A stretch of DNA of 64,000 bases, taken from the NCBI GenBank assembly GCA_963681505.1, contig OY811972.1, positions 2,082,163-2,146,162 on the forward strand, read 5' to 3'. Positions 1 to 64,000 of this stretch are shown one piece after another. The position numbers and the translations under genes are program-made. This DNA is from Eunapius fragilis. Taxonomy: Eukaryota; Porifera; Demospongiae; Spongillida; Spongillidae. The notes under the pieces are model-generated. The model did not search any database. It was not told the DNA's origin and was given only the letters and a program-made list of their open reading frames with translations. Within the stretch, counting starts at the first letter, position 1. Each line of letters starts with the position of its first letter.

Positions 1-82
1 TGCACATGACTCATATACCACAGAGGGAACTTGGCTTTGGTCAACATTGGGTCCTTTGGCAGCCATCTTCCTCCTCATGATC
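1..82 (-). CDS. Receptor copy 1: cytoplasmic tail exon (partial)
   Basis: Last visible exon of the large minus-strand receptor; it is cut by the window edge. Its acceptor (AG at 83-84 in minus orientation) joins the TM exon in frame: the last two bases of the TM exon (AT) plus G make Met, followed by Ile-Met-Arg-Arg-Lys, a basic stop-transfer. The tail then reads KGPNVDQSQVPSVVYES. The two paralogous copies at 30,234-30,423 and 48,294-48,498 show that it continues with a TVY(E/D)Q(L/V) motif, which fits the ITIM-like pattern (S/T/V)xYxx(L/V), and a third tyrosine in NIYE. The tail would lie in the cytosol and could be phosphorylated. The role is inferred from the motif only. Confidence 0.75.
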
Positions 83-1796
83 CTATGTGAGTGCAAGCCC
101 ATGAACTACTGTTGTGAGGAATTAGTAACATACACTTTTGCAGTTCCATAAAAAAAATTGGAGATGGGGGAGGGGGGGTGGAGTAAACACGAGTGGATAT
201 GGCCCTAATCTGGAGCAGCCATCAGAAGGCCACCAGCACATGCATGCGCACCTAGCATTCAACAGAAGTCTAGTCAAGAAGCTATATGACATCATATCAA
301 TGACACTGGACCACAGTGGATGGACTCATATAGCAAAGCTTGTTCCTGCAACTGCCATCGGCCTGTTCTAACAATTTTTTGCTATCTGTTCTGCAGTGCA
401 CATGAAATGGCATGGCCATATATGGTGTGATATGTTCCTCAACTTGCTAAATCATAGCATTGATGACTGGTTGCATGGCAACATCCTACAATGATAACAA
501 TATGCCTTGACACTATTTGTACAATGCACACATGCACCTCACACTAGCTCTGCATGGACTCAAAGAACTGTACTGCTGGCAGCCATTTTTATGGCAAACA
601 TTAATTCTATTTCAGGCTATGATCCTATGCAAGGGCCCTGCTCATCCCTGGTAGTTGAAATTCAAACATTACCACATGTTAGAATCATGGCTTAAATTAT
701 GCTAGCTAACTGAAAGGGCCTAGGGAATCCAGCTGTATACCCCAGTGGGGTCCTGTTACACAACTGAACTGCTAGTCATAATGCACATAAAATTCAGTTC
801 AGTGTAAGATGTTTTGCCATAAGGATTATCATAATGCATACAATCCTGTTAATGTCTATTGTCCTGAGTGTCCACCCGGGTCCGGGGGTACAATTGGACA
901 CCCGGGTGGACAGCAAAAAATGCTTTTGCTGTTCGGTCATGGAAGGGACCTAGGGGCATTTAACGGTACCGGCTTATAGAACAAGTCTTTCTAGGATCGG
1001 GCCGAGATAAGTAAGGCTTAAATCCTTTCGATACCCGTAAAACGAGCCGTGCTAGCGGACCTATCCATTGCGCTCCGTGCGGTACATACATATCGTATAC
1101 GAGCTACGTAAGGTAAGTTTTTTTTGCCAACGTTCATACAGATAGTAAAATAGGTGTTTCTCTGATCTGGACTAGTGTTTGTCAACAAAAGGTGATTGAG
1201 AGCTTTCAGCTGTCGGTTTAGGCCTATGTTTAAAAGGACATGTTACGCGTATAGACTATACTCGTATACAAGGCCTTTTAAACATAGGCCTAAACAGACA
1301 GCTGAAAGCTCTCAATCACTTTTAGTTGACAAACACTAGTCCAGAGAAACAGCTATTTTACTATCTGTATGAACGTTGGCAAAAAAAAAACTTACCTTAC
1401 GTAGCTAAGCTCGTATACTATGTGTACGTACCCCACGGAGTGTAATGGTAGGCCCGCTTAAATCCTTTCGATACCCGTAAAACGAGCCGTTTTAAGAGTA
1501 TCGAAAGGATTTAAGCCTTACTTATCTCGGCCCGATCCTAGAAAGACTTGTTCTATAAGCCAGTACCGTTAAATGCAACTAGGTCCCTTCCATGAGAGAA
1601 CGGCAAAAACTTTTTTTGCTGTCCACCCGGGTGTCCAATTGTACCCCCGGGTGGACACTCAGGACAATAGACATTAACACATCTAATAGTGTGGGGAATT
1701 GAACAATATAAATCTAGACACTTATAATCAATGCTCATTTCATTAAAAATTAGATTTCAAGGACTTCAGCAGTACATTATCAAAGGAATAACCTAC
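83..1796 (-). other. Intron between tail and TM exons (copy 1)
   Basis: This intron is shared by all three receptor copies (compare 30,424-31,332 and 48,499-49,441), which align along most of its length. It is longer in copy 1 because a palindromic element was inserted at 853-1,673. A G-rich tract lies near 165-180. I see no other gene here. Confidence 0.7.
853..1673. mobile_element. Palindromic TTAA-flanked foldback element
   Basis: An 821-bp element that is almost entirely an inverted repeat, with two arms of about 400 bp. It begins TGTCTATTGTCCTGAG and ends with the complement CTCAGGACAATAGACA. It is flanked by TTAA at 849-852 and 1,674-1,677. Receptor copy 3 has the empty site near 49,310, with a single TTAA at the same place, so the boundaries are directly demonstrated. 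A TTAA duplication is characteristic of piggyBac-type transposition. No ORF is present, so this is a non-autonomous element. Internal landmarks (CCCGGGTGGACA, AAATCCTTTCGATACCCG) recur in both arms. Confidence 0.88.
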
Positions 1797-2188
1797 ATGT
1801 ACGCTGCAATGGCAACCAGAATAGCTGACAGTACACCAATGGAGAGCCCTCCAATAAAGGCACCAGTAAGTGGTCCTGCCTGACTGCTGACTGCTTGTGG
1901 AGCACTCATAACTGGATACACCTTGAATGTATGACCATTAGCAGTGAGAGTTGGGAAGCCCTGCACCAGTAACCATGCAACCAGTTGTGCTGCTAAAGTA
2001 GACCCTGTGATGTCTCCAGAAGCAGAGGAATATGATATGGTGGCTGTATACAATAATGCCTGACCGCCTGAAGTACAGGTAATGGAGTGTTTGATGTCTG
2101 CTTCATCCAAACTGATCTTGTACAAACGAGTAAGAACCGTAGTGATGTTAGCATTTATTGAGGCAGCCATTGTAGCAAGTTGAGTATA
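1797..2188 (-). CDS. Receptor copy 1: membrane-proximal and transmembrane exon
   Basis: The exon opens after a good polypyrimidine/CAG acceptor and ends at a GTAGGT donor, which is GTAAGT in copies 2 and 3. It encodes about 105 residues of a membrane-proximal extracellular region of no recognised family (possibly SEA-like in size and position). This is followed by one hydrophobic segment, AFIGGLSIGVLSAILVAIAAY, and splices directly to the basic RRK of the tail exon. That gives a type I single-pass topology. The exon starts in phase 0, while the preceding Ig exon ends in phase 1, so a short exon between 2,189 and 3,127 may be missing from this model. The region is conserved in three copies within the window. 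Confidence 0.8.
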
Positions 2189-3127
2189 CTGAAATAAAAT
2201 CATGTGTATTAAAACATTAGAAAGGGCAAGCAAAATAAACCCCATCACTTGCATGTATTGAAATAAATGAAAAATCATTGCTTCACATCTTTGAGATACA
2301 TAATCTGATTCTTGGTGTGATAGATACAATTCAAAAAAATAAAACTATACTAGACTCGTGATCGTGGCACCGATCACATTGTATAATCATATACAGCTTA
2401 TATGTTCATGCAGTGCTACAGATTTTTATAAGTATAATCTTTTCTCTTCCTCCTCCTTATCCCTCTCCATCCTCCACTTCTTTTCATTGTCATATATTTT
2501 CTTCAGACAAAATAGGTGCAATTATCAAAACATTTCAAGTTCATTTGTTATCATATAGTATCTCTTATAGATGTAACGCATCGTCCTTAAACGTTATAAC
2601 AATCTCTATGTAGGGGTTCTGAGGATTAATTACATTATTGGGACTTTGGCGTTACATGTGGCTCCAGTATGATTACCATTTATGTACCAAAGTCCTGTAT
2701 AATTGATGTCTTAATAAACAGCATTATAGTTTTGCTCTATATGATGAGGATAGAGAGTACACTGGAATAAATGCTGTGCAGTCCATAAACATATTGTGAC
2801 ATACTGTTTAGTTTAGACATATGGCTAGTGACAGGTCTGGATATATATTGACCCCACAACAGTTTTAGATGAATTGGGTGAATTGTCAGAAGAACTAGAC
2901 CATACATAGAAACGTGTAGGATTTAACATTTCAAAGTTGGGAGGAGCTATAAGATAAAAGGTTTTTTATTACACTTCCAGTGTCATCATACATCAGCAGA
3001 GGCTGTCATGCATGCAATGTGCTTACACTCAAGTATGTGCATGTCCCCCCACTGGTGTACCGAAGCTCCAACTGGATGTTACCTAAGATGGTAATTTCAA
3101 ACACATATCACATACCCAACAGCTCAC
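2189..3127 (-). other. Intron, possibly hiding one small exon
   Basis: About 940 bp without a recognisable coding stretch. It contains a pyrimidine tract (2,440-2,490, GGA-rich on the minus strand). The corresponding tract in receptor copy 2 is greatly expanded (34,205-34,350). The splice phases of the flanking exons disagree (1 versus 0), so an unrecognised exon or a different acceptor is expected here. Confidence 0.5.
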
Positions 3128-3406
3128 CTTCTCCCTTGATGAGCACACTTCTCTCTGTTATCAGCACTGTGTTATCAACAGAGCACACATACAGACCATA
3201 GGGATTGGATGGTGTTGCTGTGTCAATAGTCACCACATTGGTTCCCTCTGCCACTGTCTGTCCATTCTTTATCCACCTGGAGGTAACAAATGGTGGATAG
3301 CCTCCCTGAGAGATACACATCAGAACTGTGTGGCCCGTGATACTGATGGACATCTCTGTACTTGATATATTGATGTTATTGTATGCTACCAACACCTGAG
3401 GTTGAG
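3128..3406 (-). CDS. Receptor copy 1: Ig-like domain exon (membrane-proximal)
   Basis: A 279-bp exon with a CAG acceptor and a GTGAGC donor, phase 1 on both sides. It encodes an Ig-like domain with a first cysteine in VLMCIS, a tryptophan in SRWIKNG about 16 residues later, and a second cysteine in the GLYVCSV (YxC) motif. It follows the unassigned extracellular exon and precedes the TM exon, so it is the Ig domain nearest the membrane. An inverted copy lies at about 33,255-33,535, where the frame is disturbed. Confidence 0.8.
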
Positions 3407-3470
3407 CTGAAATCAGAATTACAAGTATAACAACTCCTGTACTGACAGATTGCAATATCGAGTTACATAC

Positions 3471-3899
3471 TTGCATCGGCAAATCTGATGGAAGATAAAT
3501 CCAGCTGTATGTATGTGATACCTAATTTATAACTGACAAAGGAGTAGTAATCAGAAGGACAATAGAAAAAAGAACTGCCTGAGCCATAGTTGTAAATGTA
3601 GTAATATGGATTAATCATGAGGCTAGCATCCAGATAGCCACTATCTACACTTCCGACAAGAGGAATGGTTACATTTTGGTATGCACTGTTGGCTCCAGTC
3701 AGCAGTACACCACTAGAGGTCTGTATGCCACTGGGTGCCCTCAGTCCATTGTAATACAGCATAGAGGTAACATAGGTTATGTAGTTCCTTATGTACTCTG
3801 GTCCTGGCAACGTTGTCCAATTAAGTTGTATTGACAGTGGACCTCCAGTAGTCAGTGGTATGACTTGGGAAGAAATAATATGGTCTGATCCATACAAAC
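3471..3899 (-). CDS. Receptor copy 1: extracellular exon, domain not recognised
   Basis: A 429-bp, phase 1-1 exon between two Ig exons. The product is rich in Tyr, Ser and Gly, with LNWTTLPGPEYIRNY near its start, a tyrosine-rich PYYYIYNYGSGSSFFY stretch in the middle, and possible N-glycosylation sites (NWT, NVT). It has no Ig cysteine pair, although length and context would allow a divergent beta-sandwich domain. The same exon, inverted, is readable at about 32,781-33,165 in copy 2 and was therefore coding before duplication. Function unknown. Confidence 0.65.
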
Positions 3900-3956
3900 C
3901 TAATTTAAGACCTTAGAATAGATAACAATTTTCACCCGAAGAGAAAATGACATTAC

Positions 3957-4301
3957 CATCTGATGCAGTAACTGTAAATTTCAGACCAGCCAAAATGGGA
4001 TAATCTCTCAGTGAACCCAACATTCTGGCTTCACATTTTTCCTGCCTATTGCTGGTGACCACACCCATATGTTTAACTTCATAAGTACCAGCATCTGATT
4101 CAACAGTATTCATGATGGTCAGAGTGGTACTGTCTGGACTTATCATGACTCGACCTCCTGCTGTTATAGGATTGCCCTCATGATACCATGTAAGTGATCT
4201 CAGGTACTGGGTGACATCAATTTCTGTGACATTTACACTCAACACAATACTATGAGGTGGTACAAATGGTATGGTAGGATTGAGGCTTGAGGTGATAAGA
4301 C
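3957..4301 (-). CDS. Receptor copy 1: Ig-like domain exon
   Basis: A 345-bp, phase 1-1 exon with acceptor CCCCACAG and donor GTAATG. It encodes an Ig-like fold with LTWYHEGNPI (core tryptophan), STTLTIMNTVESDAGTYEV (the DxGxY turn of Ig domains) and a C-terminal FTVTASDG strand. The canonical second cysteine after Tyr is replaced (YEV), so the disulphide is probably absent or displaced. Extracellular, adhesive or ligand-binding by family analogy. Confidence 0.75.
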
Positions 4302-4348
4302 CTGTGGGGTAATATGGAAGTGATGATACATATTACAATGTCGCTTAC

Positions 4349-4636
4349 TTTGTACACTAATGTCTGCCTTTCCAACTCCAAGTGTGAATGTCCCACTGTT
4401 CACAACACAGTAGTAATGTCCAATGCTGGGATGACTGAGGCCAATGGTCACAGTAGCATTGGAGGCCTGAGGGCTATCTGAGTATAATGTACTTGAATAC
4501 AAGGCTGCCCTCCAAGTGTAGGTTACTCCAGGTGGGAGAGATGGATTAGAGTGGCAGTAAAGAGCTACAGTTGAGCCAATAGTGAAGGGACCATTGGGAG
4601 GATCAGTGGTTACCGTGACATCATAGAACACTTCAT
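4349..4636 (-). CDS. Receptor copy 1: Ig-like domain exon (first Ig)
   Basis: A 288-bp, phase 1-1 exon and the most canonical Ig domain in the window. It has TVALYCHSN (first Cys), TYTWRAAL (core Trp), ATVTIGLSHPSIGHYYCVVN (DxGxYxC-like turn with the second Cys) and a final strand ending DISVQ. It is the first Ig module after the SRCR block. The inversion breakpoint in copy 2 falls inside the equivalent of this exon, with 16 bp lost there (equivalent to 4,423-4,438). Confidence 0.85.
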
Positions 4637-4707
4637 CTGTAAGGTGGAGTGAAATACAGCACTACATCAATAGCATCAATAGCTGTATGGATGTGAGCCA
4701 TCATTAC

Positions 4708-6002
4708 CATTGAGGCATGATATAACAGCATCCTTGTCATGACCACAGTTGAGAGTACCAACATTTCCAATTGTGCATTCTCTCACATGAGATTCACTAC
4801 CAGTACATGATATGCTGCTAAGAACTGGACCAGTGATTGTGCGATACTTCCCTGATGATAGTGTGACACCTACAATAAGTGAATACTTAAGTTAATGTAT
4901 AGCATTATCATAGGTAATAATGCACAAACCTTTAGTATTGATGCCAAGTGATCTGCATATTATCAGTGCAGCTGTCTTGCTAACTCCAGTCACACACACA
5001 CTTGCCCAGAATCCATCTATCTTACATATTTTCAACCTTCCTTCTTTGGGCGATGGACCATCAGCTAAAAGTACATCACCATTAGAGCACTCTGGGATGT
5101 TTGTGGATGGACCAAGACATGATACCCCTGCACTGGTATTTGAGGTGCTGGAAAGTATGATATAAAACTGATTAAATGTATTGTAGTTTGTTAGCCTTTG
5201 AACTGAGCTGTTGGTGCACTGTCCAATGGAATATTCATTTCCACTGCAGGAAATATAAATAATTTCAAGTAAGGTTGTTCCTTTACCAAAGTATGATCCT
5301 CCGTATGGTATTGCCCCTGTTGATCGGATTGATAATTAAATGCAGTGACTAACTTTTAATGGTGCTTTTACTCACATTGATATGGATATCCAAGCTGTCT
5401 GCACACCACCAGGGCATTATTGTAGCTCCACCCACTGTCATAGATAGCCACCCACACTCCACTACGGCACACTTCAACACGTCCTTCATATGCAGTACTA
5501 CCATCAGCCAGACGTACTTGTCCCTCTGTGCAACCTGAGTTCACTGTAAGATATAGCATTAGCTACAGTTGATCTGCAGCACTGTAATGGTATTACCATA
5601 ACAACGTATTCCTACATCATAATCATGATTGTATGATGCACTTGTAGAATAACAGTCTGTCAGACGAGCCACACTACCCAAGCAGGATAATCCTGTTTGT
5701 ACCAATGATCCTGTTCCACCTCCATAATGTGATTGATAGAAAAAAGGACTGCCAAAATACTGTGCTGTACCAACTAAAAGGATTGGTGCATGGTTATAGC
5801 TAATTAGCACCAGTGAAGCAGTGTTTAACTTTGTTACATGAAGTGTTTCCAAACATTTGCTTGCATGCTATGTTTGGAGCATTGGTATCCCAGCTATATA
5901 CTGCAAAAAATGTGGTCCATGAACCATTGATACACATTTCCAGCCTTCCTTCAGTTAGTGTGTAGCCATTTACCAAGCGCAGACGTCCTGATTCACACAG
6001 AT
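4708..6002 (-). CDS. Receptor copy 1: SRCR domains 5 to 7 (five exons)
   Basis: Exons, in transcription order, are 5,838-6,002, 5,597-5,773, 5,376-5,543, 4,930-5,316 and 4,708-4,869, all joined by phase-1 introns with good GT/AG sites. They encode three scavenger receptor cysteine-rich domains, each interrupted mid-domain by an intron. One exon (4,930-5,316) carries the second half of SRCR6 and the first half of SRCR7. Diagnostic segments are [49 protein letters not shown] and AGVSC. A domain split over two exons is the arrangement known for group A SRCR proteins. The conserved W-x-x-V and CRQ cores are present in most domains, while SRCR5 is divergent (ACKQMFG). Extracellular. Confidence 0.85.
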
Positions 6003-6555
6003 CTTAATGAAGAGAGGGGAGAAATACACAAAGAGTACCTCTCAATAGAGAATACAGGAAAGAAACAAGCTTGCAATGAGTGAACTAAGTAGCCTTAAAT
6101 TCTTTTTATTACTGATACACAAGTATTGATTTTGGCATGCAAATTATTCTTGTAACATCATTATACTCCTTAATTGTCTTAAATCTTTGCAGCTGCAACT
6201 ATAAGAAACACATGTGGTACTAATCTTCATAAATGAGGCTGCATTTTATCCCTATTCGTACTAAATCAGTGCGGTAGATAAAAAAAACATGGTGCACAAA
6301 CGATCCCTTATGGCATGTGTTCATCAATCATTAAAAATTCATTTATCAGTATTGAAAGAAGTTGTGCAAAGTTATCTCTGAATTTCGCATGCCCAGTAAT
6401 ACAGCTTGGAAATAATTAAAAAAATCGTGTAAAATAAAATTCATTACAACTAATATTTATAACCTTTGAAACTTTCACATGCCCAGCTAAATACTTTTAT
6501 GATTTAATTCATATTCCTCAATGATGTGCATGAAACCATAGGCACAGCTATTCAC

Positions 6556-6720
6556 CTTGGCACTTTACCCCACTCTCTTGTCCTCTGTGGCAGTGATGAA
6601 CACCAACAGGATAAGAATATGAGGAAGAGCAACTTAGCAAACTGCTTTCTGTACCACTGCAGGATGTGCCATCCAACACAAATGGATTTTGACTTGGTCC
6701 AAATGGATAAAGCATAGCAC
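6556..6720 (-). CDS. Receptor copy 1: SRCR domain 4, second half
   Basis: An isolated 165-bp exon with acceptor TACACAG and donor GTGAAT, phase 1-1. It encodes the C-terminal half of an SRCR domain: YPFGPSQNPFVLDGTSC, then GTESSLLSC and ESGVKC, giving the C-x-G-x-E-x2-L-x2-C core. It supplies the otherwise missing second half for the N-terminal half at 12,609-12,779, so the two clusters of SRCR exons belong to one gene across a 5.9-kb intron. Confidence 0.8.
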
Positions 6721-6813
6721 CTGTGTATTATGTACATGCATAGTGTCATAATGATTAACGTCTCATCATAGTTCACACGGGGCCGTTAGTGCTCAGGTAC
6801 ATGTACTTCGTTG

Positions 6814-7093
6814 ACAAGTAAATACTAAACCTTCTCCATGAGAAGGTTGGTGCATGGGATATAGGATTTGAACGCAATGGTGGTGTTAAATGCAAAGAAA
6901 CAAGGGTTTGTAATAGTAAGGGAAAATGTTATATTTAGCCCGTTTGTATATAGCATGCATATACTATGATACATGACAATGACATTTCCCTTACTATTAC
7001 AGACCCTTGTTTCCTTGCTTTTTACACCACCATTGCCTTCAAATCCTATATCCCACCAACTTTCTCATAGAGAACGTTTTTTTATTTACTTGT
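6814..7093. mobile_element. Foldback element, ACAAGTAA family, copy 1
   Basis: The outer termini are ACAAGTAAAT and ATTTACTTGT. The inner arms carry the shared segments AGAAGGTTGGTG and GGTGGTGT, with complements TTTACACCACCATTGCC and CCAACTTTCTCA. The whole element is an inverted repeat with a short centre near 6,945-6,965. There is no ORF and no clear target duplication. Three relatives occur in this window. Confidence 0.82.
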
Positions 7094-7614
7094 TTCATTT
7101 ATTTGTTCATGCACATTATTCCGATGCGTAATTGATCCGTTGTGCATGTACCCATACGGACTAAAAAAAAAAAGAACAGGAGTCGTCATTGGGGCCTAAT
7201 ATTATCCACGAAATAGTTGTGAGTATAAGTCGGATAACATGTTTAATATGCAACAAGGCACAGTAATATACACGGTTAATCATTTAGTTTAATGTAGTTG
7301 GAGATTAGTGCTGTATCATTGTTTTTAAAATTGGTTGTTCCATAAAATACAGCACAGTACTTTTTAAGCGTAATAACAATAATAATACGTTATGTTATTA
7401 ATAATTGTGAACAAGGTTAATGATTATATTGATTACAAGAATTCACACACATACAGCTAACAAGTACGCGACCTAGAATATACTTATCCTAACGCACTCG
7501 CTCTCTCACTCATATAATACAACAATTTTTAAACTAAAAACTCTTCCTCTACACTGTCCGTCTTAATTGTTCCCAACAAAGAAGCAGATTGCAAACTGTT
7601 AGAACAATAAATAT

Positions 7615-7883
7615 ACAAGTAATAAAAACATTCACTAGACGAGAAGGTTGGTGGTACATAGGAATCAAAGGTGATGGTGGTGTAAAAAGCAAGGGAACAA
7701 GGCTTCTGATTGAAAAAGAAATATGAAATAGAAATATATTAGCAACATGTTCTTGCTAATATAGATCTATTTCATTTTTCCTTTTCAACCAGAAGCCTTG
7801 TTCCCTTGCTTTTGACACCACCATCACCTTTGATTCCTATATACCACCAACCTTCTCGTGTAGAGAATGTTTTCATTACTTGT
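7615..7883. mobile_element. Foldback element, ACAAGTAA family, copy 2
   Basis: It has the same termini as the copy at 6,814 and the same first 100 bp or so of arm (AGAAGGTTGGTGG, GGTGGTGTAAAAAGC). The core (CTTCTGATTGAAAAAG and its complement CTTTTCAACCAGAAG) is different from the other copies but symmetric within this one. Confidence 0.85.
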
Positions 7884-8359
7884 TTCCTAAATTTTTCTGG
7901 TGGATTTGGTATTGTATTTAGTTCTTGAAACTCATAGAATCAGGTAGCCTAAACGTCAACTTGCGCGATCATGACAGGTTTATTATAGAATCTGCAATTC
8001 TGTTGAGATGTGTACCAAATATTACACTAGTCCCCAGACTATCTCCATTGAGGAAAAAAGACGACGGAGGAGAAATTTTAGGTGGGACTGGGTACGGACG
8101 ATGGGAACGAGTATTTTTGTTCTCTAAAAGTACACCGTCTTATGACACAGATACAGCCCAGAACTGTTCTCCTTTTTGATATCGCTCGATTGCCACTAAG
8201 AGCAAAATGACCCGATTCTTAAATGTCCTGCTAGACGTGTGTGACGTTTTTATAATGACATTCATGATACTGCAGGATTCCTATATGGAACCTACTCGCG
8301 TAGGTTCTGATTTGTACCTACTCGCCGATTTATTACATAATTTTACACCCACAAGTAAA

Positions 8360-9290
8360 GTCAATTCATGAGGGCAGGAACTCCCTTGCCAAAACGGCTC
8401 TGGCAATGGACCTGACCAAGGTGAAGTTCATCCTAATGTACATGTCCACCAGGATGGAAGGTTTGAGAGAGGACATGCTGATGGCAAGGTGGGATGCCAA
8501 CCTAGAGAATGTGTGATGAGCCTCCTTACCCCAGTTGCAGAACGTCTCGACAGCTAAGGGAATGCACTTCCACCCCAATTCCTGACATTTGGGACCATTG
8601 GTGAGAAGCTTGCAGGTCTCCGCTGCTGTAGAAGCTGCACCAGATTATCCGCATGACTCCCTTAGTATGGCTGGGCAAAGAGGAGATGTTACAGTGACAT
8701 CAAAAGATGCCTGCCCCTTCCCACCCAGCAATGAGCACATCTGCAGGTCTGGTGTGGCTGTGATCTCTTGTAAGACCATGACCCTTCTCCACACTCACAC
8801 TCAGATGAGCTCGCTGACAGAAGTCCACAAAGACATCACACAAGTGATTGTGCCTTATCACTACATCTCCCCCATGCCTGCAGGTTACAGCATGGTGACC
8901 CAGGGGATCAAGAGCCACATCCTAACAAAAGGGGCACACAGTCCTACCAACACCCACACCTAGCACCACCTCACTGCAGTCTGGAACTCATTAGACTCCA
9001 TATGTAGACCTAAGCCCATGAAAAGGGACCTCTGACACCCATGAAGATGGATGAGGGGCTGAAACAGACAAGAGTCTGGCTTTGTCGGCTGGGCAGGATG
9101 CTCCCAACAAAGATTTGAATTGATCCTCACCAATCTTGCTGGACAGCTCTCGCTGAGTGGTGGGAGAAGCGAGGGCAGACTCAACCGTGATTGCATGATG
9201 TGAGGAGACCTTGGAGTTATAGGCTATGACTGCCTGCTGAAGATGGTGATTGTTGGATTGGCCCAGGCCTGAAAAGGAAAGCGAGGCAAT
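8360..9290 (-). pseudogene. Remnant of RT/restriction-like-endonuclease LINE, C-terminal part
   Basis: Three minus-strand fragments (8,366-8,578; 8,700-8,918; 8,960-9,196) in different frames match, piece by piece, the C-terminus of the better-preserved element at 56,579-58,609. Shared landmarks are LDPLGHHA(A/V)TCR, GGDVVIRHN, TRPADVLI and CIPLAVET(F/Y)CNWG(K/E)EA. They cover the zinc-binding and restriction-like-endonuclease part; the reverse transcriptase part is absent. Frameshifts separate the pieces, so this is dead. It lies inside the SRCR4 intron. Confidence 0.8.
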
Positions 9291-10035
9291 AAAAAGTCAG
9301 CGGCGGCATGGCAATATCAGAATAAAAGTCCCCTGCTTTTTTCATTCCGTGCCTTTTTAAGCACTGCGCCTGCACTAACTTTACAGACAGCAGCATGTGC
9401 AGATCTGGTACACACCTTTTGCGTTAACCATGTGTGTCTTGCAAAAGGCATCATTTAACGCAACTAGTAAAGTGCTATTCATAAGAATAGCTCTTTCAAG
9501 GCCACCCTTATACTCGCTTAGTACAATATCCTTAACTTTGGTTCGTACAGAGAGTAGCTACAGTGAAAAAGGAAGTGCGTACATGCAACATTATGTATGT
9601 GCAAAACCATACGTCTAGGCTTGAAAGCTATACTTATATAACACAGTTGCCCACAAAATTGGACAATTACTTTCATGCAATCACACTATCTGCTAGTAAC
9701 CGCAGGTGTAACTGAAGCCATATCAATGCACTGATGATATCAGCACGATTGCTGAGCTCATGTAGTTACAGTTATAGACACAATGCATATGACATTTGCT
9801 AAATCTTGCGTCAGACTTGCGTGAACTAGAGAGTTCAAGCATGCATCTGATCTGATAAGCAGCTGACACACTCAGGGAAAATGTCTATTTCAAAATCACG
9901 TAACGGCACTGACAAAAGGCAACGCTTATGCAATGTTCAGCCAATGTCATATAAACCAAGCTTAGTAATAGTCATTTAAATGCCTTTTGAATAACTTTAT
10001 CGGTCGATGGCCTCGTTTGTCTTTGCAGTAGTAAC

Positions 10036-10179
10036 GTACCCAGACCGTCTATGACGTAAGCGATTATCGCTGTAAACAGTATAATCACTACCCAGACCGT
10101 TTATGACGTAAGCGATTATCAGTATAATACTTATACTGTTTACAGCGATAATCGCTTACGTCATAGACGGTCTGGGTAC
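10036..10179. repeat. Short palindromic element with perfect 48-bp arms
   Basis: Arms 10,036-10,083 and 10,132-10,179 are exact inverted repeats starting GTACCCAGACCGTCTATGAC. The centre contains an additional direct copy of the first 30 bp or so (ACCCAGACCGTTTATGACG, one mismatch). No ORF. It could fold into a strong hairpin and looks like a very short non-autonomous element. Confidence 0.85.
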
Positions 10180-12608
10180 GAGACTAGCATTGCATGGCTA
10201 TGCAGGGTACGCTTTGACTTGGTCCAAATGGATTAAGGGTACGCTTAGCCTTCACGTACCGCACTCTCTTCGCCAAGCGAGCAGATTCAGGACTCCCCAA
10301 ATAACGTTGCCTTTTAGCGGACCGTTTCTTTTCTGGGTCGTTTTTTGAGCTACTTTATATAAAATTACGTCTTACAAGTTATCTAGTTATGCGTCTTACA
10401 TAGACCGTAAAGTAGATTGTTTCCAAAAATATAACATCGGCTTTTTTAATAAATGCGGTTTTTCCAGACCATTCTGAAGCTATTGGTGGAATGTTCATTG
10501 TTTAAAAGTGTTCCTATCCAACTTATGCGTTGCCAAAAGGAGCTAGAAAGAGGAGACCATGTTCCTGGACTGGGTACGAGGACGGGCAGTAACCTTTTGT
10601 TCTCTACAACCGCGCGCGCGGTTCTGTGACATAAAAAAAAGACGAAGCTGCTCATTTTGTATAGATAATTAGATTGGAAACGGGGCATTGAGCCCCGTAT
10701 ATGAACTCATTGTAATGCGTTCAATTGGATTAACGGTATTCCTCCAATACTTCAATGGGCCATTCCTTCAATACACAAGTACTGGAGGAATAAAGTTAAT
10801 CCTATTTCAATTAAAAGTAAATAAATGCAATCCATCAATAAGGTCTATATAGCCAGCGCAGACTCCGCGATGGCGCTAATTCGATGAAGTGACGCCTCGC
10901 CCCTTTCGTGACGAAAGTAAGTTGAGAGCTTAGTAAAATCTGACAGAAGAAAACGATAGCACAAAAATGCCTACATTTGGACAAACTGTCGTGATGTTCA
11001 TAGTCCTTTAGAATCCGAGATACAGAATTTGGTGCTTACAGCATTTTTAGCAACTAACCCCCTATAAACTTCCCTTTTTAAATAAATAAGTAGCATGGCC
11101 AGATGTAGCACAAAGTTTTACGAACGGTGAGGTGCGTTTAGGTTGGAGGATTTTAGAGTAACTCACACGTTTTTGACATCGCCATGAACTAACCGACAAA
11201 ACTACCCTGGCAAAACTTTTAATACTTGTTCCAGATAGCTACATAAATTCTACATATGGTAGTACCATATGCTACGTAACTATGCTCAGCGTTTAGTCAT
11301 GAAAAAAACAACGGGTGGTGATCCATTTTTCTGTTGTATAAATGGCCACCATAGATTATTTAGACGTCTGGACCATCCTCATGTTTTCCCTTTCAGGGGA
11401 AAATCCTCCGAGGCCTCAACTGGTCTCTTAGGCGTCTTTAACGTTTCGTCATTTGGTTGGCCATCGATGTCATAGTCAAGAAGCTGGATTCCAGGAATGA
11501 AGCGGATCGTTGTAACGTCTACTTTACTGGACTGGGTCATGATTTTATTTGCTAGCATTTTTCCTTGTATGCTGGTAATGGCCAGCAACACATTTTTTGT
11601 TTGCATGGAGTAATTCTGAATACAGTTTAAGGTACTTAAACCTAGTTAACCGACCACCGCGCCTCATTACCAAGACAATCACGTGAGACGTGACACGCAT
11701 GCGCATGTCAGTAGTGCGAAACAATTGTGCGGAATAATTTTCTTTTCTTTTAACTGACTTCTCCATCACTATCCGGGATGATGTTAGTCTGTGGGCAGCA
11801 CGGTACGAGTGGGTGGTGCCATGTCACCACACACACCCAAATTTGCCGCGCCACGCCTACCCTGGCCCAGACCCTACCAAGAGCATGTAGACCCAAATCA
11901 ATGTAAGGTTTGGGTAGGTGTGATTGGCATGTGTCGTTGACTACTGCGTCGTTCACAGGCTCGTACTCTGATCTTTTTAGTTCTGAAAGAAAGGCTAGCG
12001 CATTTGGTAACTGTGTTTTGGTTAGGCTCCGTTGTCATCGGTTCCGCTTTTGTCTTCATTTCAAATATGATAAGTGGTGAGGAGCATCTCGGAGTCTGCG
12101 CGTGAAGCAGTGTTAATTGAGTCCGTTTCCAATCCCTCTACTCTAATATCTATGCTTCTAGTTCGATTGCTATTGCTATAACAAGTTCAACGATCCGATC
12201 GTCGGGAGTCTTGTTAGAGACGGGTTGCGTATTTTTAATGAGATTCATAGTCGGGGTCAAATCCGATAAGGAAGTATATCTGGCGAAACTTCCGATTGTT
12301 TCCTGTAAGAAGACTGTCTAATATAAATGTAGCTTTTGACTGGTGTATTCAAATGGGCCTCTTACGCATGGAGATGACGATTTGATAGCATCTGGATGGA
12401 AGGCATCCGGAGGCATGCACACGCCCATAAGGTATAAGTTTAACGAAGTGTCTTTCTATCCTTATGCTCAGAGGATCCATTGAAGTGGTGGAAGCTGTGC
12501 ATTAATGTACACTGTCAGGCATAAATGTGCATGGATGAGGCAAGAAGAATATACTTATAGTGTGTGACCTAATAATTACCACTGATAGTTATAAGTAGAA
12601 TCATGTAC

Positions 12609-12779
12609 CTGTCCTTGAATAATTGAGTTGCCTGCAAACAATTTCCGCAACTCCATAGTTCTGAGGATTGCACACAGACCCCCATATGGTGACTCCAGGA
12701 CTGGACTGGACACATAGCTCAATTCTCCCTTCTCGTGCTGTTGGTCCTCCAGCCAAACGTACTGATCCTGGTTGGCAGC
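12609..12779 (-). CDS. Receptor copy 1: SRCR domain 4, first half
   Basis: A 171-bp, phase 1-1 exon with acceptor TCTCTGAAG and donor GTACAT. It reads GCQPGSVRLAGGPTAREGRI, ELCVQSSPG, then VWG-like IWGSVC and EIVCRQLNYS, the standard N-terminal half of an SRCR domain. The second half is at 6,556-6,720. The acceptor and the first bases of this exon are duplicated upstream (near 13,019), inside a tandem intron duplication. Confidence 0.82.
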
Positions 12780-13260
12780 CTTCAGAGAAAAAGGTTAGTA
12801 TAAATTATTCGGCAATGAACTCGAGATTAATATTGTTTTGTCACAGACAAGGTAGACATGCGTCCATTTTTATAAGCACGAATGTATTATTTTGAGTTGT
12901 ATACGAGATGCACTGGTATTCCCAACTCATTAACTTTCAATTACAACCAAACATAACTATAAGCATTGAAGTGGGGGGTTCCATTACAATGAAATACTTG
13001 CAATTTACTCAATTAAAAGTTTGGTTGGCAGCCTTCAGAGAAAATATGTGGCAGCAGAACACAAGATTAACAATGTTTCTTTGTAGACAAGAAGGACATG
13101 TGTCGAGTTTCATAAGCACACGTGAATAGTATAGTTGTATATCTAGTTTATGCACTTATATTAACTTTCGATTGCAACTCAAGGTTTTAGAAACGAAAAA
13201 CATAGCGGGTGGGGGGCCCGGGGTCCATTGTAATGAAAGACATGCAATTAACAGTTTGGT
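12770..13260. repeat. Tandem duplication of intron sequence (about 245-bp unit)
   Basis: The block beginning GTTGGCAGCCTTCAGAGAAA at about 12,771 reappears at about 13,019. It is followed in both cases by related stretches (AGACAAG-G-AGACATG, TTTATAAGCAC or CATAAGCAC, TTAACTTTC(A/G)ATT, a G-rich run, then CAATTTACTC/AATTAACAGTTTGGTTG). A third partial start is seen near 13,250 at the end of the SRCR3 exon. The units are diverged, so the duplication is not recent. Confidence 0.6.
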
Positions 13261-13273
13261 TGCCACAACTTGC

Positions 13274-14810
13274 CTTGGTTTATTGGGTAGTTTTCGCATC
13301 TCAGGCCAACACTGCTCCGTTGTGTAAAGGTTCCATAAAAATAATAATTGTATATACTGCAGGACCATACAGACGCCTCATTTCCATTGCAATTAATCTC
13401 GTCAATCACCACAATACCCGTGCCCAGTCCAAATGTGCTGTCATAGATAAATGCAGCTAGAAATTTAAAAAATCAGTACAAGAAGTTTCGAATGTAATAA
13501 AATGATTAAATTACCCGGATTTTGAAATCCTAGCTGTCTGCAGACGACCTGACCGTCTCGTGAGTCCCACGATCCACTCCCTCCACGTATCATCCCCCAT
13601 TTTCCAGAGCTGCATACTTCCACATATCCCTCGTTCCCATCAGTGCCATTAACCAAACGGACAGCTTGTCCACTGCAGGATTCTAAATATTAAATTCAGT
13701 AATGAAGTATACTACATTATTTATCCTCTGCTGACCTGTTTGTACCACCTTCCCTCTACAGCTGACTCCCGCTCTTGAGGACAAGTCACATGACACACTG
13801 TTGCCATTGGAGCAGCTGGTAATATAGCTTTCGTATCCATAGCAATCAAAACCATAAGAATACGTTGGCATTATGGGATAGCGTGAATAGCGATAGTTAT
13901 TAGCTGCGATGTCTGTGGTAAGGAGTTCAAATGAACACTGAAATGATGTAAATCAACGTACTGGAGGTAGGGAAGCCTAGCTGTCTACAAACCACCAGTG
14001 CGTCCTGGTAGGTGAAATAGCCACCACACAATCCATTCCACTTCCCGCCATTGCATATTTCCACGTTCCCTTCTGTGCTTACGTCACCACCACTCAATCG
14101 GACTTGACCACCGGTACAAGCTGATGCTGTGCAGAAGAGAATTAAATAATTGTCGAGCTTGAGTGCACGCTACTCATACTTGAACAACTGACACCGGCAT
14201 CATTATAGCCATGACTGCAGGGAGAGTAGTCCCCGATCAGGCTCTGGTAGTCACATTGGAACAGAGATAGCTCCGTGCCTCGGCAGTTTACGTTGTTCAC
14301 GTAAATTGCTTGAATTCCACTTGAATTAGAGTTATACAGTGAATATGTACCTTTTTTAGACGGGAAGGGGAAGGAGAGAGGGGTGCGTGGGCGGGAAGTG
14401 ATGTAACTGCTAAAAAGACGTTTTAGTCATCGGCCAAGCAGGTATGAACATTCCACTTATGATGTGAACAGTTGGCGACATGCATACAAGTCTACATTAT
14501 TATATATGCATTATTGCACCATGTAAATTTAGCTCAGAAATCATTTGGTGTGCCAATGGTATATATATTTGAATTTCCCTAGCTAGTTCAGGCTTACAGT
14601 AACATGAATTGCACAAATTGTTATACCTGTACTTACTTGCATCAGTTGACTGGTATCCCAGCTGTCTGCACACCACCGCGGCATCGTTACTGTCCCATCC
14701 AGAACTGCACACCGTACCCCACTCTCCTCCGATGCAAACCTGTACTATCCCGTAGTAGGCGGTTCCACCAACTAGCTGGACTGATCCCTGGTAGCATCCA
14801 GTGAAGGCGA
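13274..14810 (-). CDS. Receptor copy 1: SRCR domains 1 to 3 (six exons)
   Basis: Exons in order are 14,637-14,810 with 14,180-14,350 (SRCR1), 13,962-14,126 with 13,736-13,912 (SRCR2), and 13,515-13,682 with 13,274-13,456 (SRCR3). All introns are phase 1 and fall in the middle or at the edges of domains. Core motifs are [74 protein letters not shown] and SVGLRC. The last exon ends at AAG followed by GCAAGT, so a GC-AG intron is proposed there. With domains 4 to 7 downstream this gives seven extracellular SRCR modules. Confidence 0.86.
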
Positions 14811-15826
14811 CTGCGAGTATAGGTGAGGGAACGACTTGAATGGTTTGTATGCACGCAATGTATCAGTATTCGCTCAACTGTGTCTTTTAGTTCTGCGCAT
14901 AGCAATTAATGCATGCATTAGCTTGTAGCAGTTATGTAATTGTATGGGACTCTCCGAGAAAACGATTTATCGCTATATTTTAATTGGGACAGGGTCTGAG
15001 AAAATGCCGGTCCTATCGCGCTTATTATATAAAAATGATTTACGTTTGAATATATATATAATTTCCGAACAGTAAGCGCTATTGACTTCCTATTTTCATC
15101 ACTTCATACTACATCATTTTTCTTTGGTAACAGAGATTCTGGGGTCTTGCATTAATTTCGTGTTAGTGTTGTAACGTCCGTTACCCCTTAGGGTTCAAAT
15201 CCTTCTGCAGGTGCACTTCGAATGTGGTTTGCACCTAGAGGGATCATGCACCTATTGATATGTCCTGTTCGTTAATTACTTGATTCTTTTTCTACTTCTA
15301 TAGCGAACGGAATTCGTTAAGGATTCAGTTCCCATCTGCCATCGCCTTACCAGAGATTAATATTTATAAATATTATCCCCGGCCTTATGCACCACGGTAT
15401 GTACTATGCATATGGTAGTGATTACGTGCGCGCACAACGTCGTGTGCGTGTCGCGGTCGGTTCGTGCACTCCTTGCGCGCCCATTTATCGGCGTACAATG
15501 CCATAACAGTACATCAGAACCATGAGATAAAGTCGGTGCGTGGGGAGGCGGGGTCGTGTTGCGCATATTCAGGGCTGCCGCGATATATCGCGATATTTTT
15601 TATATATCGCGATATTTTTTATATACCGCGATATTTTTTATATATCGCGATACGCGATATTTTTTTGGCTTATCGCGATACAAACGTGCACGGGAATAGA
15701 CGGAGAATCACGGAGATAGATGAAATATTTTTACTACTTGAAGATTTAGCAGAGATGTAATTAGTACCAATGTACCATGCGAGTACACAACGGCAAAATG
15801 CTATCACGTGCACTTTGCATTATGCC

Positions 15827-16180
15827 TCAAGAATGTGTGCATTTACCCATGGCCAGCCATTCTGGTAAGTGGCTCCATCGTTTTTTCTGGAGTGTATTCT
15901 TTGCTGTGGAGAAAACCCTTTCTGAAAGTGTAGTTGAGGCAGGGATAGCTAGATACTTCCTTGCCAGTTTGGCAACTTGAGGGAAGTAGGATTCATGCTT
16001 TCTCCACCAATCCATCGCTATCCTGAAGTTAATTTCAGCCTCCTTAAGATACCTCTGAAATTCGACTTCAATGTGATCATGAGTACTACGAATTACTTCA
16101 CCATCACATTCATCTTCATGTCCAAACAGAATATCAAATTCCTCCTCTTGTTGAGTAACTGCTGCTTTCACACTGTACAT
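15827..16180 (-). pseudogene. hAT transposase C-terminal (dimerisation) remnant
   Basis: 118 codons including stop. The stretch WWRKHESYFPQVAKLARKYL followed by AIPASTTLSERVFSTAKN is the hallmark hATC dimerisation segment near the end of hAT transposases. It is separated from the BED finger (16,556-16,804) by about 380 bp without transposase similarity. The acidic catalytic core that normally lies between them is not visible, so this is a remnant of an internally deleted element. Confidence 0.88.
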
Positions 16181-16555
16181 CGATCAGTTCAGTAGTCTTT
16201 GTCCTATGAGGTACCACAATAGCACCATTGGTTCTCTAATTAAACTCTTAGCTATCCAATAAAGCAGGTGGCAGCAAGTTTACGGTAAAGGCTTTGACTA
16301 GAAGCTCGTTAGCTCTGGTCAGTTTTTCTCCCTTCATAACTGGGTTGTACCTGAGTCACGTATATCTGTCCAGGATTCCTCCTTTACCAGATGGTCTAGA
16401 ACCAGAACACCCTTTATCTGTGCTTGAGCATGGACTAGTGGTACTACTGGTGGTGGTACAGCCTGTGCGCGTAACTTCGAAGCTACATGTGTAAGTTGCA
16501 TGCATGATGCATGTTAATTGAATGAGTTTTGTGATTAATACAAGGATGCATAGAC

Positions 16556-16804
16556 TTACATTTTGCTATCTTCTGCAACACCATTAACGGATTTTAGGTG
16601 ATGCCAAATATTGGATGTATTGTTGCCCTTTCTGGACACCCATGCATGCACAGCACCTGTTGTACATGCACAGATTGCTTTTTTGTGCCACCCAAAATGG
16701 TCCCACGGATTACTCCTAAGCATTTTGCGGTCAACACCTACGATATCCTCCTTGTCTACAGCGTGATAGGACGGTTTATCTGTCAATTCTTTTTTCGCAG
16801 CCAT
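16556..16804 (-). pseudogene. hAT transposase N-terminal BED-finger remnant
   Basis: 83 codons including stop, starting MAAKKELTDK. WDHFGWHKKAICACTTG and GNNTSNIWHHLK match the layout of a BED zinc finger (aromatic-x-F, Cys pair, TSNxxxHL), but the spacing of the first cysteines is disturbed. It is the upstream part of the transposase whose C-terminus is at 15,827-16,180. Confidence 0.7.
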
Positions 16805-17049
16805 AACTGAAGCAGCAAATAGCGCTGCAATGAATTAATTATTGATCGATGAATATATTTACTATATCGCGATATAAAATCGCGATACTTCACTCATATC
16901 TCGATACATCGCGATATACACGATATCGGCTACAGACCATATCGCGGCAGCACTGCGCATATTTTTTAAGAGACACCTAGCTCTGCGGTCCTCTACAACT
17001 TATTTCTTACGCACTGGATATTAGTCTGTCGATCATGAAGTTTCAGTTA

Positions 17050-17064
17050 ATGTATGTCTATGTG

Positions 17065-17121
<57 letters not shown>

Positions 17122-17830
17122 ACATATATCTGCAATGGGGGTGACAATAAATGGTGGGGGATCATACATCTGTGCGTGTAGAGCATAAATCCTAACACTA
17201 AGAAAGAATGGTTGCTTATAGCCCTGCACTCGACCACACCTCCCCCCATTCTGAACTTATAGTGAAGGAAGGGAATGGGACATGAGTGTGTAGTGAGGTT
17301 ACGTGACACAAAAATGTAGTGGAGAGGTTATAGGACACGCACGTGTAACAGGACAATGAACAGGACAATGCGGTGTTGTGTGTGTATGTGCGTGTGTGTG
17401 TGTGTGTGTGTGTGAGTGTGTGTGGATTTACTTGTAGCTGCAAGGGGTGTGATTCGCAGATGAAATTTAAAAAGAATGGTGCATCTGTGCTTTCAGAGAG
17501 TATATCCCGGCAACACAACTGAAAGAAGGGTTTGCTTTTCAGCTCAGCTGTGGTATTAACTCAACCGCACCTCCTCCCACTCTGAACTCATAGTGAAAGA
17601 AGAGCATGAGCGTAATGAAGGCTATGAGACACAAAAATGAATGAGACAGGACCATGTAGTGGATGTAATACCATGTAGTGGAGGTTATGAGACACAAGCG
17701 TGTGTGTGTGAGCTAGTGTGTTGTGGTTGTATATTTGCAAGGGGGTGTAACATGCAGATAAAATGAAAACGGAGGGATATGGATGGTTGTTGGTTAATAC
17801 ATCTGTGTGCAGAGCGTAAACCTTTCAGCG
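17050..17830. repeat. Three-unit tandem repeat with (TG)n microsatellites
   Basis: Each unit of about 330 bp starts with a TG run (about 17,070-17,118, 17,380-17,425, 17,698-17,720). It then reads TTTAC-T-T-(G/C)TGCAA followed by a G run, GTGTGCAGAGCGTAAA-like text, a GAACT(T/C)ATAGTGAA segment and GACACAAAAATG. The third unit is partial. The minus-strand open frames here are poly-(HT) and are not genes. Confidence 0.75.
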
Positions 17831-19696
17831 GCTTTTAGGTCCGGGCCCTTTTTGCTGCCACGCGATTAATCATTTTCTCGTGGACCGTTCCATTTATAAC
17901 GATAATTATTATACATCCGCAAGTTCAATTAAGTGGGTTGGGCTACTTTTATCCATAAATAGTGACATGGTGTACCGATGATTGCTATAGAGAGTTGCTA
18001 TCATTAAGCGTACTCGCAAATGTGCAGATTTTTTACGTAGCGAAGAGGTCCTCTCATAATGTATGTGTACGAAACAATAGTTATAGTACACGTGGAAAAC
18101 AAAAAACACTATTCTTTTCATTTTCGTTTTCGGCTTAGCTTTTCAGGCCTCTAAAACTTCAGTCTGGGACAAAACACACTCAAGTAGTGTTCTAGTAGGG
18201 TGTAGATCAAAGATCGGGCTACGCCCAACTAGTAGCAAAGAATGTTTTTTAGCTTTGTTACCCCACCAGGCATTAGCCCAAATCCTGCATTCATGATTGT
18301 ACATGTCCACCCATTAACTGACATGTTATTCGAGTTGGTACATCTTTATACTGTCCAGAAAGGATAACTGCTGTTAATAAAAGCCATCATCACCTGTATG
18401 CAATTTATTCTTTACTGCTGCTTCTTGTACTTTGCATCTGCACGCTCTGCAGAAACTTATAGGGAAATCAAACACTGTCATTGCACATGTCTAGCATGTC
18501 AAGAACTCCATTGAAAAGGTAGCACAGGTGTATTCTGTTTGAGATTCTCGTTTCCACCCTTATATCTTAAACAGTTCAGTTATGACCACTTACTCTCTGA
18601 CAGGACTTTTGGACATGAGATTGCGTGTTCCCGTTGTCGTCGTGTATGAAATTTATACATATGGGTGTGGCGTACGTGCATTATTCATGGTCCCGTCTAA
18701 CCGTGTCGTTCGTTGACCAGAAAATAAGCCCCAGCACGCACTAAACGCAAATGTGATGTACAATGAATATTGGTCTTTGAGTAGGAGTAGGTTCATCTGC
18801 CAGGTGGTTTCAAGAAAATCGGTTGCCGCCTGAGCACATAATGAAGGCAATAAAAGCCATGCCTTCAGTAGCCACAAGCGCGGCAACTATAGGGCAAAGG
18901 AGAACTTAGTTTGACCGTGCATATTATTCTTTTAAAGTATACGAAATTGGTTGTGGAACAGCTCAAAATTATATATTGAATTTGTAGTGGCAAAAAAAGC
19001 CTAAATAGCCAAATAATTAGCTCCTCTAGGATCCCGAACACCAAAATACCGTAATGTTCGATGTGACAAATTGCACAATGCTATGCAATGCAGACGCTAT
19101 CGCATCCCGCAACACATATAAGTTCCTAAAATAACAATGAAGATGTCAAAAGTCCACTGTTCCGAGGTGTGCAAGTCCACTGTTCCGACCTGCCCCTGTT
19201 ATCTATATGATCCAGGAATATCATTGATAACATGTTTACCTTAGGTGGATTAATATTGTTTTACTATCGTGGCTGGGGTGCTATTCTATAGTCCGTGTGG
19301 GATTGTGGGATTGAGTTTGTCGATGAGTTCTGTGAGAAGATTGGTTGGTTGGGAAGGGGGGGGGGGGGGGGGGGGGGGGCGTACTTGACGATAGTAATTT
19401 TTAGAGATGTCCAGCCGTGTAGGTCCACAGATAATCTATGTTATCTCTGGTATAGGTCGAAGGGTTTGTATAACTAATACTAAAATGAACACAAAATGGT
19501 AGTACGCACATAAAGACGATGCAAAAAGATTAAAAAGAAACCCAGGCTTCCTAAACAGGTAGGTCAATCGCACTGGATCTAAGAGCTCGTCCCTGTGATG
19601 ACCGTGCACCCCACATTATGGAGAGAAATATCCGCCGTAATTACACCCACGTATCTCATATAATTAAGTACTAAAACTTGCTTCTACGTGGGCGTA

Positions 19697-19790
19697 GTTT
19701 AAGTGATAGCTACACCAATCACATCGCTTGGACTGAGAGTGCCCCCAAAAAGTTGACATTTTCCCTGTAGGTGCAATCACTTAAAGACTG
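19697..19790. repeat. Short inverted-repeat element, also found truncated at 49,918
   Basis: The ends GTTTAAGTGATAGCTACACC and GGTGCAATCACTTAAAGAC are imperfect inverted repeats. The internal segment ATCGCTTGGACTGAGAGTGC followed by CCCCAAAA and TTGACATT is repeated at 49,926-49,962, right at the junction between receptor copy 3 and the 13-bp satellite. Confidence 0.6.
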
Positions 19791-20123
19791 ACATGCATGC
19801 AGGCTTTTCCTATCGCTATAAACACCACCTCGGGAGGCATATGGAACATCATCTTGGGTGGCAAAGGGTTAATTACCTTGCAGCCTATAGCAGAGTATGT
19901 TATTAACCCAAGTCTCACATACAAGTGGCTACATATCCATTAACTTTCATGTTCTAATCAGTACGCGGTCTATACGCATGCACAATAATTATATAATGAA
20001 TCTGAGACCCAGCGCCACTTTAAGCACGCGCGCATGTTGTGAAGTTTCAATTTTCATGTGTCTCAGTCGTACTGCATCACACGTACTTGTACAAAGGAGA
20101 ATGTTTTAACACACACGACGTAC

Positions 20124-20178
20124 CTAGTTTGTCAACAGCAGTGGTTGCTATGAGCAATACTGAGAAGATCCAATGCAT
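20124..20178 (-). CDS. Receptor copy 1: signal-peptide exon (proposed first exon)
   Basis: The ATG at 20,176-20,178 (minus) opens MHWIFSVLLIATTAVDKL, a short hydrophobic leader, followed by a GTACGT donor in phase 1. Spliced to 14,810 it reads on in the SRCR frame ([16 protein letters not shown]). Phase and reading frame are therefore compatible across a 5.3-kb intron. An upstream in-frame ATG exists at 20,281-20,283, but the internal one gives a cleaner leader. Assignment to this gene is inference; another first exon is possible. Confidence 0.55.
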
Positions 20179-21954
20179 GTCTTGCCCTAAACCAATGCAA
20201 CTGCTCCTGTGTACACAACTGGCACTAATTTGCTGACAGACAGGAAATGCAACTATGAATACGTGTAGGTCCGTTTTGGTCATGCGTTACCACAAGATCT
20301 ATAAATGTATAGTTGTGGGTACATGTGAAATGGAAGAGTATAAAAAACATTATTAATGCTTATATACCGAACACTATGGGCGGCTGAACCTTCACCTGGT
20401 ACACTGTTTTGAATTGAAATCTCATTTGTTTTGGATTGACATTCACCCTACTGTTTTTACAGTGTACGAGCTAATACCATTGCCGTCCTTTCCCGTAGCA
20501 TCTATCCATATGAAGTTAACATTGTTAAATGTTTATACATTGCATGTGCCTTTCTATAGTCGATCTAGTTGTGTAATAAGGCGCCAACTGAAATGGCAAA
20601 AAAAGTATAGACCTATATAAGCCGCAGCCAATAAGGTGATAGGCTTAACTGTACCATCGTAATGACCACAAAACACTCAGTAGTGTAGTTTGGAGACCGA
20701 CTGATGTGGTAGTAAAAATCATTGTACATCATGCAGGACTATTATTCCGGTAGCGGGGGGGGGGGGGGGGGGGGGGTAACCCAGCCCTTCTAATATTATT
20801 CATAGCCGAAACTGCATTGATAATTTAGTTGTGAATTAATCATAAACCACCCCCCTCAATCACTACCACGCCCCCTTCGTATGTACCCCTAGGAAGCCCT
20901 AAAACCTTCAACTGCACCGATGTTTTAGGGGCGATATTAGTTCAGCGAAATGCCCCCTCCCCCCCCCGGCCCCAAAACTCTTTTTAAAAAAAATTACTGA
21001 TTTGGACTCCCTCATGGGCCCCATTTCGCTAGAGGCTTGGGGCCCACTTTCTTAAAGTATAGTACATAGCATATATAAGCCACTTCGCCGTCTTAGTCGA
21101 TTGCAGTTAGTTGGAAGCCGACCCTTAAGGTCGGGCAACGCCCTGACACTTATTCATGAATGCATGATGTCACTGATTGTCATAGTGTTACGCATGCAAG
21201 AGGTATTCTCTATAGCCCACTGTTAAGAGCGATACAGGAGGCGGGAGCAAATCACTCGTACAGCGCTATATTTGAATACTCATAAATGCGCTCTATAAGT
21301 CGGACGTGAGCAAGAAAAACAAACAGGCACTTCGAAAACGATCTGCTTTTAAGGGCACTGAAACTGGACATTTTTACTTTGTTGGTGGCAAAACTAACAA
21401 CGCTCGCGGATGATCATTGCAATGAATGTATGTTCATATTACTAAATTGGGCAAACACTTCGAAACGGTCAATCGATCATACAGGTACATTGCTTAAAAT
21501 GTCAAATCAATATCATCACCTCCATACACTCTGCAGAACATATCCTCTTCTTTATAACAAGAACGAAAGAGACTGTCTTCTGAGGAGAGAAAGAGTTTTG
21601 TCGTGAAGGAAAGAGTCCTTTTTATCGCGATAAAGAAGGTGGAGGAGAGTTTCAGGTGATGTAAAAAAATACCTTGAGCTAACTGATCAGTAATCTTGTA
21701 CGTTGCGACCGAGAAGGATAAACAAAACGTTCTTGAAGAATGAGAATTTTGCTGTGACAAGTGCCAAAGAGCAAACAGGTATATTTATGTACTGATACTA
21801 TTCTATGCATATCATTATTCTTATACATTTGTTCTTTCACTGTGTATAGGACTTCTGCAGAAGGGAGAAGTATGGCACACCATAGGTGTAGATCTGATAC
21901 CTTTAAGCAGTCTCATTTGCATGTATGCTAAAATAAAATTGTTTTTCTAAGGTT
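20179..21954. other. Region without recognisable gene
   Basis: Contains a poly-G run (about 20,756-20,776), a C-rich stretch near 20,950-20,970 and AT-rich sequence. Short open frames in several directions show no domain. It may include the receptor promoter just above 20,180, but no element can be pinned down. Confidence 0.4.
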
Positions 21955-22240
21955 AACGATGAATTGTGTAGATTCACTGGAGGAAAGTTTAAACTGACAA
22001 GTGCGTACATGTATCATCTTCAGAGCAATGGTTTTGATGAGCGGTTCAAACAAACACTTCAGCATCAGTTACTGATTCAGAGCAAAAAAATTGGGATCAG
22101 TATCTCAATGCTAAACTTTTCTCATTTATCGCATTTCTATTCAAGATGAAACCTTTTTTGGTGTATGGCAGACATCCTGATTTACCAATTGAATTCAATA
22201 TGAGACCAAGCTCGTGCATATCGAGAATCTTATGACACAG
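21955..22240 (+). pseudogene. Ty3/Gypsy integrase fragment
   Basis: The plus-strand frame NELCRFTGGKFKLTSAYMYH followed by LQSNGFDERFKQTLQHQLL corresponds to the last part of a retrotransposon integrase core, where the catalytic Glu lies in the DERF segment. After a frameshift near 22,090 the text continues as NWDQYLNAKLFS, and further on as FLVYGRHPDLPIEFNM. The upstream catalytic Asp residues are missing. It is a short relic of an element different from those at 23.5 and 51 kb. Confidence 0.8.
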
Positions 22241-22316
22241 ACAGCAGTTTTGAAAGAAATTTTTTTAAAAGTTCCATTAAATACTTGTCATGCAGCAGGC
22301 AATGATTAATGTGCGA

Positions 22317-22443
22317 CAATAGACTCTACAAAATATTCAGCCCGAATATTTTGTAGAGTCTATTGTCTCACATATATCATAAGTATATACCTTATGCCTG
22401 CACTGAGTATTAGGAATACTCCGTGCAGGCATAAGGTATATAC
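22317..22443. repeat. Two adjacent perfect hairpins
   Basis: Hairpin 1: 22-bp arms at 22,317-22,338 and 22,344-22,365 (CAATAGACTCTACAAAATAT) with a 5-nt loop. Hairpin 2: 21-bp arms at 22,383-22,403 and 22,423-22,443 (GTATATACCTTATGCCTGCA) with a 19-nt loop that is itself partly symmetric. Both arm pairs are exact. They interrupt the downstream continuation of the Gypsy integrase relic. Confidence 0.85.
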
Positions 22444-22639
22444 TATGATGCAAAGTGGGAGCTGTTATGCTACTAAGAAATACCATGACACTAACCAAAA
22501 AGTGTTCCAAACTGGAGAGGACCTCATGAGGTTCTTTCAAAAGGAACATGGAGACCCTCACATGTGAAGAAATCTTACGAAGTTTTGGCTCAAAAGTTCA
22601 ATATATCATGGCTGACACTATACCATCAGAATGGTGGTT

Positions 22640-23540
22640 GAAAATGTGTGTATTTTGCATGTGCTTTCAAAATTTTTTTTACACAGCACCAAAAACTGAG
22701 TTGGACAAAGGTCAGCAATTTTAAGACAGATCCAAAGTGTCTGAAGATGCAAAAGATATCTTGCATGATAATAATAATTGGGGGCTTGTTTATTGCATAA
22801 ACGCATTTTACTCGTGTAATTACCTGACGATGCAGAGGGTAGTTGTTCACAACCAGTATTGGGGCCAGGTAATGTGTAAGTGAGTACATGTGCATGGGTA
22901 ACAGAAATAATCGCATGATTGAGTATTGCAGTTCCTGAAGATGCGCAGTTGATGATGAAATTTTGGTGCATGGAAGAGATGCATTGGGCAGTAACTACTA
23001 GAGCAGTGTCCTCGAAGAAGAGCTTTATTCTCCAAGCCTTATTCAGGTCTGGTGTTTACATAATGCATTATGAAGCCAAAGAAGACTTTAATTACGTGTA
23101 AGCCCTTAATCACAGTGATTGTAACAAAGCATAACGTTTAAATATATTTTACTATGAAACAGGATGCAGTCTTTGATATGCAAGACGGAGAGTTTGCGCT
23201 GAGCAAAGACATCAATGTGGCCTTATGGATAGACTACCGTCCTTCTATGGTGAGTATCTGTTAAAAGAAGTTGTTTAGTTTAGGTTAGGGCAGCGTTTAA
23301 ATGTGAATGCAAATACGCGCGCCCCATGCATACTATCAAACCGCAATGTAATTTGCAACATGCACCATCCATGAATATTTAAGCAGCTGAAATACACTTG
23401 TAGATCGCTCAAACAAAAGGACACCAGGAGCATGATACATGAACTCTGACATGGAGGGAACGGCTTCATGCAGTAACAACCGGGTCGATGGTACGCTTGA
23501 CCTCGTTATGACCGTGAGCGCAACTAAACCGTAATAGAAG
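22640..23540. other. Unassigned stretch with one exon-like block
   Basis: A plus-strand 87-bp block (23,163-23,249) is bounded by an AAACAG acceptor and a GTGAGT donor and is open (DAVFDMQDGEFALSKD...). A second open stretch with a GTAAGC donor lies just upstream (about 22,919-23,096), but the splice phases do not agree. No family is recognised. This may be an isolated relic. Confidence 0.3.
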
Positions 23541-23545
23541 AATAG

Positions 23546-24494
23546 TATATGGCAGTGGTCGGAAGAATGTAGTCAAGCCTTTTTAGCAGCCAAAGGCATA
23601 TTGACATCTTCGAAGGTTCTAGCACATTATAATCCAAAGTTGTCTTTGATATCTAGACTGGCTACAGATGCATCGAGTTATGGTGTAGGGGCGGTGTTAG
23701 GCCAGTCACGGACGTTGTTGGGTGCAGAACGTCGAAACTATGCACAGACAGAAAAGGAGGCCTTAGCTATCATCTTCGGGGTATAAAGACATGTACTTGT
23801 ATGCATGGACGAAAATTTCTTCTGTTAACGAATCACAACAAAGACTGGATTACCTGGATGGATTGTCCAGACTGCCTGCCGTTGTAATGTGTAGAACACG
23901 AAGAGGACGAAACAGAAGCAAGGCTATTCATCAAGGTGCAAATAGAAACTCTCCCTGTAACTGCAGGACAGTTGTAAAAAAGAAAGCCGACAAGACAGAG
24001 ATTTGAGCATGATTACCCTAAAAGGCTAGCCAGAAATAGTCTCAGCAGAGTTACAATCATATGAATTAAAGAAGACGGAGCTAACCATGAAAATCACACC
24101 TATAGCTGTGATGCGAGTCTTAATATCTGGTAATTTACAGGAGAAGTCCTATCGGAATGACATCATAACCATCCTGTCCAGAATGAAAGCCCTGGCGAGA
24201 AGTCATGTGTGGTGGTGGCCTAACATAGAACGGGACATTGAAGCATGTGTTAGGTCATGCGAATGTTGTCAGGCCATAAAGCAATCCATACCCCTGGCTC
24301 CAATACAACCTTGGACGTGGCCAAGTGAGACCATGGCAAAGAGTTCACGCGAACTTTGCGGGACCGGTAGGTGGGAAAATGCTTTGTGTGTTGATGGATG
24401 CTCACTCTATATGGCCAGAAGTGTACGAGATAATAAGTACAACAGCGCAAAAAGACGATCGAGATTCTTCGTCACATCTTTGCGTCCTAAATGA
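23546..24494 (+). pseudogene. Ty3/Gypsy RNase H and integrase fragments
   Basis: The first part reads QWSEECSQAFLAAKGILTSS and continues to VLAHYNPKLSL and ATDASSYGVGAVLGQ, ending YAQTEKEALAIIFGV. This is the end of a Gypsy RT and its RNase H-like region. After frameshifts near 23,790-24,000 a second open part (24,087-24,494) contains MKALARSHVWWWPNIERDIE and CVRSCECCQAIK, the zinc-binding H2C2-like N-terminus of integrase, then WTWP. The integrase core is lost. Plus strand, no LTRs seen; an old fragment. Confidence 0.85.
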
Positions 24495-25286
24495 TTAGCG
24501 GTAGCACTCTAAAGTTTGAAGGTTAGCGCGTTGTTTCTAGCGCGCCATATAACTACAGTTCTGTCAAGTGTAAGCAAACTGGCAAAGCACACGTCTTCAA
24601 AAGGTACGGCCCACCTAATCCGTTACGTTTACCGACATACCGCGAGTAGTCAGCAGTCTCCTCACGGTAGCGATGCCCCCGTCACGCGTAGCAGACAGCA
24701 GCCGTGTTGCAACCTGTGCGTATCAATACACGTTGACACAAAAATTCAACGGTCATTGCTCACCTGTCCCTATTAGTACCGTATTTCTAGTTATCGAGGC
24801 CGTGTATTATTCTTGCCAACCTACGTAATAGAAATCGGAACAAGGTTCCAATTTATTTAGATGTGGTATGATGAAGTCGGTAAAAAATTAGGCTCTGTAA
24901 ATTCCATCGATATCGCTAAGAGAACAGTTTTGCGTTTGTTCCGTGCCATAGCACTGCATAGGCCGATGCAGAGGGGCGCCCAAATCTGAACCTGCGGCAG
25001 CAGGTTCAATATAGGATTGATTGAGGGTTGATGAATGTCATTAATAAAACTTCACTAGCGTCTGGAGGAACAACGTTATCCTTACATGTCATATAGACAC
25101 ATATCAAGTTCTATTTAATAATGTATATAAAAGATTTTTATTAATAATTTTAGGCAAGTATAAATACTCTAACCTGCACTAAATACATTTGGTGTTCCTA
25201 TCGCAGTTTAGTTGTTACTTTGGCTAGTGAGTTGTTTTTCTAAAAATGCCTTTCGCGTACTGTAATCAAAAGAAGAGATCTAAGCA

Positions 25287-25440
25287 ATGAGCGGACCGGA
25301 ATACCTCCAAAAGCAAGATGAGAACAAAGGTAAAGCCCATGCGCTCTACAAGGCCGATCCCGAAAAGAAGAAGGCCTCTGTACGCGACAGCTGCAAGGCC
25401 GATCCCGAAAAGAAGAAGGCCTCTGTACCGATTGGCTAAA
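25287..25440 (+). pseudogene. Relic of a protein with (K)ADPEKKKASVRDS repeats
   Basis: A 50-codon plus-strand frame beginning MSGPEYLQ carries two copies of the unit KADPEKKKASV, the first followed by RDS. The two DNA copies are nearly identical over about 40 bp (AGGCCGATCCCGAAAAGAAG). Proteins with long arrays of this kind of unit are, to my recollection, common near mobile genes in sponge genomes; that is recollection, not a search. Two repeats only, then a stop: probably a broken copy. Confidence 0.45.
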
Positions 25441-25556
25441 TGTGCTTCCGAGAGGACGCGGTACCGCAGGGGTCACAGAACTACCACCACCACCCAAAGG
25501 TATGCTATGGCATGTTGTATTAACATTAAAAAAGCTGTGCATGCAACATTTGTAGA

Positions 25557-25637
25557 GCATAGTCGGGCGGTGTTTGGTCGGGCTTGTCACCCTACTACCT
25601 GACCAAACTCGGTAGTAGGGCCCGCCCGACTATGTAC
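25557..25637. repeat. Imperfect inverted repeat
   Basis: CATAGTCGGGCG, GGGCTTGTCACC and CTACTACC on the left pair with GGTAGTAGGGC and CGCCCGACTATG on the right. A hairpin-forming repeat of unknown origin. Confidence 0.6.
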
Positions 25638-26439
25638 AGCACGGATCTGCACAAAACCATTCACTTCACATGTAAAGCATGCATGGTGACTCAATAGTGT
25701 GTACAGTAGTAGTGTCTATTGTTTTAATCTGATGTATAAAAAGGCTTCCTTCCTTATTATACATTTCAATATTAATTGGTGCTTTGTCCATTGCATGTAC
25801 ACACCACCAGCACTAACAGCAGACTTTCTTGCCACCACATGCCGCCATATCATGATCCTGTACTGTTGCACATCAACTTGTTATAGCCACCATAAGGTAC
25901 TTCTACTCTCACATTTATGTAGTGAAAAAATCAGACCTTCTGCCCACACTCATAACGCTGCAGACCCTGTCCACAGATATAAACATATCCTCATCAATCT
26001 ACATGGTGCCATGTTATCCCAGATCTACATGCTGTCATGTAGTTCACTTCCTGAGTACTCACACTATCCATCTTTACTGCATGTAGGCTACACCTCCATG
26101 TTTAGATTGGAGCATTTTCAAATTTGACCAATAAAATTTTAGCACATGCAGTTAATATGATGGAATTGGACCAATAGAATTATAGCACTGTCTGCACACA
26201 TGTTAAGGCTTTGCAGGTATAAAAGTCAGTCATGCACCCGCTGAATTATAATGCACTTTGCAAAAAGAGGTAAAAATTTAATAATGCTCTATGTGGACTC
26301 ACGTGTAAACTTGCTTAAAAAAGAAAAAGGTTAAAAAAAAATTTAATCATACTCTCTGTCACGCACATGTAGATGGCAGCTGAAGACCTTCGTGGTTTTT
26401 TTTTAATAATGAGGGGTCGGAGGAGGAAGAGGATGACAT

Positions 26440-26770
26440 TCATCCTCCGACTTCACTCCTCTTCACCCCGTGAGAAGCCCCTCTGCCCCACCAGCCCCCA
26501 CCACCACCAGCAGCGCTGCCCCCGCCACCACCAGCAGCAGCTATGGACCCGCCACCACCAGTAGCAATACCCCCGCCGCCACCACCAGCTGCGCTGGAGC
26601 CAGTCCCCGAGCCACCACCACCAGCTGCGCTCCCGCCGGTACCACCGCCGCCTGTGCTCCCTCCCTGGCCTGCATGGCCACTGCCACCCTGGCTCAACCC
26701 AGCATGGCGGGGAGGCCGGGGAGGAGGACGTCCCCGCAGGAGACGAGGGCGCGGGCGAGGACAAATCGTT
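26440..26770. repeat. GC-rich CCACCA/CCGCCG low-complexity tract
   Basis: Short imperfect CCACCA, CCGCCG and CAGCAG repeats give long open frames in several frames of both strands (poly-Pro on plus, poly-Gly on minus). This is the expected artefact of low complexity, and I do not call a gene. It stands out sharply from the AT-rich surroundings. Confidence 0.65.
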
Positions 26771-26898
26771 ATAAATACTACTAATTCATTTGTTATTGCA
26801 TTAAGAGATAAAGGGAATCGCCCAAATTCTATATGCTCTTCCTACATTTCATTGACTACGATACTGCTATGACAGGGTGAAAAAAAACCTAGTATGAA

Positions 26899-27196
26899 AC
26901 AAGTAAATAAAAACATTCTCTAACGAGAGAGTTGTTGGTATATAGGATTGACTAATGGTGGTGTAAAAAGCACGGAAACAAGAGTGACAGAAATTTTACT
27001 GGAAAATTGAAATAGGCCTATATTTAGCACACTCACAATACAACAGCACATGCCTGAGTAATGGGCTAAATATAGGCCTATTTCAATTTTCCAGTAAAAT
27101 TTCTGTCACTCTTGTTTCCGTGTTTTTTACACCACCATTGGTCAATCCTATATACCAACAACTCTCTCGTTATAGAGAATGTTTTTATTTACTTGT
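26899..27196. mobile_element. Foldback element, ACAAGTAA family, copy 3
   Basis: The termini are ACAAGTAAATAAAAACATTC and GAATGTTTTTATTTACTTGT, an exact inverted pair. The arms include GAGAGAGTTGTTGGTATATA, GGTGGTGTAAAAAGC and a copy-specific core (GACAGAAATTTTACTGG and complement). The centre lies near 27,030-27,060. No ORF. Confidence 0.88.
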
Positions 27197-29616
27197 CATA
27201 ATCACAATTATATTCCACCATATATGGTGAAAATTAATTGTAATTTGACATTTGTGAATATGATTTGGGCTCCCCCTCTGGATCCGACTATGGCACTGTG
27301 CACTTTAAGAGAACAAAAATACTCATGCCCGTTGCTCGTACTCAGACCAATCCTAAAGTTCTCCGTAGCATAACTCAAGACAGATACGTTTGCAAGTGTA
27401 CCAATCGCTTCATGATGTGTCGCATGTTATCTTGAGGGGCGTGTTAGACCATAGATATTACGTATAATATCTATGGTTAGACGTCGAACTCATGGGACAA
27501 TTAACTGAGCCAGTAGTACCTTTTATGAGAATAGCCAGCTATTCTACGATAGCGTGCTAATTAACGTGTCGTGAGCGTGATTCAAAAGTCTTTATTCGTT
27601 GTGGAACGGAGGCAGAGATATCATCTCTGCCGGAGGTAAGATCATTTGAGCTGCTTTGACCGTTTCAGGGTACATACAGCTGCAAGTCTACATGTTCGAC
27701 CCGACATTACTAAGCAAAGAAGAAAATGTAGTGGAGCACTGATATATAGGATAATTCTGAAAGGAAGGCCTCCTGACGAAACTCCAAGTTATTATTTTTA
27801 ACACCCATTACATGAGAAACGGGTCGGGTACTCGTTTGTTGGAAACAGCCAAAATGAAAACAAAATGACAAAGTAATTGCATATTTTGATAGTCCAATCA
27901 CTGCTGCGATGTACTCTGATATTTTTATAGATTTGGATCATTAGAGCTATTCTGTGACTATAATGATATCATATCAATTCGTGGTTTATCAGTAGTTTAA
28001 GGCTAAACGTACAGACTTTATTCTAGGCAGTTCTCGCGCAAAATTTTAATCTGAATGTAGATCGTTTTACTATACAATCATTTAAGTTACGAAACGCAAT
28101 CAAAATAATATGCCGAAATCAAGGTATAGCAATTTTTAGTTGCTGAAGAGCTGTAATTTATTCATTTTGTTTTTGCGGTTGACGTTTTGGAGGTGAGTCC
28201 GATATGGTGGAAAGTTCACAACTTTGTTCTCCTAAAAAGGCTGCATGTGGATGATGCAATTCTGGCATCTGCAGTGTCCTAAACTTTTAGGTCGTCCACG
28301 GAAGAATAGTGAGATTGATCCTACAATGCCGCAACGGTTATACATTTATGCGATGTACGCGCGTGGTACCCGAAAAATAGCTTTCAGCTAATCAGATTGG
28401 AATTGTAGTAATATCAATAATCTTCTGGAGCAACATGCAGGGAAGACATTATTTAGCAATATTCAGTAAATCTGATTGGGCTATGGATCCTTGTTTTTTA
28501 GAGCCTCTACATTCGTGTTTCTCTATATACGTAACAATAAACACTCATAAAATGATGGTGGCAGAACTCAGATTATTTTTTCACTAATTTTTGTGCCGCG
28601 ACTAATAACTCTTGGTGACACTTCAAGAGACCTCTATGAAGGTAAGCTGCATCTACCCTAGTTTGAAAGAGCAAGATCTGATCTTATTTTTCCAGTTGCT
28701 GCATGGTGCTAGTAAGGCAATGAAGTGGACGCTCTATATCCTATTGCATTGAAGACCCATTTGAACAATTGCGTGAATAGAAAAAGGCACGATATTATCA
28801 GCAAATAAATGTGGGCCCAAAAACATCCACCCCTGCATGCCCGTTTTTTGATGCCTGATTTGAAGGTAGTTGGGCGTATGGACATTTGTTGCTATCAGAG
28901 GTCCCTGTTGTTGAGTGGTATATATTTCAGAGGCATATAGCTATGTGGTGAGCAAACAGTGAAAAGGTCTACACTACAAACTCGCCATTATCAGGAACTA
29001 CGATAGTAGTTCCTATATAGGAATTGACCCGGGTCGTGAAATCATTAAAAAACGCGACCCGCGTATAACTCGCGTACCGAGAAACGGATAGTGTTGCTCT
29101 TTGTAGCTATCGAACCAGAGGGCAAAGACGGTCATTTTAATGTTTTATTCCAGTCTTCAAACTGTTTGCTTTAAGAGAACAAAAAAGCTCGTGTTTTTCA
29201 TCGTCCCCAGGCCAATTCTTCTCCGTCGTCGTCGTCTAATTCTCGCGCGACTACAACTCGGGATAGAAATGGTTTTAAAGAGCGCAAGTTATACCAATCG
29301 CTTTAGAATCTCCTAGAAGGACATCTTCAGGTATTAGATATATGAATACAGCATAAAACTGATATACGTAATCATTACGTAATGCGTAGTGTAAAATAGA
29401 AGCGTTCCCATGGCGACATTTACGTATATTTAGAATTGTGCAAACAAAAGAGGAGAGCTGAACAACGAAACGACGAGTTAGAATTCTCCCGCGTTCCTTA
29501 CAGTGATCCCGAACAAAAGCGGGCGTCTGCTCTTGACGGTAATTGAAGCGGGGGTGGGGGGGTGGGCAACTTGCCATATTAATAATCGATAAAAAATGAT
29601 AATAAAAAAAGAGGAA
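27197..29616. other. Region without recognisable gene
   Basis: AT-rich DNA with a 12-bp-arm hairpin at 27,452-27,479 (CCATAGATATTA), a small palindrome GGCAGAGATATCATCTCTGCC near 27,610, and another near 28,993-29,016. No domain-bearing frame was found. Confidence 0.45.
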
Positions 29617-30087
29617 ACAAGTAAAGAAAAACATTCTCTAACGAGAAAGGTGGTGGGATATAGGAATTGGAGGCAACGGTGGTGTAAAAAAGAAGGGAAC
29701 AAGGTTATGAGAAAAGGGTAAATGAGACAAAAATCCTATACATGTACTTAGCACGTGTACAGTGTAACTGTAAACAGAACCAAAAGTGTGAAGAAAAACC
29801 AAAAGTGTGAAGTCCACGAACAGGATGGCGATGGATCCACTGGGGTTAGCTAGCATGCACTCAGCGAGCAGTGATTATTAAGAATAATTACAGATATACG
29901 GCACACGGATAAATGCACATCATAAAGTTAGTCTGGTTTATACTCCACAAAAAGAAGTGCTAAACATAGGATTTTTGTCTCATTACCCTTTTCTCAAAAC
30001 CTTGTTCCCTTCCTTTTTACACCACCATTGCCTCCAATTCCTTTATCCCACCAACTTTCTCGTTAGAGAATGTTTCTCTTTACTTGT
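29617..30087. mobile_element. Foldback element, ACAAGTAA family, copy 4
   Basis: It has the same termini (ACAAGTAAAGAAAAACATTC / GAATGTTTCTCTTTACTTGT). The inner arms are TATGAGAAAAGGGTAAATGAG and complement, ending near GGATTTTTGTCTCATTACCC, with a longer unpaired centre (about 29,740-29,960) than the other copies. It lies immediately downstream of the 3' end of receptor copy 2. Confidence 0.87.
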
Positions 30088-30233
30088 ATACTAAACGTTA
30101 CTTCGTATCTTGCTGCATTCATACACAACTATGCATACACAATGCAGTTCAAATAGCTAGCAAACTAATGAATTGGACTGCACACACATGTCTCAACGTA
30201 CACTTATATCTTGCACCACTAACTGCCTTTAAG

Positions 30234-30423
30234 TTACATTCCTTGTGTTTGTTCATATATATTTGCATCTTCAAGAGTAGCTATGTTAAGCTGCTCATAA
30301 ACTGTTTTTCCTGCATCCTCCAGTTGCACCTTCACATGGTCTGCACGTGACTCATATACCACAGAGGGAACTTGGCTTTGATCAACGTTGGGTCCTTTGG
30401 CAGCCATCTTCCTCCTCATGATC
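30234..30423 (-). pseudogene. Receptor copy 2: cytoplasmic tail exon
   Basis: The acceptor and reading frame are the same as copy 1. The tail runs IMRRKMAAKGPNVDQSQ, VPSVVYES, KTVYEQLNIATLEDANIY and ends EQTQGM-stop. TVYEQL is an ITIM-like motif. The exon itself is intact, but the gene it belongs to is broken by an internal inversion, so it is listed as part of a pseudogene. The intron up to 31,332 is homologous to copy 1 (without the TTAA element). Confidence 0.8.
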
Positions 30424-31332
30424 CTGTGTAAGTGTGCAAGCCGGTGAACTACTGTTTTGAGGAATTAGTAACATACACTTGTGCAGTCCCCCATCCTGTT
30501 AAACAAATTGGAGATGGGGTGGGGGGGGGGAGTAAACATGAGTGGATATGTCCCTAATCTGGAGCAGCTGTCTGAATGTGCCCAATGCCAATGCATGCAC
30601 CTGGCATTTCAACAGAAGTCTAGTCAAGAAGCTATATGACATTATCTCAATGACCACAGTGGATGGACTCAAATTCGTATAGCAAAACATGTTCATGCAA
30701 CTGCCATTGACCTATTCTAACACTCTTTGTTGTGTCTAGAATGGTCAGCTATGGTGTTCTTTTAATGTGTTGCTCACATGGTTTGTAGCTGTGGTTTTTT
30801 GCTATGTGTTCTCCAGCATATGTGGAGTGGCATGGCCATATATGGTGTTGGTATATTCATCTATCAGCGTAAAGATAGCATTGATGACTGGATGCATGGC
30901 AACTTCCTAAAATGCCTTGAAACTATTTGTATTATACACATGCAACATGGCACACGAACACTGACAGAGCTCTAAATCTGGCAGCCATTTATATGGCAAG
31001 ATTAATTCTATTTCTGTGATCCCCAGCAAGGGCCCAACTTCCCCCTGGTATTGGCACTTGAATACAAGCAATGCCACCCAAAAAATCATGACCATAAATG
31101 ATACCGGCTAACTCAAAGGGCCTAGGGAATCCTGCTGAAATTCTCCAGTGGTTCCCATGTGTGGGGCTACTGTAACAATAACTGAACTGATAGTTATTGT
31201 GCATTTACAATTCAGTAAAATGCATAGAATCCTGACAACGCATCAAAACTATTAAATTCGAAGGACTTTAGCACAATGTTAGCAGTACAGTGTGATATAC
31301 CATTAAAAATTTTCACCAAAGGAATAACTTAC

Positions 31333-31530
31333 ATGTACGCTGCAATGGCAACCAGAATAGCTGACAGTACACCAATGGATAGCCCTCCAATAAAGGCACC
31401 AGTAAGTGGTCCTGCCTGACTGCTGACTGCTTGTGGAGCACTCATAACTGGATACACCTTGAATGTATGACCATTAGCAGTGAGAGTTGGGGAGCCCTGC
31501 ACCAGTAACCATGCAACCAGTTGTGCTGCT
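31333..31530 (-). pseudogene. Receptor copy 2: TM exon, downstream half only
   Basis: Homologous to 1,797-1,994 of copy 1 (LVAWLLVQGSPTLTANGHTF, then AFIGGLSIGVLSAILVAIAA) with a good GTAAGT donor. At 31,530/31,531 the homology stops abruptly inside the exon and continues in inverted orientation with Ig sequence, marking one inversion breakpoint. Confidence 0.85.
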
Positions 31531-31597
31531 TGGACATTACTACTGTGTTGTGAACAGTGGGATATCCACACTTGGAGTTGGAAAGGCAGACATTAGT

Positions 31598-32280
31598 ATA
31601 CAGGGGCGGCGGAAGCTTATCATATTTGGGGGGTGGGGGGTAAGCTTAACAAACGATAATTATATTCATAACTACATGAATTTCGTTACAAGGCACCAGT
31701 AAACTACAGTACCCAGTATCTTGTGCGTTCGTCGTTAGTAGTGGAGAATTCAACAGGAACATCAGTGGCGTTAGTGTCCAATGTACCGGGACCTCCTCCC
31801 GGGGGTACATTTGCCTACCGCGGTGCTTAGAAAATAAATTTATTCACGTTCGGCCAGTTTAACATTTGACAGTGCATGCTCGTTGTACAGGTCCTTTAGA
31901 GCTTGGCCCGAAATTGCCAAGGTATAATTCTTTTTATTTGGTCCCAAGCTAGAGTTTCAAAGTGAAACTATTAGATCGCGATATGCGTGGTTGCTATATG
32001 TAATCTTCTGTACCGCGTACCGCGATCGAATAGCTTCCCTTTGACGATCTGGATTGGGTCTGCTTGGGACCAGAGAAAAAGAATTAGAGCCTGGGAATTT
32101 GGGCCAAGTTCTAAATGACTAGCATGCATGTTAAACTGGCAGAACGTGAATAATTGTACACAGCGTTAGACAAATGTACCCCCGGGAGGAGGACGCCAGG
32201 TATATTGGACTTACTAATAGAGTACATGTACTTATATCATCGTCCGATTGATCGCTAAATTTGAGGGGCTGAGCCCTCCA

Positions 32281-32313
<33 letters not shown>

Positions 32314-32321
32314 CCGCCCCT
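31598..32321. mobile_element. TIR element in copy 2 (CAGGGGCGGCGG ends) with nested foldback
   Basis: The ends CAGGGGCGGCGG and CCGCCGCCCCTG are exact inverted repeats, and a long poly-C run (about 32,284-32,312) sits beside the right end. The insertion splits the first-Ig donor region: copy 1 reads AGTGTACAAAG uninterrupted, while here AGTATA and GTGTGCAAAG flank the element, suggesting a diverged 5-6 bp target duplication. Inside, 31,777-32,209 is a second inverted-repeat element with ends TGTCCAAT and ATTGGAC and inner GGGGGTACATTTG / CAAATGTACCCCC. The CAGGGGCGG start is common in hAT elements; the assignment is tentative. Confidence 0.75.
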
Positions 32322-34204
32322 GGTGTGCAAAGTAAGTGATATTGCAATATGTATCATCACTTCCTTATTAACCCACAGGTCTCATCACCTCAAGCCTCAC
32401 TCCTACCTTACCATTTGTACCACCTCAAAGCATTATGTTGAGTGCAAATGTCACAAAAATTGATGTCACAATGTACCTGAGATCACTTACTTGGTATCAT
32501 GAGGGCAATCCTATAACAGCAGGAGGTCGAGTCATGATAAGTCCAGACAGTACCACACTGACCTTATGAATACTGTTGAATCAGATGCTGGTACTTATGA
32601 AGTTAAACATATGGGTGGGGCCACCAGCAATAGGCAAGAGAAATGTAAATCCAGAATGTTGGGTTCACTGAGAAAGTACCCTATATTGGCTGGACTGAAG
32701 TTTACAGTTACTACATCAGATGGTAATGTTTCTTTTCTTTTGTGTGAAAGAATGCCATATATTCTAAGGTGTTAAATTTGGTTTGTATGGATCAGACCAT
32801 CCTATTTCTTCCAAAGTCATACCACTGACTACTGGAGGTCCACTGCCAATACAACTTAATTGGGCAACATTGCCAGGACCAGAATACATATGGAACTACA
32901 TAACCTACTCATATGTTACCTCTATGCTGTATTACAATGGACTGGAGACACCCAGTGGCATACAGACCTCAAGTGGTGTACTGCTGACTGGAGCCAACAG
33001 TGCATACCGAAATGTAACCATTCCTCTCGTCAGCAGTCTAGATAGTGGCTATCTGGGTGCTAGCCTCATGATTGATCCATACTACTACCTTTACTACTAT
33101 GGCTCTGGCAGTTATCTTTTCTATTATCCTTATGATTATACTACTCCTTTGTCAGTTATACATTAGGTATCTCATACATACAGCTGGATTCATCTTGCAT
33201 CAGATTTACCGATGCCAGTATGTCAGGTTGTTACACTTGAAATTCTGATTTCAGCTCAACCTCAGGTGTTGGTAGCATACAATAACATCAGTATACCAAG
33301 TACAGAGATGTCCATCAGTATCACAGGCCACACAGTTCTGACGTGTACCTCTCAGGGAGGCTATCCACCATTTGTTACTTCCAGGTGGATAAAGAATGGA
33401 CGGACAGTGGCAGAGGGAACTCAATGTGGTGACTATAGACACAGCAACACCATCCAATTCCTGTGGTCTGTATATGTTCTGTTGATAACACAGTACAGTT
33501 AACAGAGAGAAGTGTGCTCATTAAGGGAGAAGGTGAGCTGTTGGGTATGTGATATGTGTTTGATATTACACTATCCAGTTGGAGCTCCGGTACACCAGTG
33601 GGGGGACGTGTACATACCTGAGTGTAAGCACATTGCATGCTTGACAACCACTTCATTCTGACACACTGTTCCAAGCTGATATATGATGTTACATTAAAAG
33701 GAAGTGTAATAAAATACCTTATATCTGAAGAGCTCCTCTCAGCTTTGAAATGCTAGATCCTTTCATTTGTATGGCCACGTTCATTCCACAATTCACCCAA
33801 TTCATCTAAAACCATTGTGGGGTCGGTCTGTCCAGACATGTCACTAACCTTATTTCTCTAAACACTTCGTCACGATGCTTAAAAGCATGGCAGTGTTCAT
33901 TCCAATGTTCACACTATTCCTCAGCTGTGTAACGCTGCAATGAATTATTTACCCGTCAGTTATGGGACTTCAGTGCATAAATGGTAATCACTACTCGAGC
34001 CATATACAATATACAAAGTCCCACAATGTACTAAAGCCTTAGTACCACTATCATATAGATAATAACAATATTTACAAACAAAAAGCAATGCTTTCAATAT
34101 CTGTAAGAAAAAATCCAGGGAAACCTTTGATTAAAATAAATTAATTCTAAAACTTTTGATGATTGCACCTATCCTGTCTTAAGAAAATATGTGACAATGA
34201 AAAA

Positions 34205-34350
34205 AAGTGGCAGAGGGAGGAGGGATAAGGAGGAGGAGGATGAGGAGGAGGAAGGAGGATGGAGGAGGGAGGAGGGGGAAGAGTATGAAGAGGAGTAGGA
34301 GGCAAAGGAGGAGGTGGGAGGTGGAGAAGCAGGAGGAGGAGGAGAAAAGA
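34205..34350 (+). repeat. Purine-only GGA/GAGGAG tract
   Basis: About 145 bp almost exclusively A and G (GGAGGAGGAGGATGAGGAGG type). The equivalent intron position in copy 1 (2,440-2,490, opposite strand) has a much shorter tract, so it expanded after duplication. Open frames across it are artefacts. Confidence 0.8.
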
Positions 34351-34840
34351 AAGAACCCACTGTTAAATATATCAGTAGCACTCTATAAGGTAAAAATAGA
34401 TTCAGGTATTGCACAAGATTTTCCCCTATGAACTAGTACTGGTACGATAATAAAATGTGATTGGTCCCATATATGAACATGAGCCTACTATAGTATTTAT
34501 AATATATGCATCTATCAACCAAGAATCAGATTATCTATCTCTGAGATGTGAGGCAATGATTTATCATTCATTTCAATACATGCAAGTGATGGGGTTTATC
34601 TTGCTTGTCCTTTCTAATTGAATACACATGGAATCATTTTATTTCAGTATACTCAACTTGCTACTATGGCTGCCTCAATAAATGCTAATATCACTACGTC
34701 TTACTCGTTTGTACAAGATCAGTTTGGATGAAGCAGACATCAAACACTCCTTTACCTGTACTTCAGGTGTTCAGGCAATATTGTACACTGCCACCATATC
34801 GTATTCCTCTGCTTCTGGAGACATCACAGGGTCTACTTTA

Positions 34841-36030
34841 GGCCAATGGTCACAGTAGCATTGGAGGCCTGAGGGCTATCTGAGTATAATGTACATAAAT
34901 ACAAGGCTGCATGCCCTCCAAGTGTAGGTTACTCCAGGTGGGAGAGGAGGATTAGAGTGGCAGTAAAGAGCTACAGTTGAGCCAATAGTGAAGGGACAAT
35001 TGGGAGGATCAGTAGATACTGTGATATCATGAGAAACTTCCTCTGTAAGGTGGAGGGAAATACAACACTACGTCAATATGATCAGTAGCTGTATGGATGT
35101 AAGCCATCATTACCATTGAGGCATGTTATAACAGCATCATTGTCATGACCACAGTTGAGAGTACCAACATTTCCAAAGGTGCAGTCTCTCACATGGGATT
35201 CACTACCAATGCAATATATGCTGCTAAGAACTGGACCAGTGTTTGTACAATGTTTCCTTGATGATATTGTAACACCTAGAATAAGTGAACAAGTTAATGC
35301 ATTGTACAAACCTTGGTAGACATGCAAAAACCTTTAGTATTGATGCCAAGTGATCTGCATACTATATATATCAGTGCAGCTGTCTTACTAACTCCAGTCA
35401 CACACACACACTTGCCCAGAATCCATCTCTCTAACATATTTTCAACCTTCCTTCACAGAATGATGGACCATCAGCTAAAATTACATCACCATTGGAGCAC
35501 TCTGGGATGTTTGCGGATGGATGAAGACATGATACAACTGCAATGTTATTTAAGGTGCTGGAAAGTGTGATTTAAATTATATGTATTGTAGTTTGTTAGC
35601 TTTGGAACTGAGCTGTAGGAACACAGTCCAATGGAAGCTTCATTTCCACTGCAGTAGACATTAAAAAGTTCAAGTAAAGTTGTTCCCTTACCAAAGTATG
35701 ATCCTCCATATGGCACTGCCCCTGTTGATTGTGTTATAAAATTAGATGCAGTGACTAATTATAACTTAATGGTACTTTTACTCACATTGATATGGATATC
35801 CAAGCTGTCTGCACACCACTAGGGCATTATTGTAGCTCCACCCACTGTCATAGAATGTAACACTTCAAGACTTCCTTCATAAACTTGCCTCGCTGTGCAA
35901 CCTGAGTTCACTGAAAGATAGCATTAGCTACACTTGATATGCAGCACTGTGAAATATTTACAATAACAACGAAATCCTGCATCATAACTGTGATCATATG
36001 ATGCACATCCAAAATATGCTGTACCAACTA
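34841..36030 (-). pseudogene. Receptor copy 2: first Ig (part) and SRCR6-7 exons
   Basis: Minus-oriented homology to copy 1 resumes at the second inversion breakpoint (34,840/34,841) with the upstream half of the first Ig exon. It continues with SRCR7 second half (about 35,118-35,279, VRDCTFGNVGTLNCGHDNDA), the two-half exon (about 35,331-35,730), SRCR6 first half (about 35,785-35,911, with internal deletions) and the start of the SRCR5 second half. Insertions such as a TATATA near 35,365 break the frame. Homology ends at a minisatellite at about 36,031. Confidence 0.85.
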
Positions 36031-36400
36031 AATGTGATGAGCCTGGTTATGGTGGTATGATGAGCCTGGTGATGATGTGAAGAACCTGGTGAAGGTGTGA
36101 TGAGCCTGGTCATATGACGAGCCTGCTGATGGTATGATGAGCCTGGTGATGGTGTGATGAGCCTGGTGATGGTGTGATGAGCCTGGTGATGGTGTGGTGA
36201 GTCTGGTAATGGTGTGATGAGCCTGGTCATGATGTGATGAGTCTGGTGATGGTGTGATGAGCCTGGTCATGTGATGAGCCTGGTCATGTGATGAGCCTGG
36301 TGATGGTGTGATGAGCCTGGTCATGTGATGAGCCTGGTCATGTGATGAGCCTGGTGATGGTGTGATGAGCCTGGTCATGGTATGGTATGATGTGGTCAGG
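36031..36400. repeat. Minisatellite, 17- and 20-bp units
   Basis: Alternating units GTGATGAGCCTGGTGATGGT (20 bp) and GTGATGAGCCTGGTCAT (17 bp), about 18 copies. It starts where receptor copy 2 homology ends. Minus frames read as SPGSSHDQAHH repeats and are not genes. Confidence 0.88.
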
Positions 36401-36639
36401 TGTGGGTGTTAAAATAATGGTGTGATGGTGAACACAGTGGAGCTGACCACTCGAATACTCCTGTAACTAACATGCATGGCTTCATTTCTTCCCGCACATT
36501 AGTTTCACATGACTCCAGATTACATAATGCAGCTACACAGGTGTCCTCTAGTCTGTATGTGAGGCTAATACCAACATGTGTCCCACAAGGGGTAAGGGTA
36601 GTGTCCCATGAAGGTTAGGGGCGTGTCCCACTAGGAGTT

Positions 36640-37730
36640 AGGATGGCCTGATGGTGATTTGAAAAAAACATCTTCCCTTCTTTCTCCCCCTCCCTCCCTT
36701 CAGTTCCTTTCTAACTTGCAGCTTGGAATAGTGATTGACTTGAAGGAGAGAGTGGTGAATAAGCTTGTCGTAGCTAAAAGGTTGTTAGTATCATGTGTGT
36801 TGTACGGGGTACTGATGTGTGCATGTTTACGTATTGACCTTTAGAACTGGCTACATTTTCTTACATATAGTTATTGGTACATACCCTTTTGTGCATCTCC
36901 ATAAGGTGGTAGTACTGCTTCACTTGCTGGACAGGTTAGCATTGATGGTGTGCACTGAGGGGTGTGTGTGCACTGAGGGATGTGTGGTGTGTTTGTACTG
37001 TGGGGTGTGTGTATACTGACGAGTGTGTATGGACTGAGGGATGTGTGTGCACTGAGGGATGTGTGGTGTGTGTACTGAGGGGTGTGCACTGAGGGTGCGT
37101 GTGTGAACTGAGGGGTGTGTATGGACTGAGGGATGTGTGTGTACTGAGGGGTGTATGTGGTGTGTATGGTGTACTGAGGGGTGTGGGTGGTGTACTGGGG
37201 GATGTGCGTGCTGAAGGGTGTGGCCTCATTCCTTTTCTTACAGACTGCACCTTTGGTGTCACAAAGACTTATAGTTATACTACCTGTGTCATTAGCAGAT
37301 GGACCCCAACTCCTCCCACTTACCACACCCATCAGACCCTCTCATGTCACTCCCACCTTATCCCTCAAACTGCACACACCTATACATCTTTGGCTTTGGC
37401 AAAGCTCCCTCTCCCCTCCTCCTTCACCATCTCAGAAGGCCACACACCCGAGGAGAGTGTGGTGCATGGGGGCGTAGTCAGCCTCTCCCACCAGGTCAAA
37501 AGGCACAAGTCGGAGCACAGACACAAGAAGTAGCACAAACATAAGGAGCACAAGGATGAAAGGTATGGGGACCTAGAGGGAGGTAGAAGTGCAAGGTCCA
37601 CAAGGTGCAGTGGCAAAGGGAGGAACACAGACACAAACACAAGCACAAGCACTCCAAAGACACATCAGCACAAGGAGAACTATGATGGATCTAACACCTT
37701 ATGGGAAGGGGTCACAATTTGTTAGTAAAA
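36640..37730 (+). other. Exon-like fragments around a minisatellite (unassigned)
   Basis: A pyrimidine-rich acceptor (CTCCCTCCCTTCAG at about 36,689-36,702) precedes an open stretch FLSNLQLGIVIDLKERVVNK. A TTCTTACAG acceptor at about 37,243 precedes a Pro/Thr/Ser-rich stretch running into a His/Lys-rich piece (QVKRHKSEHRHKK, then HKHKEHKDER after a stop at 37,531). Between them, 36,950-37,215 is a minisatellite of about 20-bp GTGTGCACTGAGGGGTGTGT units. The stop and frame changes suggest a decayed gene; no family recognised. Confidence 0.35.
36950..37215. repeat. Minisatellite, ACTGAGGG(A/G)TGTGTG units
   Basis: About thirteen imperfect units of 14-24 bp built on CTGAGGGGTGTGTG. It sits in a possible intron of the unassigned plus-strand fragment. 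Confidence 0.8.
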
Positions 37731-37776
37731 CATCAATTGCACGTAATTACAAATGGTTCGATTTTAAAGCGAATTG

Positions 37777-38994
37777 TCATATGCGATACTGAAGAGCTCT
37801 CTCTATTTCTTCTGCATGTGCTTTAAAATCGGCATCTCTAAGGATGCTCAAAAAGTGACTCCAGGTTGTACGCTTGAAACCTCTACGGGTCAGCCAACGG
37901 CTGATGACCTCGATAAGGCACTTGTCAGGATCACTCATTTTGGCCTGTTTGATGGTCTCACACTCGTTGTGCTCAATTTTAAGAAATATGGCTAGCTTCT
38001 CCCACACGTGAGAGAGACTGGAGTATGCACGCAGAGTCTTGACCTCTTTGGAGCCTGGTAGTTTGTATTTGATGAGATGGAGGTCCTTCAGTGTCACCAC
38101 CTGACCTATAGAGAGAGGGAGAGTACAAGCAGATTGTATAAGTGTGTCAATAAGATATATAACAGGATTCACAGCAGTGATGTGCACACTGCCACGTACG
38201 CACTAACCAAGGTAGTCCACACCAATGGATTCGGCCTCTGAAACGTTAGTACCTTATACGGTAGAAGGGAAAGGGTTAAGTGCGTATATGTGCTGTGGGC
38301 CTCCTCACTGACTTTGCAGGCTGTCAGCAGATTTGGAAGTGGGCAGAGATGGCAATAATAATTGAGGAGCACAAACGCTTGTTCTTAATTGTGGCCTATG
38401 GCTATTATCTGCGGCGGAGGCTGCTGAGTGCCTTCGGCTGGGACCGGGTGGACGAACATGGTTTGGTATGTGTGATGGTGGCCCTCCGCCATGAGGTGGA
38501 GAGTTCTGAGAGGTTTCAGAAAGTGCATGTTTCACTGGTTTCTGTGAGGATAAAGGTTTAGCCTGCGATTGTAAAGTTTGATTGCCTTCATCCATCTCCT
38601 TTTTATCAATGTCCAAACTATGCTTACTCAACCTTCTGCGCAGTTTCCCCACTTCGAGCTCGACTGCTTCTCTTTTCATTTTCTCATTTTCTGCCTGGAT
38701 CTTTAATGCTTCTGCCTTAGCTTTCCACAGGTCAGTTTCCATATTAGCCTTTTCTTTTTCGAGAAGTGCCTTCTCCACTTCCTTGTCCTTGATAGTGTCT
38801 TCCAGTTTTTTCATATTTGACTTCAGCTGAGTCAGCTCATCCTCCAAATGGTCGACCCTTTTTTCAAGTTCGCAGTTCTTTTTGCGTAGATCCTCTAACT
38901 GCTGCTTAGAGTACGCGAGCTCAACATTCAATCGTTCTACCTCTTTGCACTTGTCCTCTAATTTTAACTGCAGTTCACGTTCGCGATCACTCAT
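37777..38994 (-). CDS. Coiled-coil protein with C-terminal Death-type domain (two exons)
   Basis: Exon 1 is 38,313-38,994 and exon 2 is 37,777-38,105. The donor (CAAA then GTCAGT) and acceptor (CTATAG) join in frame, turning the C-terminal SLQSQ into SLQSQVVTLKDL. The product is about 337 residues. Residues 1-125 form a long charged heptad coiled coil (LEDKCKEVERLNVELAYSKQ and on). Residues 130-225 are a Pro/Ser/His-rich linker. The last 100 or so are a Death-fold domain with HVWEKLAIFLKI, CLIEVISRWLTRRG and TWSHFLSILRDADF. The start at 38,994 (MSDRERELQ) is the only in-frame Met before the coiled coil. Likely a cytosolic oligomeric adaptor; partner unknown. Confidence 0.8.
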
Positions 38995-39931
38995 CTCCTC
39001 TTGGTCAATTGAACGATCGTTAGAATATTATATGCTTGCATCAACCGATGCATGCATATATATATATACTTATAAGATTATACATAGCCTCTTGTTGCAC
39101 ATGATGTATGAATTGACTCAAGAGGGGGGCGCACCATTGTGAATTTCAGTAGCAAGTATAACAGCTGACCTAGCTCAGCTGAACCAGAAAATTAAAAAAT
39201 GAAAGCAAACTCAAACACTGTACTCACTTTCCTCGCAATGCCCAGTCGATGTGCACAATTGACATTTCGTTTTATAAGGTCACGCAAGGATTACATAGTC
39301 CAGGGGCGGATCTACCACGGTTCGCCCGTATGCACTTGAAACCCCCCAGTCTATCCGAGCATTAGTGTAACGGATTTATCCGATCCATCGATTGCGCTGC
39401 GCCATCGATGTTCCATTGATTGCGCACCTATCGATCGATCGCACAATCATCGATCGATCGCGCACCTATAAAAATTGCGCGATCGACCGATTGCGCAATT
39501 GCTGGGTTTATAGAATTTGCGCAATCGACCGATTGCGCAATTGCTGGGTTTGTCGATCGCGCTGCTATAGAATTGCGCAATCACCGTATTGCCTGCGTAG
39601 TATTTAAACACCACGATACTTGCCTGCAGTTAGACTCATTGTATTTAAATTTTGATTTAAGCAACGTAAGTTGTAACTCTAAACACGTAGTATTCATGTG
39701 TGCTTGCATTAATGGAGTGGAAACAAATACCATGGCATTCACTGTTCAGCAACGCCTCAAAGTAAGTGCTATAGAAGAGGAAAAAAAAGAAACGTTGTGT
39801 AAGTGGGGCTCTAAAGATGAATTAACTTGACTATTATCCACATAAAACACACACACACTCTCTCTTTAACTCTTTCTCAGTCACACGTAATGGGTTGAGA
39901 CAAGTCACTAAAAATCTCTGACAACATCTGA
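38995..39931. other. Intergenic region upstream of the Death gene
   Basis: Contains a TATATA run (39,056-39,070), a hAT-like terminus CAGGGGCGGATCTACC at 39,301 without a visible partner, and a palindrome-rich array (39,390-39,600). There is also a short plus-strand frame with a GTAAGT donor (MAFTVQQRLK at 39,731) that could be a first exon, and an (AC)n run near 39,848. No confident gene. Confidence 0.45.
39390..39600. repeat. Palindrome-rich array of CGATCGATCG and TTGCGCAA motifs
   Basis: The block GCGCAATCGACCGATTGCGC (itself an inverted repeat) plus AATTGCTGGGTTT-TAGAATT occurs twice in tandem, with a third degenerate copy. It is preceded by several CGATCGATCG palindromes. Extremely rich in GATC and GCGC palindromes compared with its surroundings. 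Confidence 0.75.
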
Positions 39932-39936
39932 GGAGC

Positions 39937-40069
39937 TGTCTGATATTTAGTTGTTACGTAATAATTGTAATGTGTATCGCGTGATTCATTATTCCTTTGA
40001 ACGTGAAGTGAGGGTGGATTGTCGCGTACGAAATCTACAGTGATCCTGCGATTGTAAAGATCTTGCACA
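39937..40069 (+). repeat. BEL/Pao 5' LTR
   Basis: 133 bp, TG...CA ends, identical by eye to 45,736-45,868. Unusually short for an LTR. It must hold promoter and polyadenylation signals, but no TATA box is obvious. Confidence 0.95.
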
Positions 40070-40087
40070 TGGTCCTTCGAGCCGGGA
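40070..40087 (+). promoter_or_regulatory. Primer binding site (tRNA-Tyr)
   Basis: TGGTCCTTCGAGCCGGGA begins at the first base after the LTR. Sixteen bases are complementary to the 3' end of metazoan tRNA-Tyr (CCGGCTCGAAGGA plus CCA). From memory of tRNA-Tyr, not a search. Confidence 0.8.
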
Positions 40088-40097
40088 TTATACCAGT

Positions 40098-43000
40098 ATG
40101 TCTGAGCAAGAAATCGTGAAAAAGAAGCGGATACGCGCCGGTCATCGGGGTTCCGTTAAACGTATTACATCGCAGGCACAGGAAATGCTGGAGGGCGAAA
40201 TAAATGTAGCGAAGCTTACCCAATATTTGACGTCACTCAAAGACAAGCTCGGAATCATTTCGACGCTTGATAGCGAAATTCTGATCGCGACCGAAGAACA
40301 AGATGACATCGCCAACGAAATTGAGCAAGCTGACATAACAAGAGAGTTGATCGAGACAACGATGATGGAGATTCAAGGAGCGCTTTCGGATTTGACCTCC
40401 TCACGAGGACGTGCAGCGCAAAACATTCCAGCGAATGGACAAACCGATGCGCAACCACGGGAAACGACCACGTCATCCTCCACAGAAGTACCATCTTCAG
40501 GTAATCAGAGTCAACAGCGAACAGCGGAAACTACTCGAGATTCAAGTGACACTACGCCTGGCAACGCGGAACCTGCAGTTAATGTCAACCCAGGATCTAC
40601 CTCTAGTAAAGTAAGACTTCCAAAACTGGAACTAAGGAGATTTGATGGTGAACTAACAGAATGGACGGCATTTTGGGATTCGTATGAATCGGCTATCCAT
40701 AACAGCACAGATTTATCTGCGATTGACAAGTTCACTTACCTTCGGTCTCTGTTAGAGGGTCCTGCAGCAACTGCAATAGCTGGCTTGACACTTTCATCCC
40801 CAAACTACGCTGAGGCAATAACTATCCTGAAGAAACGTTTTGGCAACAAGCAGGCGATAGTAAGCAGACACATGGACACGCTTATGAACTTGGAGGCAGT
40901 GGCTTCACAGAACAACTACAAGGGACTCAGACAGCTGTACAACCTTATGGAGTCTCACGTACGAGGCTTGCATGCTCTTGGGATTCCATCGTCATCCTTT
41001 GGTACATTGTTGGCATCTGTCTTCATGAACAAGCTCCCACCAGAACTTAGACTCACCGTCAGCAGAGAAGTTGTTGAGGATAAGTGGGAACTAGACGCAG
41101 TGATGAAGATAGTTGAGAAGGAAATCGATGCCAGGGAGAGAGCAGCTGCGAGTTTGTGTATGGGTAGTAAAAGACAGAGCAGAGAGCAACCTACGGTAGC
41201 TGCACTCCTGACGCCTTCGACTGAGGGTTGCTGCTATTGTGGGCAGTCACATGTCCCAAATTCTTGTGGGATAGTGAGTAACCCGGAGGCACGAAAAAAG
41301 GCACTCTTGAAAGGTGGACGATGCTTTGTGTGTCTGAAGAAGCATCACATGGCGAAGAAGTGCAGATCTCCTCTTCGATGTTCTACCTGCAATGGAAGAC
41401 ACCATTCCAGCATCTGCTCCGGAACGACTCAAGGCTCAAGTCCATCAGGTGCACTACCCTCCAGACAGACATCATCAACACAAGCACTGTCCTCACCACA
41501 ATCGACAACACTGTCCATGTACATTGACATGAAGAATCCTGTCCTCTTGCAGACCGCTACTGCAACTGTGTACTCCGCTGATAGACCCTATGCTACCACT
41601 GTCATCAGACTGATCCTCGATAGCGGCAGCCAGAAGTCATACATCACAAATAAGCTTAGAGACTCTCTTAGGTTACCAAGGAAGCAGTCGCAAGTAGTGT
41701 CAATCAAGACGTTCGGGTCTCAAGTTGAGAGGATGGAGACATGTGATATTGTGGAGCTCAAATTCAAGGCAAAGATGGGGACGGACTTCGAGCTTTCCTT
41801 GTTTACTGTTCCCATGATTTGTGAGCCTCTATCTGGACAGCCAATAAATTGGGCAGTTGAGCGGTTTCCATACCTACAGGGACTTGATCTAGCTGATTCA
41901 TGTGACTCAAGCGATGCACTAGAGTTGAGTATCTTGATTGGAGTGGACCAGTATTGGAAGGTCGCCACAGGAGGAATTCTGCGTGGCAACACCGGGCCTA
42001 CAGCAATGGAGACGAAGTTAGGATGGGTTCTCTCTGGGCCTGTTCCTGGACTTAACCGTGATCCATCAATGGCATGTCTGACTTGCTCACATGTTTTGAA
42101 GGTTGATACATCCATCAACTCGGTACCACATCGACTCGCTGACTTGGAAAAGAAGCTGCAAGCATTCTGGGATTTAGACACTCTTGGGATAGTAGATGGT
42201 GAAAACTCTGTTTATGATAAGTTTGTTGAGAGCGTCTCATTTCAAGATGGTCGGTACTGCGTGAGTCTCCCTTGGAAGACACCACGTCCCATGCTCCCTG
42301 ACAACTTTGAACTGAGCCAGAGGAGACTCTTCAACTTACTTAAGCGACTTCGTCAGACGCCACATGTCTTGACCCAGTATGATGCTGTTATTCGAGAACA
42401 GATCAAGAGTGGCATAGTGGAAATCGTCGAAAACCCACACGATGGACCGATTGGAGCAACACACTACATTCCCCATCATGCAGTCATTAGGGAGGACAAA
42501 AAGACAACCAAGATGCGAATTGTATACGATGCTTCCGCCAAGAGCACTGGACCATCCCTTAATTGTTGCTTGTATGCTGGTCCAACCTTTGGCCAAAACA
42601 TACTGGACATACTGATTCGGTTTCGTGTTTTTCGGATTGCAGTGACTGCGGATATTGAAAAGGCGTTTCTGATGGTATCTGTTGCAAGGGAGGACCGCGA
42701 TGCACTGAGATTCCTCTGGGTTGACGACATCACGGCACCACTACCCAGACTTGTCACACTGCGATTTGCTCGTGTTGTATTTGGCGTATCCTCAAGTCCC
42801 TTTCTGTTGAATGCCACGATCAGACGTCATGTGGAGGGCTATCGACTCAGCGATCCGTTGTTTGTGGAAAGGTTCATTCGTTCAATCTATGTCGATGACC
42901 TTACTTGTGGATCAGACAGTGAAGAAGGAGCTATTGAACTGTACACTAAGTCCAGGCAGTGTATGGCTGAAGCGGGATTCAACCTAAGGAAGTTCATCTC

Positions 43001-45683
43001 CAATTCGTCAGCTGTTCAAGCTCACATTTCTTCTCAAACATCATCCACAACAGAGATTGGTGATGGCCTACTCACACATGACGATGAATCCTACACGAAG
43101 ACCACCCTAGGGGAGCATGAACAGTCGGACAACTCTGGGACTGCGAAGGTGTTGGGGGTGAAGTGGAGACCAAGAGATGATGTCCTCATCTTTGATATCA
43201 GCAACCTTCACAGTATCGCTACCGTTACAGAACCCACCAAACGGAACATTATTGGGCTCTGTGCAAGGTTCTACGACCCTCTGGGATTTGTTTCGCCTGT
43301 AACAGTGCGATTTAAGATACTATTCCAGGAAATTTGCGCTGCCAAGCTGGACTGGGATGCTCACTTAGATGGTGAATTACTGAAGAAGTGGAATAGATTG
43401 CTGTTGGGTCTTCGACAGTCACAACCACTCTATGTTCCACGTTGCTACTTCCATGGTCTTGACAAGCCTACTTCTTGCAACCTCGTTGGGTTTTGTGACG
43501 CTTCAAAAAGGGCATATGCAGCAGTTGTTTACCTGAAAATGAGACTTGCAGATAAATGTGTCATACGATTCGTAGTTTCAAGAACAAGGGTCGCCCCTCT
43601 GAACACGCAATCGATACCAAGGCTTGAACTGTTGGCTGCTCTTCTTCTTTCTCGACTATTATTCAGTGTAGCCAGTGCCCTAGGACCAGAGTTAGTACTT
43701 GGTGAACCAGTGTGTTATACTGACTCAAAAATTGCACTGTTCTGGATCAGGGGATATGAGAAAGAATGGAGACAATTTGTTCAAAATCGTGTCAATGAAA
43801 TTCGATCCTTGATTCCTACCAAGTATTGGCACCATTGTTCTGGCGAAACGAATCCGGCTGATCTTCCTTCAAGAGGAGTCGATCTTTCTGAGCTGACCGA
43901 GAGCACATTGTGGTTCACGATACCCCATCACATTTATGAACCTGAGCAATTGAACTGTGATTCTGCTTCAGAAGTTGTCCCAGAGGAGTGCTTGGCAGAA
44001 CTGAAGACTGAGGCTCGCCCTCAAGGCATCCATAACTTATTGACCCATGCTTCTGCTCGTCTGAACGATGCCATAAAGGGTGAAGACTTTAGTACGCTCA
44101 AACACCTTCTCAAGGTGACAGCTCTCGTAATGAAGTTCGTTGCGCTTCTAAGGTCAAGAGCAAAGGGTGAAGAGATGACAGCAATGATTAGCACAGTAGA
44201 TATTGCTAATGCAGAGTTGAGCTGGATCAAGTTGTCACAAACCTTTGTGCATGACGAGAAGTTTAATGCACACTATCAACAACTTGCTGTATTTTGTGAC
44301 AAAGATGGTGTTTGGAGATGCAAGGGGAGATTGCACCATGCTGACCTACCCGAATCAAGCAAGCATCCTATTCTTCTGGATAAGTCGAACTACTTCACCA
44401 CGCTGATTGTGAGAGACTGCCACGCTAGAGTTATGCACAGTGGAGTTAAGGCAACCCTCACTGAACTGCGGTCAAGGTTCTGGATAGTGAAGGGGAGACA
44501 ATTTGTGCGGAGACTGGTACATGAGTGTAAGGTTTGCAAACGGTTTAACTCCAAACCTATTGTTGGACCACCTCCTCCTCCTTTGCCTGACTTCAGAACA
44601 CAAGTGTCACCGCCATTCAGTTTCACCGGTGTCGATTACATTGGGCCTCTGTTTTTGAGGAATGGTGATAAGATATGGATCTGTCTTTTCACTTGTTGCG
44701 TTGTTCGAGCTGTCCATTTGGAGTTAGTTCCAGACTTAACAGCAGAAGCGTTCATCCGATGCTTGAGGCGATTTACTGCTAGGCGCGGCATTCCCTGCAA
44801 GATTGTCTCAGACAACAGCAAGACATTTAGATCTGCCAGTAAGATGGTGACCTCGCTCCTAGGCATGCCAGAGACGCAACAGCATTTCAAGAACCTTCAC
44901 ATGCAATGGATGTTCATTCTGGAAAAGGCACCGTGGTGGGGAGGGTTCTATGAGAGGATGGTTCAGCTTGTTAAGAGATGCCTGCTGAAGGTCGTTGGGC
45001 AAGCCAGATTGTCACATGATGAATTGTTCACAGTTCTGGTGGAGGTCGAAGCCACTCTCAACTCTCGCCCCATTTCTTATGTGTCATCAGAGGATGTGGA
45101 TGAACCGCTCACCCCATCCCACTTGCTTGTTGGTCGCCGTCTGCTCAATTTACCTGATTCGGTGAACAGTGAGACAGACCCAGACTTCGGAACCAGTCCT
45201 GACCGAACTGGCCTGACGCAACGGATGGTCTATCTAAACAGAATTTTGCACCACTTCTGGGAAAGATGGAAGGCTGAGTATCTCACCGGATTGAGAGAGA
45301 GTCACCGTAACTTACAAGCAAGGCCTACCAACGATGCTATCGCCGTGGGAGATGTAGTACTGATTCATGAGCCTAACAAACCAAGGTCCTTGTGGCGAAT
45401 GGGTCGAGTTGAGGAGCTGCTACATGGTTCAGATGGAAACGTAAGGGGGGCATCCCTACGCGTGCAATCAGGTGATAGACGTCCAATACTGTTGAGGCGA
45501 CCTGTTCAGCACATCTATCCACTCGAGACTGATGTTGTACCTTCAGGATTGCAAGAACCAGCCACTGACCAAGGAGAGCGTTTGGTTGATCCTATCATTG
45601 AGGAGGATAAGGATTCTCATCGTCCTAGAAGGGCAGCAGCCCAGGCCGCCAGATTTAGGATACAGGAATTACTGAATGATTGA
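40098..45683 (+). CDS. BEL/Pao Gag-Pol polyprotein
   Basis: 1,861 residues in one frame. Order: charged N-terminus (1-170); DUF1759-type Gag (about 174-330, LPKLELRRFDGELTEW); cysteine knuckles (about 378-440, CFVCLKKHHMAKKC, CSTCNGRHHSSIC); aspartic protease (about 505, LILDSGSQ); BEL/Pao RT (about 770-1,010, motif A TADIEKAF near 852, YVDD at 931-934); RNase H (about 1,132-1,260, GFCDASKRAY, CYTDSKIALFWI); integrase zinc-binding (about 1,440-1,480) and core (Asp near 1,512 in TGVDYIG, Asp near 1,570 in IVSDNSK, Glu near 1,619 in GGFYERM); C-terminal DUF5641-like region (about 1,700-1,810). All main catalytic residues are present. The start at 40,098 lies 28 bp after the LTR, within a compact leader. 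No frameshift between gag and pol, as is usual in this superfamily. Confidence 0.96.
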   Translation: MSEQEIVKKKRIRAGHRGSVKRITSQAQEMLEGEINVAKLTQYLTSLKDKLGIISTLDSEILIATEEQDDIANEIEQADITRELIETTMMEIQGALSDLTSSRGRAAQNIPANGQTDAQPRETTTSSSTEVPSSGNQSQQRTAETTRDSSDTTPGNAEPAVNVNPGSTSSKVRLPKLELRRFDGELTEWTAFWDSYESAIHNSTDLSAIDKFTYLRSLLEGPAATAIAGLTLSSPNYAEAITILKKRFGNKQAIVSRHMDTLMNLEAVASQNNYKGLRQLYNLMESHVRGLHALGIPSSSFGTLLASVFMNKLPPELRLTVSREVVEDKWELDAVMKIVEKEIDARERAAASLCMGSKRQSREQPTVAALLTPSTEGCCYCGQSHVPNSCGIVSNPEARKKALLKGGRCFVCLKKHHMAKKCRSPLRCSTCNGRHHSSICSGTTQGSSPSGALPSRQTSSTQALSSPQSTTLSMYIDMKNPVLLQTATATVYSADRPYATTVIRLILDSGSQKSYITNKLRDSLRLPRKQSQVVSIKTFGSQVERMETCDIVELKFKAKMGTDFELSLFTVPMICEPLSGQPINWAVERFPYLQGLDLADSCDSSDALELSILIGVDQYWKVATGGILRGNTGPTAMETKLGWVLSGPVPGLNRDPSMACLTCSHVLKVDTSINSVPHRLADLEKKLQAFWDLDTLGIVDGENSVYDKFVESVSFQDGRYCVSLPWKTPRPMLPDNFELSQRRLFNLLKRLRQTPHVLTQYDAVIREQIKSGIVEIVENPHDGPIGATHYIPHHAVIREDKKTTKMRIVYDASAKSTGPSLNCCLYAGPTFGQNILDILIRFRVFRIAVTADIEKAFLMVSVAREDRDALRFLWVDDITAPLPRLVTLRFARVVFGVSSSPFLLNATIRRHVEGYRLSDPLFVERFIRSIYVDDLTCGSDSEEGAIELYTKSRQCMAEAGFNLRKFISNSSAVQAHISSQTSSTTEIGDGLLTHDDESYTKTTLGEHEQSDNSGTAKVLGVKWRPRDDVLIFDISNLHSIATVTEPTKRNIIGLCARFYDPLGFVSPVTVRFKILFQEICAAKLDWDAHLDGELLKKWNRLLLGLRQSQPLYVPRCYFHGLDKPTSCNLVGFCDASKRAYAAVVYLKMRLADKCVIRFVVSRTRVAPLNTQSIPRLELLAALLLSRLLFSVASALGPELVLGEPVCYTDSKIALFWIRGYEKEWRQFVQNRVNEIRSLIPTKYWHHCSGETNPADLPSRGVDLSELTESTLWFTIPHHIYEPEQLNCDSASEVVPEECLAELKTEARPQGIHNLLTHASARLNDAIKGEDFSTLKHLLKVTALVMKFVALLRSRAKGEEMTAMISTVDIANAELSWIKLSQTFVHDEKFNAHYQQLAVFCDKDGVWRCKGRLHHADLPESSKHPILLDKSNYFTTLIVRDCHARVMHSGVKATLTELRSRFWIVKGRQFVRRLVHECKVCKRFNSKPIVGPPPPPLPDFRTQVSPPFSFTGVDYIGPLFLRNGDKIWICLFTCCVVRAVHLELVPDLTAEAFIRCLRRFTARRGIPCKIVSDNSKTFRSASKMVTSLLGMPETQQHFKNLHMQWMFILEKAPWWGGFYERMVQLVKRCLLKVVGQARLSHDELFTVLVEVEATLNSRPISYVSSEDVDEPLTPSHLLVGRRLLNLPDSVNSETDPDFGTSPDRTGLTQRMVYLNRILHHFWERWKAEYLTGLRESHRNLQARPTNDAIAVGDVVLIHEPNKPRSLWRMGRVEELLHGSDGNVRGASLRVQSGDRRPILLRRPVQHIYPLETDVVPSGLQEPATDQGERLVDPIIEEDKDSHRPRRAAAQAARFRIQELLND

Positions 45684-45735
45684 ACCCTTTGTTAACCATG
45701 TCCCTTGTTGACCAGCTATGCCAGTCAAGGGGGAG

Positions 45736-45868
45736 TGTCTGATATTTAGTTGTTACGTAATAATTGTAATGTGTATCGCGTGATTCATTATTCCTTTGAA
45801 CGTGAAGTGAGGGTGGATTGTCGCGTACGAAATCTACAGTGATCCTGCGATTGTAAAGATCTTGCACA
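45736..45868 (+). repeat. BEL/Pao 3' LTR
   Basis: 133 bp, identical by eye to the 5' LTR, preceded by the polypurine tract AAGGGGGAG and followed by the GGAGC duplication. Confidence 0.95.
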
Positions 45869-45873
45869 GGAGC

Positions 45874-46984
45874 TGAGATAGACAATGCATAGTGTGTTCC
45901 AGATAGACACTATGGTTGTGCTGTACAATTCAATACAGTACATGGATTTTCACAGGGACGGGATCGAAGTTCGAACATCCCCCGAGGTCACCTTTACCAT
46001 TGAATTTGCTCCTTTCAAATCGTTAATTCAAATCAATCTGGATTTTACATACACCGACGTAACTATATAAACGCTCGTGTGAATGTATATAGAGTCTGGG
46101 GTTGCTAATTCTATAATTTTACGGATTCATTAAAGTATTATTATGCCGGGAGGAATGCATGGAATGCAATATAGAGCTCTTTCATGGTCACATGACGCGT
46201 GGACTTTAATTGCGTTAATTGCTTTATTGTCCGCCATATTGGTGCTCGGTTTACTATGGAAATATTTGAGCTTATGCTCTGTTTCGGTACTTTTGATACG
46301 TATAACTCGCGCTCCGAGGGCACAAGTAAAAATCATATTTTTACAAATCTGAGTAATGTGTTCGACCACAATAATATATATTTAAACGACACTCTGAAGT
46401 AATGCTACGTACCAAAACCAAGCATAAGCCCATACGTCTCCATTATAAACGAGCACCAATATGGTGGACTAATTAGAAGATGAATCCTATTAAGTCACGC
46501 GATGAAAGAGCTCTATAGTAACGAGGCTCTGTGTGAATTGCGTTAGAAATGGTTTTCCCTGTAGCCACAGTTTGAACTAGTCTGGGGACTCGACTGATCG
46601 GTTGGAGACTATCGGTCTGGTAACCTGCACGCAACGACCTACTGCAGAATTCCTGCAGTAGCATGAACTTATTGTAGCCCGACCTCTTAGCATGAATATG
46701 TTATAGTCCGACCAGCCCAGACATCACTGTTGACTTAGCTAACCACGTGTATGCAAAATAGAGGGTGGTTTCAGAGCTGCTGCAGCTTTAATGATAGATC
46801 GAACAAGCGCCTACGTGTAGGCGAAAAACGCAATTTAAGCCTACCTGTAGGCGTTCTTTTGTATAATGCTAAGGTACTTTTTCGTGCTGTAAAAATTTGC
46901 AAATTGATACCGTGCGAAGCTGAAACATTTCTCTTTCTATTAAAAGTTGTTTCGTTCTCATTTCTTAACCGAATCGTCGCGTGC
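45874..46984. other. Stretch with a diverged foldback element
   Basis: An imperfect inverted repeat spans about 46,165-46,520: ATAGAGCTCTTTCAT with CACATGACGCGTG on the left, CACGCGATGAAAGAGCTCTAT on the right, and inner GTCCGCCATATTGGTGCTCG / CGAGCACCAATATGGTGGAC. Its arms have diverged and the centre is long. No gene is supported elsewhere in the stretch. Confidence 0.6.
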
Positions 46985-48113
46985 ATGCTTTCAATGGCGA
47001 AGGGCATAAAAGTTGGTAGCGGAGTGCGGGTTTTGAGAGGCAAGTTTTCCACACAGAAAGGAGTTGTGCAAGCGTCGGAAGGAGTAGGACGGGCACGAAA
47101 ATGGATAGTAAAGCTGAATGGCGGTGTTTTGGAGCGTTTTTCAGCTAGGACGTTGGAACTGGAGCAAAGGCATTTAATTCCGCCCCCCCCCCCCCCCCCC
47201 CCCCCCCCAACGTCCATCAGGGCTGTTTCTCAGGAGGAAGAAGACTCCTGCAGCTCCAATACTTCCTCAGATGAAAACAGCACCAGTGACAGTGATGAGA
47301 TGCGTGAAGTAGATGAAGATGGAGCATCCCGTCGAGCAAGCGACGTTTCAGAAGGGTAAGACTCCCAATTTTCAAAATCCGTTGCGGTTCATTATCAAAT
47401 ACATCTCTTTGTTTATGCCCGCATGCATTATGCGTGATGCAGAAGGACCAACTGGAGCAATCGGGACACGGCAGCAGGGTCTAATGTCGATGACGATAGA
47501 ATAGTACTCGATGGTGTTGAATGGCGTAAAATGGGTGACGTAACTGTTGAACTGAACGGGCCAGCATATCAGCGCAAGGCTGCATTACACCATCCATTGC
47601 ACGAGAGGTCCACGGAGCTGGATTTTGGAAAATGATGATGCCTGCAGATCTCATGCGCAACATCATCGAAGCCACCAACCTGCATACTGAAATGGAAGAG
47701 AAACCTCTTGATTATGAGCAGCTGCAGCATTTCTTTGGCATTCTCCTTGCAATGACTCTGGTTTCAGGAGGTGACGGAGGGATATGTGGAGAACAGAATC
47801 AAATGGGCCATTCCCTGCCCCTGCTTTTGGAAGGTATATGGCCTGCCATGATTTCGAAAGAATACTTCGGAACTTGAAGCTGTGTGTGTACACCGATGAA
47901 GAGTTAGCAGATGATCCTTGGTTGTCTATTCGAAGTGCAGTGGATTCGTTCAATAGGAATCGCAGAGGGAGCATCTCACCTGGTGTAACATTGTGTGCTG
48001 ACGAGAGTATGGGAAGTTGGCGAGCATTGTCTGCTAATGTAGGTTGTAGTTACCTCATTGGACATTCAGTCCTCCCTCCACTCTACACTTTCACCACCAC
48101 CATCGCATATTAA
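46985..48113 (+). pseudogene. piggyBac-type transposase, broken and truncated
   Basis: The N-terminal part (46,985-47,359) has a small basic KOW-like segment (GSGVRVLRGKFSTQKGVV), a run of prolines from a poly-C tract (47,183-47,208) and a Ser/Asp/Glu-rich acidic stretch. A probable intron follows (GTAAG at 47,357; GATGCAG acceptor at 47,442). The next part continues to STELDFGK-stop, then after a one-base shift to MMMPADLMRNIIEATNLHTE. After a second shift near 47,785 it reads FGRYMACHDFERILRNLKLC and DPWLSIRSAV, up to PGVTLCADESMGSWRA with the first catalytic Asp. The remaining catalytic part is missing. Not functional. Confidence 0.82.
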
Positions 48114-48293
48114 TGTGTATGTCAAAGTTTTAATACCACTACAAACAGACACGTGTGCAGTGCAAAAATGACTAAATCTTTGTATCTTGCAGCATTCATA
48201 AAACTACACATGCACAAAGCAGTTCAAATAGCTAGCAAACTAATGAATAGGACTGCACACACACATGCCTCAACGTACACATATTTCACACCA

Positions 48294-48498
48294 CTAACTG
48301 CCTTTAAGTAACATTCCTTGTGTTTTTTCATATATATTTGCATCGTCAAGAGTGGCCATGTCAACCTGATCATAAACTGTTTTTCCTGTATCCTCCAGTT
48401 GCACCTTCACATGGTCTGCACATGACTCATATACCACAGAGGGAACTTGGCTTTGGTCAACATTGGGTCCTTTGGCAGCCATCTTCCTCCTCATGATC
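48294..48498 (-). pseudogene. Receptor copy 3: cytoplasmic tail exon
   Basis: Same acceptor and frame as copies 1 and 2. The tail contains VVYES, KTVYDQVDMATLDDANIYEK and TQGM. The stop codon used in copy 2 is changed to Leu, adding LLKGS before the next stop. It belongs with the TM exon at 49,442-49,819. The copy has no upstream exons, so it is not a complete gene. Confidence 0.8.
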
Positions 48499-49441
48499 CT
48501 GTGTGAGTGCAAGCCCGTGAACTACTGTTGTGAGGAATTAGTAACATACACTTATGCAGTTATATGTCCAGTTAAACAAATTGGAGATGGAGGGGGGGTG
48601 GGGGTGGAGTAAACACGAGTGGATATTGCCCTAATCTGGAGCAGCCGTCTGAAGGCGGCCAACACATACATGCGCAAATAGCATTCAACAGAAGTCTAGT
48701 CAAGAAGTTATATGACATTATATCAATGACACTGGACCACAGTGGATGGACTCATATGTGTATAGCAAAGTTTGTTCATGCAACTGCCATTGGCCTGTTC
48801 TAACAATGTTTACATGGTTTGTTGCTATCTGCTCTGCAGTGCACGTGGAGTCCATACAAGGTGTTGGTATATGTTCCTCTACTAGCTAAAACATAGCATT
48901 GATGACTGGTTGCATGGCAAAATCCTAAAACGATAACAATATGCTTTGAAACTATTTGTACTATACACAGATGCACCTCACACTAGCTCTGAGCAGACTC
49001 AAAGAGCTGCAATGCTGGCAGCCATTTTTATGGCAAACATTAATTCTATTTCCGGCTATGATCCCCTAACCCTAATCCTAACCCTAACCCTAAGAGCTTA
49101 TCCCTGGTATAGGCACTTCAGTTGAAGTTCAAACATGACCACATGTTATAATCATGGCTATAAATGATGCTAGCTAACTGAAAGGGCCTAGGGAATCCCG
49201 CTGTAGTGGGGTACTGTTACATTACTAAACTTCTAGTCATAATGCACTTAAAATTCAGTTCAGTTAAGATGTTTTGCCATAAGGATTATCATAATGCATA
49301 CAATCTTGTTAATGCATCTAAAGGTATGTGGAATTGTACAATATAAATCTAGACACTTACAATCAAATGCTCATTTCATTAAAATTAGATTTCACAAACT
49401 TTAGCAGTACAGAGAAGAATATTATCAAAGGAATAACTTAC
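48499..49441 (-). other. Receptor copy 3 intron with interstitial telomere-like repeat
   Basis: Homologous to the same intron in copies 1 and 2, without the TTAA element. At about 49,064-49,094 it carries four to five CCCTAA repeats that are not in the other copies (see separate entry). Confidence 0.75.
49064..49094. repeat. Interstitial telomere-like repeat (CCCTAA)n
   Basis: CCCTAACCCTAATCCTAACC continues CTAACCCTAAG. Copies 1 and 2 have GATCC followed by (T/C)A(T/G)CAAGGGCCC at the same site, so the telomeric repeats replaced or were inserted into unique sequence. Confidence 0.88.
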
Positions 49442-49819
49442 ATATACGCAACAATGGCAACCAGAATAGCTAACAGTACACCAATGGAGAGCCCTCCAAT
49501 AAAAGCACCAGTAAGGGGTCCTGCCTGACTGCTGACTCCTTGTGGAGCACTCATAACTGGATACACCTTGAATGTATGACCATTAGCAGTGAGAGTTGGG
49601 GAGCCCTGCACCAGTAACCATGCAACCAGTTGTGCTGCTAAAGTAGACCCTGTGATGTCTCCAGAAGCAGAGGAATATGATATGCTGGCTGTGTACAATA
49701 ATGCCTGACCACCTGAAGTACAGGTAATGGAGTGTTTGATGTCTGCTTCATCCAAGCTGATTTTGTACAAATGAGTAAGAACCGTAGTTTGAGGCAGCCA
49801 TAGTAGCAAGTTGAGTATA
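49442..49819 (-). pseudogene. Receptor copy 3: TM exon, frameshifted
   Basis: Contains the same LVAWLLVQGSPTLTANGHTF and hydrophobic AFIGGLSIGVLLAILVAIVA segments and a GTAAGT donor. A 14-nt deletion near 49,788 (relative to copy 1) shifts the frame upstream of them. Homology to copy 1 ends at about 49,926, where the junction to another repeat and the 13-bp satellite begins. Confidence 0.82.
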
Positions 49820-49974
49820 CTGAGTGATTCCATGTGTATTCAATGAAAAAAAGAAACCGTAGAAAGGACAAGATAAACCCCATCACTTGCATGCTTTGAA
49901 ATGAATGAAAATCATTCCCTCACATCGCTTGGACTGAGAGTGCCCCCAAAATACTTGACATTATCCCTGTAGGT

Positions 49975-51035
49975 ACATAGTACAGGTACATAGTACAGGT
50001 ACATCGCACAGGTACATAGTACAGGCACATAGAACAGGTACATGTACATGTACATAGTACAGGTACATAGCACAGGTACATAGCACATGTACATAGTACA
50101 GGTACATAGCACAGGTACATAGCACAGGTACATAGTACAGGTACATAGCACAGGTACATAGCACAGGTACATAGCACAGGTACATAGCACAGGTACATAG
50201 TACAGGTACATAGTACAGGTACATAGCACAGGTACATAGCACAGGTACATAGCACAGGTACATAGCACAGGTACATAGCACAGGTACATAGTACAGGTAC
50301 ATAGCACAGGTACATAGCACAGGTACATAGTACAGGTACATAGCACAGGTACATAGTACAGGTACATAGTACAGGTACATAGTACAGGTACATAGCACAG
50401 GTACATAGCACAGGTACATAGCACAGGTACATAGCACAGGTACATAGCACAGGTACATAGCACAGGTACATAGTACAGGTACATAGTACAGGTACATAGT
50501 ACAGGTACATAGTACAGGTACATAGTACAGGTACATAGCACAGGTACATAGTACAGGTACATAGTACAGGTACATAGCACAGGTACATAGTACAGGTACA
50601 TAGTACAGGTACATAGTACAGGTACATAGTACAGGTACATAGTACAGGTACATAGTACAGGTACATAGTACAGGTACATAGTACAGGTACATAGCAACAG
50701 GTACATAGTACAGGTACATAGTACAGGTACATAGTACAGGTACATAGCACAGGTACATAGCACAGGTACATAGTACAGGTACATAGTACAGGTACATAGC
50801 GCAGGTACATAGTACAGGTACATAGCAACAGGTACATAGTACAGGTACATGGTACAGGTACATAGTACAGGTACATAGTACAGGTACATAGTACAGGTAC
50901 ATAGTACAGGTACATAGTACAGGTACATAGTACAGGTACATAGTACAGGTACATAGTACAGGTACATAGTACAGGTACATAGTACAGGTACATAGTACAG
51001 GTACATAGTACAGGTACATAGTACAGGTACATAGT
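49975..51035. repeat. 13-bp satellite array, left part
   Basis: About 80 units of TACAGGTACATAG, with TA/CA alternation at one position (GTACAGG versus GCACAGG) and rare GCAACAGG variants. The period of 13 is not divisible by three and the unit has no minus-strand stop, so all three minus frames stay open (13-residue repeats such as MYLYYVPVLCTCT). This is not a gene. The array is interrupted by the LTR element at 51,036. Confidence 0.95.
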
Positions 51036-51347
51036 TGTCAGGGAAGCCAGCCAGTCCTAAGGTCCTGAGTGCAACAATTGAGGGACAGTAACCTGTCACA
51101 AGGCTGCATTCAGAAGGTTGAACTAAAGTGTTGTAATACGAACTTGAGGTTAAAGTTAGTCACGTATTGTTGACATGTGTATGTGTATATAAGCATGCAC
51201 GTATGTTGGAAATATAGATGAACATGATGATGATGATGAGAGTTCTCTGAGTTATTGGCCTGCGTTAATGTATACTGCTGCAGTGTAGTATAGTTTTGGT
51301 GGTCTACAGCGTCGGCACGATAGCACGTTACTATACGGTCCTCTACA
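51036..51347 (+). repeat. Gmr1-like element 5' LTR
   Basis: 312 bp, TG...CA ends. It includes a GATGATGATGATGAG microsatellite that has one repeat unit fewer in the 3' LTR. Confidence 0.92.
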
Positions 51348-51413
51348 TTTGGTGGCAGCGGTGGGATCGTGAGCCGTTAGATAGCTTTCTGACTACACGT
51401 TGAGCGACGGTGT

Positions 51414-52580
51414 ATGACAACCCGTTCCGGTCGATCATTTCGAGCAGGCGAGATGTCGGAACAAGTGCTGCAGGAAATGCTGCAGAAGTTGATTGAGGAT
51501 AGGCCGGCAGAAACGAGAAGAGGAGATTGAACGCGAAAGACTCAGACGAGAAGAAGAACGCGTACAGCGCGAGAAAGAGATAGCAGAAGAGAGAGCGAGA
51601 CGAGAAGAGGAACGCTTACAGCGCGAGAGAGAGATTGCAGAAGAAGGGAGGCGCCGAGAAAGAGAAGCGGGAGAGAGAGCCAAAGAAATGGGAGCACAGA
51701 TGGAAAAGCTCATGAGAATCGTTGAAGAAAGGTCCGCTTCAACATCGAAGGGGGCTACTGAACTAAGCGTAAAGCTGGTCGCTTTGATGGAGCGCGACGA
51801 TATTGAGTCGTATCTGGTGACTTTCGAAAGAATCATGACAGCGCACAAGGTAGACAAGGGACGATGGCCTCACTACCTTGCCCCACAGCTGACGGGAAAA
51901 GCTCAATTGGCTTTCGCTGCATTGCCGGTGTCAGATTCAGCGGACTACGATGCGATTAAGACAGCGGTCCTCGTGAGGTACGACATCAATGAGGATTCGT
52001 ATAAAAATCGTTTTCGGTCGTCGAAGCGGAAGGAAGGAGAAACGAATAGAGAGTTTGGTGTAAGGATGATGGACTTGTTAACCAAGTGGCTCAAGGACCA
52101 CAAGACGGTCGACCAGGTTCATCAGGTGTTGGGAATAGAGCAGTTCCTGAGCTCGCTACCTGTGGAAAAGAGATTATGGCTGGTGGAGCGGAAGCCGAAG
52201 ACATGCCTTCAAGCGGGCGAGTGGCTCGATGAGTATGAGCAGGCGAGGAGGCAAGATGTCAGACTTCTCAAGCCGAGGGACAAGGCTCCAGGGAAGGAAT
52301 CCGGTGAAGGAGACAGGGACGCTGGTCCGAAGGAGTCCCAACCCGAATATAGGAGCCCGCAGCGACAGTTACCCAGATGTTACAACTGTCACAAGATGGG
52401 CCATGTGGCGAGCAGATGCCCGAAGAATGCGGCTACGTTCTTTGGAGGGCGGGCAAAGCAGTCCAATGTGAAGGAAGGGCACTCGCTGGTGTGGAAGAGA
52501 GGCTACGTGGAAGGAAGAGAAGTAAAAGACATTGTTCTAGATACCGGTGCGGCTAGGACATTAGTGCGAGGCGATCTAGT
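51414..52580 (+). pseudogene. Gag and protease start of the Gmr1-like element
   Basis: The ATG at 51,414 opens a short frame that shifts near 51,505 into the long frame. The N-terminus is a Glu/Arg-rich coiled coil. Residues from about 51,790 (IESYLVTFERIMTAHKV) to 52,250 form a Gag capsid-like region of SCAN-like character (FLSSLPVEKRLWLVERKP). A CCHC knuckle follows (CYNCHKMGHVASRC, about 52,378-52,420). The protease active site DTGAARTLVRGDL begins at about 52,542, then the frame runs into the inverted piece at about 52,580 and the protease is cut. Confidence 0.85.
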
Positions 52581-53128
52581 CCCTATAGTTCCCAGCTTTC
52601 GATGGTTGCTTAGCAGACTCTCGTACAGCTCCCAGGGTCTCATCCCCCAGTTGCAACTCCCGTAAGTCCTTCTCATCGACTCCCAGATCACCATCATTAA
52701 CGATGATCTCCACTGCTCCGTCCTTCTGGGGATTGGTATCCTCCGGTTGTCCAGGTTCAATAACCGTACTACTCTCCAACCCTTCGTCTTCGGATCCTAC
52801 AGGTCCAGGAAGCAACTTTTCCTTGACGGTCTCAGGCACTGGTGTCAAACTTCTGCAACTCACACCAGAATCTTTCTCCTTTTCCAATGCACTTTCTTCC
52901 ACTTCTCTCTTCCGCTTGGCTTGAGCCCGTGTCATAGCTGCCAACGCCTCCTCTGGGTTACCAATGCGCACCAGTTCCGGAACATCTCTTCCGAGTAGAA
53001 CTGACTTCGGTAGCTTCTTCACTACGGCAGCCTCCACTAGGTAGCTCTGGCCGTCAACTACCACTTCTACCTTGGCCAGAGGGTACGAGACCTCGTCGCC
53101 ATATGTACACATTGTACTGCCACGCATT
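52577..53128 (-). pseudogene. Inverted internal segment of the Gmr1-like element (protease end and linker)
   Basis: A minus-strand open frame (RGSTMCTYGDEVSYPLAKVE, VLLGRDVPELV, then a Glu/Arg-rich linker ending at a QPSKAGNYRD segment). It fits exactly between the protease start on its left and the integrase start on its right if turned round, including a retropepsin-like LLGRD motif. The piece is 552 bp and still fully open, so the inversion is recent relative to decay of the element. Confidence 0.85.
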
Positions 53129-54292
53129 TCTCCAGAAACTTGTTCCTATACTGGTTTTACGAAGAAGACGGTCTTCTTTATCGTCATTGGCACCCAAGAG
53201 TGGAAGGAGAGGAGTTCAGCATCGAGCAACTGATCGTCCCGAAGCAACATCGGGAGGCTGTTCTCAGGTTGGCTCACGAAATACCACTTGCAGGACATTT
53301 GGGAAAGAAAAAGACAGTGGAGCGAATCTTGCAAAGATTCTACTGGCCAACATTGTATCGGGATGTAGCGGAATGGTGCAGAACATGTGAGCAGTGTCAG
53401 AAACATTCAACAGTCAAGAATCTTCGAGCACCCTTAGTTCCACTACCAGTGATCGAGGAGCCGTTTACGAGGATTGCCATGGATATTGTCGGGCCTTTGC
53501 CGCGAAGTAGCACAGGAAATAAGTACATATTTGTTGTGTGCGATTATGCTACTCGCTACCCGGAAGCAATACCCATGAGGACAGTAGATGCTGAGCATGT
53601 GGCAGAGGAGCTGGTGACTATGTTCGCACGTGTCGGAGTACCGAGGGAAATCCTAACTGACCAAGGGACAAACTTCATGTCCAAATTATTGGCTGAGCTG
53701 TATAACCTGCTGCACATACATCCAATAAGAACCAGCCCTTACCATCCCCAGACGGACGGTCTTGTCGAAAGGTTTAATGGAACATTGAAATCTATGCTTC
53801 GCAAGACTGCACTGGAGGGGAAAGACTGGGACAAACTACTGCCGTATCTGCTGTTTGCCTACCGAGAAGTACCGCAGGCAACTACAGGCTTCTCCCCATT
53901 TGAGTTGATGTATGGGCGACATGTAAGAGGGCCACTCGACATACTGAAGGAAACCTGGAAGGCTAGTAAGCGTAGTGGTGAAAGCGTCATATCCTACGTC
54001 CTGACGGTACAGCAGAAGCTAGCAATGATGTCGGAGCTAGTCATGCAGTGAAAACTGCAAGGAAGCTCAGATGACGCAGAAAAGATGGTATGATCAGAGT
54101 GCAAGGAAGAGGGAATTCATGGAGGGAGATCAGGTGTTAGTTCTACTGCCCACTGTGACCAACAAACTTATGGCGAAATGGCAAGGGCCTTACTGTGTCG
54201 AAGCCCAAGTTACACCGGTGACGTATGAAATCGACATGAGTGACAAGAAGAAGCGGCAGCGAATATTCCACGTCAACATGTTGAAGGGATGA
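53129..54292 (+). pseudogene. Integrase of the Gmr1-like element
   Basis: The zinc-binding part (HEIPLAGHLGKKKTVERI, then CRTCEQCQKH) is followed by a catalytic core with Asp in RIAMDIVGPLPRS, Asp in ILTDQGTNF and Glu in GLVERFNGT. A GPY-type module follows (MAKWQGPYCVEAQV, about 54,170-54,210). A frameshift lies near 54,050 and a TGA at 54,290-54,292 replaces the expected codon before RT, the frame continuing unchanged after it. Integrase precedes RT, the unusual order discussed in the findings. Confidence 0.9.
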
Positions 54293-54307
54293 AATACTCC
54301 TACGACG

Positions 54308-55867
54308 GTGTGTCTAGCAGCTGAAGAAATGGAAGATGGGGAAGAAATCCCACTGTGGAAGGAGGAGTTGGAGGAGCCAAAGATAAACGAAAAGCTAACG
54401 CAGAAGCAGAAGAAAGAGCTGGATGCGTTAAGGACTGAATTTGGAGATGTTATGAGCAATCTTCCAGGCAAGACAGAATTGGTGGAACACAGGATTGAGA
54501 CTGGAGATGCGAAATCAGTGAGGTTACCACCATATCGTTTACCTCATGCTTATCGGGGCATAGTTAAGAAGGAGCTGGAGGAGATGGAGAAGTATGGCAT
54601 CATTGAAAAATCCTCGAGTGACTGGTCATCTCCGATAGTGCTGGTAAAAAAGAAAGACGGAACATTGCGGTTCTGCATTGATTTCCGTAGACTTAACAGC
54701 ATATCTAAGAATGATGCTTATCCAATGCCCCGTGTTGATGATCTGCTCGACCAGTTGGGACAAGCAAGGTTCGTCAGTACGTTAGACCTCACTAAAGGAT
54801 ACTGGCAAGTTCCAGTGGAGAAGACAGCCCAAGCGATAACGGCATTCAGGACTCCCTTTGGATTATACCAGTTCCGAAGGATGCCCTTTGGATTACAGGG
54901 AGCTCCTTCAACCTTTCAGAGGATGATGGACAGCCTGCTGGTAGGAATGCAAGACTTTGCAGCTGCCTACCTAGATGATTTGGTCATTTTCAGCCGCAGT
55001 TGGCCAGAGCACCTGTTACACCTTAGGCAAGTGCTGAAAAAGCTGAGGAAAGCCGATCTTACAGTGAAGCAGAAAAAGTGTCAACTAGCGATGTCACGAT
55101 GCTCATACCTTGGTCATGTGGTAGGGGAGGGGCTCGTGCGGCCGGAACATTCCAAGGTTGATTCAGTGAAGCAGTTCCAGGTACCCACTACAAAGTCCGA
55201 CGTAAGAACTTTCCTCGGACTAACTGGATATTACAGAAAGTTCATCCATAGGTATGCTGAAATCGCTGCCCCGTTGACAGATTTGACAAGAAAGAACGCT
55301 CCAAACCATGTGCAGTGGACTGAACAGTGCGATGGTGCCTTCAACCGACTGAAGGACTGTCTATGTTGCGAGCCGATATTGAGATCTCCTGACTTCTCCC
55401 TACCGTTTTTACTGCAAACAGATGCCTCCGGACGGGCCATTGGAGCTGTGTTGAGCCAAGTTGGTGGAGACGATGAAGAGCACCCGGTTGCGTACTATAG
55501 CAGAAAGCTACTGCCTCGAGAGGAAAAATACTCCACAGTGGAAAAAGAATGTTTGGCGATTATCCTGGGTATCCAGACGTTTCGGGTGTACCTACTGGGT
55601 CGTCCCTTCGTGATACAGACTGACCATCGGTCACTGGAATGGCTGGATCGCCTCAAAGAGAATAACGGAAGATTGACTCGATGGAGCCTGGCTCTTCAAC
55701 CGTATCAATACTCCGTCCAGTATCGGACGGGTCAGAAAAACGGAAATGCTGACGCTATATCCCGGTACTTTGTTGACGCGACTAGTGAGTCGAAGGAGGA
55801 GGTGGAAGGAGTGTCAGGGAAGCCAGCCAGTCCTAAGGTCCTGAGTGCAACAATTGAGGGACAGTAA
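54308..55867 (+). pseudogene. Reverse transcriptase and RNase H of the Gmr1-like element
   Basis: 519 codons. The RT includes PYRLPHAYRGIVKKELEEM, LVKKKDGTLRFCIDFRRLN, FVSTLDLTKGYWQVP (motif A) and AAYLDDLVIFSRSW (motif C, YLDD). It is followed by the Gypsy connection (TFLGLTGYYRKFIHRYAEIA) and RNase H (LLQTDASGRAIGAVLSQ, YSTVEKECLAII, TDHRSLEWL). The frame ends inside the 3' LTR (stop at 55,865-55,867). The domain set is intact, but it lies downstream of a nonsense codon. Confidence 0.92.
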
Positions 55868-55968
55868 CCTGTCACAAGGCTGCATTCAGAAGGCTGAACT
55901 AAAGTGTTGCAATACGAACTTGAGGTTAAAGTTAGTCACGTATTGTTGACATGTGTATGTGTATATAA
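55812..55968 (+). repeat. Gmr1-like element 3' LTR, first part
   Basis: Matches 51,036-51,192 with two substitutions. Preceded by the purine-rich GAAGGAGGAGGTGGAAGGAG, a polypurine tract. Interrupted at TATATAA by the TIR element. Confidence 0.9.
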
Positions 55969-56447
55969 TGGCCACTCCAAACTGGACTTTAGTTTCCCGT
56001 CCACCCTTCCTCGAAAATATGATGCGGGCGGGCGGTGTATTTGTATTATTGTATTATTGTGAATATGATTAATTTCGGTGCCCAGACCTTACATCTCAGT
56101 ACAGAATAAATCATAAATAAGCACGTGCGCCTATAGACGGAAAGCAGTGTCATTCCGGGAAGATCGGCGGCTATATTAAAAACTTATGCTGTTTTTAAGA
56201 TTGAATAAACATACAAAAAACATGCTTGCCGACTTTCCTAGGATGGCACTGCACCCGCGCGATACCTTTCTTCGCTTACAGTTTCATAGAAGGTACTAAC
56301 AGTGAGTGTATCATCATGTGTTTCTAGCACTGTCCACGTTAGCAGAGTCCTCTTGCAACAAACATCAAATTTAACACTGACGCTTATTAAAACCATCGTC
56401 GCTATTATAATAGCCTAGCCAAAATGGTGCAGGATTTTTAATAAGCA

Positions 56448-58589
56448 GACCATTTATTGAATATTAATTATTCAAATAATACAAAAGTACATTTTATTTT
56501 TATATTTGCATTAGAAGGGAGCACAAATACGCATATATACATAATACACACCAACATATTATTATTATTTAACTAAAGTCAGACAGTCCTAGCCAGTATG
56601 GCCCTTGCTATGGCTCTCACCAGGGTGATATTCAACCTTCCAAACATGTCACTGATCACCCTGGCTTTACGAAATGAGGAAGAGCCAAAGGCCAAGCGTG
56701 TGGCCAGTAGAGCAAAGGTTCCTCTTGCTTCCTCACCCCAATTGCAGTAAGTTTCTACTGCTAGAGGCACACACCTCCAGCCTAGTTCAGCACATTTAGG
56801 GTCATTGGCTGTGTGCTTTCTGTTTTCTGCAGCTTCAGCAGCAGCACCCACCCTCCTACTTGCCTCAGCCAAAATAGCAGGGGTAAGAGGAGATGTGACC
56901 GTGATGTCAAAGGCCGCCGGCTTGCCTTGAGCCCAGTCCCTCACTAGCACATCAGCTGGGCGAGCGCGATCCAGTCCTGGAGTGAGGCCACTTCCAGCTT
57001 CTAACCTTGCTGCAATGTGGGCTTGGTGGCAAAAGCTCAGAAAGACATCACGCAACCTATTGTGACGTATAACTACATCGCCACCACGCCGGCAGGTAGC
57101 TGCATGATGGCCTAGAGGGTCCAATGCCACATCAGGGCAGAGACCACATGAAGAGCCTCTGGAAGTGTCCAAGCCCAACCACCACTTCACTGCTATCTGA
57201 AGCTCATTGGGATCTAAATGTAGCCCAAGACCTATAGAAGGCACAACTGAGAGCCAAGAGGCTGCATGGGGTGCAGATGTAGAAAGAAGACGTGCTTTGT
57301 CTTCGTTAGTTGCAGCTGCAATTACAAGCCCAAAAGAGTGGTCATCCAGCCTCTGAGACAAGATTCTCTGTGGGATCGGGGAAGCTAAAATAGACTCCAC
57401 AGAGATGCCATCTGGAGGTGAGACCAAACCATTGTACTTGACAATTGACCGCATCAGGTGAGGGTTGTCAGCACTCCCCAGGCCAGAAAAGCTCAGTGAT
57501 GCAATGTATGCCGCACAGGAATGGTGTGAAATTGAGCGCAGACCAAGGCCACCATAGCTCAAGCCAAGTTGAGCCTGTTTCCAGGCTACATCAGAAATGT
57601 CCGTGGCTACACAGTTTGAAAAACACATCCTGACATCACTGTCAAAGGACTCCAGGGAGCTAAAGGCAAGGTGAGGGGGTGTTGTTCGAGCCACATGCAC
57701 CATTTTGCAGAAGCCACCACACAAACGCACGAGGATAAGAGCTACCTGAGGATCAATACTGGCAACCTCTTCCAATTTAGAAAGCAGCTTTGAGGCAATC
57801 TTGCGCCTAGAAGCAATGAACTTTGAGCAAAACAAGAAGTCACCTATGGGGGCCCCAAGTATCTCCAAATGTGGCACCTGAGAACTCTTTATCATCACCG
57901 GGAAGGTGCTGCTCAGCTCATTACGACTATATAGCTCACATTTGGCAAGGTTGATAAAAATACCAAAAGGAGGACCCAATTCTTCAATCAAGTGCATCGC
58001 TCTAAGTACTGCAGATTTAGGGCCAGCCAGCACCCCATCATCCAGGAACCATGCATTGAAAAGCATCTCAATGCATTCAACATCCACATCGACTGCGGAG
58101 ATGATTTTTTGGAGCATGAGAGCAAAAAGTAAAGGGCCTAGTGGGTCCCCCTGCTGAACCCCTGATTCTGAAGACACACGGCCCATCGGATGCCATAGTG
58201 CTGAATGTGTACCATAGCACCATAATACCCAAGGTAGGAGTTCAGGGAAGAGAGAAGCGCATTCATCCAGGATGGCTTGCCTTGAGACCAAGTTGAAGGC
58301 GTTCCTCATGTCTACCTTGAGCACCACGAAATCCTCATCATCCCAGTGGTCCTCAATGCACTTCCTCAGGCCATGGATGATCTTCTCTGATCCTGCACTA
58401 CATGCTACTCCAAACTGAAGTGGGTGGAAAAGCTCAGATGCCTTGTCCTTGATGACAGCACACAGGCATTTCCCCGTCAACCTCCTTAATGTCTCCCCAA
58501 CTGCGATGGGTCTGATGTCTGGTGGACAACCTGGCTTCACCTTATTTAGTGCAGTCAGGGAGCCCCCAGCCAGGTAGGTAGAGTATGTC
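56448..58589 (-). mobile_element. 5'-truncated LINE with restriction-like endonuclease, nested in the TIR element
   Basis: Flanked by an exact 11-bp direct repeat TTTAATAAGCA (56,437-56,447; 58,590-58,600), read as its target duplication. The 5' end on the minus strand (58,589) starts inside the reverse transcriptase. The 3' untranslated part is AT-rich, ends AATAAATGGTC and has no long poly-A. A related dead fragment is at 8,360-9,290. Confidence 0.82.
56579..58589 (-). pseudogene. RT plus restriction-like endonuclease ORF, N-terminally truncated
   Basis: An open frame of about 670 codons without internal stops. The ATG at 58,609 lies in flanking DNA, so the true N-terminus is missing. RT motifs (numbering from that ATG): PDIRPIAVGETLRRL (30-44), LKVDMRNAFNLVSR (motif A, Asp near 100), SGVQQGDPLGPLLFAL (motif B, about 149-164) and WFLDDGVLAG (motif C, FLDD). 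Then comes a Cys/His cluster (CGLCPDVALDPLGHHAATC, about 488-506) and a restriction-like endonuclease segment (RPADVLV ... AAFDITVTSP, about 548-570). RLE-type LINEs (R2/CRE/NeSL-like) share the CCHC-then-nuclease layout; exact clade uncertain. Confidence 0.85.
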
Positions 58590-58676
58590 TTTAATAAGCA
58601 ATAATACAAGTTTTAGGCGGTCGGCTATTTAGCATGCGGGCGGGGACGGGAAACTAGAGTCCAGTTTGGAGTGGCC

Positions 58677-58831
58677 TAAGCATGCACGTATGTTGGAAAG
58701 ATAGATGAACATGATGATGATGAGAGTTCTCTGAGTTATTGGCCTGCGTTAATGTATACTGCTGCAGTGTAGTATAGTTTTGGTGGTCTACAGCGTCGGC
58801 ACGATAGCACGTTACTATACGGTCCTCTACA
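58677..58831 (+). repeat. Gmr1-like element 3' LTR, second part
   Basis: Continues the LTR after the TIR insertion (TAAGCATGCACGTATGTTGG ... CTCTACA). One GAT unit fewer than the 5' LTR and one substitution (GGAAAGATAG). Confidence 0.9.
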
Positions 58832-59415
58832 ATAGTACAGGTACATAGTACAGGTACATAGTACAGGTACATAGTACAGGTACATAGTACAGGTACATAG
58901 TACAGGTACATAGTACAGGTACATAGTACAGGTACATAGCACAGGTACATAGTACAGGTACATAGTACAGGTACATAGTACAGGTACATAGTACAGGTAC
59001 ATAGTACAGGTACATAGTACAGGTACATAGTACAGGTACATAGTACAGGTACATAGCACAGGTACATAGCACAGGTACATAGTACAGGTACATAGTACAG
59101 GTACATAGTACAGGTGCATAGTACAGGTACATAGTACAGGTACATAGTACAGGTACATAGTACAGGTACATAGTACAGGTACATAGCACAGGTACATAGC
59201 ACAGGTACATAGTACAGGTACATAGTACAGGTACATAGTACAGGTACATAGCACAGGTACATAGTACAGGTACATAGTACAGGTACATAGTACAGGTACA
59301 TAGCACAGGTACATAGCACAGGTACATAGTACAGGTACATAGTACAGGTACATAGTACAGGTACATAGTACAGGTACATAGCACAGGTGCATAGCACAGG
59401 TACATAGCACATACA
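58832..59415. repeat. 13-bp satellite array, right part
   Basis: Same unit as 49,975-51,035, about 45 copies, resuming directly after the 3' LTR with the ATAGT duplication. The last few units are degenerate (CACATACATAGCACAGAAAC). Confidence 0.95.
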
Positions 59416-60640
59416 TAGCACAGAAACATATACAGGTTTACTGTATGTCAAGACATGGATAAATTATTGCAAAGAGTAAGTTCTGTTGGATCCAGGGGGC
59501 AGGGGCCAAGGTGTCTGGATTTCTCCCCCCTCCCCCCTCCCCCCTCCCCTCTCCTACTCCCCCCTTGGACCCCGGACTCTAAACACCAATGAGGAAGATT
59601 ATCGCGCTCCCCCATACCCCTTATCTTCATGTGGTCCAGTGTGCATTAAGCGGGCCATCTCCCAGCTACTCGGCTACTGATCTTACCCCAGCCTCTGGTA
59701 CACCTTTGTGGTCAGGGCCTGTACAACCAGCGGTGAGTGTGTGTGTATGTGAGGATATGAGAATGTGTCGGTATGAGGTGTGGATGTATTTAGCAAGGTG
59801 TAGAGATATGAGAGTGGTGATGTGATGATGTAGGGATGTGAGGGGTGGTGATGCAGAGATGTGAGGGTGGTGATGTAATGATAGGGTGGTGATGTGGTGA
59901 TACAGAGATGTGAGGGGTGGTAATGTGATGATGTAGAGATGTGAGGATGGTGATGCGGTGATGTTGTGATGTGAGGGGTGGTGATGCAGGGATGTGAGGG
60001 TGGTGATATAGATATTTTAGGGTGGTGATGTGGTGATATAGAGATGTGAGGGTGGGGATGTGATGATGTAGGGATGTGAGGGGTGGTGATGTGGTAATAT
60101 AGAGATGTGAAGGTGATGAAGTGATGATGTAGGATGTGAGGGGGTGATGTGATGATGTAGAAATGTGAGGGTGGTGGTGTAGAGATGTGAGGGTGGTGAT
60201 GTGATGATGTAGAGATGTGAGGGTGATGATGTAGAGATGTGAGGGGTGGTGATGTGATGATGTAGTGGGGTGATGGTTTTGTGGATACAACCCCTAGAGC
60301 TGGATAAGCTGATCTTTTTATGTGTGTGTGTATCAAGTGTACTTATGCAGGTCATTTAAGATACATGTAGTATTAGATACATGTAGGAGGGTCATTTTCT
60401 GTTTCATAAATAGGAAGGTCACTCTGTTTCATAGATAGGAGGGTCATTTTCTGTTTCATAGATAGGAGGGTCATTTTCTGTTTCATAGATAGGAGGGTCA
60501 TTTTCTGTTTCATAGATAGGAGGGTCATTTTCTGTTTCATGGATAGGAGGGTCATCTCTGTTTCATGGATAGGAGGGTCATTTTCTGTTTCATGGATAGG
60601 AGGGACATTTTCTGTTTCATAAATTTTTATCTTTCCCATT
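59416..60640. repeat. Minisatellite-rich stretch
   Basis: Pyrimidine tract CTCCCCCCTCCCCCCTCCCC (about 59,522-59,555). A possible exon end with GTGAGT donor at about 59,733 (plus, SGTPLWSGPVQPA). An irregular GATGTAGAGATGTGAGGGTG minisatellite (about 59,810-60,265). A regular 27-bp repeat GGAGGGTCATTTTCTGTTTC-ATAGATA, about nine copies (60,385-60,622). The long minus frames here (His/Thr/Ser-rich, and MKQKMTLLS repeats) are artefacts. Confidence 0.75.
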
Positions 60641-60649
60641 TCTGCACAC

Positions 60650-61651
60650 ATTGGTCCACCATCGCTATGACAACGAGATGCACTCCCCCAGCAGAGGTGC
60701 AGAACTTCACATTGGTCTGGACTACTCCTGGGATGCCCCCAGTGGGATATACACTGCAATACCAAAGGCATATCCCTATGGAAGTTCAGCTGCATATATT
60801 GAAGGGGGAAAGTAATTGGTTACTTTCTTCTAGTACCTGAAGTGATTAATAACTAACTTTGAAATCATTGTCCAGAAATTGTCACTAAGCATACATTTAG
60901 TTCCTTCCCTTTCGTGTGTATCTTTTAATGTCAGTACTGATTACATTGGTTAATTATATCTCTCTCTCTCCAAGTACTTGCATTGTATGTACATGTAACC
61001 CCTGACCACACTTTTATTAGTGCACATCTCTTATTTAACAATGTACCTTCCATAGGTTGACACAGTATGCTGCAACACTAGTCCCCAGGACCAGTTGTCG
61101 GTGCAGTTCTGGGCACCCCGATCAATTAGTCATATGCTACCAATGGCCACCTCTAAACCACGAGGACTTAGTGCTCTTTACGAGTCCACCTTACTGTCAT
61201 GTTCACACATCCCACCATCTTCACAGGCACTCCCTAGGGGCACGAGATTCTCTGGTCCCCACTGATGGAGCCCCAGAACGGCAGTCTGAACAGCAACAAC
61301 ACAAGATTGATTCCATTTGGAATTGACGCCCCCCCTGACACCAAGTGGTCTCGATTACATAGTCCTGATCATGAATGGTTCAAACCTGTCCAATGTTCAG
61401 AACCAGTCTGTGACCATGTGCGCATGTCTCCGTACCATCACCAGTGGTGTCATCAGCAATGGGATGTGGGCAGCCATTGGTGTGAAGCAGTCCAACGTTG
61501 GGCAGGTGGTGGTTGCTATGGACAATACTGATGTCATTAGAGTGGTGATTGCGGTGTTGGTGTGTGCTGTACTTGATGCACTGCTGGTTGCTGTCATCAT
61601 TGCTATAGTTATCAAGATGCATTTGCAACAAAGAGAAAAGCTCTGTGTGCA
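60650..61651 (+). pseudogene. Fragment of a membrane receptor gene
   Basis: A first piece (about 60,650-60,838) reads PPAEVQNFTLVWTTPGMPPV and GYTLQYQ, reminiscent of a fibronectin type III strand pattern. A second, 61,317-61,651, encodes a stretch with NGSNLSNVQNQSVTMC, a single hydrophobic segment VIRVVIAVLVCAVLDALL and AVIIAIVIKM, and a basic QQREK tail, ending at a CAG/GTACAT donor. Between them the frame changes near 61,300-61,320. It looks like the 3' part of a single-pass receptor, probably broken; family uncertain. Confidence 0.4.
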
Positions 61652-62003
61652 GGTACATTTATCAAATTCAGTTTCACATTTTGCACCATTTATATATGCA
61701 CATCTTGTAATCATTTTGTTCAATCATGGTTCCTTTAAGAAAGTATTAATTTGTAGAACACTATACAACATAACCAGATAAACATGCTGAGACAACAATC
61801 CTGTGTTACTTTTTGTAACTAGCTTGGGTCTCCCCTAATTAGTACTATCATATAAGCCGGGATGAATTTCTGTGCTATCTCATAAATAAATAAATAAATA
61901 ATTTCAACTAGTGAACAAAATCAAGAATGTACTGTGCATTTAAAAAATATTCATGTTATTCATGTATAATGTAGTTGTCGTTGTCTTCATCACTTATCAC
62001 TAA
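61652..62003. other. AT-rich spacer
   Basis: Contains an (AAAT)n run near 61,885-61,902 and no coding signal. It separates the plus-strand receptor fragment from the minus-strand Death gene. Confidence 0.5.
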
Positions 62004-62324
62004 TTAACTACAGGTATCGTTATTAAATTTAGCATTCAGCTTTTCTGCCAGCTCAACTTCACCAACTGCTGGTGTCTTTAGAGCATCAATGATTGTTGGC
62101 CATGTGTACTGACTATCTCCTCCACTCTTCCAATTTGTGAAGACTTCCTCAAATGACATGAAACATGCCTGTGGCTTATTGGCATTATGACTTTGGATAC
62201 TGTCCAAGGTGCCAGGTGATAGGCGGAGCTGAATACCAACTGCTCTCCATTTAGAAGGAATGACAGCTGCAACTTCATTCATGAGGTTTGCCAAATCTGC
62301 AGCTACATTGATGGAAGGAATGTA
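62004..62324 (-). CDS. Death-domain exon of a COR/Death-type gene (3' end)
   Basis: A minus exon with acceptor AATTACAG, ending at a TAG stop at 62,004-62,006. It reads YIPSINVAADLANLMNEV, SKWRAVGIQLRLSPGTLDSI, CFMSFEEVFTNWKSGG, TWPTIIDALKTPAVGE and ELAEKLNAKF. The W-x3-G-x2-L, TLDSI and TWxxIIxAL spacing is that of a Death domain. It lies downstream of the exon at 63,099 in the same orientation and is probably the C-terminus of that gene. The splice phases do not match directly, so at least one small exon (perhaps near 62,380-62,420) is unresolved. Confidence 0.65.
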   Translation of the reverse strand, partial: YIPSINVAADLANLMNEVAAVIPSKWRAVGIQLRLSPGTLDSIQSHNANKPQACFMSFEEVFTNWKSGGDSQYTWPTIIDALKTPAVGEVELAEKLNAKFNNDTCS

Positions 62325-62619
62325 CTGTAATTCAGTTAAGTGCAAACTAACAGACAAGCAATTTAGACAAATCACATTACCTAATCGTTTTCTGTTTCCC
62401 ATTGATGTTTTGGCAACTGTGTAGTTCAAACAGAATAATTACCACACACACACGTTTGATATTGTTACAGTAACCTGCTCAACAAGATATTATCCAAGAC
62501 AGTGTTTTGGATATAATGATTATGGAACTGATTAAAGTGAAATGGAGATTAATATTTTGTCTTTTAATATTTTGGTAATTACAGAAATCATACACTCAAT
62601 TAACTATACTAATAAAAAG

Positions 62620-62838
62620 TTACTGAAAAAAGTCTTCCACTGCATGCTGGTCCACAGAACCCATAACAGAAGTGGCATTTCCACGTTGGACTGCAACTGA
62701 TAGCCTTTGCAGCAAGTAGGAGTAGGCATTACACTCTCCTGATGTCTGTTTAAGGCGATGGCCAAGCTCCTTCAGAAATTTCAAGGTCTCTGACCCATAA
62801 ACTCCTGATGTCTCAATTGCTATGGGTGTGAAATTAGA
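62620..62838 (-). pseudogene. 3'-terminal LINE ORF fragment in an intron
   Basis: A minus frame reading FTPIAIETSGVYGSETLKFL, KELGHRLKQTSGEC and LLQRLSVAVQRGNATSVMG, ending at a stop at 62,620-62,622. The layout PIAIET-G-G-x-L-L-RL-S-A-QRGNA resembles the extreme C-terminus of RLE-type LINE ORFs (compare PLAVETYCNWG near 56,780). It sits between the Death exon and the upstream exon of the host gene. Assignment by resemblance only. Confidence 0.6.
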
Positions 62839-63098
62839 TCAGATCAGATCATTGTCACCTAGTGTGGGACAACATGGATTTCAGCAATAACAATGGACAT
62901 GGTACCAGATATTAGAGTAGTCAGAATTGCCAGTGTCTAACAGGGTTTGACAAAGTTACCATCTCCCTTAAAGCAATGTTATGTGGCTTCAAAACACCCG
63001 TTGCCTGGATCAGGTATTTTTCTGAATGCACATGCCAGTTAAATATTTTGAACGAGTATAATGGTGGGTTTATGGAATGTAATGTACTTGCAACATAC

Positions 63099-64000
63099 CT
63101 TGTGTTTCTTCCTGCCATACAGTATGCCTGGTGGTAAGGTCCCTGTTACATGAACAATGTTCACAATTTGCTATACCTGGATCTTCCTCATAAGGTATGG
63201 CTACACCATTGCAAGACTGGGTAGTGCACATAAAACCATCTTTCAAGTCCTTACAACTGTTATAATTAAGAAGCTCAGCACTATGCTGTATACCATCATG
63301 GATAAGCTTTCTAATCCTAGGGCATGCTTTGGTGCTGTCTCCATCAGTAAGGTGCACCTCTATGTAGGTCACGGAATCAACTATGGTGAATTTAGCAGGA
63401 AACTTGCTATGCTTAAAAGAAACACAATTTCGATAAAGACAAGTTGGGACTTTATTACTCTTATTCTCAACCAAAGTGCATTCCTTCTGCTGAAGGAAAG
63501 CTACCAAGAAACTGAATACCCCATATGGTACACATTCATTCGGAAAACAGACAAGAAGTGGATCAACCTTGTCGTGTTCTATAGAGATATTATCAGGACT
63601 CAGTGGATTCAAAAGAGCTGGCATCAAGAAGTCACCATTTCCCAAGGAAACCATAATACAGCAATAACACATAAGATCTGCAAACTGCTCAACAGTAAAA
63701 ATTCCATCAAAGAAATGCCTTTTTAAAATTGTATGGGAGAGAAATTCATGACTAACTATTGCGTGATCCCTAAACTTAACACACCAATCATTTTTCACAC
63801 CTTCACTACAAAAGGACTGTTGTAAATCATTACCCAAAAGCTCATGTTTACACTGGACTAAATCTGTGATGATCCTCAGGATGACCTGAGGATCAGAGAA
63901 CACTACCTCCCTAAGACCTGGTACATTATGGTACCACAGGAAGAGGTTATACTTGACCATGTGGCGAAGAGCTGCCTCCAAACCTTTCTCATCAATACCT
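63099..64000 (-). CDS. COR-like/winged-helix region exon of a Death-domain gene (partial)
   Basis: A minus exon open from the window edge to a GTATGT donor at 63,098 (at least 300 codons). It begins GIDEKGLEAALRHMVKYNLF, followed by PGLREVVFSDPQVILRIITD, KFRDHAIVSHEFLSH, GIFTVEQFADLMCYCCIMV and DFLMPALLNP. The succession 'helix, VVFSDPQVI, short helix, G-F-xx-E, FLMPALL' resembles the winged-helix COR part of ROCO-type or related GTPase/Death proteins; this is from memory of the family. A later Cys-rich part (CTTQSCNGVA, CEHCSCNRD) may bind metal. No GTPase domain is visible; it would be upstream, beyond 64,000. Likely cytosolic signalling. Confidence 0.6.

Follow-up and report, generated by a model that had tools for sequence, protein, structure and literature searches.

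A tandem family of predicted SRCR-Ig receptors with tyrosine-bearing tails in the sponge Eunapius fragilis

Background

CD163, WC1, CD5 and CD6 combine several SRCR domains with one transmembrane (TM) segment and a signalling or uptake tail, a layout also predicted for the gene family described in this work. Group A SRCR domains are encoded by two exons each and lack the group-B cysteine after RQLG, while group B domains possess extra cysteines and one exon per domain; the sponge aggregation receptor carries SRCR together with SCR repeats. To our knowledge, the signalling outlets of sponge SRCR repertoires are mostly not known, and we know of no SRCR domains in SLAM-family receptors. According to the available text of PMC2906472, group A domains have six cysteines, and CD163, WC1, CD5 and CD6 belong to group B, from which the present locus differs by two-exon SRCR domains without the RQLG cysteine and by added Ig-like domains.

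The original prediction for this locus treated the SRCR receptors and the Ig receptors of sponges as usually separate. This view is weakened by the accessible parts of two papers in which SRCR and immunoglobulin domains occur together in sponges (PMC4772301, PMC6208332); the combination as such is already published. FCRLS, an immune protein of mammals, is likewise a chimera of Ig and SRCR domains; however, it has SRCR of type B, the origin of the chimera is placed in a eutherian ancestor (PMC7940838, available sections), and in the present gene the Ig part follows seven SRCR domains. Large expansions of the sponge SRCR repertoire are described for Amphimedon (PMC10855680) and for Stylissa and Xestospongia (PMC4772301), with SRCR superfamily genes in tandem arrays, as here, and with co-occurrence of SRCR, Ig and FN3 domains, but the portions of these two papers at hand describe no conserved tandem family with seven SRCR domains, an Ig part, a TM segment and a three-tyrosine tail.

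With respect to the tail, SLAM-family receptors exhibit the ITSM consensus TxYxxV/I/L, also found here, which binds SAP, EAT-2 and SHP-2; the CRACC ITSM2 peptide contains TVpYSTV, and SLAM-family tails possess several ITSMs each, in contrast to one per tail here (PMC3958483, in part). Botryllus FcoR and Hydractinia alr are, as here, one-locus receptor families with tyrosine-motif tails. The FcoRs are type I proteins with Ig domains, for which the available text names no SRCR domain; an allorecognition role is argued there for FcoR and alr, and for the present family it would be one candidate function. The same excerpt states that candidate allorecognition proteins are unconserved among sponges, cnidarians and ascidians, and that ITIM/ITAM-type motifs are present in the cnidarian and ascidian candidates (PMC12065747).

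Results and discussion

Gene structure

Positions 1-20,178 of the window (the entire stretch of 64,000 nucleotides that was analysed, from contig C2) carry on the minus strand what is, judging from its sequence, a real SRCR-Ig gene. Two paralogues of 1,491 and 1,514 aa, located on this contig too, repeat its 21 exons in the same order and stop-free, and the stop-free copies A, B and C exhibit dN/dS values of 0.42, 0.41 and 0.42 in the three pairs, which supports the proposal of one gene encoding one membrane receptor. The exon model of the original prediction stands for the leader, SRCR, Ig-like, TM and tail exons, but it overlooked a 56-bp exon (GNIQLELRYTSGGTCTYLS, E18b, 3027-3082, minus strand, as all exons below; phase 1 to 0), identified by a conserved block and splice sites in 11 aligned copies. 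With this exon added, the intron phases are 18 x 1, 1 x 0 and 1 x 2, rather than all but one being 1. The exon that changes the phase was at first placed near 2946 (PPNFEMLNPTRFYVW...); this placement was dropped, as the 11-copy alignment contains frame-breaking indels there, and matches that include this stretch were left out of the analysis. The reading that would have created TVYTQL at the start of E19 was discarded together with it. In the models of copies B and C the exon borders could be shifted to the nearest AG/GT in steps of three, by at most 45 bases; the shifts made were of 3 to 9 bases (E9 in B; E3, E4, E5, E9, E16 and E17 in C), and for E7 the GC donor had to be assigned by hand.

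The leader exon (E1, MHWIFSVLLIATTAVDKL, 20124-20178) ends in phase 1 and is kept in the paralogues. The intron behind it spans 5.3 kb, versus 24.1 and 11.6 kb in the two stop-free paralogues, and a 5.9-kb intron inside the fourth SRCR domain corresponds to introns of 11.4 and 1.2 kb. Both long introns thus have comparative support from the same exons, order and frame in two other stop-free copies, and the cysteines of the SRCR4 halves on the two sides of the 5.9-kb intron match (sequences read by eye).

The tandem array

The leader exon with its upstream DNA gives 9 matches in the genome including this copy, all on the minus strand of C2. They define an array of ~0.53 Mb with 9 leader exons, each of which is followed, ahead of any further leader, by one or more TM/tail 3' ends; further 3' ends comprise 5 in the array for which no leader was detected and 2 on contig 17. 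Three units of the array were read completely. Within the window, a second family copy (30222-35861, strand left unassigned) is broken by a ~3.3-kb inversion between E15 and E19, and of a third (48297-49788, minus strand) only E19 (residues 16-130) and E20 were found. One copy without a detected leader has three in-frame stops, unlike the three stop-free copies; for copy D, the dN of E13 and E16 was excluded as inflated, since the aligner drops stop signs. In the gapped pieces upstream of the two contig-17 copies the sole SRCR-type match was one half-domain (E 0.004), and the leader, E15 and E16 gave no match there.

These data bear on the view that the SRCR part and the Ig part come from separate genes, or that the locus is a decaying copy. 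The 5.3-kb and 5.9-kb introns, the retrotransposon-like frames close by, the three broken or truncated copies (window 30-36 kb and 48-50 kb; C2:2431.8 kb) and the five 3' ends with no leader detected would fit such a view, but order and frame are identical in two stop-free copies, the 5.9-kb intron falls inside SRCR4 and at least one 3' end lies between any two successive leaders; we regard it as very improbable.

Synonymous divergence along the genes is uneven for the pairs A-C (chi2 73.6) and B-C (64.8; df 17 in both), with smaller values in all of 20,000 simulations, and even for A-B (p 0.42). The uneven pairs display the pattern that gene conversion or exon exchange would yield. Together with the ~0.53-Mb tandem array, which shows the clustered paralogues typical of allorecognition receptor families, and with tyrosine motifs common to the alr and FcoR families (PMC12065747, available part), this could point to an allorecognition or self-recognition locus whose individual-specific receptors compare tissue identity, comparable to Hydractinia alr or Botryllus fuhc. 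However, dN/dS exceeds 1 in no domain of the three pairs where it is defined (undefined for the B-C leader), and the A-B divergence is even. Moreover, none of the 125 listed matches to Calx-beta, which we take to be a candidate aggregation-factor domain, lies on C2 (150 of 325 candidates scored). We consider an allorecognition locus unlikely.

SRCR domains

The seven predicted SRCR domains were recovered; they occupy 13 exons (14810-4708), with the second half of SRCR6 and the first half of SRCR7 on one exon. SRCR1 is encoded by E2 (14637-14810) and E3 (14180-14350), SRCR2 by E4 (13962-14126) and E5 (13736-13912), SRCR3 by E6 (13515-13682) and E7 (13274-13456), and the first half of SRCR4 by E8 (12609-12779). 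All of these except E7 were identified by Pfam and by the paralogues; E7 has a GC donor, and GC also occurs at the projected site in copies B and C. The paralogues further support E9 (SRCR4 second half, 6556-6720), across the 5.9-kb intron and with cysteines on both sides, E10 and E11 (SRCR5, 5838-6002 and 5597-5773), E12 (SRCR6 first half, 5376-5543), the fused E13 (4930-5316) and E14 (SRCR7 second half, 4708-4869).

Membership of the SRCR superfamily is clear: in the first 1,276 residues, Pfam SRCR (PF00530) matches 7 stretches (371.8 bits; cut-off 26.1), and the best PDB match for the same residues is CD163 (317 bits). CEACAM1 also appeared in the PDB search (E 4.5e-4), with no single stretch passing alone. 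Reading by eye, all seven domains lack the RQLG cysteine and show the two-exon split, so they do not belong to group B (CD163, CD5, CD6). Eight cysteines are present in four domains and six in three, the extra pair being N-terminal. The 10 Pfam families that match the first 1,276 residues (E up to 1) include no sushi/SCR family, which sets the protein apart from the sponge aggregation receptor.

Ig-like modules and stalk

The Ig-like exons proposed at 4636-3128 were confirmed by three Ig_3 stretches (51.2 bits; Pfam, first 1,276 residues). In the whole protein the matches lie above the curated cut-offs (Ig_3: 51.2 bits vs 30; Ig_2: 31.4 vs 27; I-set: 26.2 vs 23.7), and the protein is a member of the Ig superfamily. 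In single-exon scans, Ig-like 1 (E15, 4349-4636), matched by Pfam in the whole protein, falls below every cut-off; Ig-like 2 (E16, 3957-4301), in which the canonical cysteines are substituted (read by eye), matches I-set (26.3 vs 23.7); and Ig-like 3 (E18, 3128-3406; Pfam, paralogues) exceeds the cut-off of C1-set only (21.5 vs 21).

The 143-residue domain encoded by E17 (3471-3899), among the most divergent parts of the family, showed no detectable homology: Pfam gave no match, hhalign against Ig3 a probability of 0.2% with shallow alignments, the profile search of the PDB nothing credible, and the structure model from one sequence was unusable (pLDDT 33.4). E19 (1797-2188; phase 0 to 2) encodes a membrane-proximal domain and the TM segment. 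With the threshold used, the leader and the TM segment are the two hydrophobic stretches, and the TM is followed by RRK. For E18b with E19, Pfam including SEA gave no match at E up to 10, the PDB profile search reported only coiled-coil fusion proteins and adhesin fragments (best E 0.0067, not credible), and the structure model of E19 (11 sequences) was unusable (pLDDT 33.8); that the E18b-E19 domain is a SEA domain is a guess from its strand-helix order. A protein search with residues 840-1400 scored 7,993 candidates without a single hit at E 0.001, which leaves the stalk with no outside relative in this analysis.

The tail and its tyrosines

The start of the cytoplasmic tail (E20, IMRRKMAAKGPNVDQSQVPSVVYESCA..., 1-82) is cut at the window edge, and the tail of this copy is legible only to ...SVVYESCA (coordinate 1), as ~5 kb of the genome beyond are N. 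The three tyrosines and the TVYxQ(L/V) ascribed to this copy do not come from its own tail: the letters stem from two neighbouring copies in the window, with TVYEQL at 30.4-30.2 kb and TVYDQV at 48.5-48.3 kb. In copy C, E20 was found by a weak DNA match (E 0.086) and a protein match of 46% identity (E 3.8e-13).

Motifs were counted in the 14 readable paralogue tails, this copy being legible only to the first tyrosine. As to the label inhibitory-type, the strict ITIM [SIVL]xYxx[IVL] fails in 12 of 14, being present in none of the 12 C2 tails and in both contig-17 tails (VRYETL), while the ITSM pattern TxYxx[VIL] fits 11 of 14. In shuffles of one tail, the ITSM arises in 3.6% and the strict ITIM in 14.7%. 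The first and third tyrosines (Y1, Y3) are kept in 13/13 aligned tails and the ITSM tyrosine Y2, the least conserved of the three, in 11/13, with stop-free copy C among the two losses; the 14th tail is truncated before Y2. Constraint on the tail is weak (dN/dS 0.58, 12 copies). The genome contains 70 SH2 matches; the SH2 search and a phosphatase search scoring 150 of 365 candidates did not pin down any tandem SH2-phosphatase gene. Phosphotyrosine signalling by the receptor family is plausible.

A serious rival, though in our estimate an improbable one, is a scavenger or endocytic receptor in which the tail tyrosine belongs to a Yxx-hydrophobic clathrin sorting signal rather than to a phosphotyrosine switch. 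SRCR receptors of the CD163 kind serve in uptake by way of a tyrosine motif, and the pattern is satisfied by YEQV, YDQV, YEHV and YEQL, with Yxx[ILV] in 12/14 tails. However, full conservation is seen for Y1 and Y3 and not for the sorting-type Y2, and the two contig-17 tails are the only ones in which Y1 fits Yxx[ILV], while Y3 fits it in no tail. The Yxx-hydrophobic pattern is a cheap one: when one tail is shuffled, it turns up about half the time.

Proposed function

We give an even chance to the reading that combines these features: a tandem family of type I receptors in which ligand binding leads to phosphorylation of an ITSM-like tail and SH2 docking. The family product would be a single-pass type I surface receptor of ~1,490-1,510 residues, with the seven SRCR domains as the distal ligand-binding part, a stalk of Ig-like domains, the divergent E17 domain and the membrane-proximal domain, one TM segment and a ~60-residue tail with three tyrosines, as read in the paralogues. 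The ligands are probably microbial or cell-surface molecules; clustering would lead to phosphorylation of the tail tyrosines, and SH2 proteins may dock at the ITSM-like TVY[DE][QH]V, which would adjust uptake or activation. This phosphotyrosine reading is favoured by the 21-exon stop-free paralogues, dN/dS, the pairing of leaders with 3' ends, the contrast with the stop-bearing copy that has no detected leader, the hydrophobic leader and TM segment, the SRCR and CD163 matches, the fit to ITSM and the SH2 matches. It is weakened by the weak tail constraint, the Y2 losses, the motif in 3.6% of shuffles, the short legible tail of this copy, the failure to pin down a tandem SH2-phosphatase gene and the stalk without outside relative.

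Most likely, the family members are recognition receptors. A bolder proposal, which we put forward tentatively and consider rather unlikely, is that about nine SRCR-Ig receptors of the array make up a recognition complex of the sponge, in which they exchange sequence and share an output via an ITSM/ITIM-type tail; if so, SRCR-based recognition of self/non-self or microbes would be joined to SH2 signalling in a sponge, in parallel to alr and FcoR. By coupling SRCR recognition to short tails with tyrosines, the tandem family offers a concrete and testable candidate route from recognition to signal in sponge cells, and the locus would allow one to ask if sponges share the ITIM/ITAM-type pathway of cnidarians and ascidians.

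Gene structure of copy A

Copy A, the SRCR7-Ig-TM receptor gene on the minus strand (window 20178 down to 1), comprises 21 exons, which give one open frame of 1,453 residues as far as the window edge. In the first 1,276 residues of the spliced product, the SRCR family of Pfam matched in seven stretches at 371.8 bits and Ig_3 in three at 51.2 bits, in agreement with the Ig-like modules of the original prediction. The leader and TM segment proposed there were also recovered, both exceeding a hydropathy of 1.6 over 19 residues (the TM segment spans residues 1401-1430 and is directly followed by RRK). Seven SRCR domains had been predicted, each split over two exons; the number holds and SRCR1-5 are split in this way, but E13 carries both SRCR6b and SRCR7a, so that the seven domains occupy 13 exons. 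The claim that all intron phases but one are 1 requires a similar correction: 18 of 20 introns are in phase 1, one is in phase 0 and one in phase 2. A 56-bp exon absent from the predicted model (E18b, 3082-3027) is entered in phase 1 and left in phase 0; in the alignment of 11 family copies this block is conserved and bordered by AG/GT.

For E17, which encodes a divergent domain, and for E18b+E19, Pfam yielded nothing even when E values up to 10 were allowed. Profile searches against PDB were likewise without a credible match for E17 or the membrane-proximal domain, and structure models of E17 and of E19 (modelled without E18b) were unusable. The strand-helix order suggests that E18b+E19 is a candidate SEA-like membrane-proximal domain. 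The E19-E20 intron is 1.7 kb long in A vs 0.75 kb and 0.64 kb in paralogues B and C, and in A it includes a nested long inverted repeat (window 882-1650; outer arms of 163 bp, 94% complementary), perhaps an inserted foldback element.

Paralogues B and C

On contig 2 (C2), where the window spans 2082163-2146162, lie two paralogues, B (C2:2023700-2069012) and C (C2:1964202-1999167), in which all 21 exons recur in unchanged order without an in-frame stop; their predicted products, read through to the end, have 1,491 and 1,514 residues. The search for splice sites started from the projected borders and permitted each border to move in frame; one exon in B and six in C had to be moved by 3-9 bases. 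The leader intron measures 5.3 kb in A, 24.1 kb in B and 11.6 kb in C, and the SRCR4 intron 5.9, 11.4 and 1.2 kb, respectively. As read from the sequence, cysteines C2 (first half) and C7 (second half) are both present in SRCR domains 1, 2, 4 and 7 and both absent from domains 3, 5 and 6; SRCR4, whose halves lie on either side of the long intron, is thus among the domains with the pair. The stop-free repetition of all exons in B and C and the matched SRCR4 cysteines support a single gene across the 5.3-kb and 5.9-kb introns, as originally proposed.

The dN/dS values are 0.42 (A-B), 0.41 (A-C) and 0.42 (B-C), and in these pairs no domain exceeds 1 where the ratio is defined (the B-C leader has zero synonymous differences, hence an undefined ratio). 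Mean dN is highest in E17 (0.20; ten exons compared in four copies, with E13 and E16 inflated by one family copy, D). Synonymous differences across 18 exons are uneven for A-C (chi2 73.6) and B-C (chi2 64.8), values that none of 20,000 simulations reached; A-B revealed no unevenness (chi2 17.5, p 0.42). A and C are near-identical in Ig1 (dS 0.04) and SRCR2 (dS 0.09) and distant in the membrane-proximal/TM part (dS 0.66) and SRCR3 (dS 0.55), a pattern such as exon exchange or gene conversion would produce.

The tandem array

The search with the TM/tail region revealed 14 copies on C2 (1.965-2.468 Mb) and two on contig 17 (C17), while the leader exon with upstream DNA matched nine sites, every one on the C2 minus strand. 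All C2 copies are on the minus strand, save one copy's inverted piece. Pairing each leader with the nearest downstream 3' end defined nine minus-strand units (leader/3' end, kb on C2: 2497.7/2467.6, 2454.9/2442.9, 2415.6/2396.8, 2318.1/2305.0, 2278.7/2254.2, 2201.4/2164.3, A at 2102.3/2084.0, B at 2068.9/2024.6 and C at 1999.1/1965.1), of which A, B and C were read at full length and the other six are defined by leader and 3' end. Five units have exactly one 3' end ahead of the next leader or array end; the remaining four have one or two surplus 3' ends each. Among these surplus 3' ends, which are leaderless and five in all (2431.8, 2356.5, 2250.7, 2131.6 and 2113.5 kb), the copy at 2431.8 kb contains three in-frame stops and, within the window, that at 2131.6 kb is truncated and that at 2113.5 kb is broken by inversion. 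In this last copy (window 30222-35861) a segment of ~3.3 kb, from E15 (~residue 69) to E19 (~residue 65), is inverted in place.

The two C17 3' ends (1041582 and 1071333) encode tails with a strict ITIM (VRYETL), one also with an ITSM; the upstream pieces searched contained no leader, and SRCR similarity was limited to one weak half-domain match (E 0.004).

Elsewhere in the window, by eye, a plus-strand open frame of 1,861 aa (40098-45683) resembles a BEL/Pao-type retrotransposon polyprotein, and frames at 51493-55867 (plus) and 56579-58609 (minus) resemble Ty3-type retrotransposon pieces and reverse transcriptase. Near the right end, 62004-62429 (minus) gave a weak Death-domain match under the cut-off (E 0.028). 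On contig 4, a different contig from that of the array, 12.0-13.4 Mb harbors a large cluster of Calx-beta matches, which may represent aggregation-factor-type genes.

The cytoplasmic tail

The tail of A reads IMRRKMAAKGPNVDQSQVPSVVYESCA up to the window end, beyond which the genome is N; the predicted three tyrosines, one in TVYxQ(L/V), are read in the tails of two other copies in the window. Tails were read for 14 of the 15 copies other than A, the exception being that at C2:2356.5 kb, whose tail match lies ~8 kb away. Y1 (VxYE) is present in all 14, Y3 ([NS]IY) in 13 and Y2 (TVY[DE][QH][VL]), the least conserved of the three, in 11; of the other three tails, one is truncated ahead of Y2, a second carries Asn at this position, and copy C carries Phe there. 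The "ITIM-like" label fits less well: a strict ITIM occurs in only two of 14 tails, both on C17, but the ITSM pattern TxYxx[VIL] occurs in 11, including seven of the eight leader-paired copies with a tail read. These 11 matches reflect common descent and are not 11 independent observations; in shuffles of the 2131.6-kb tail the ITSM pattern appeared in 3.6% and a strict ITIM in 14.7%. The tail dN/dS is 0.58 (12 tails). The ITSM-like motif is suggestive at the sequence level; these residues also satisfy the Yxx-hydrophobic pattern of a sorting signal.

A Pfam search for Y_phosphatase gave 192 matches (150 of 365 candidates scored); among the matches listed, most are on contig 10, many at 5.5-8.5 Mb, which is a predicted large tyrosine-phosphatase expansion.

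Relation to known sponge receptors

Sponge SRCR and Ig receptors had been considered usually separate, a view weakened by published reports: in three sponges, SRCR-like domains are described as associated with domains of the immunoglobulin and fibronectin III types (PMC4772301), and such combinations are named for two further species (PMC6208332). In Amphimedon, 158 of 296 SRCR genes are reported in tandem arrays (PMC10855680). Taken by themselves, both the SRCR+Ig combination and the array thus have precedents; in the titles and abstract openings inspected in open-licence literature we recognised no sponge SRCR-Ig-TM family with a tyrosine-motif tail. The locus is a real, well-structured tandem receptor family, whose members are likely recognition receptors; phosphotyrosine signalling by their tails is plausible, though unproven.
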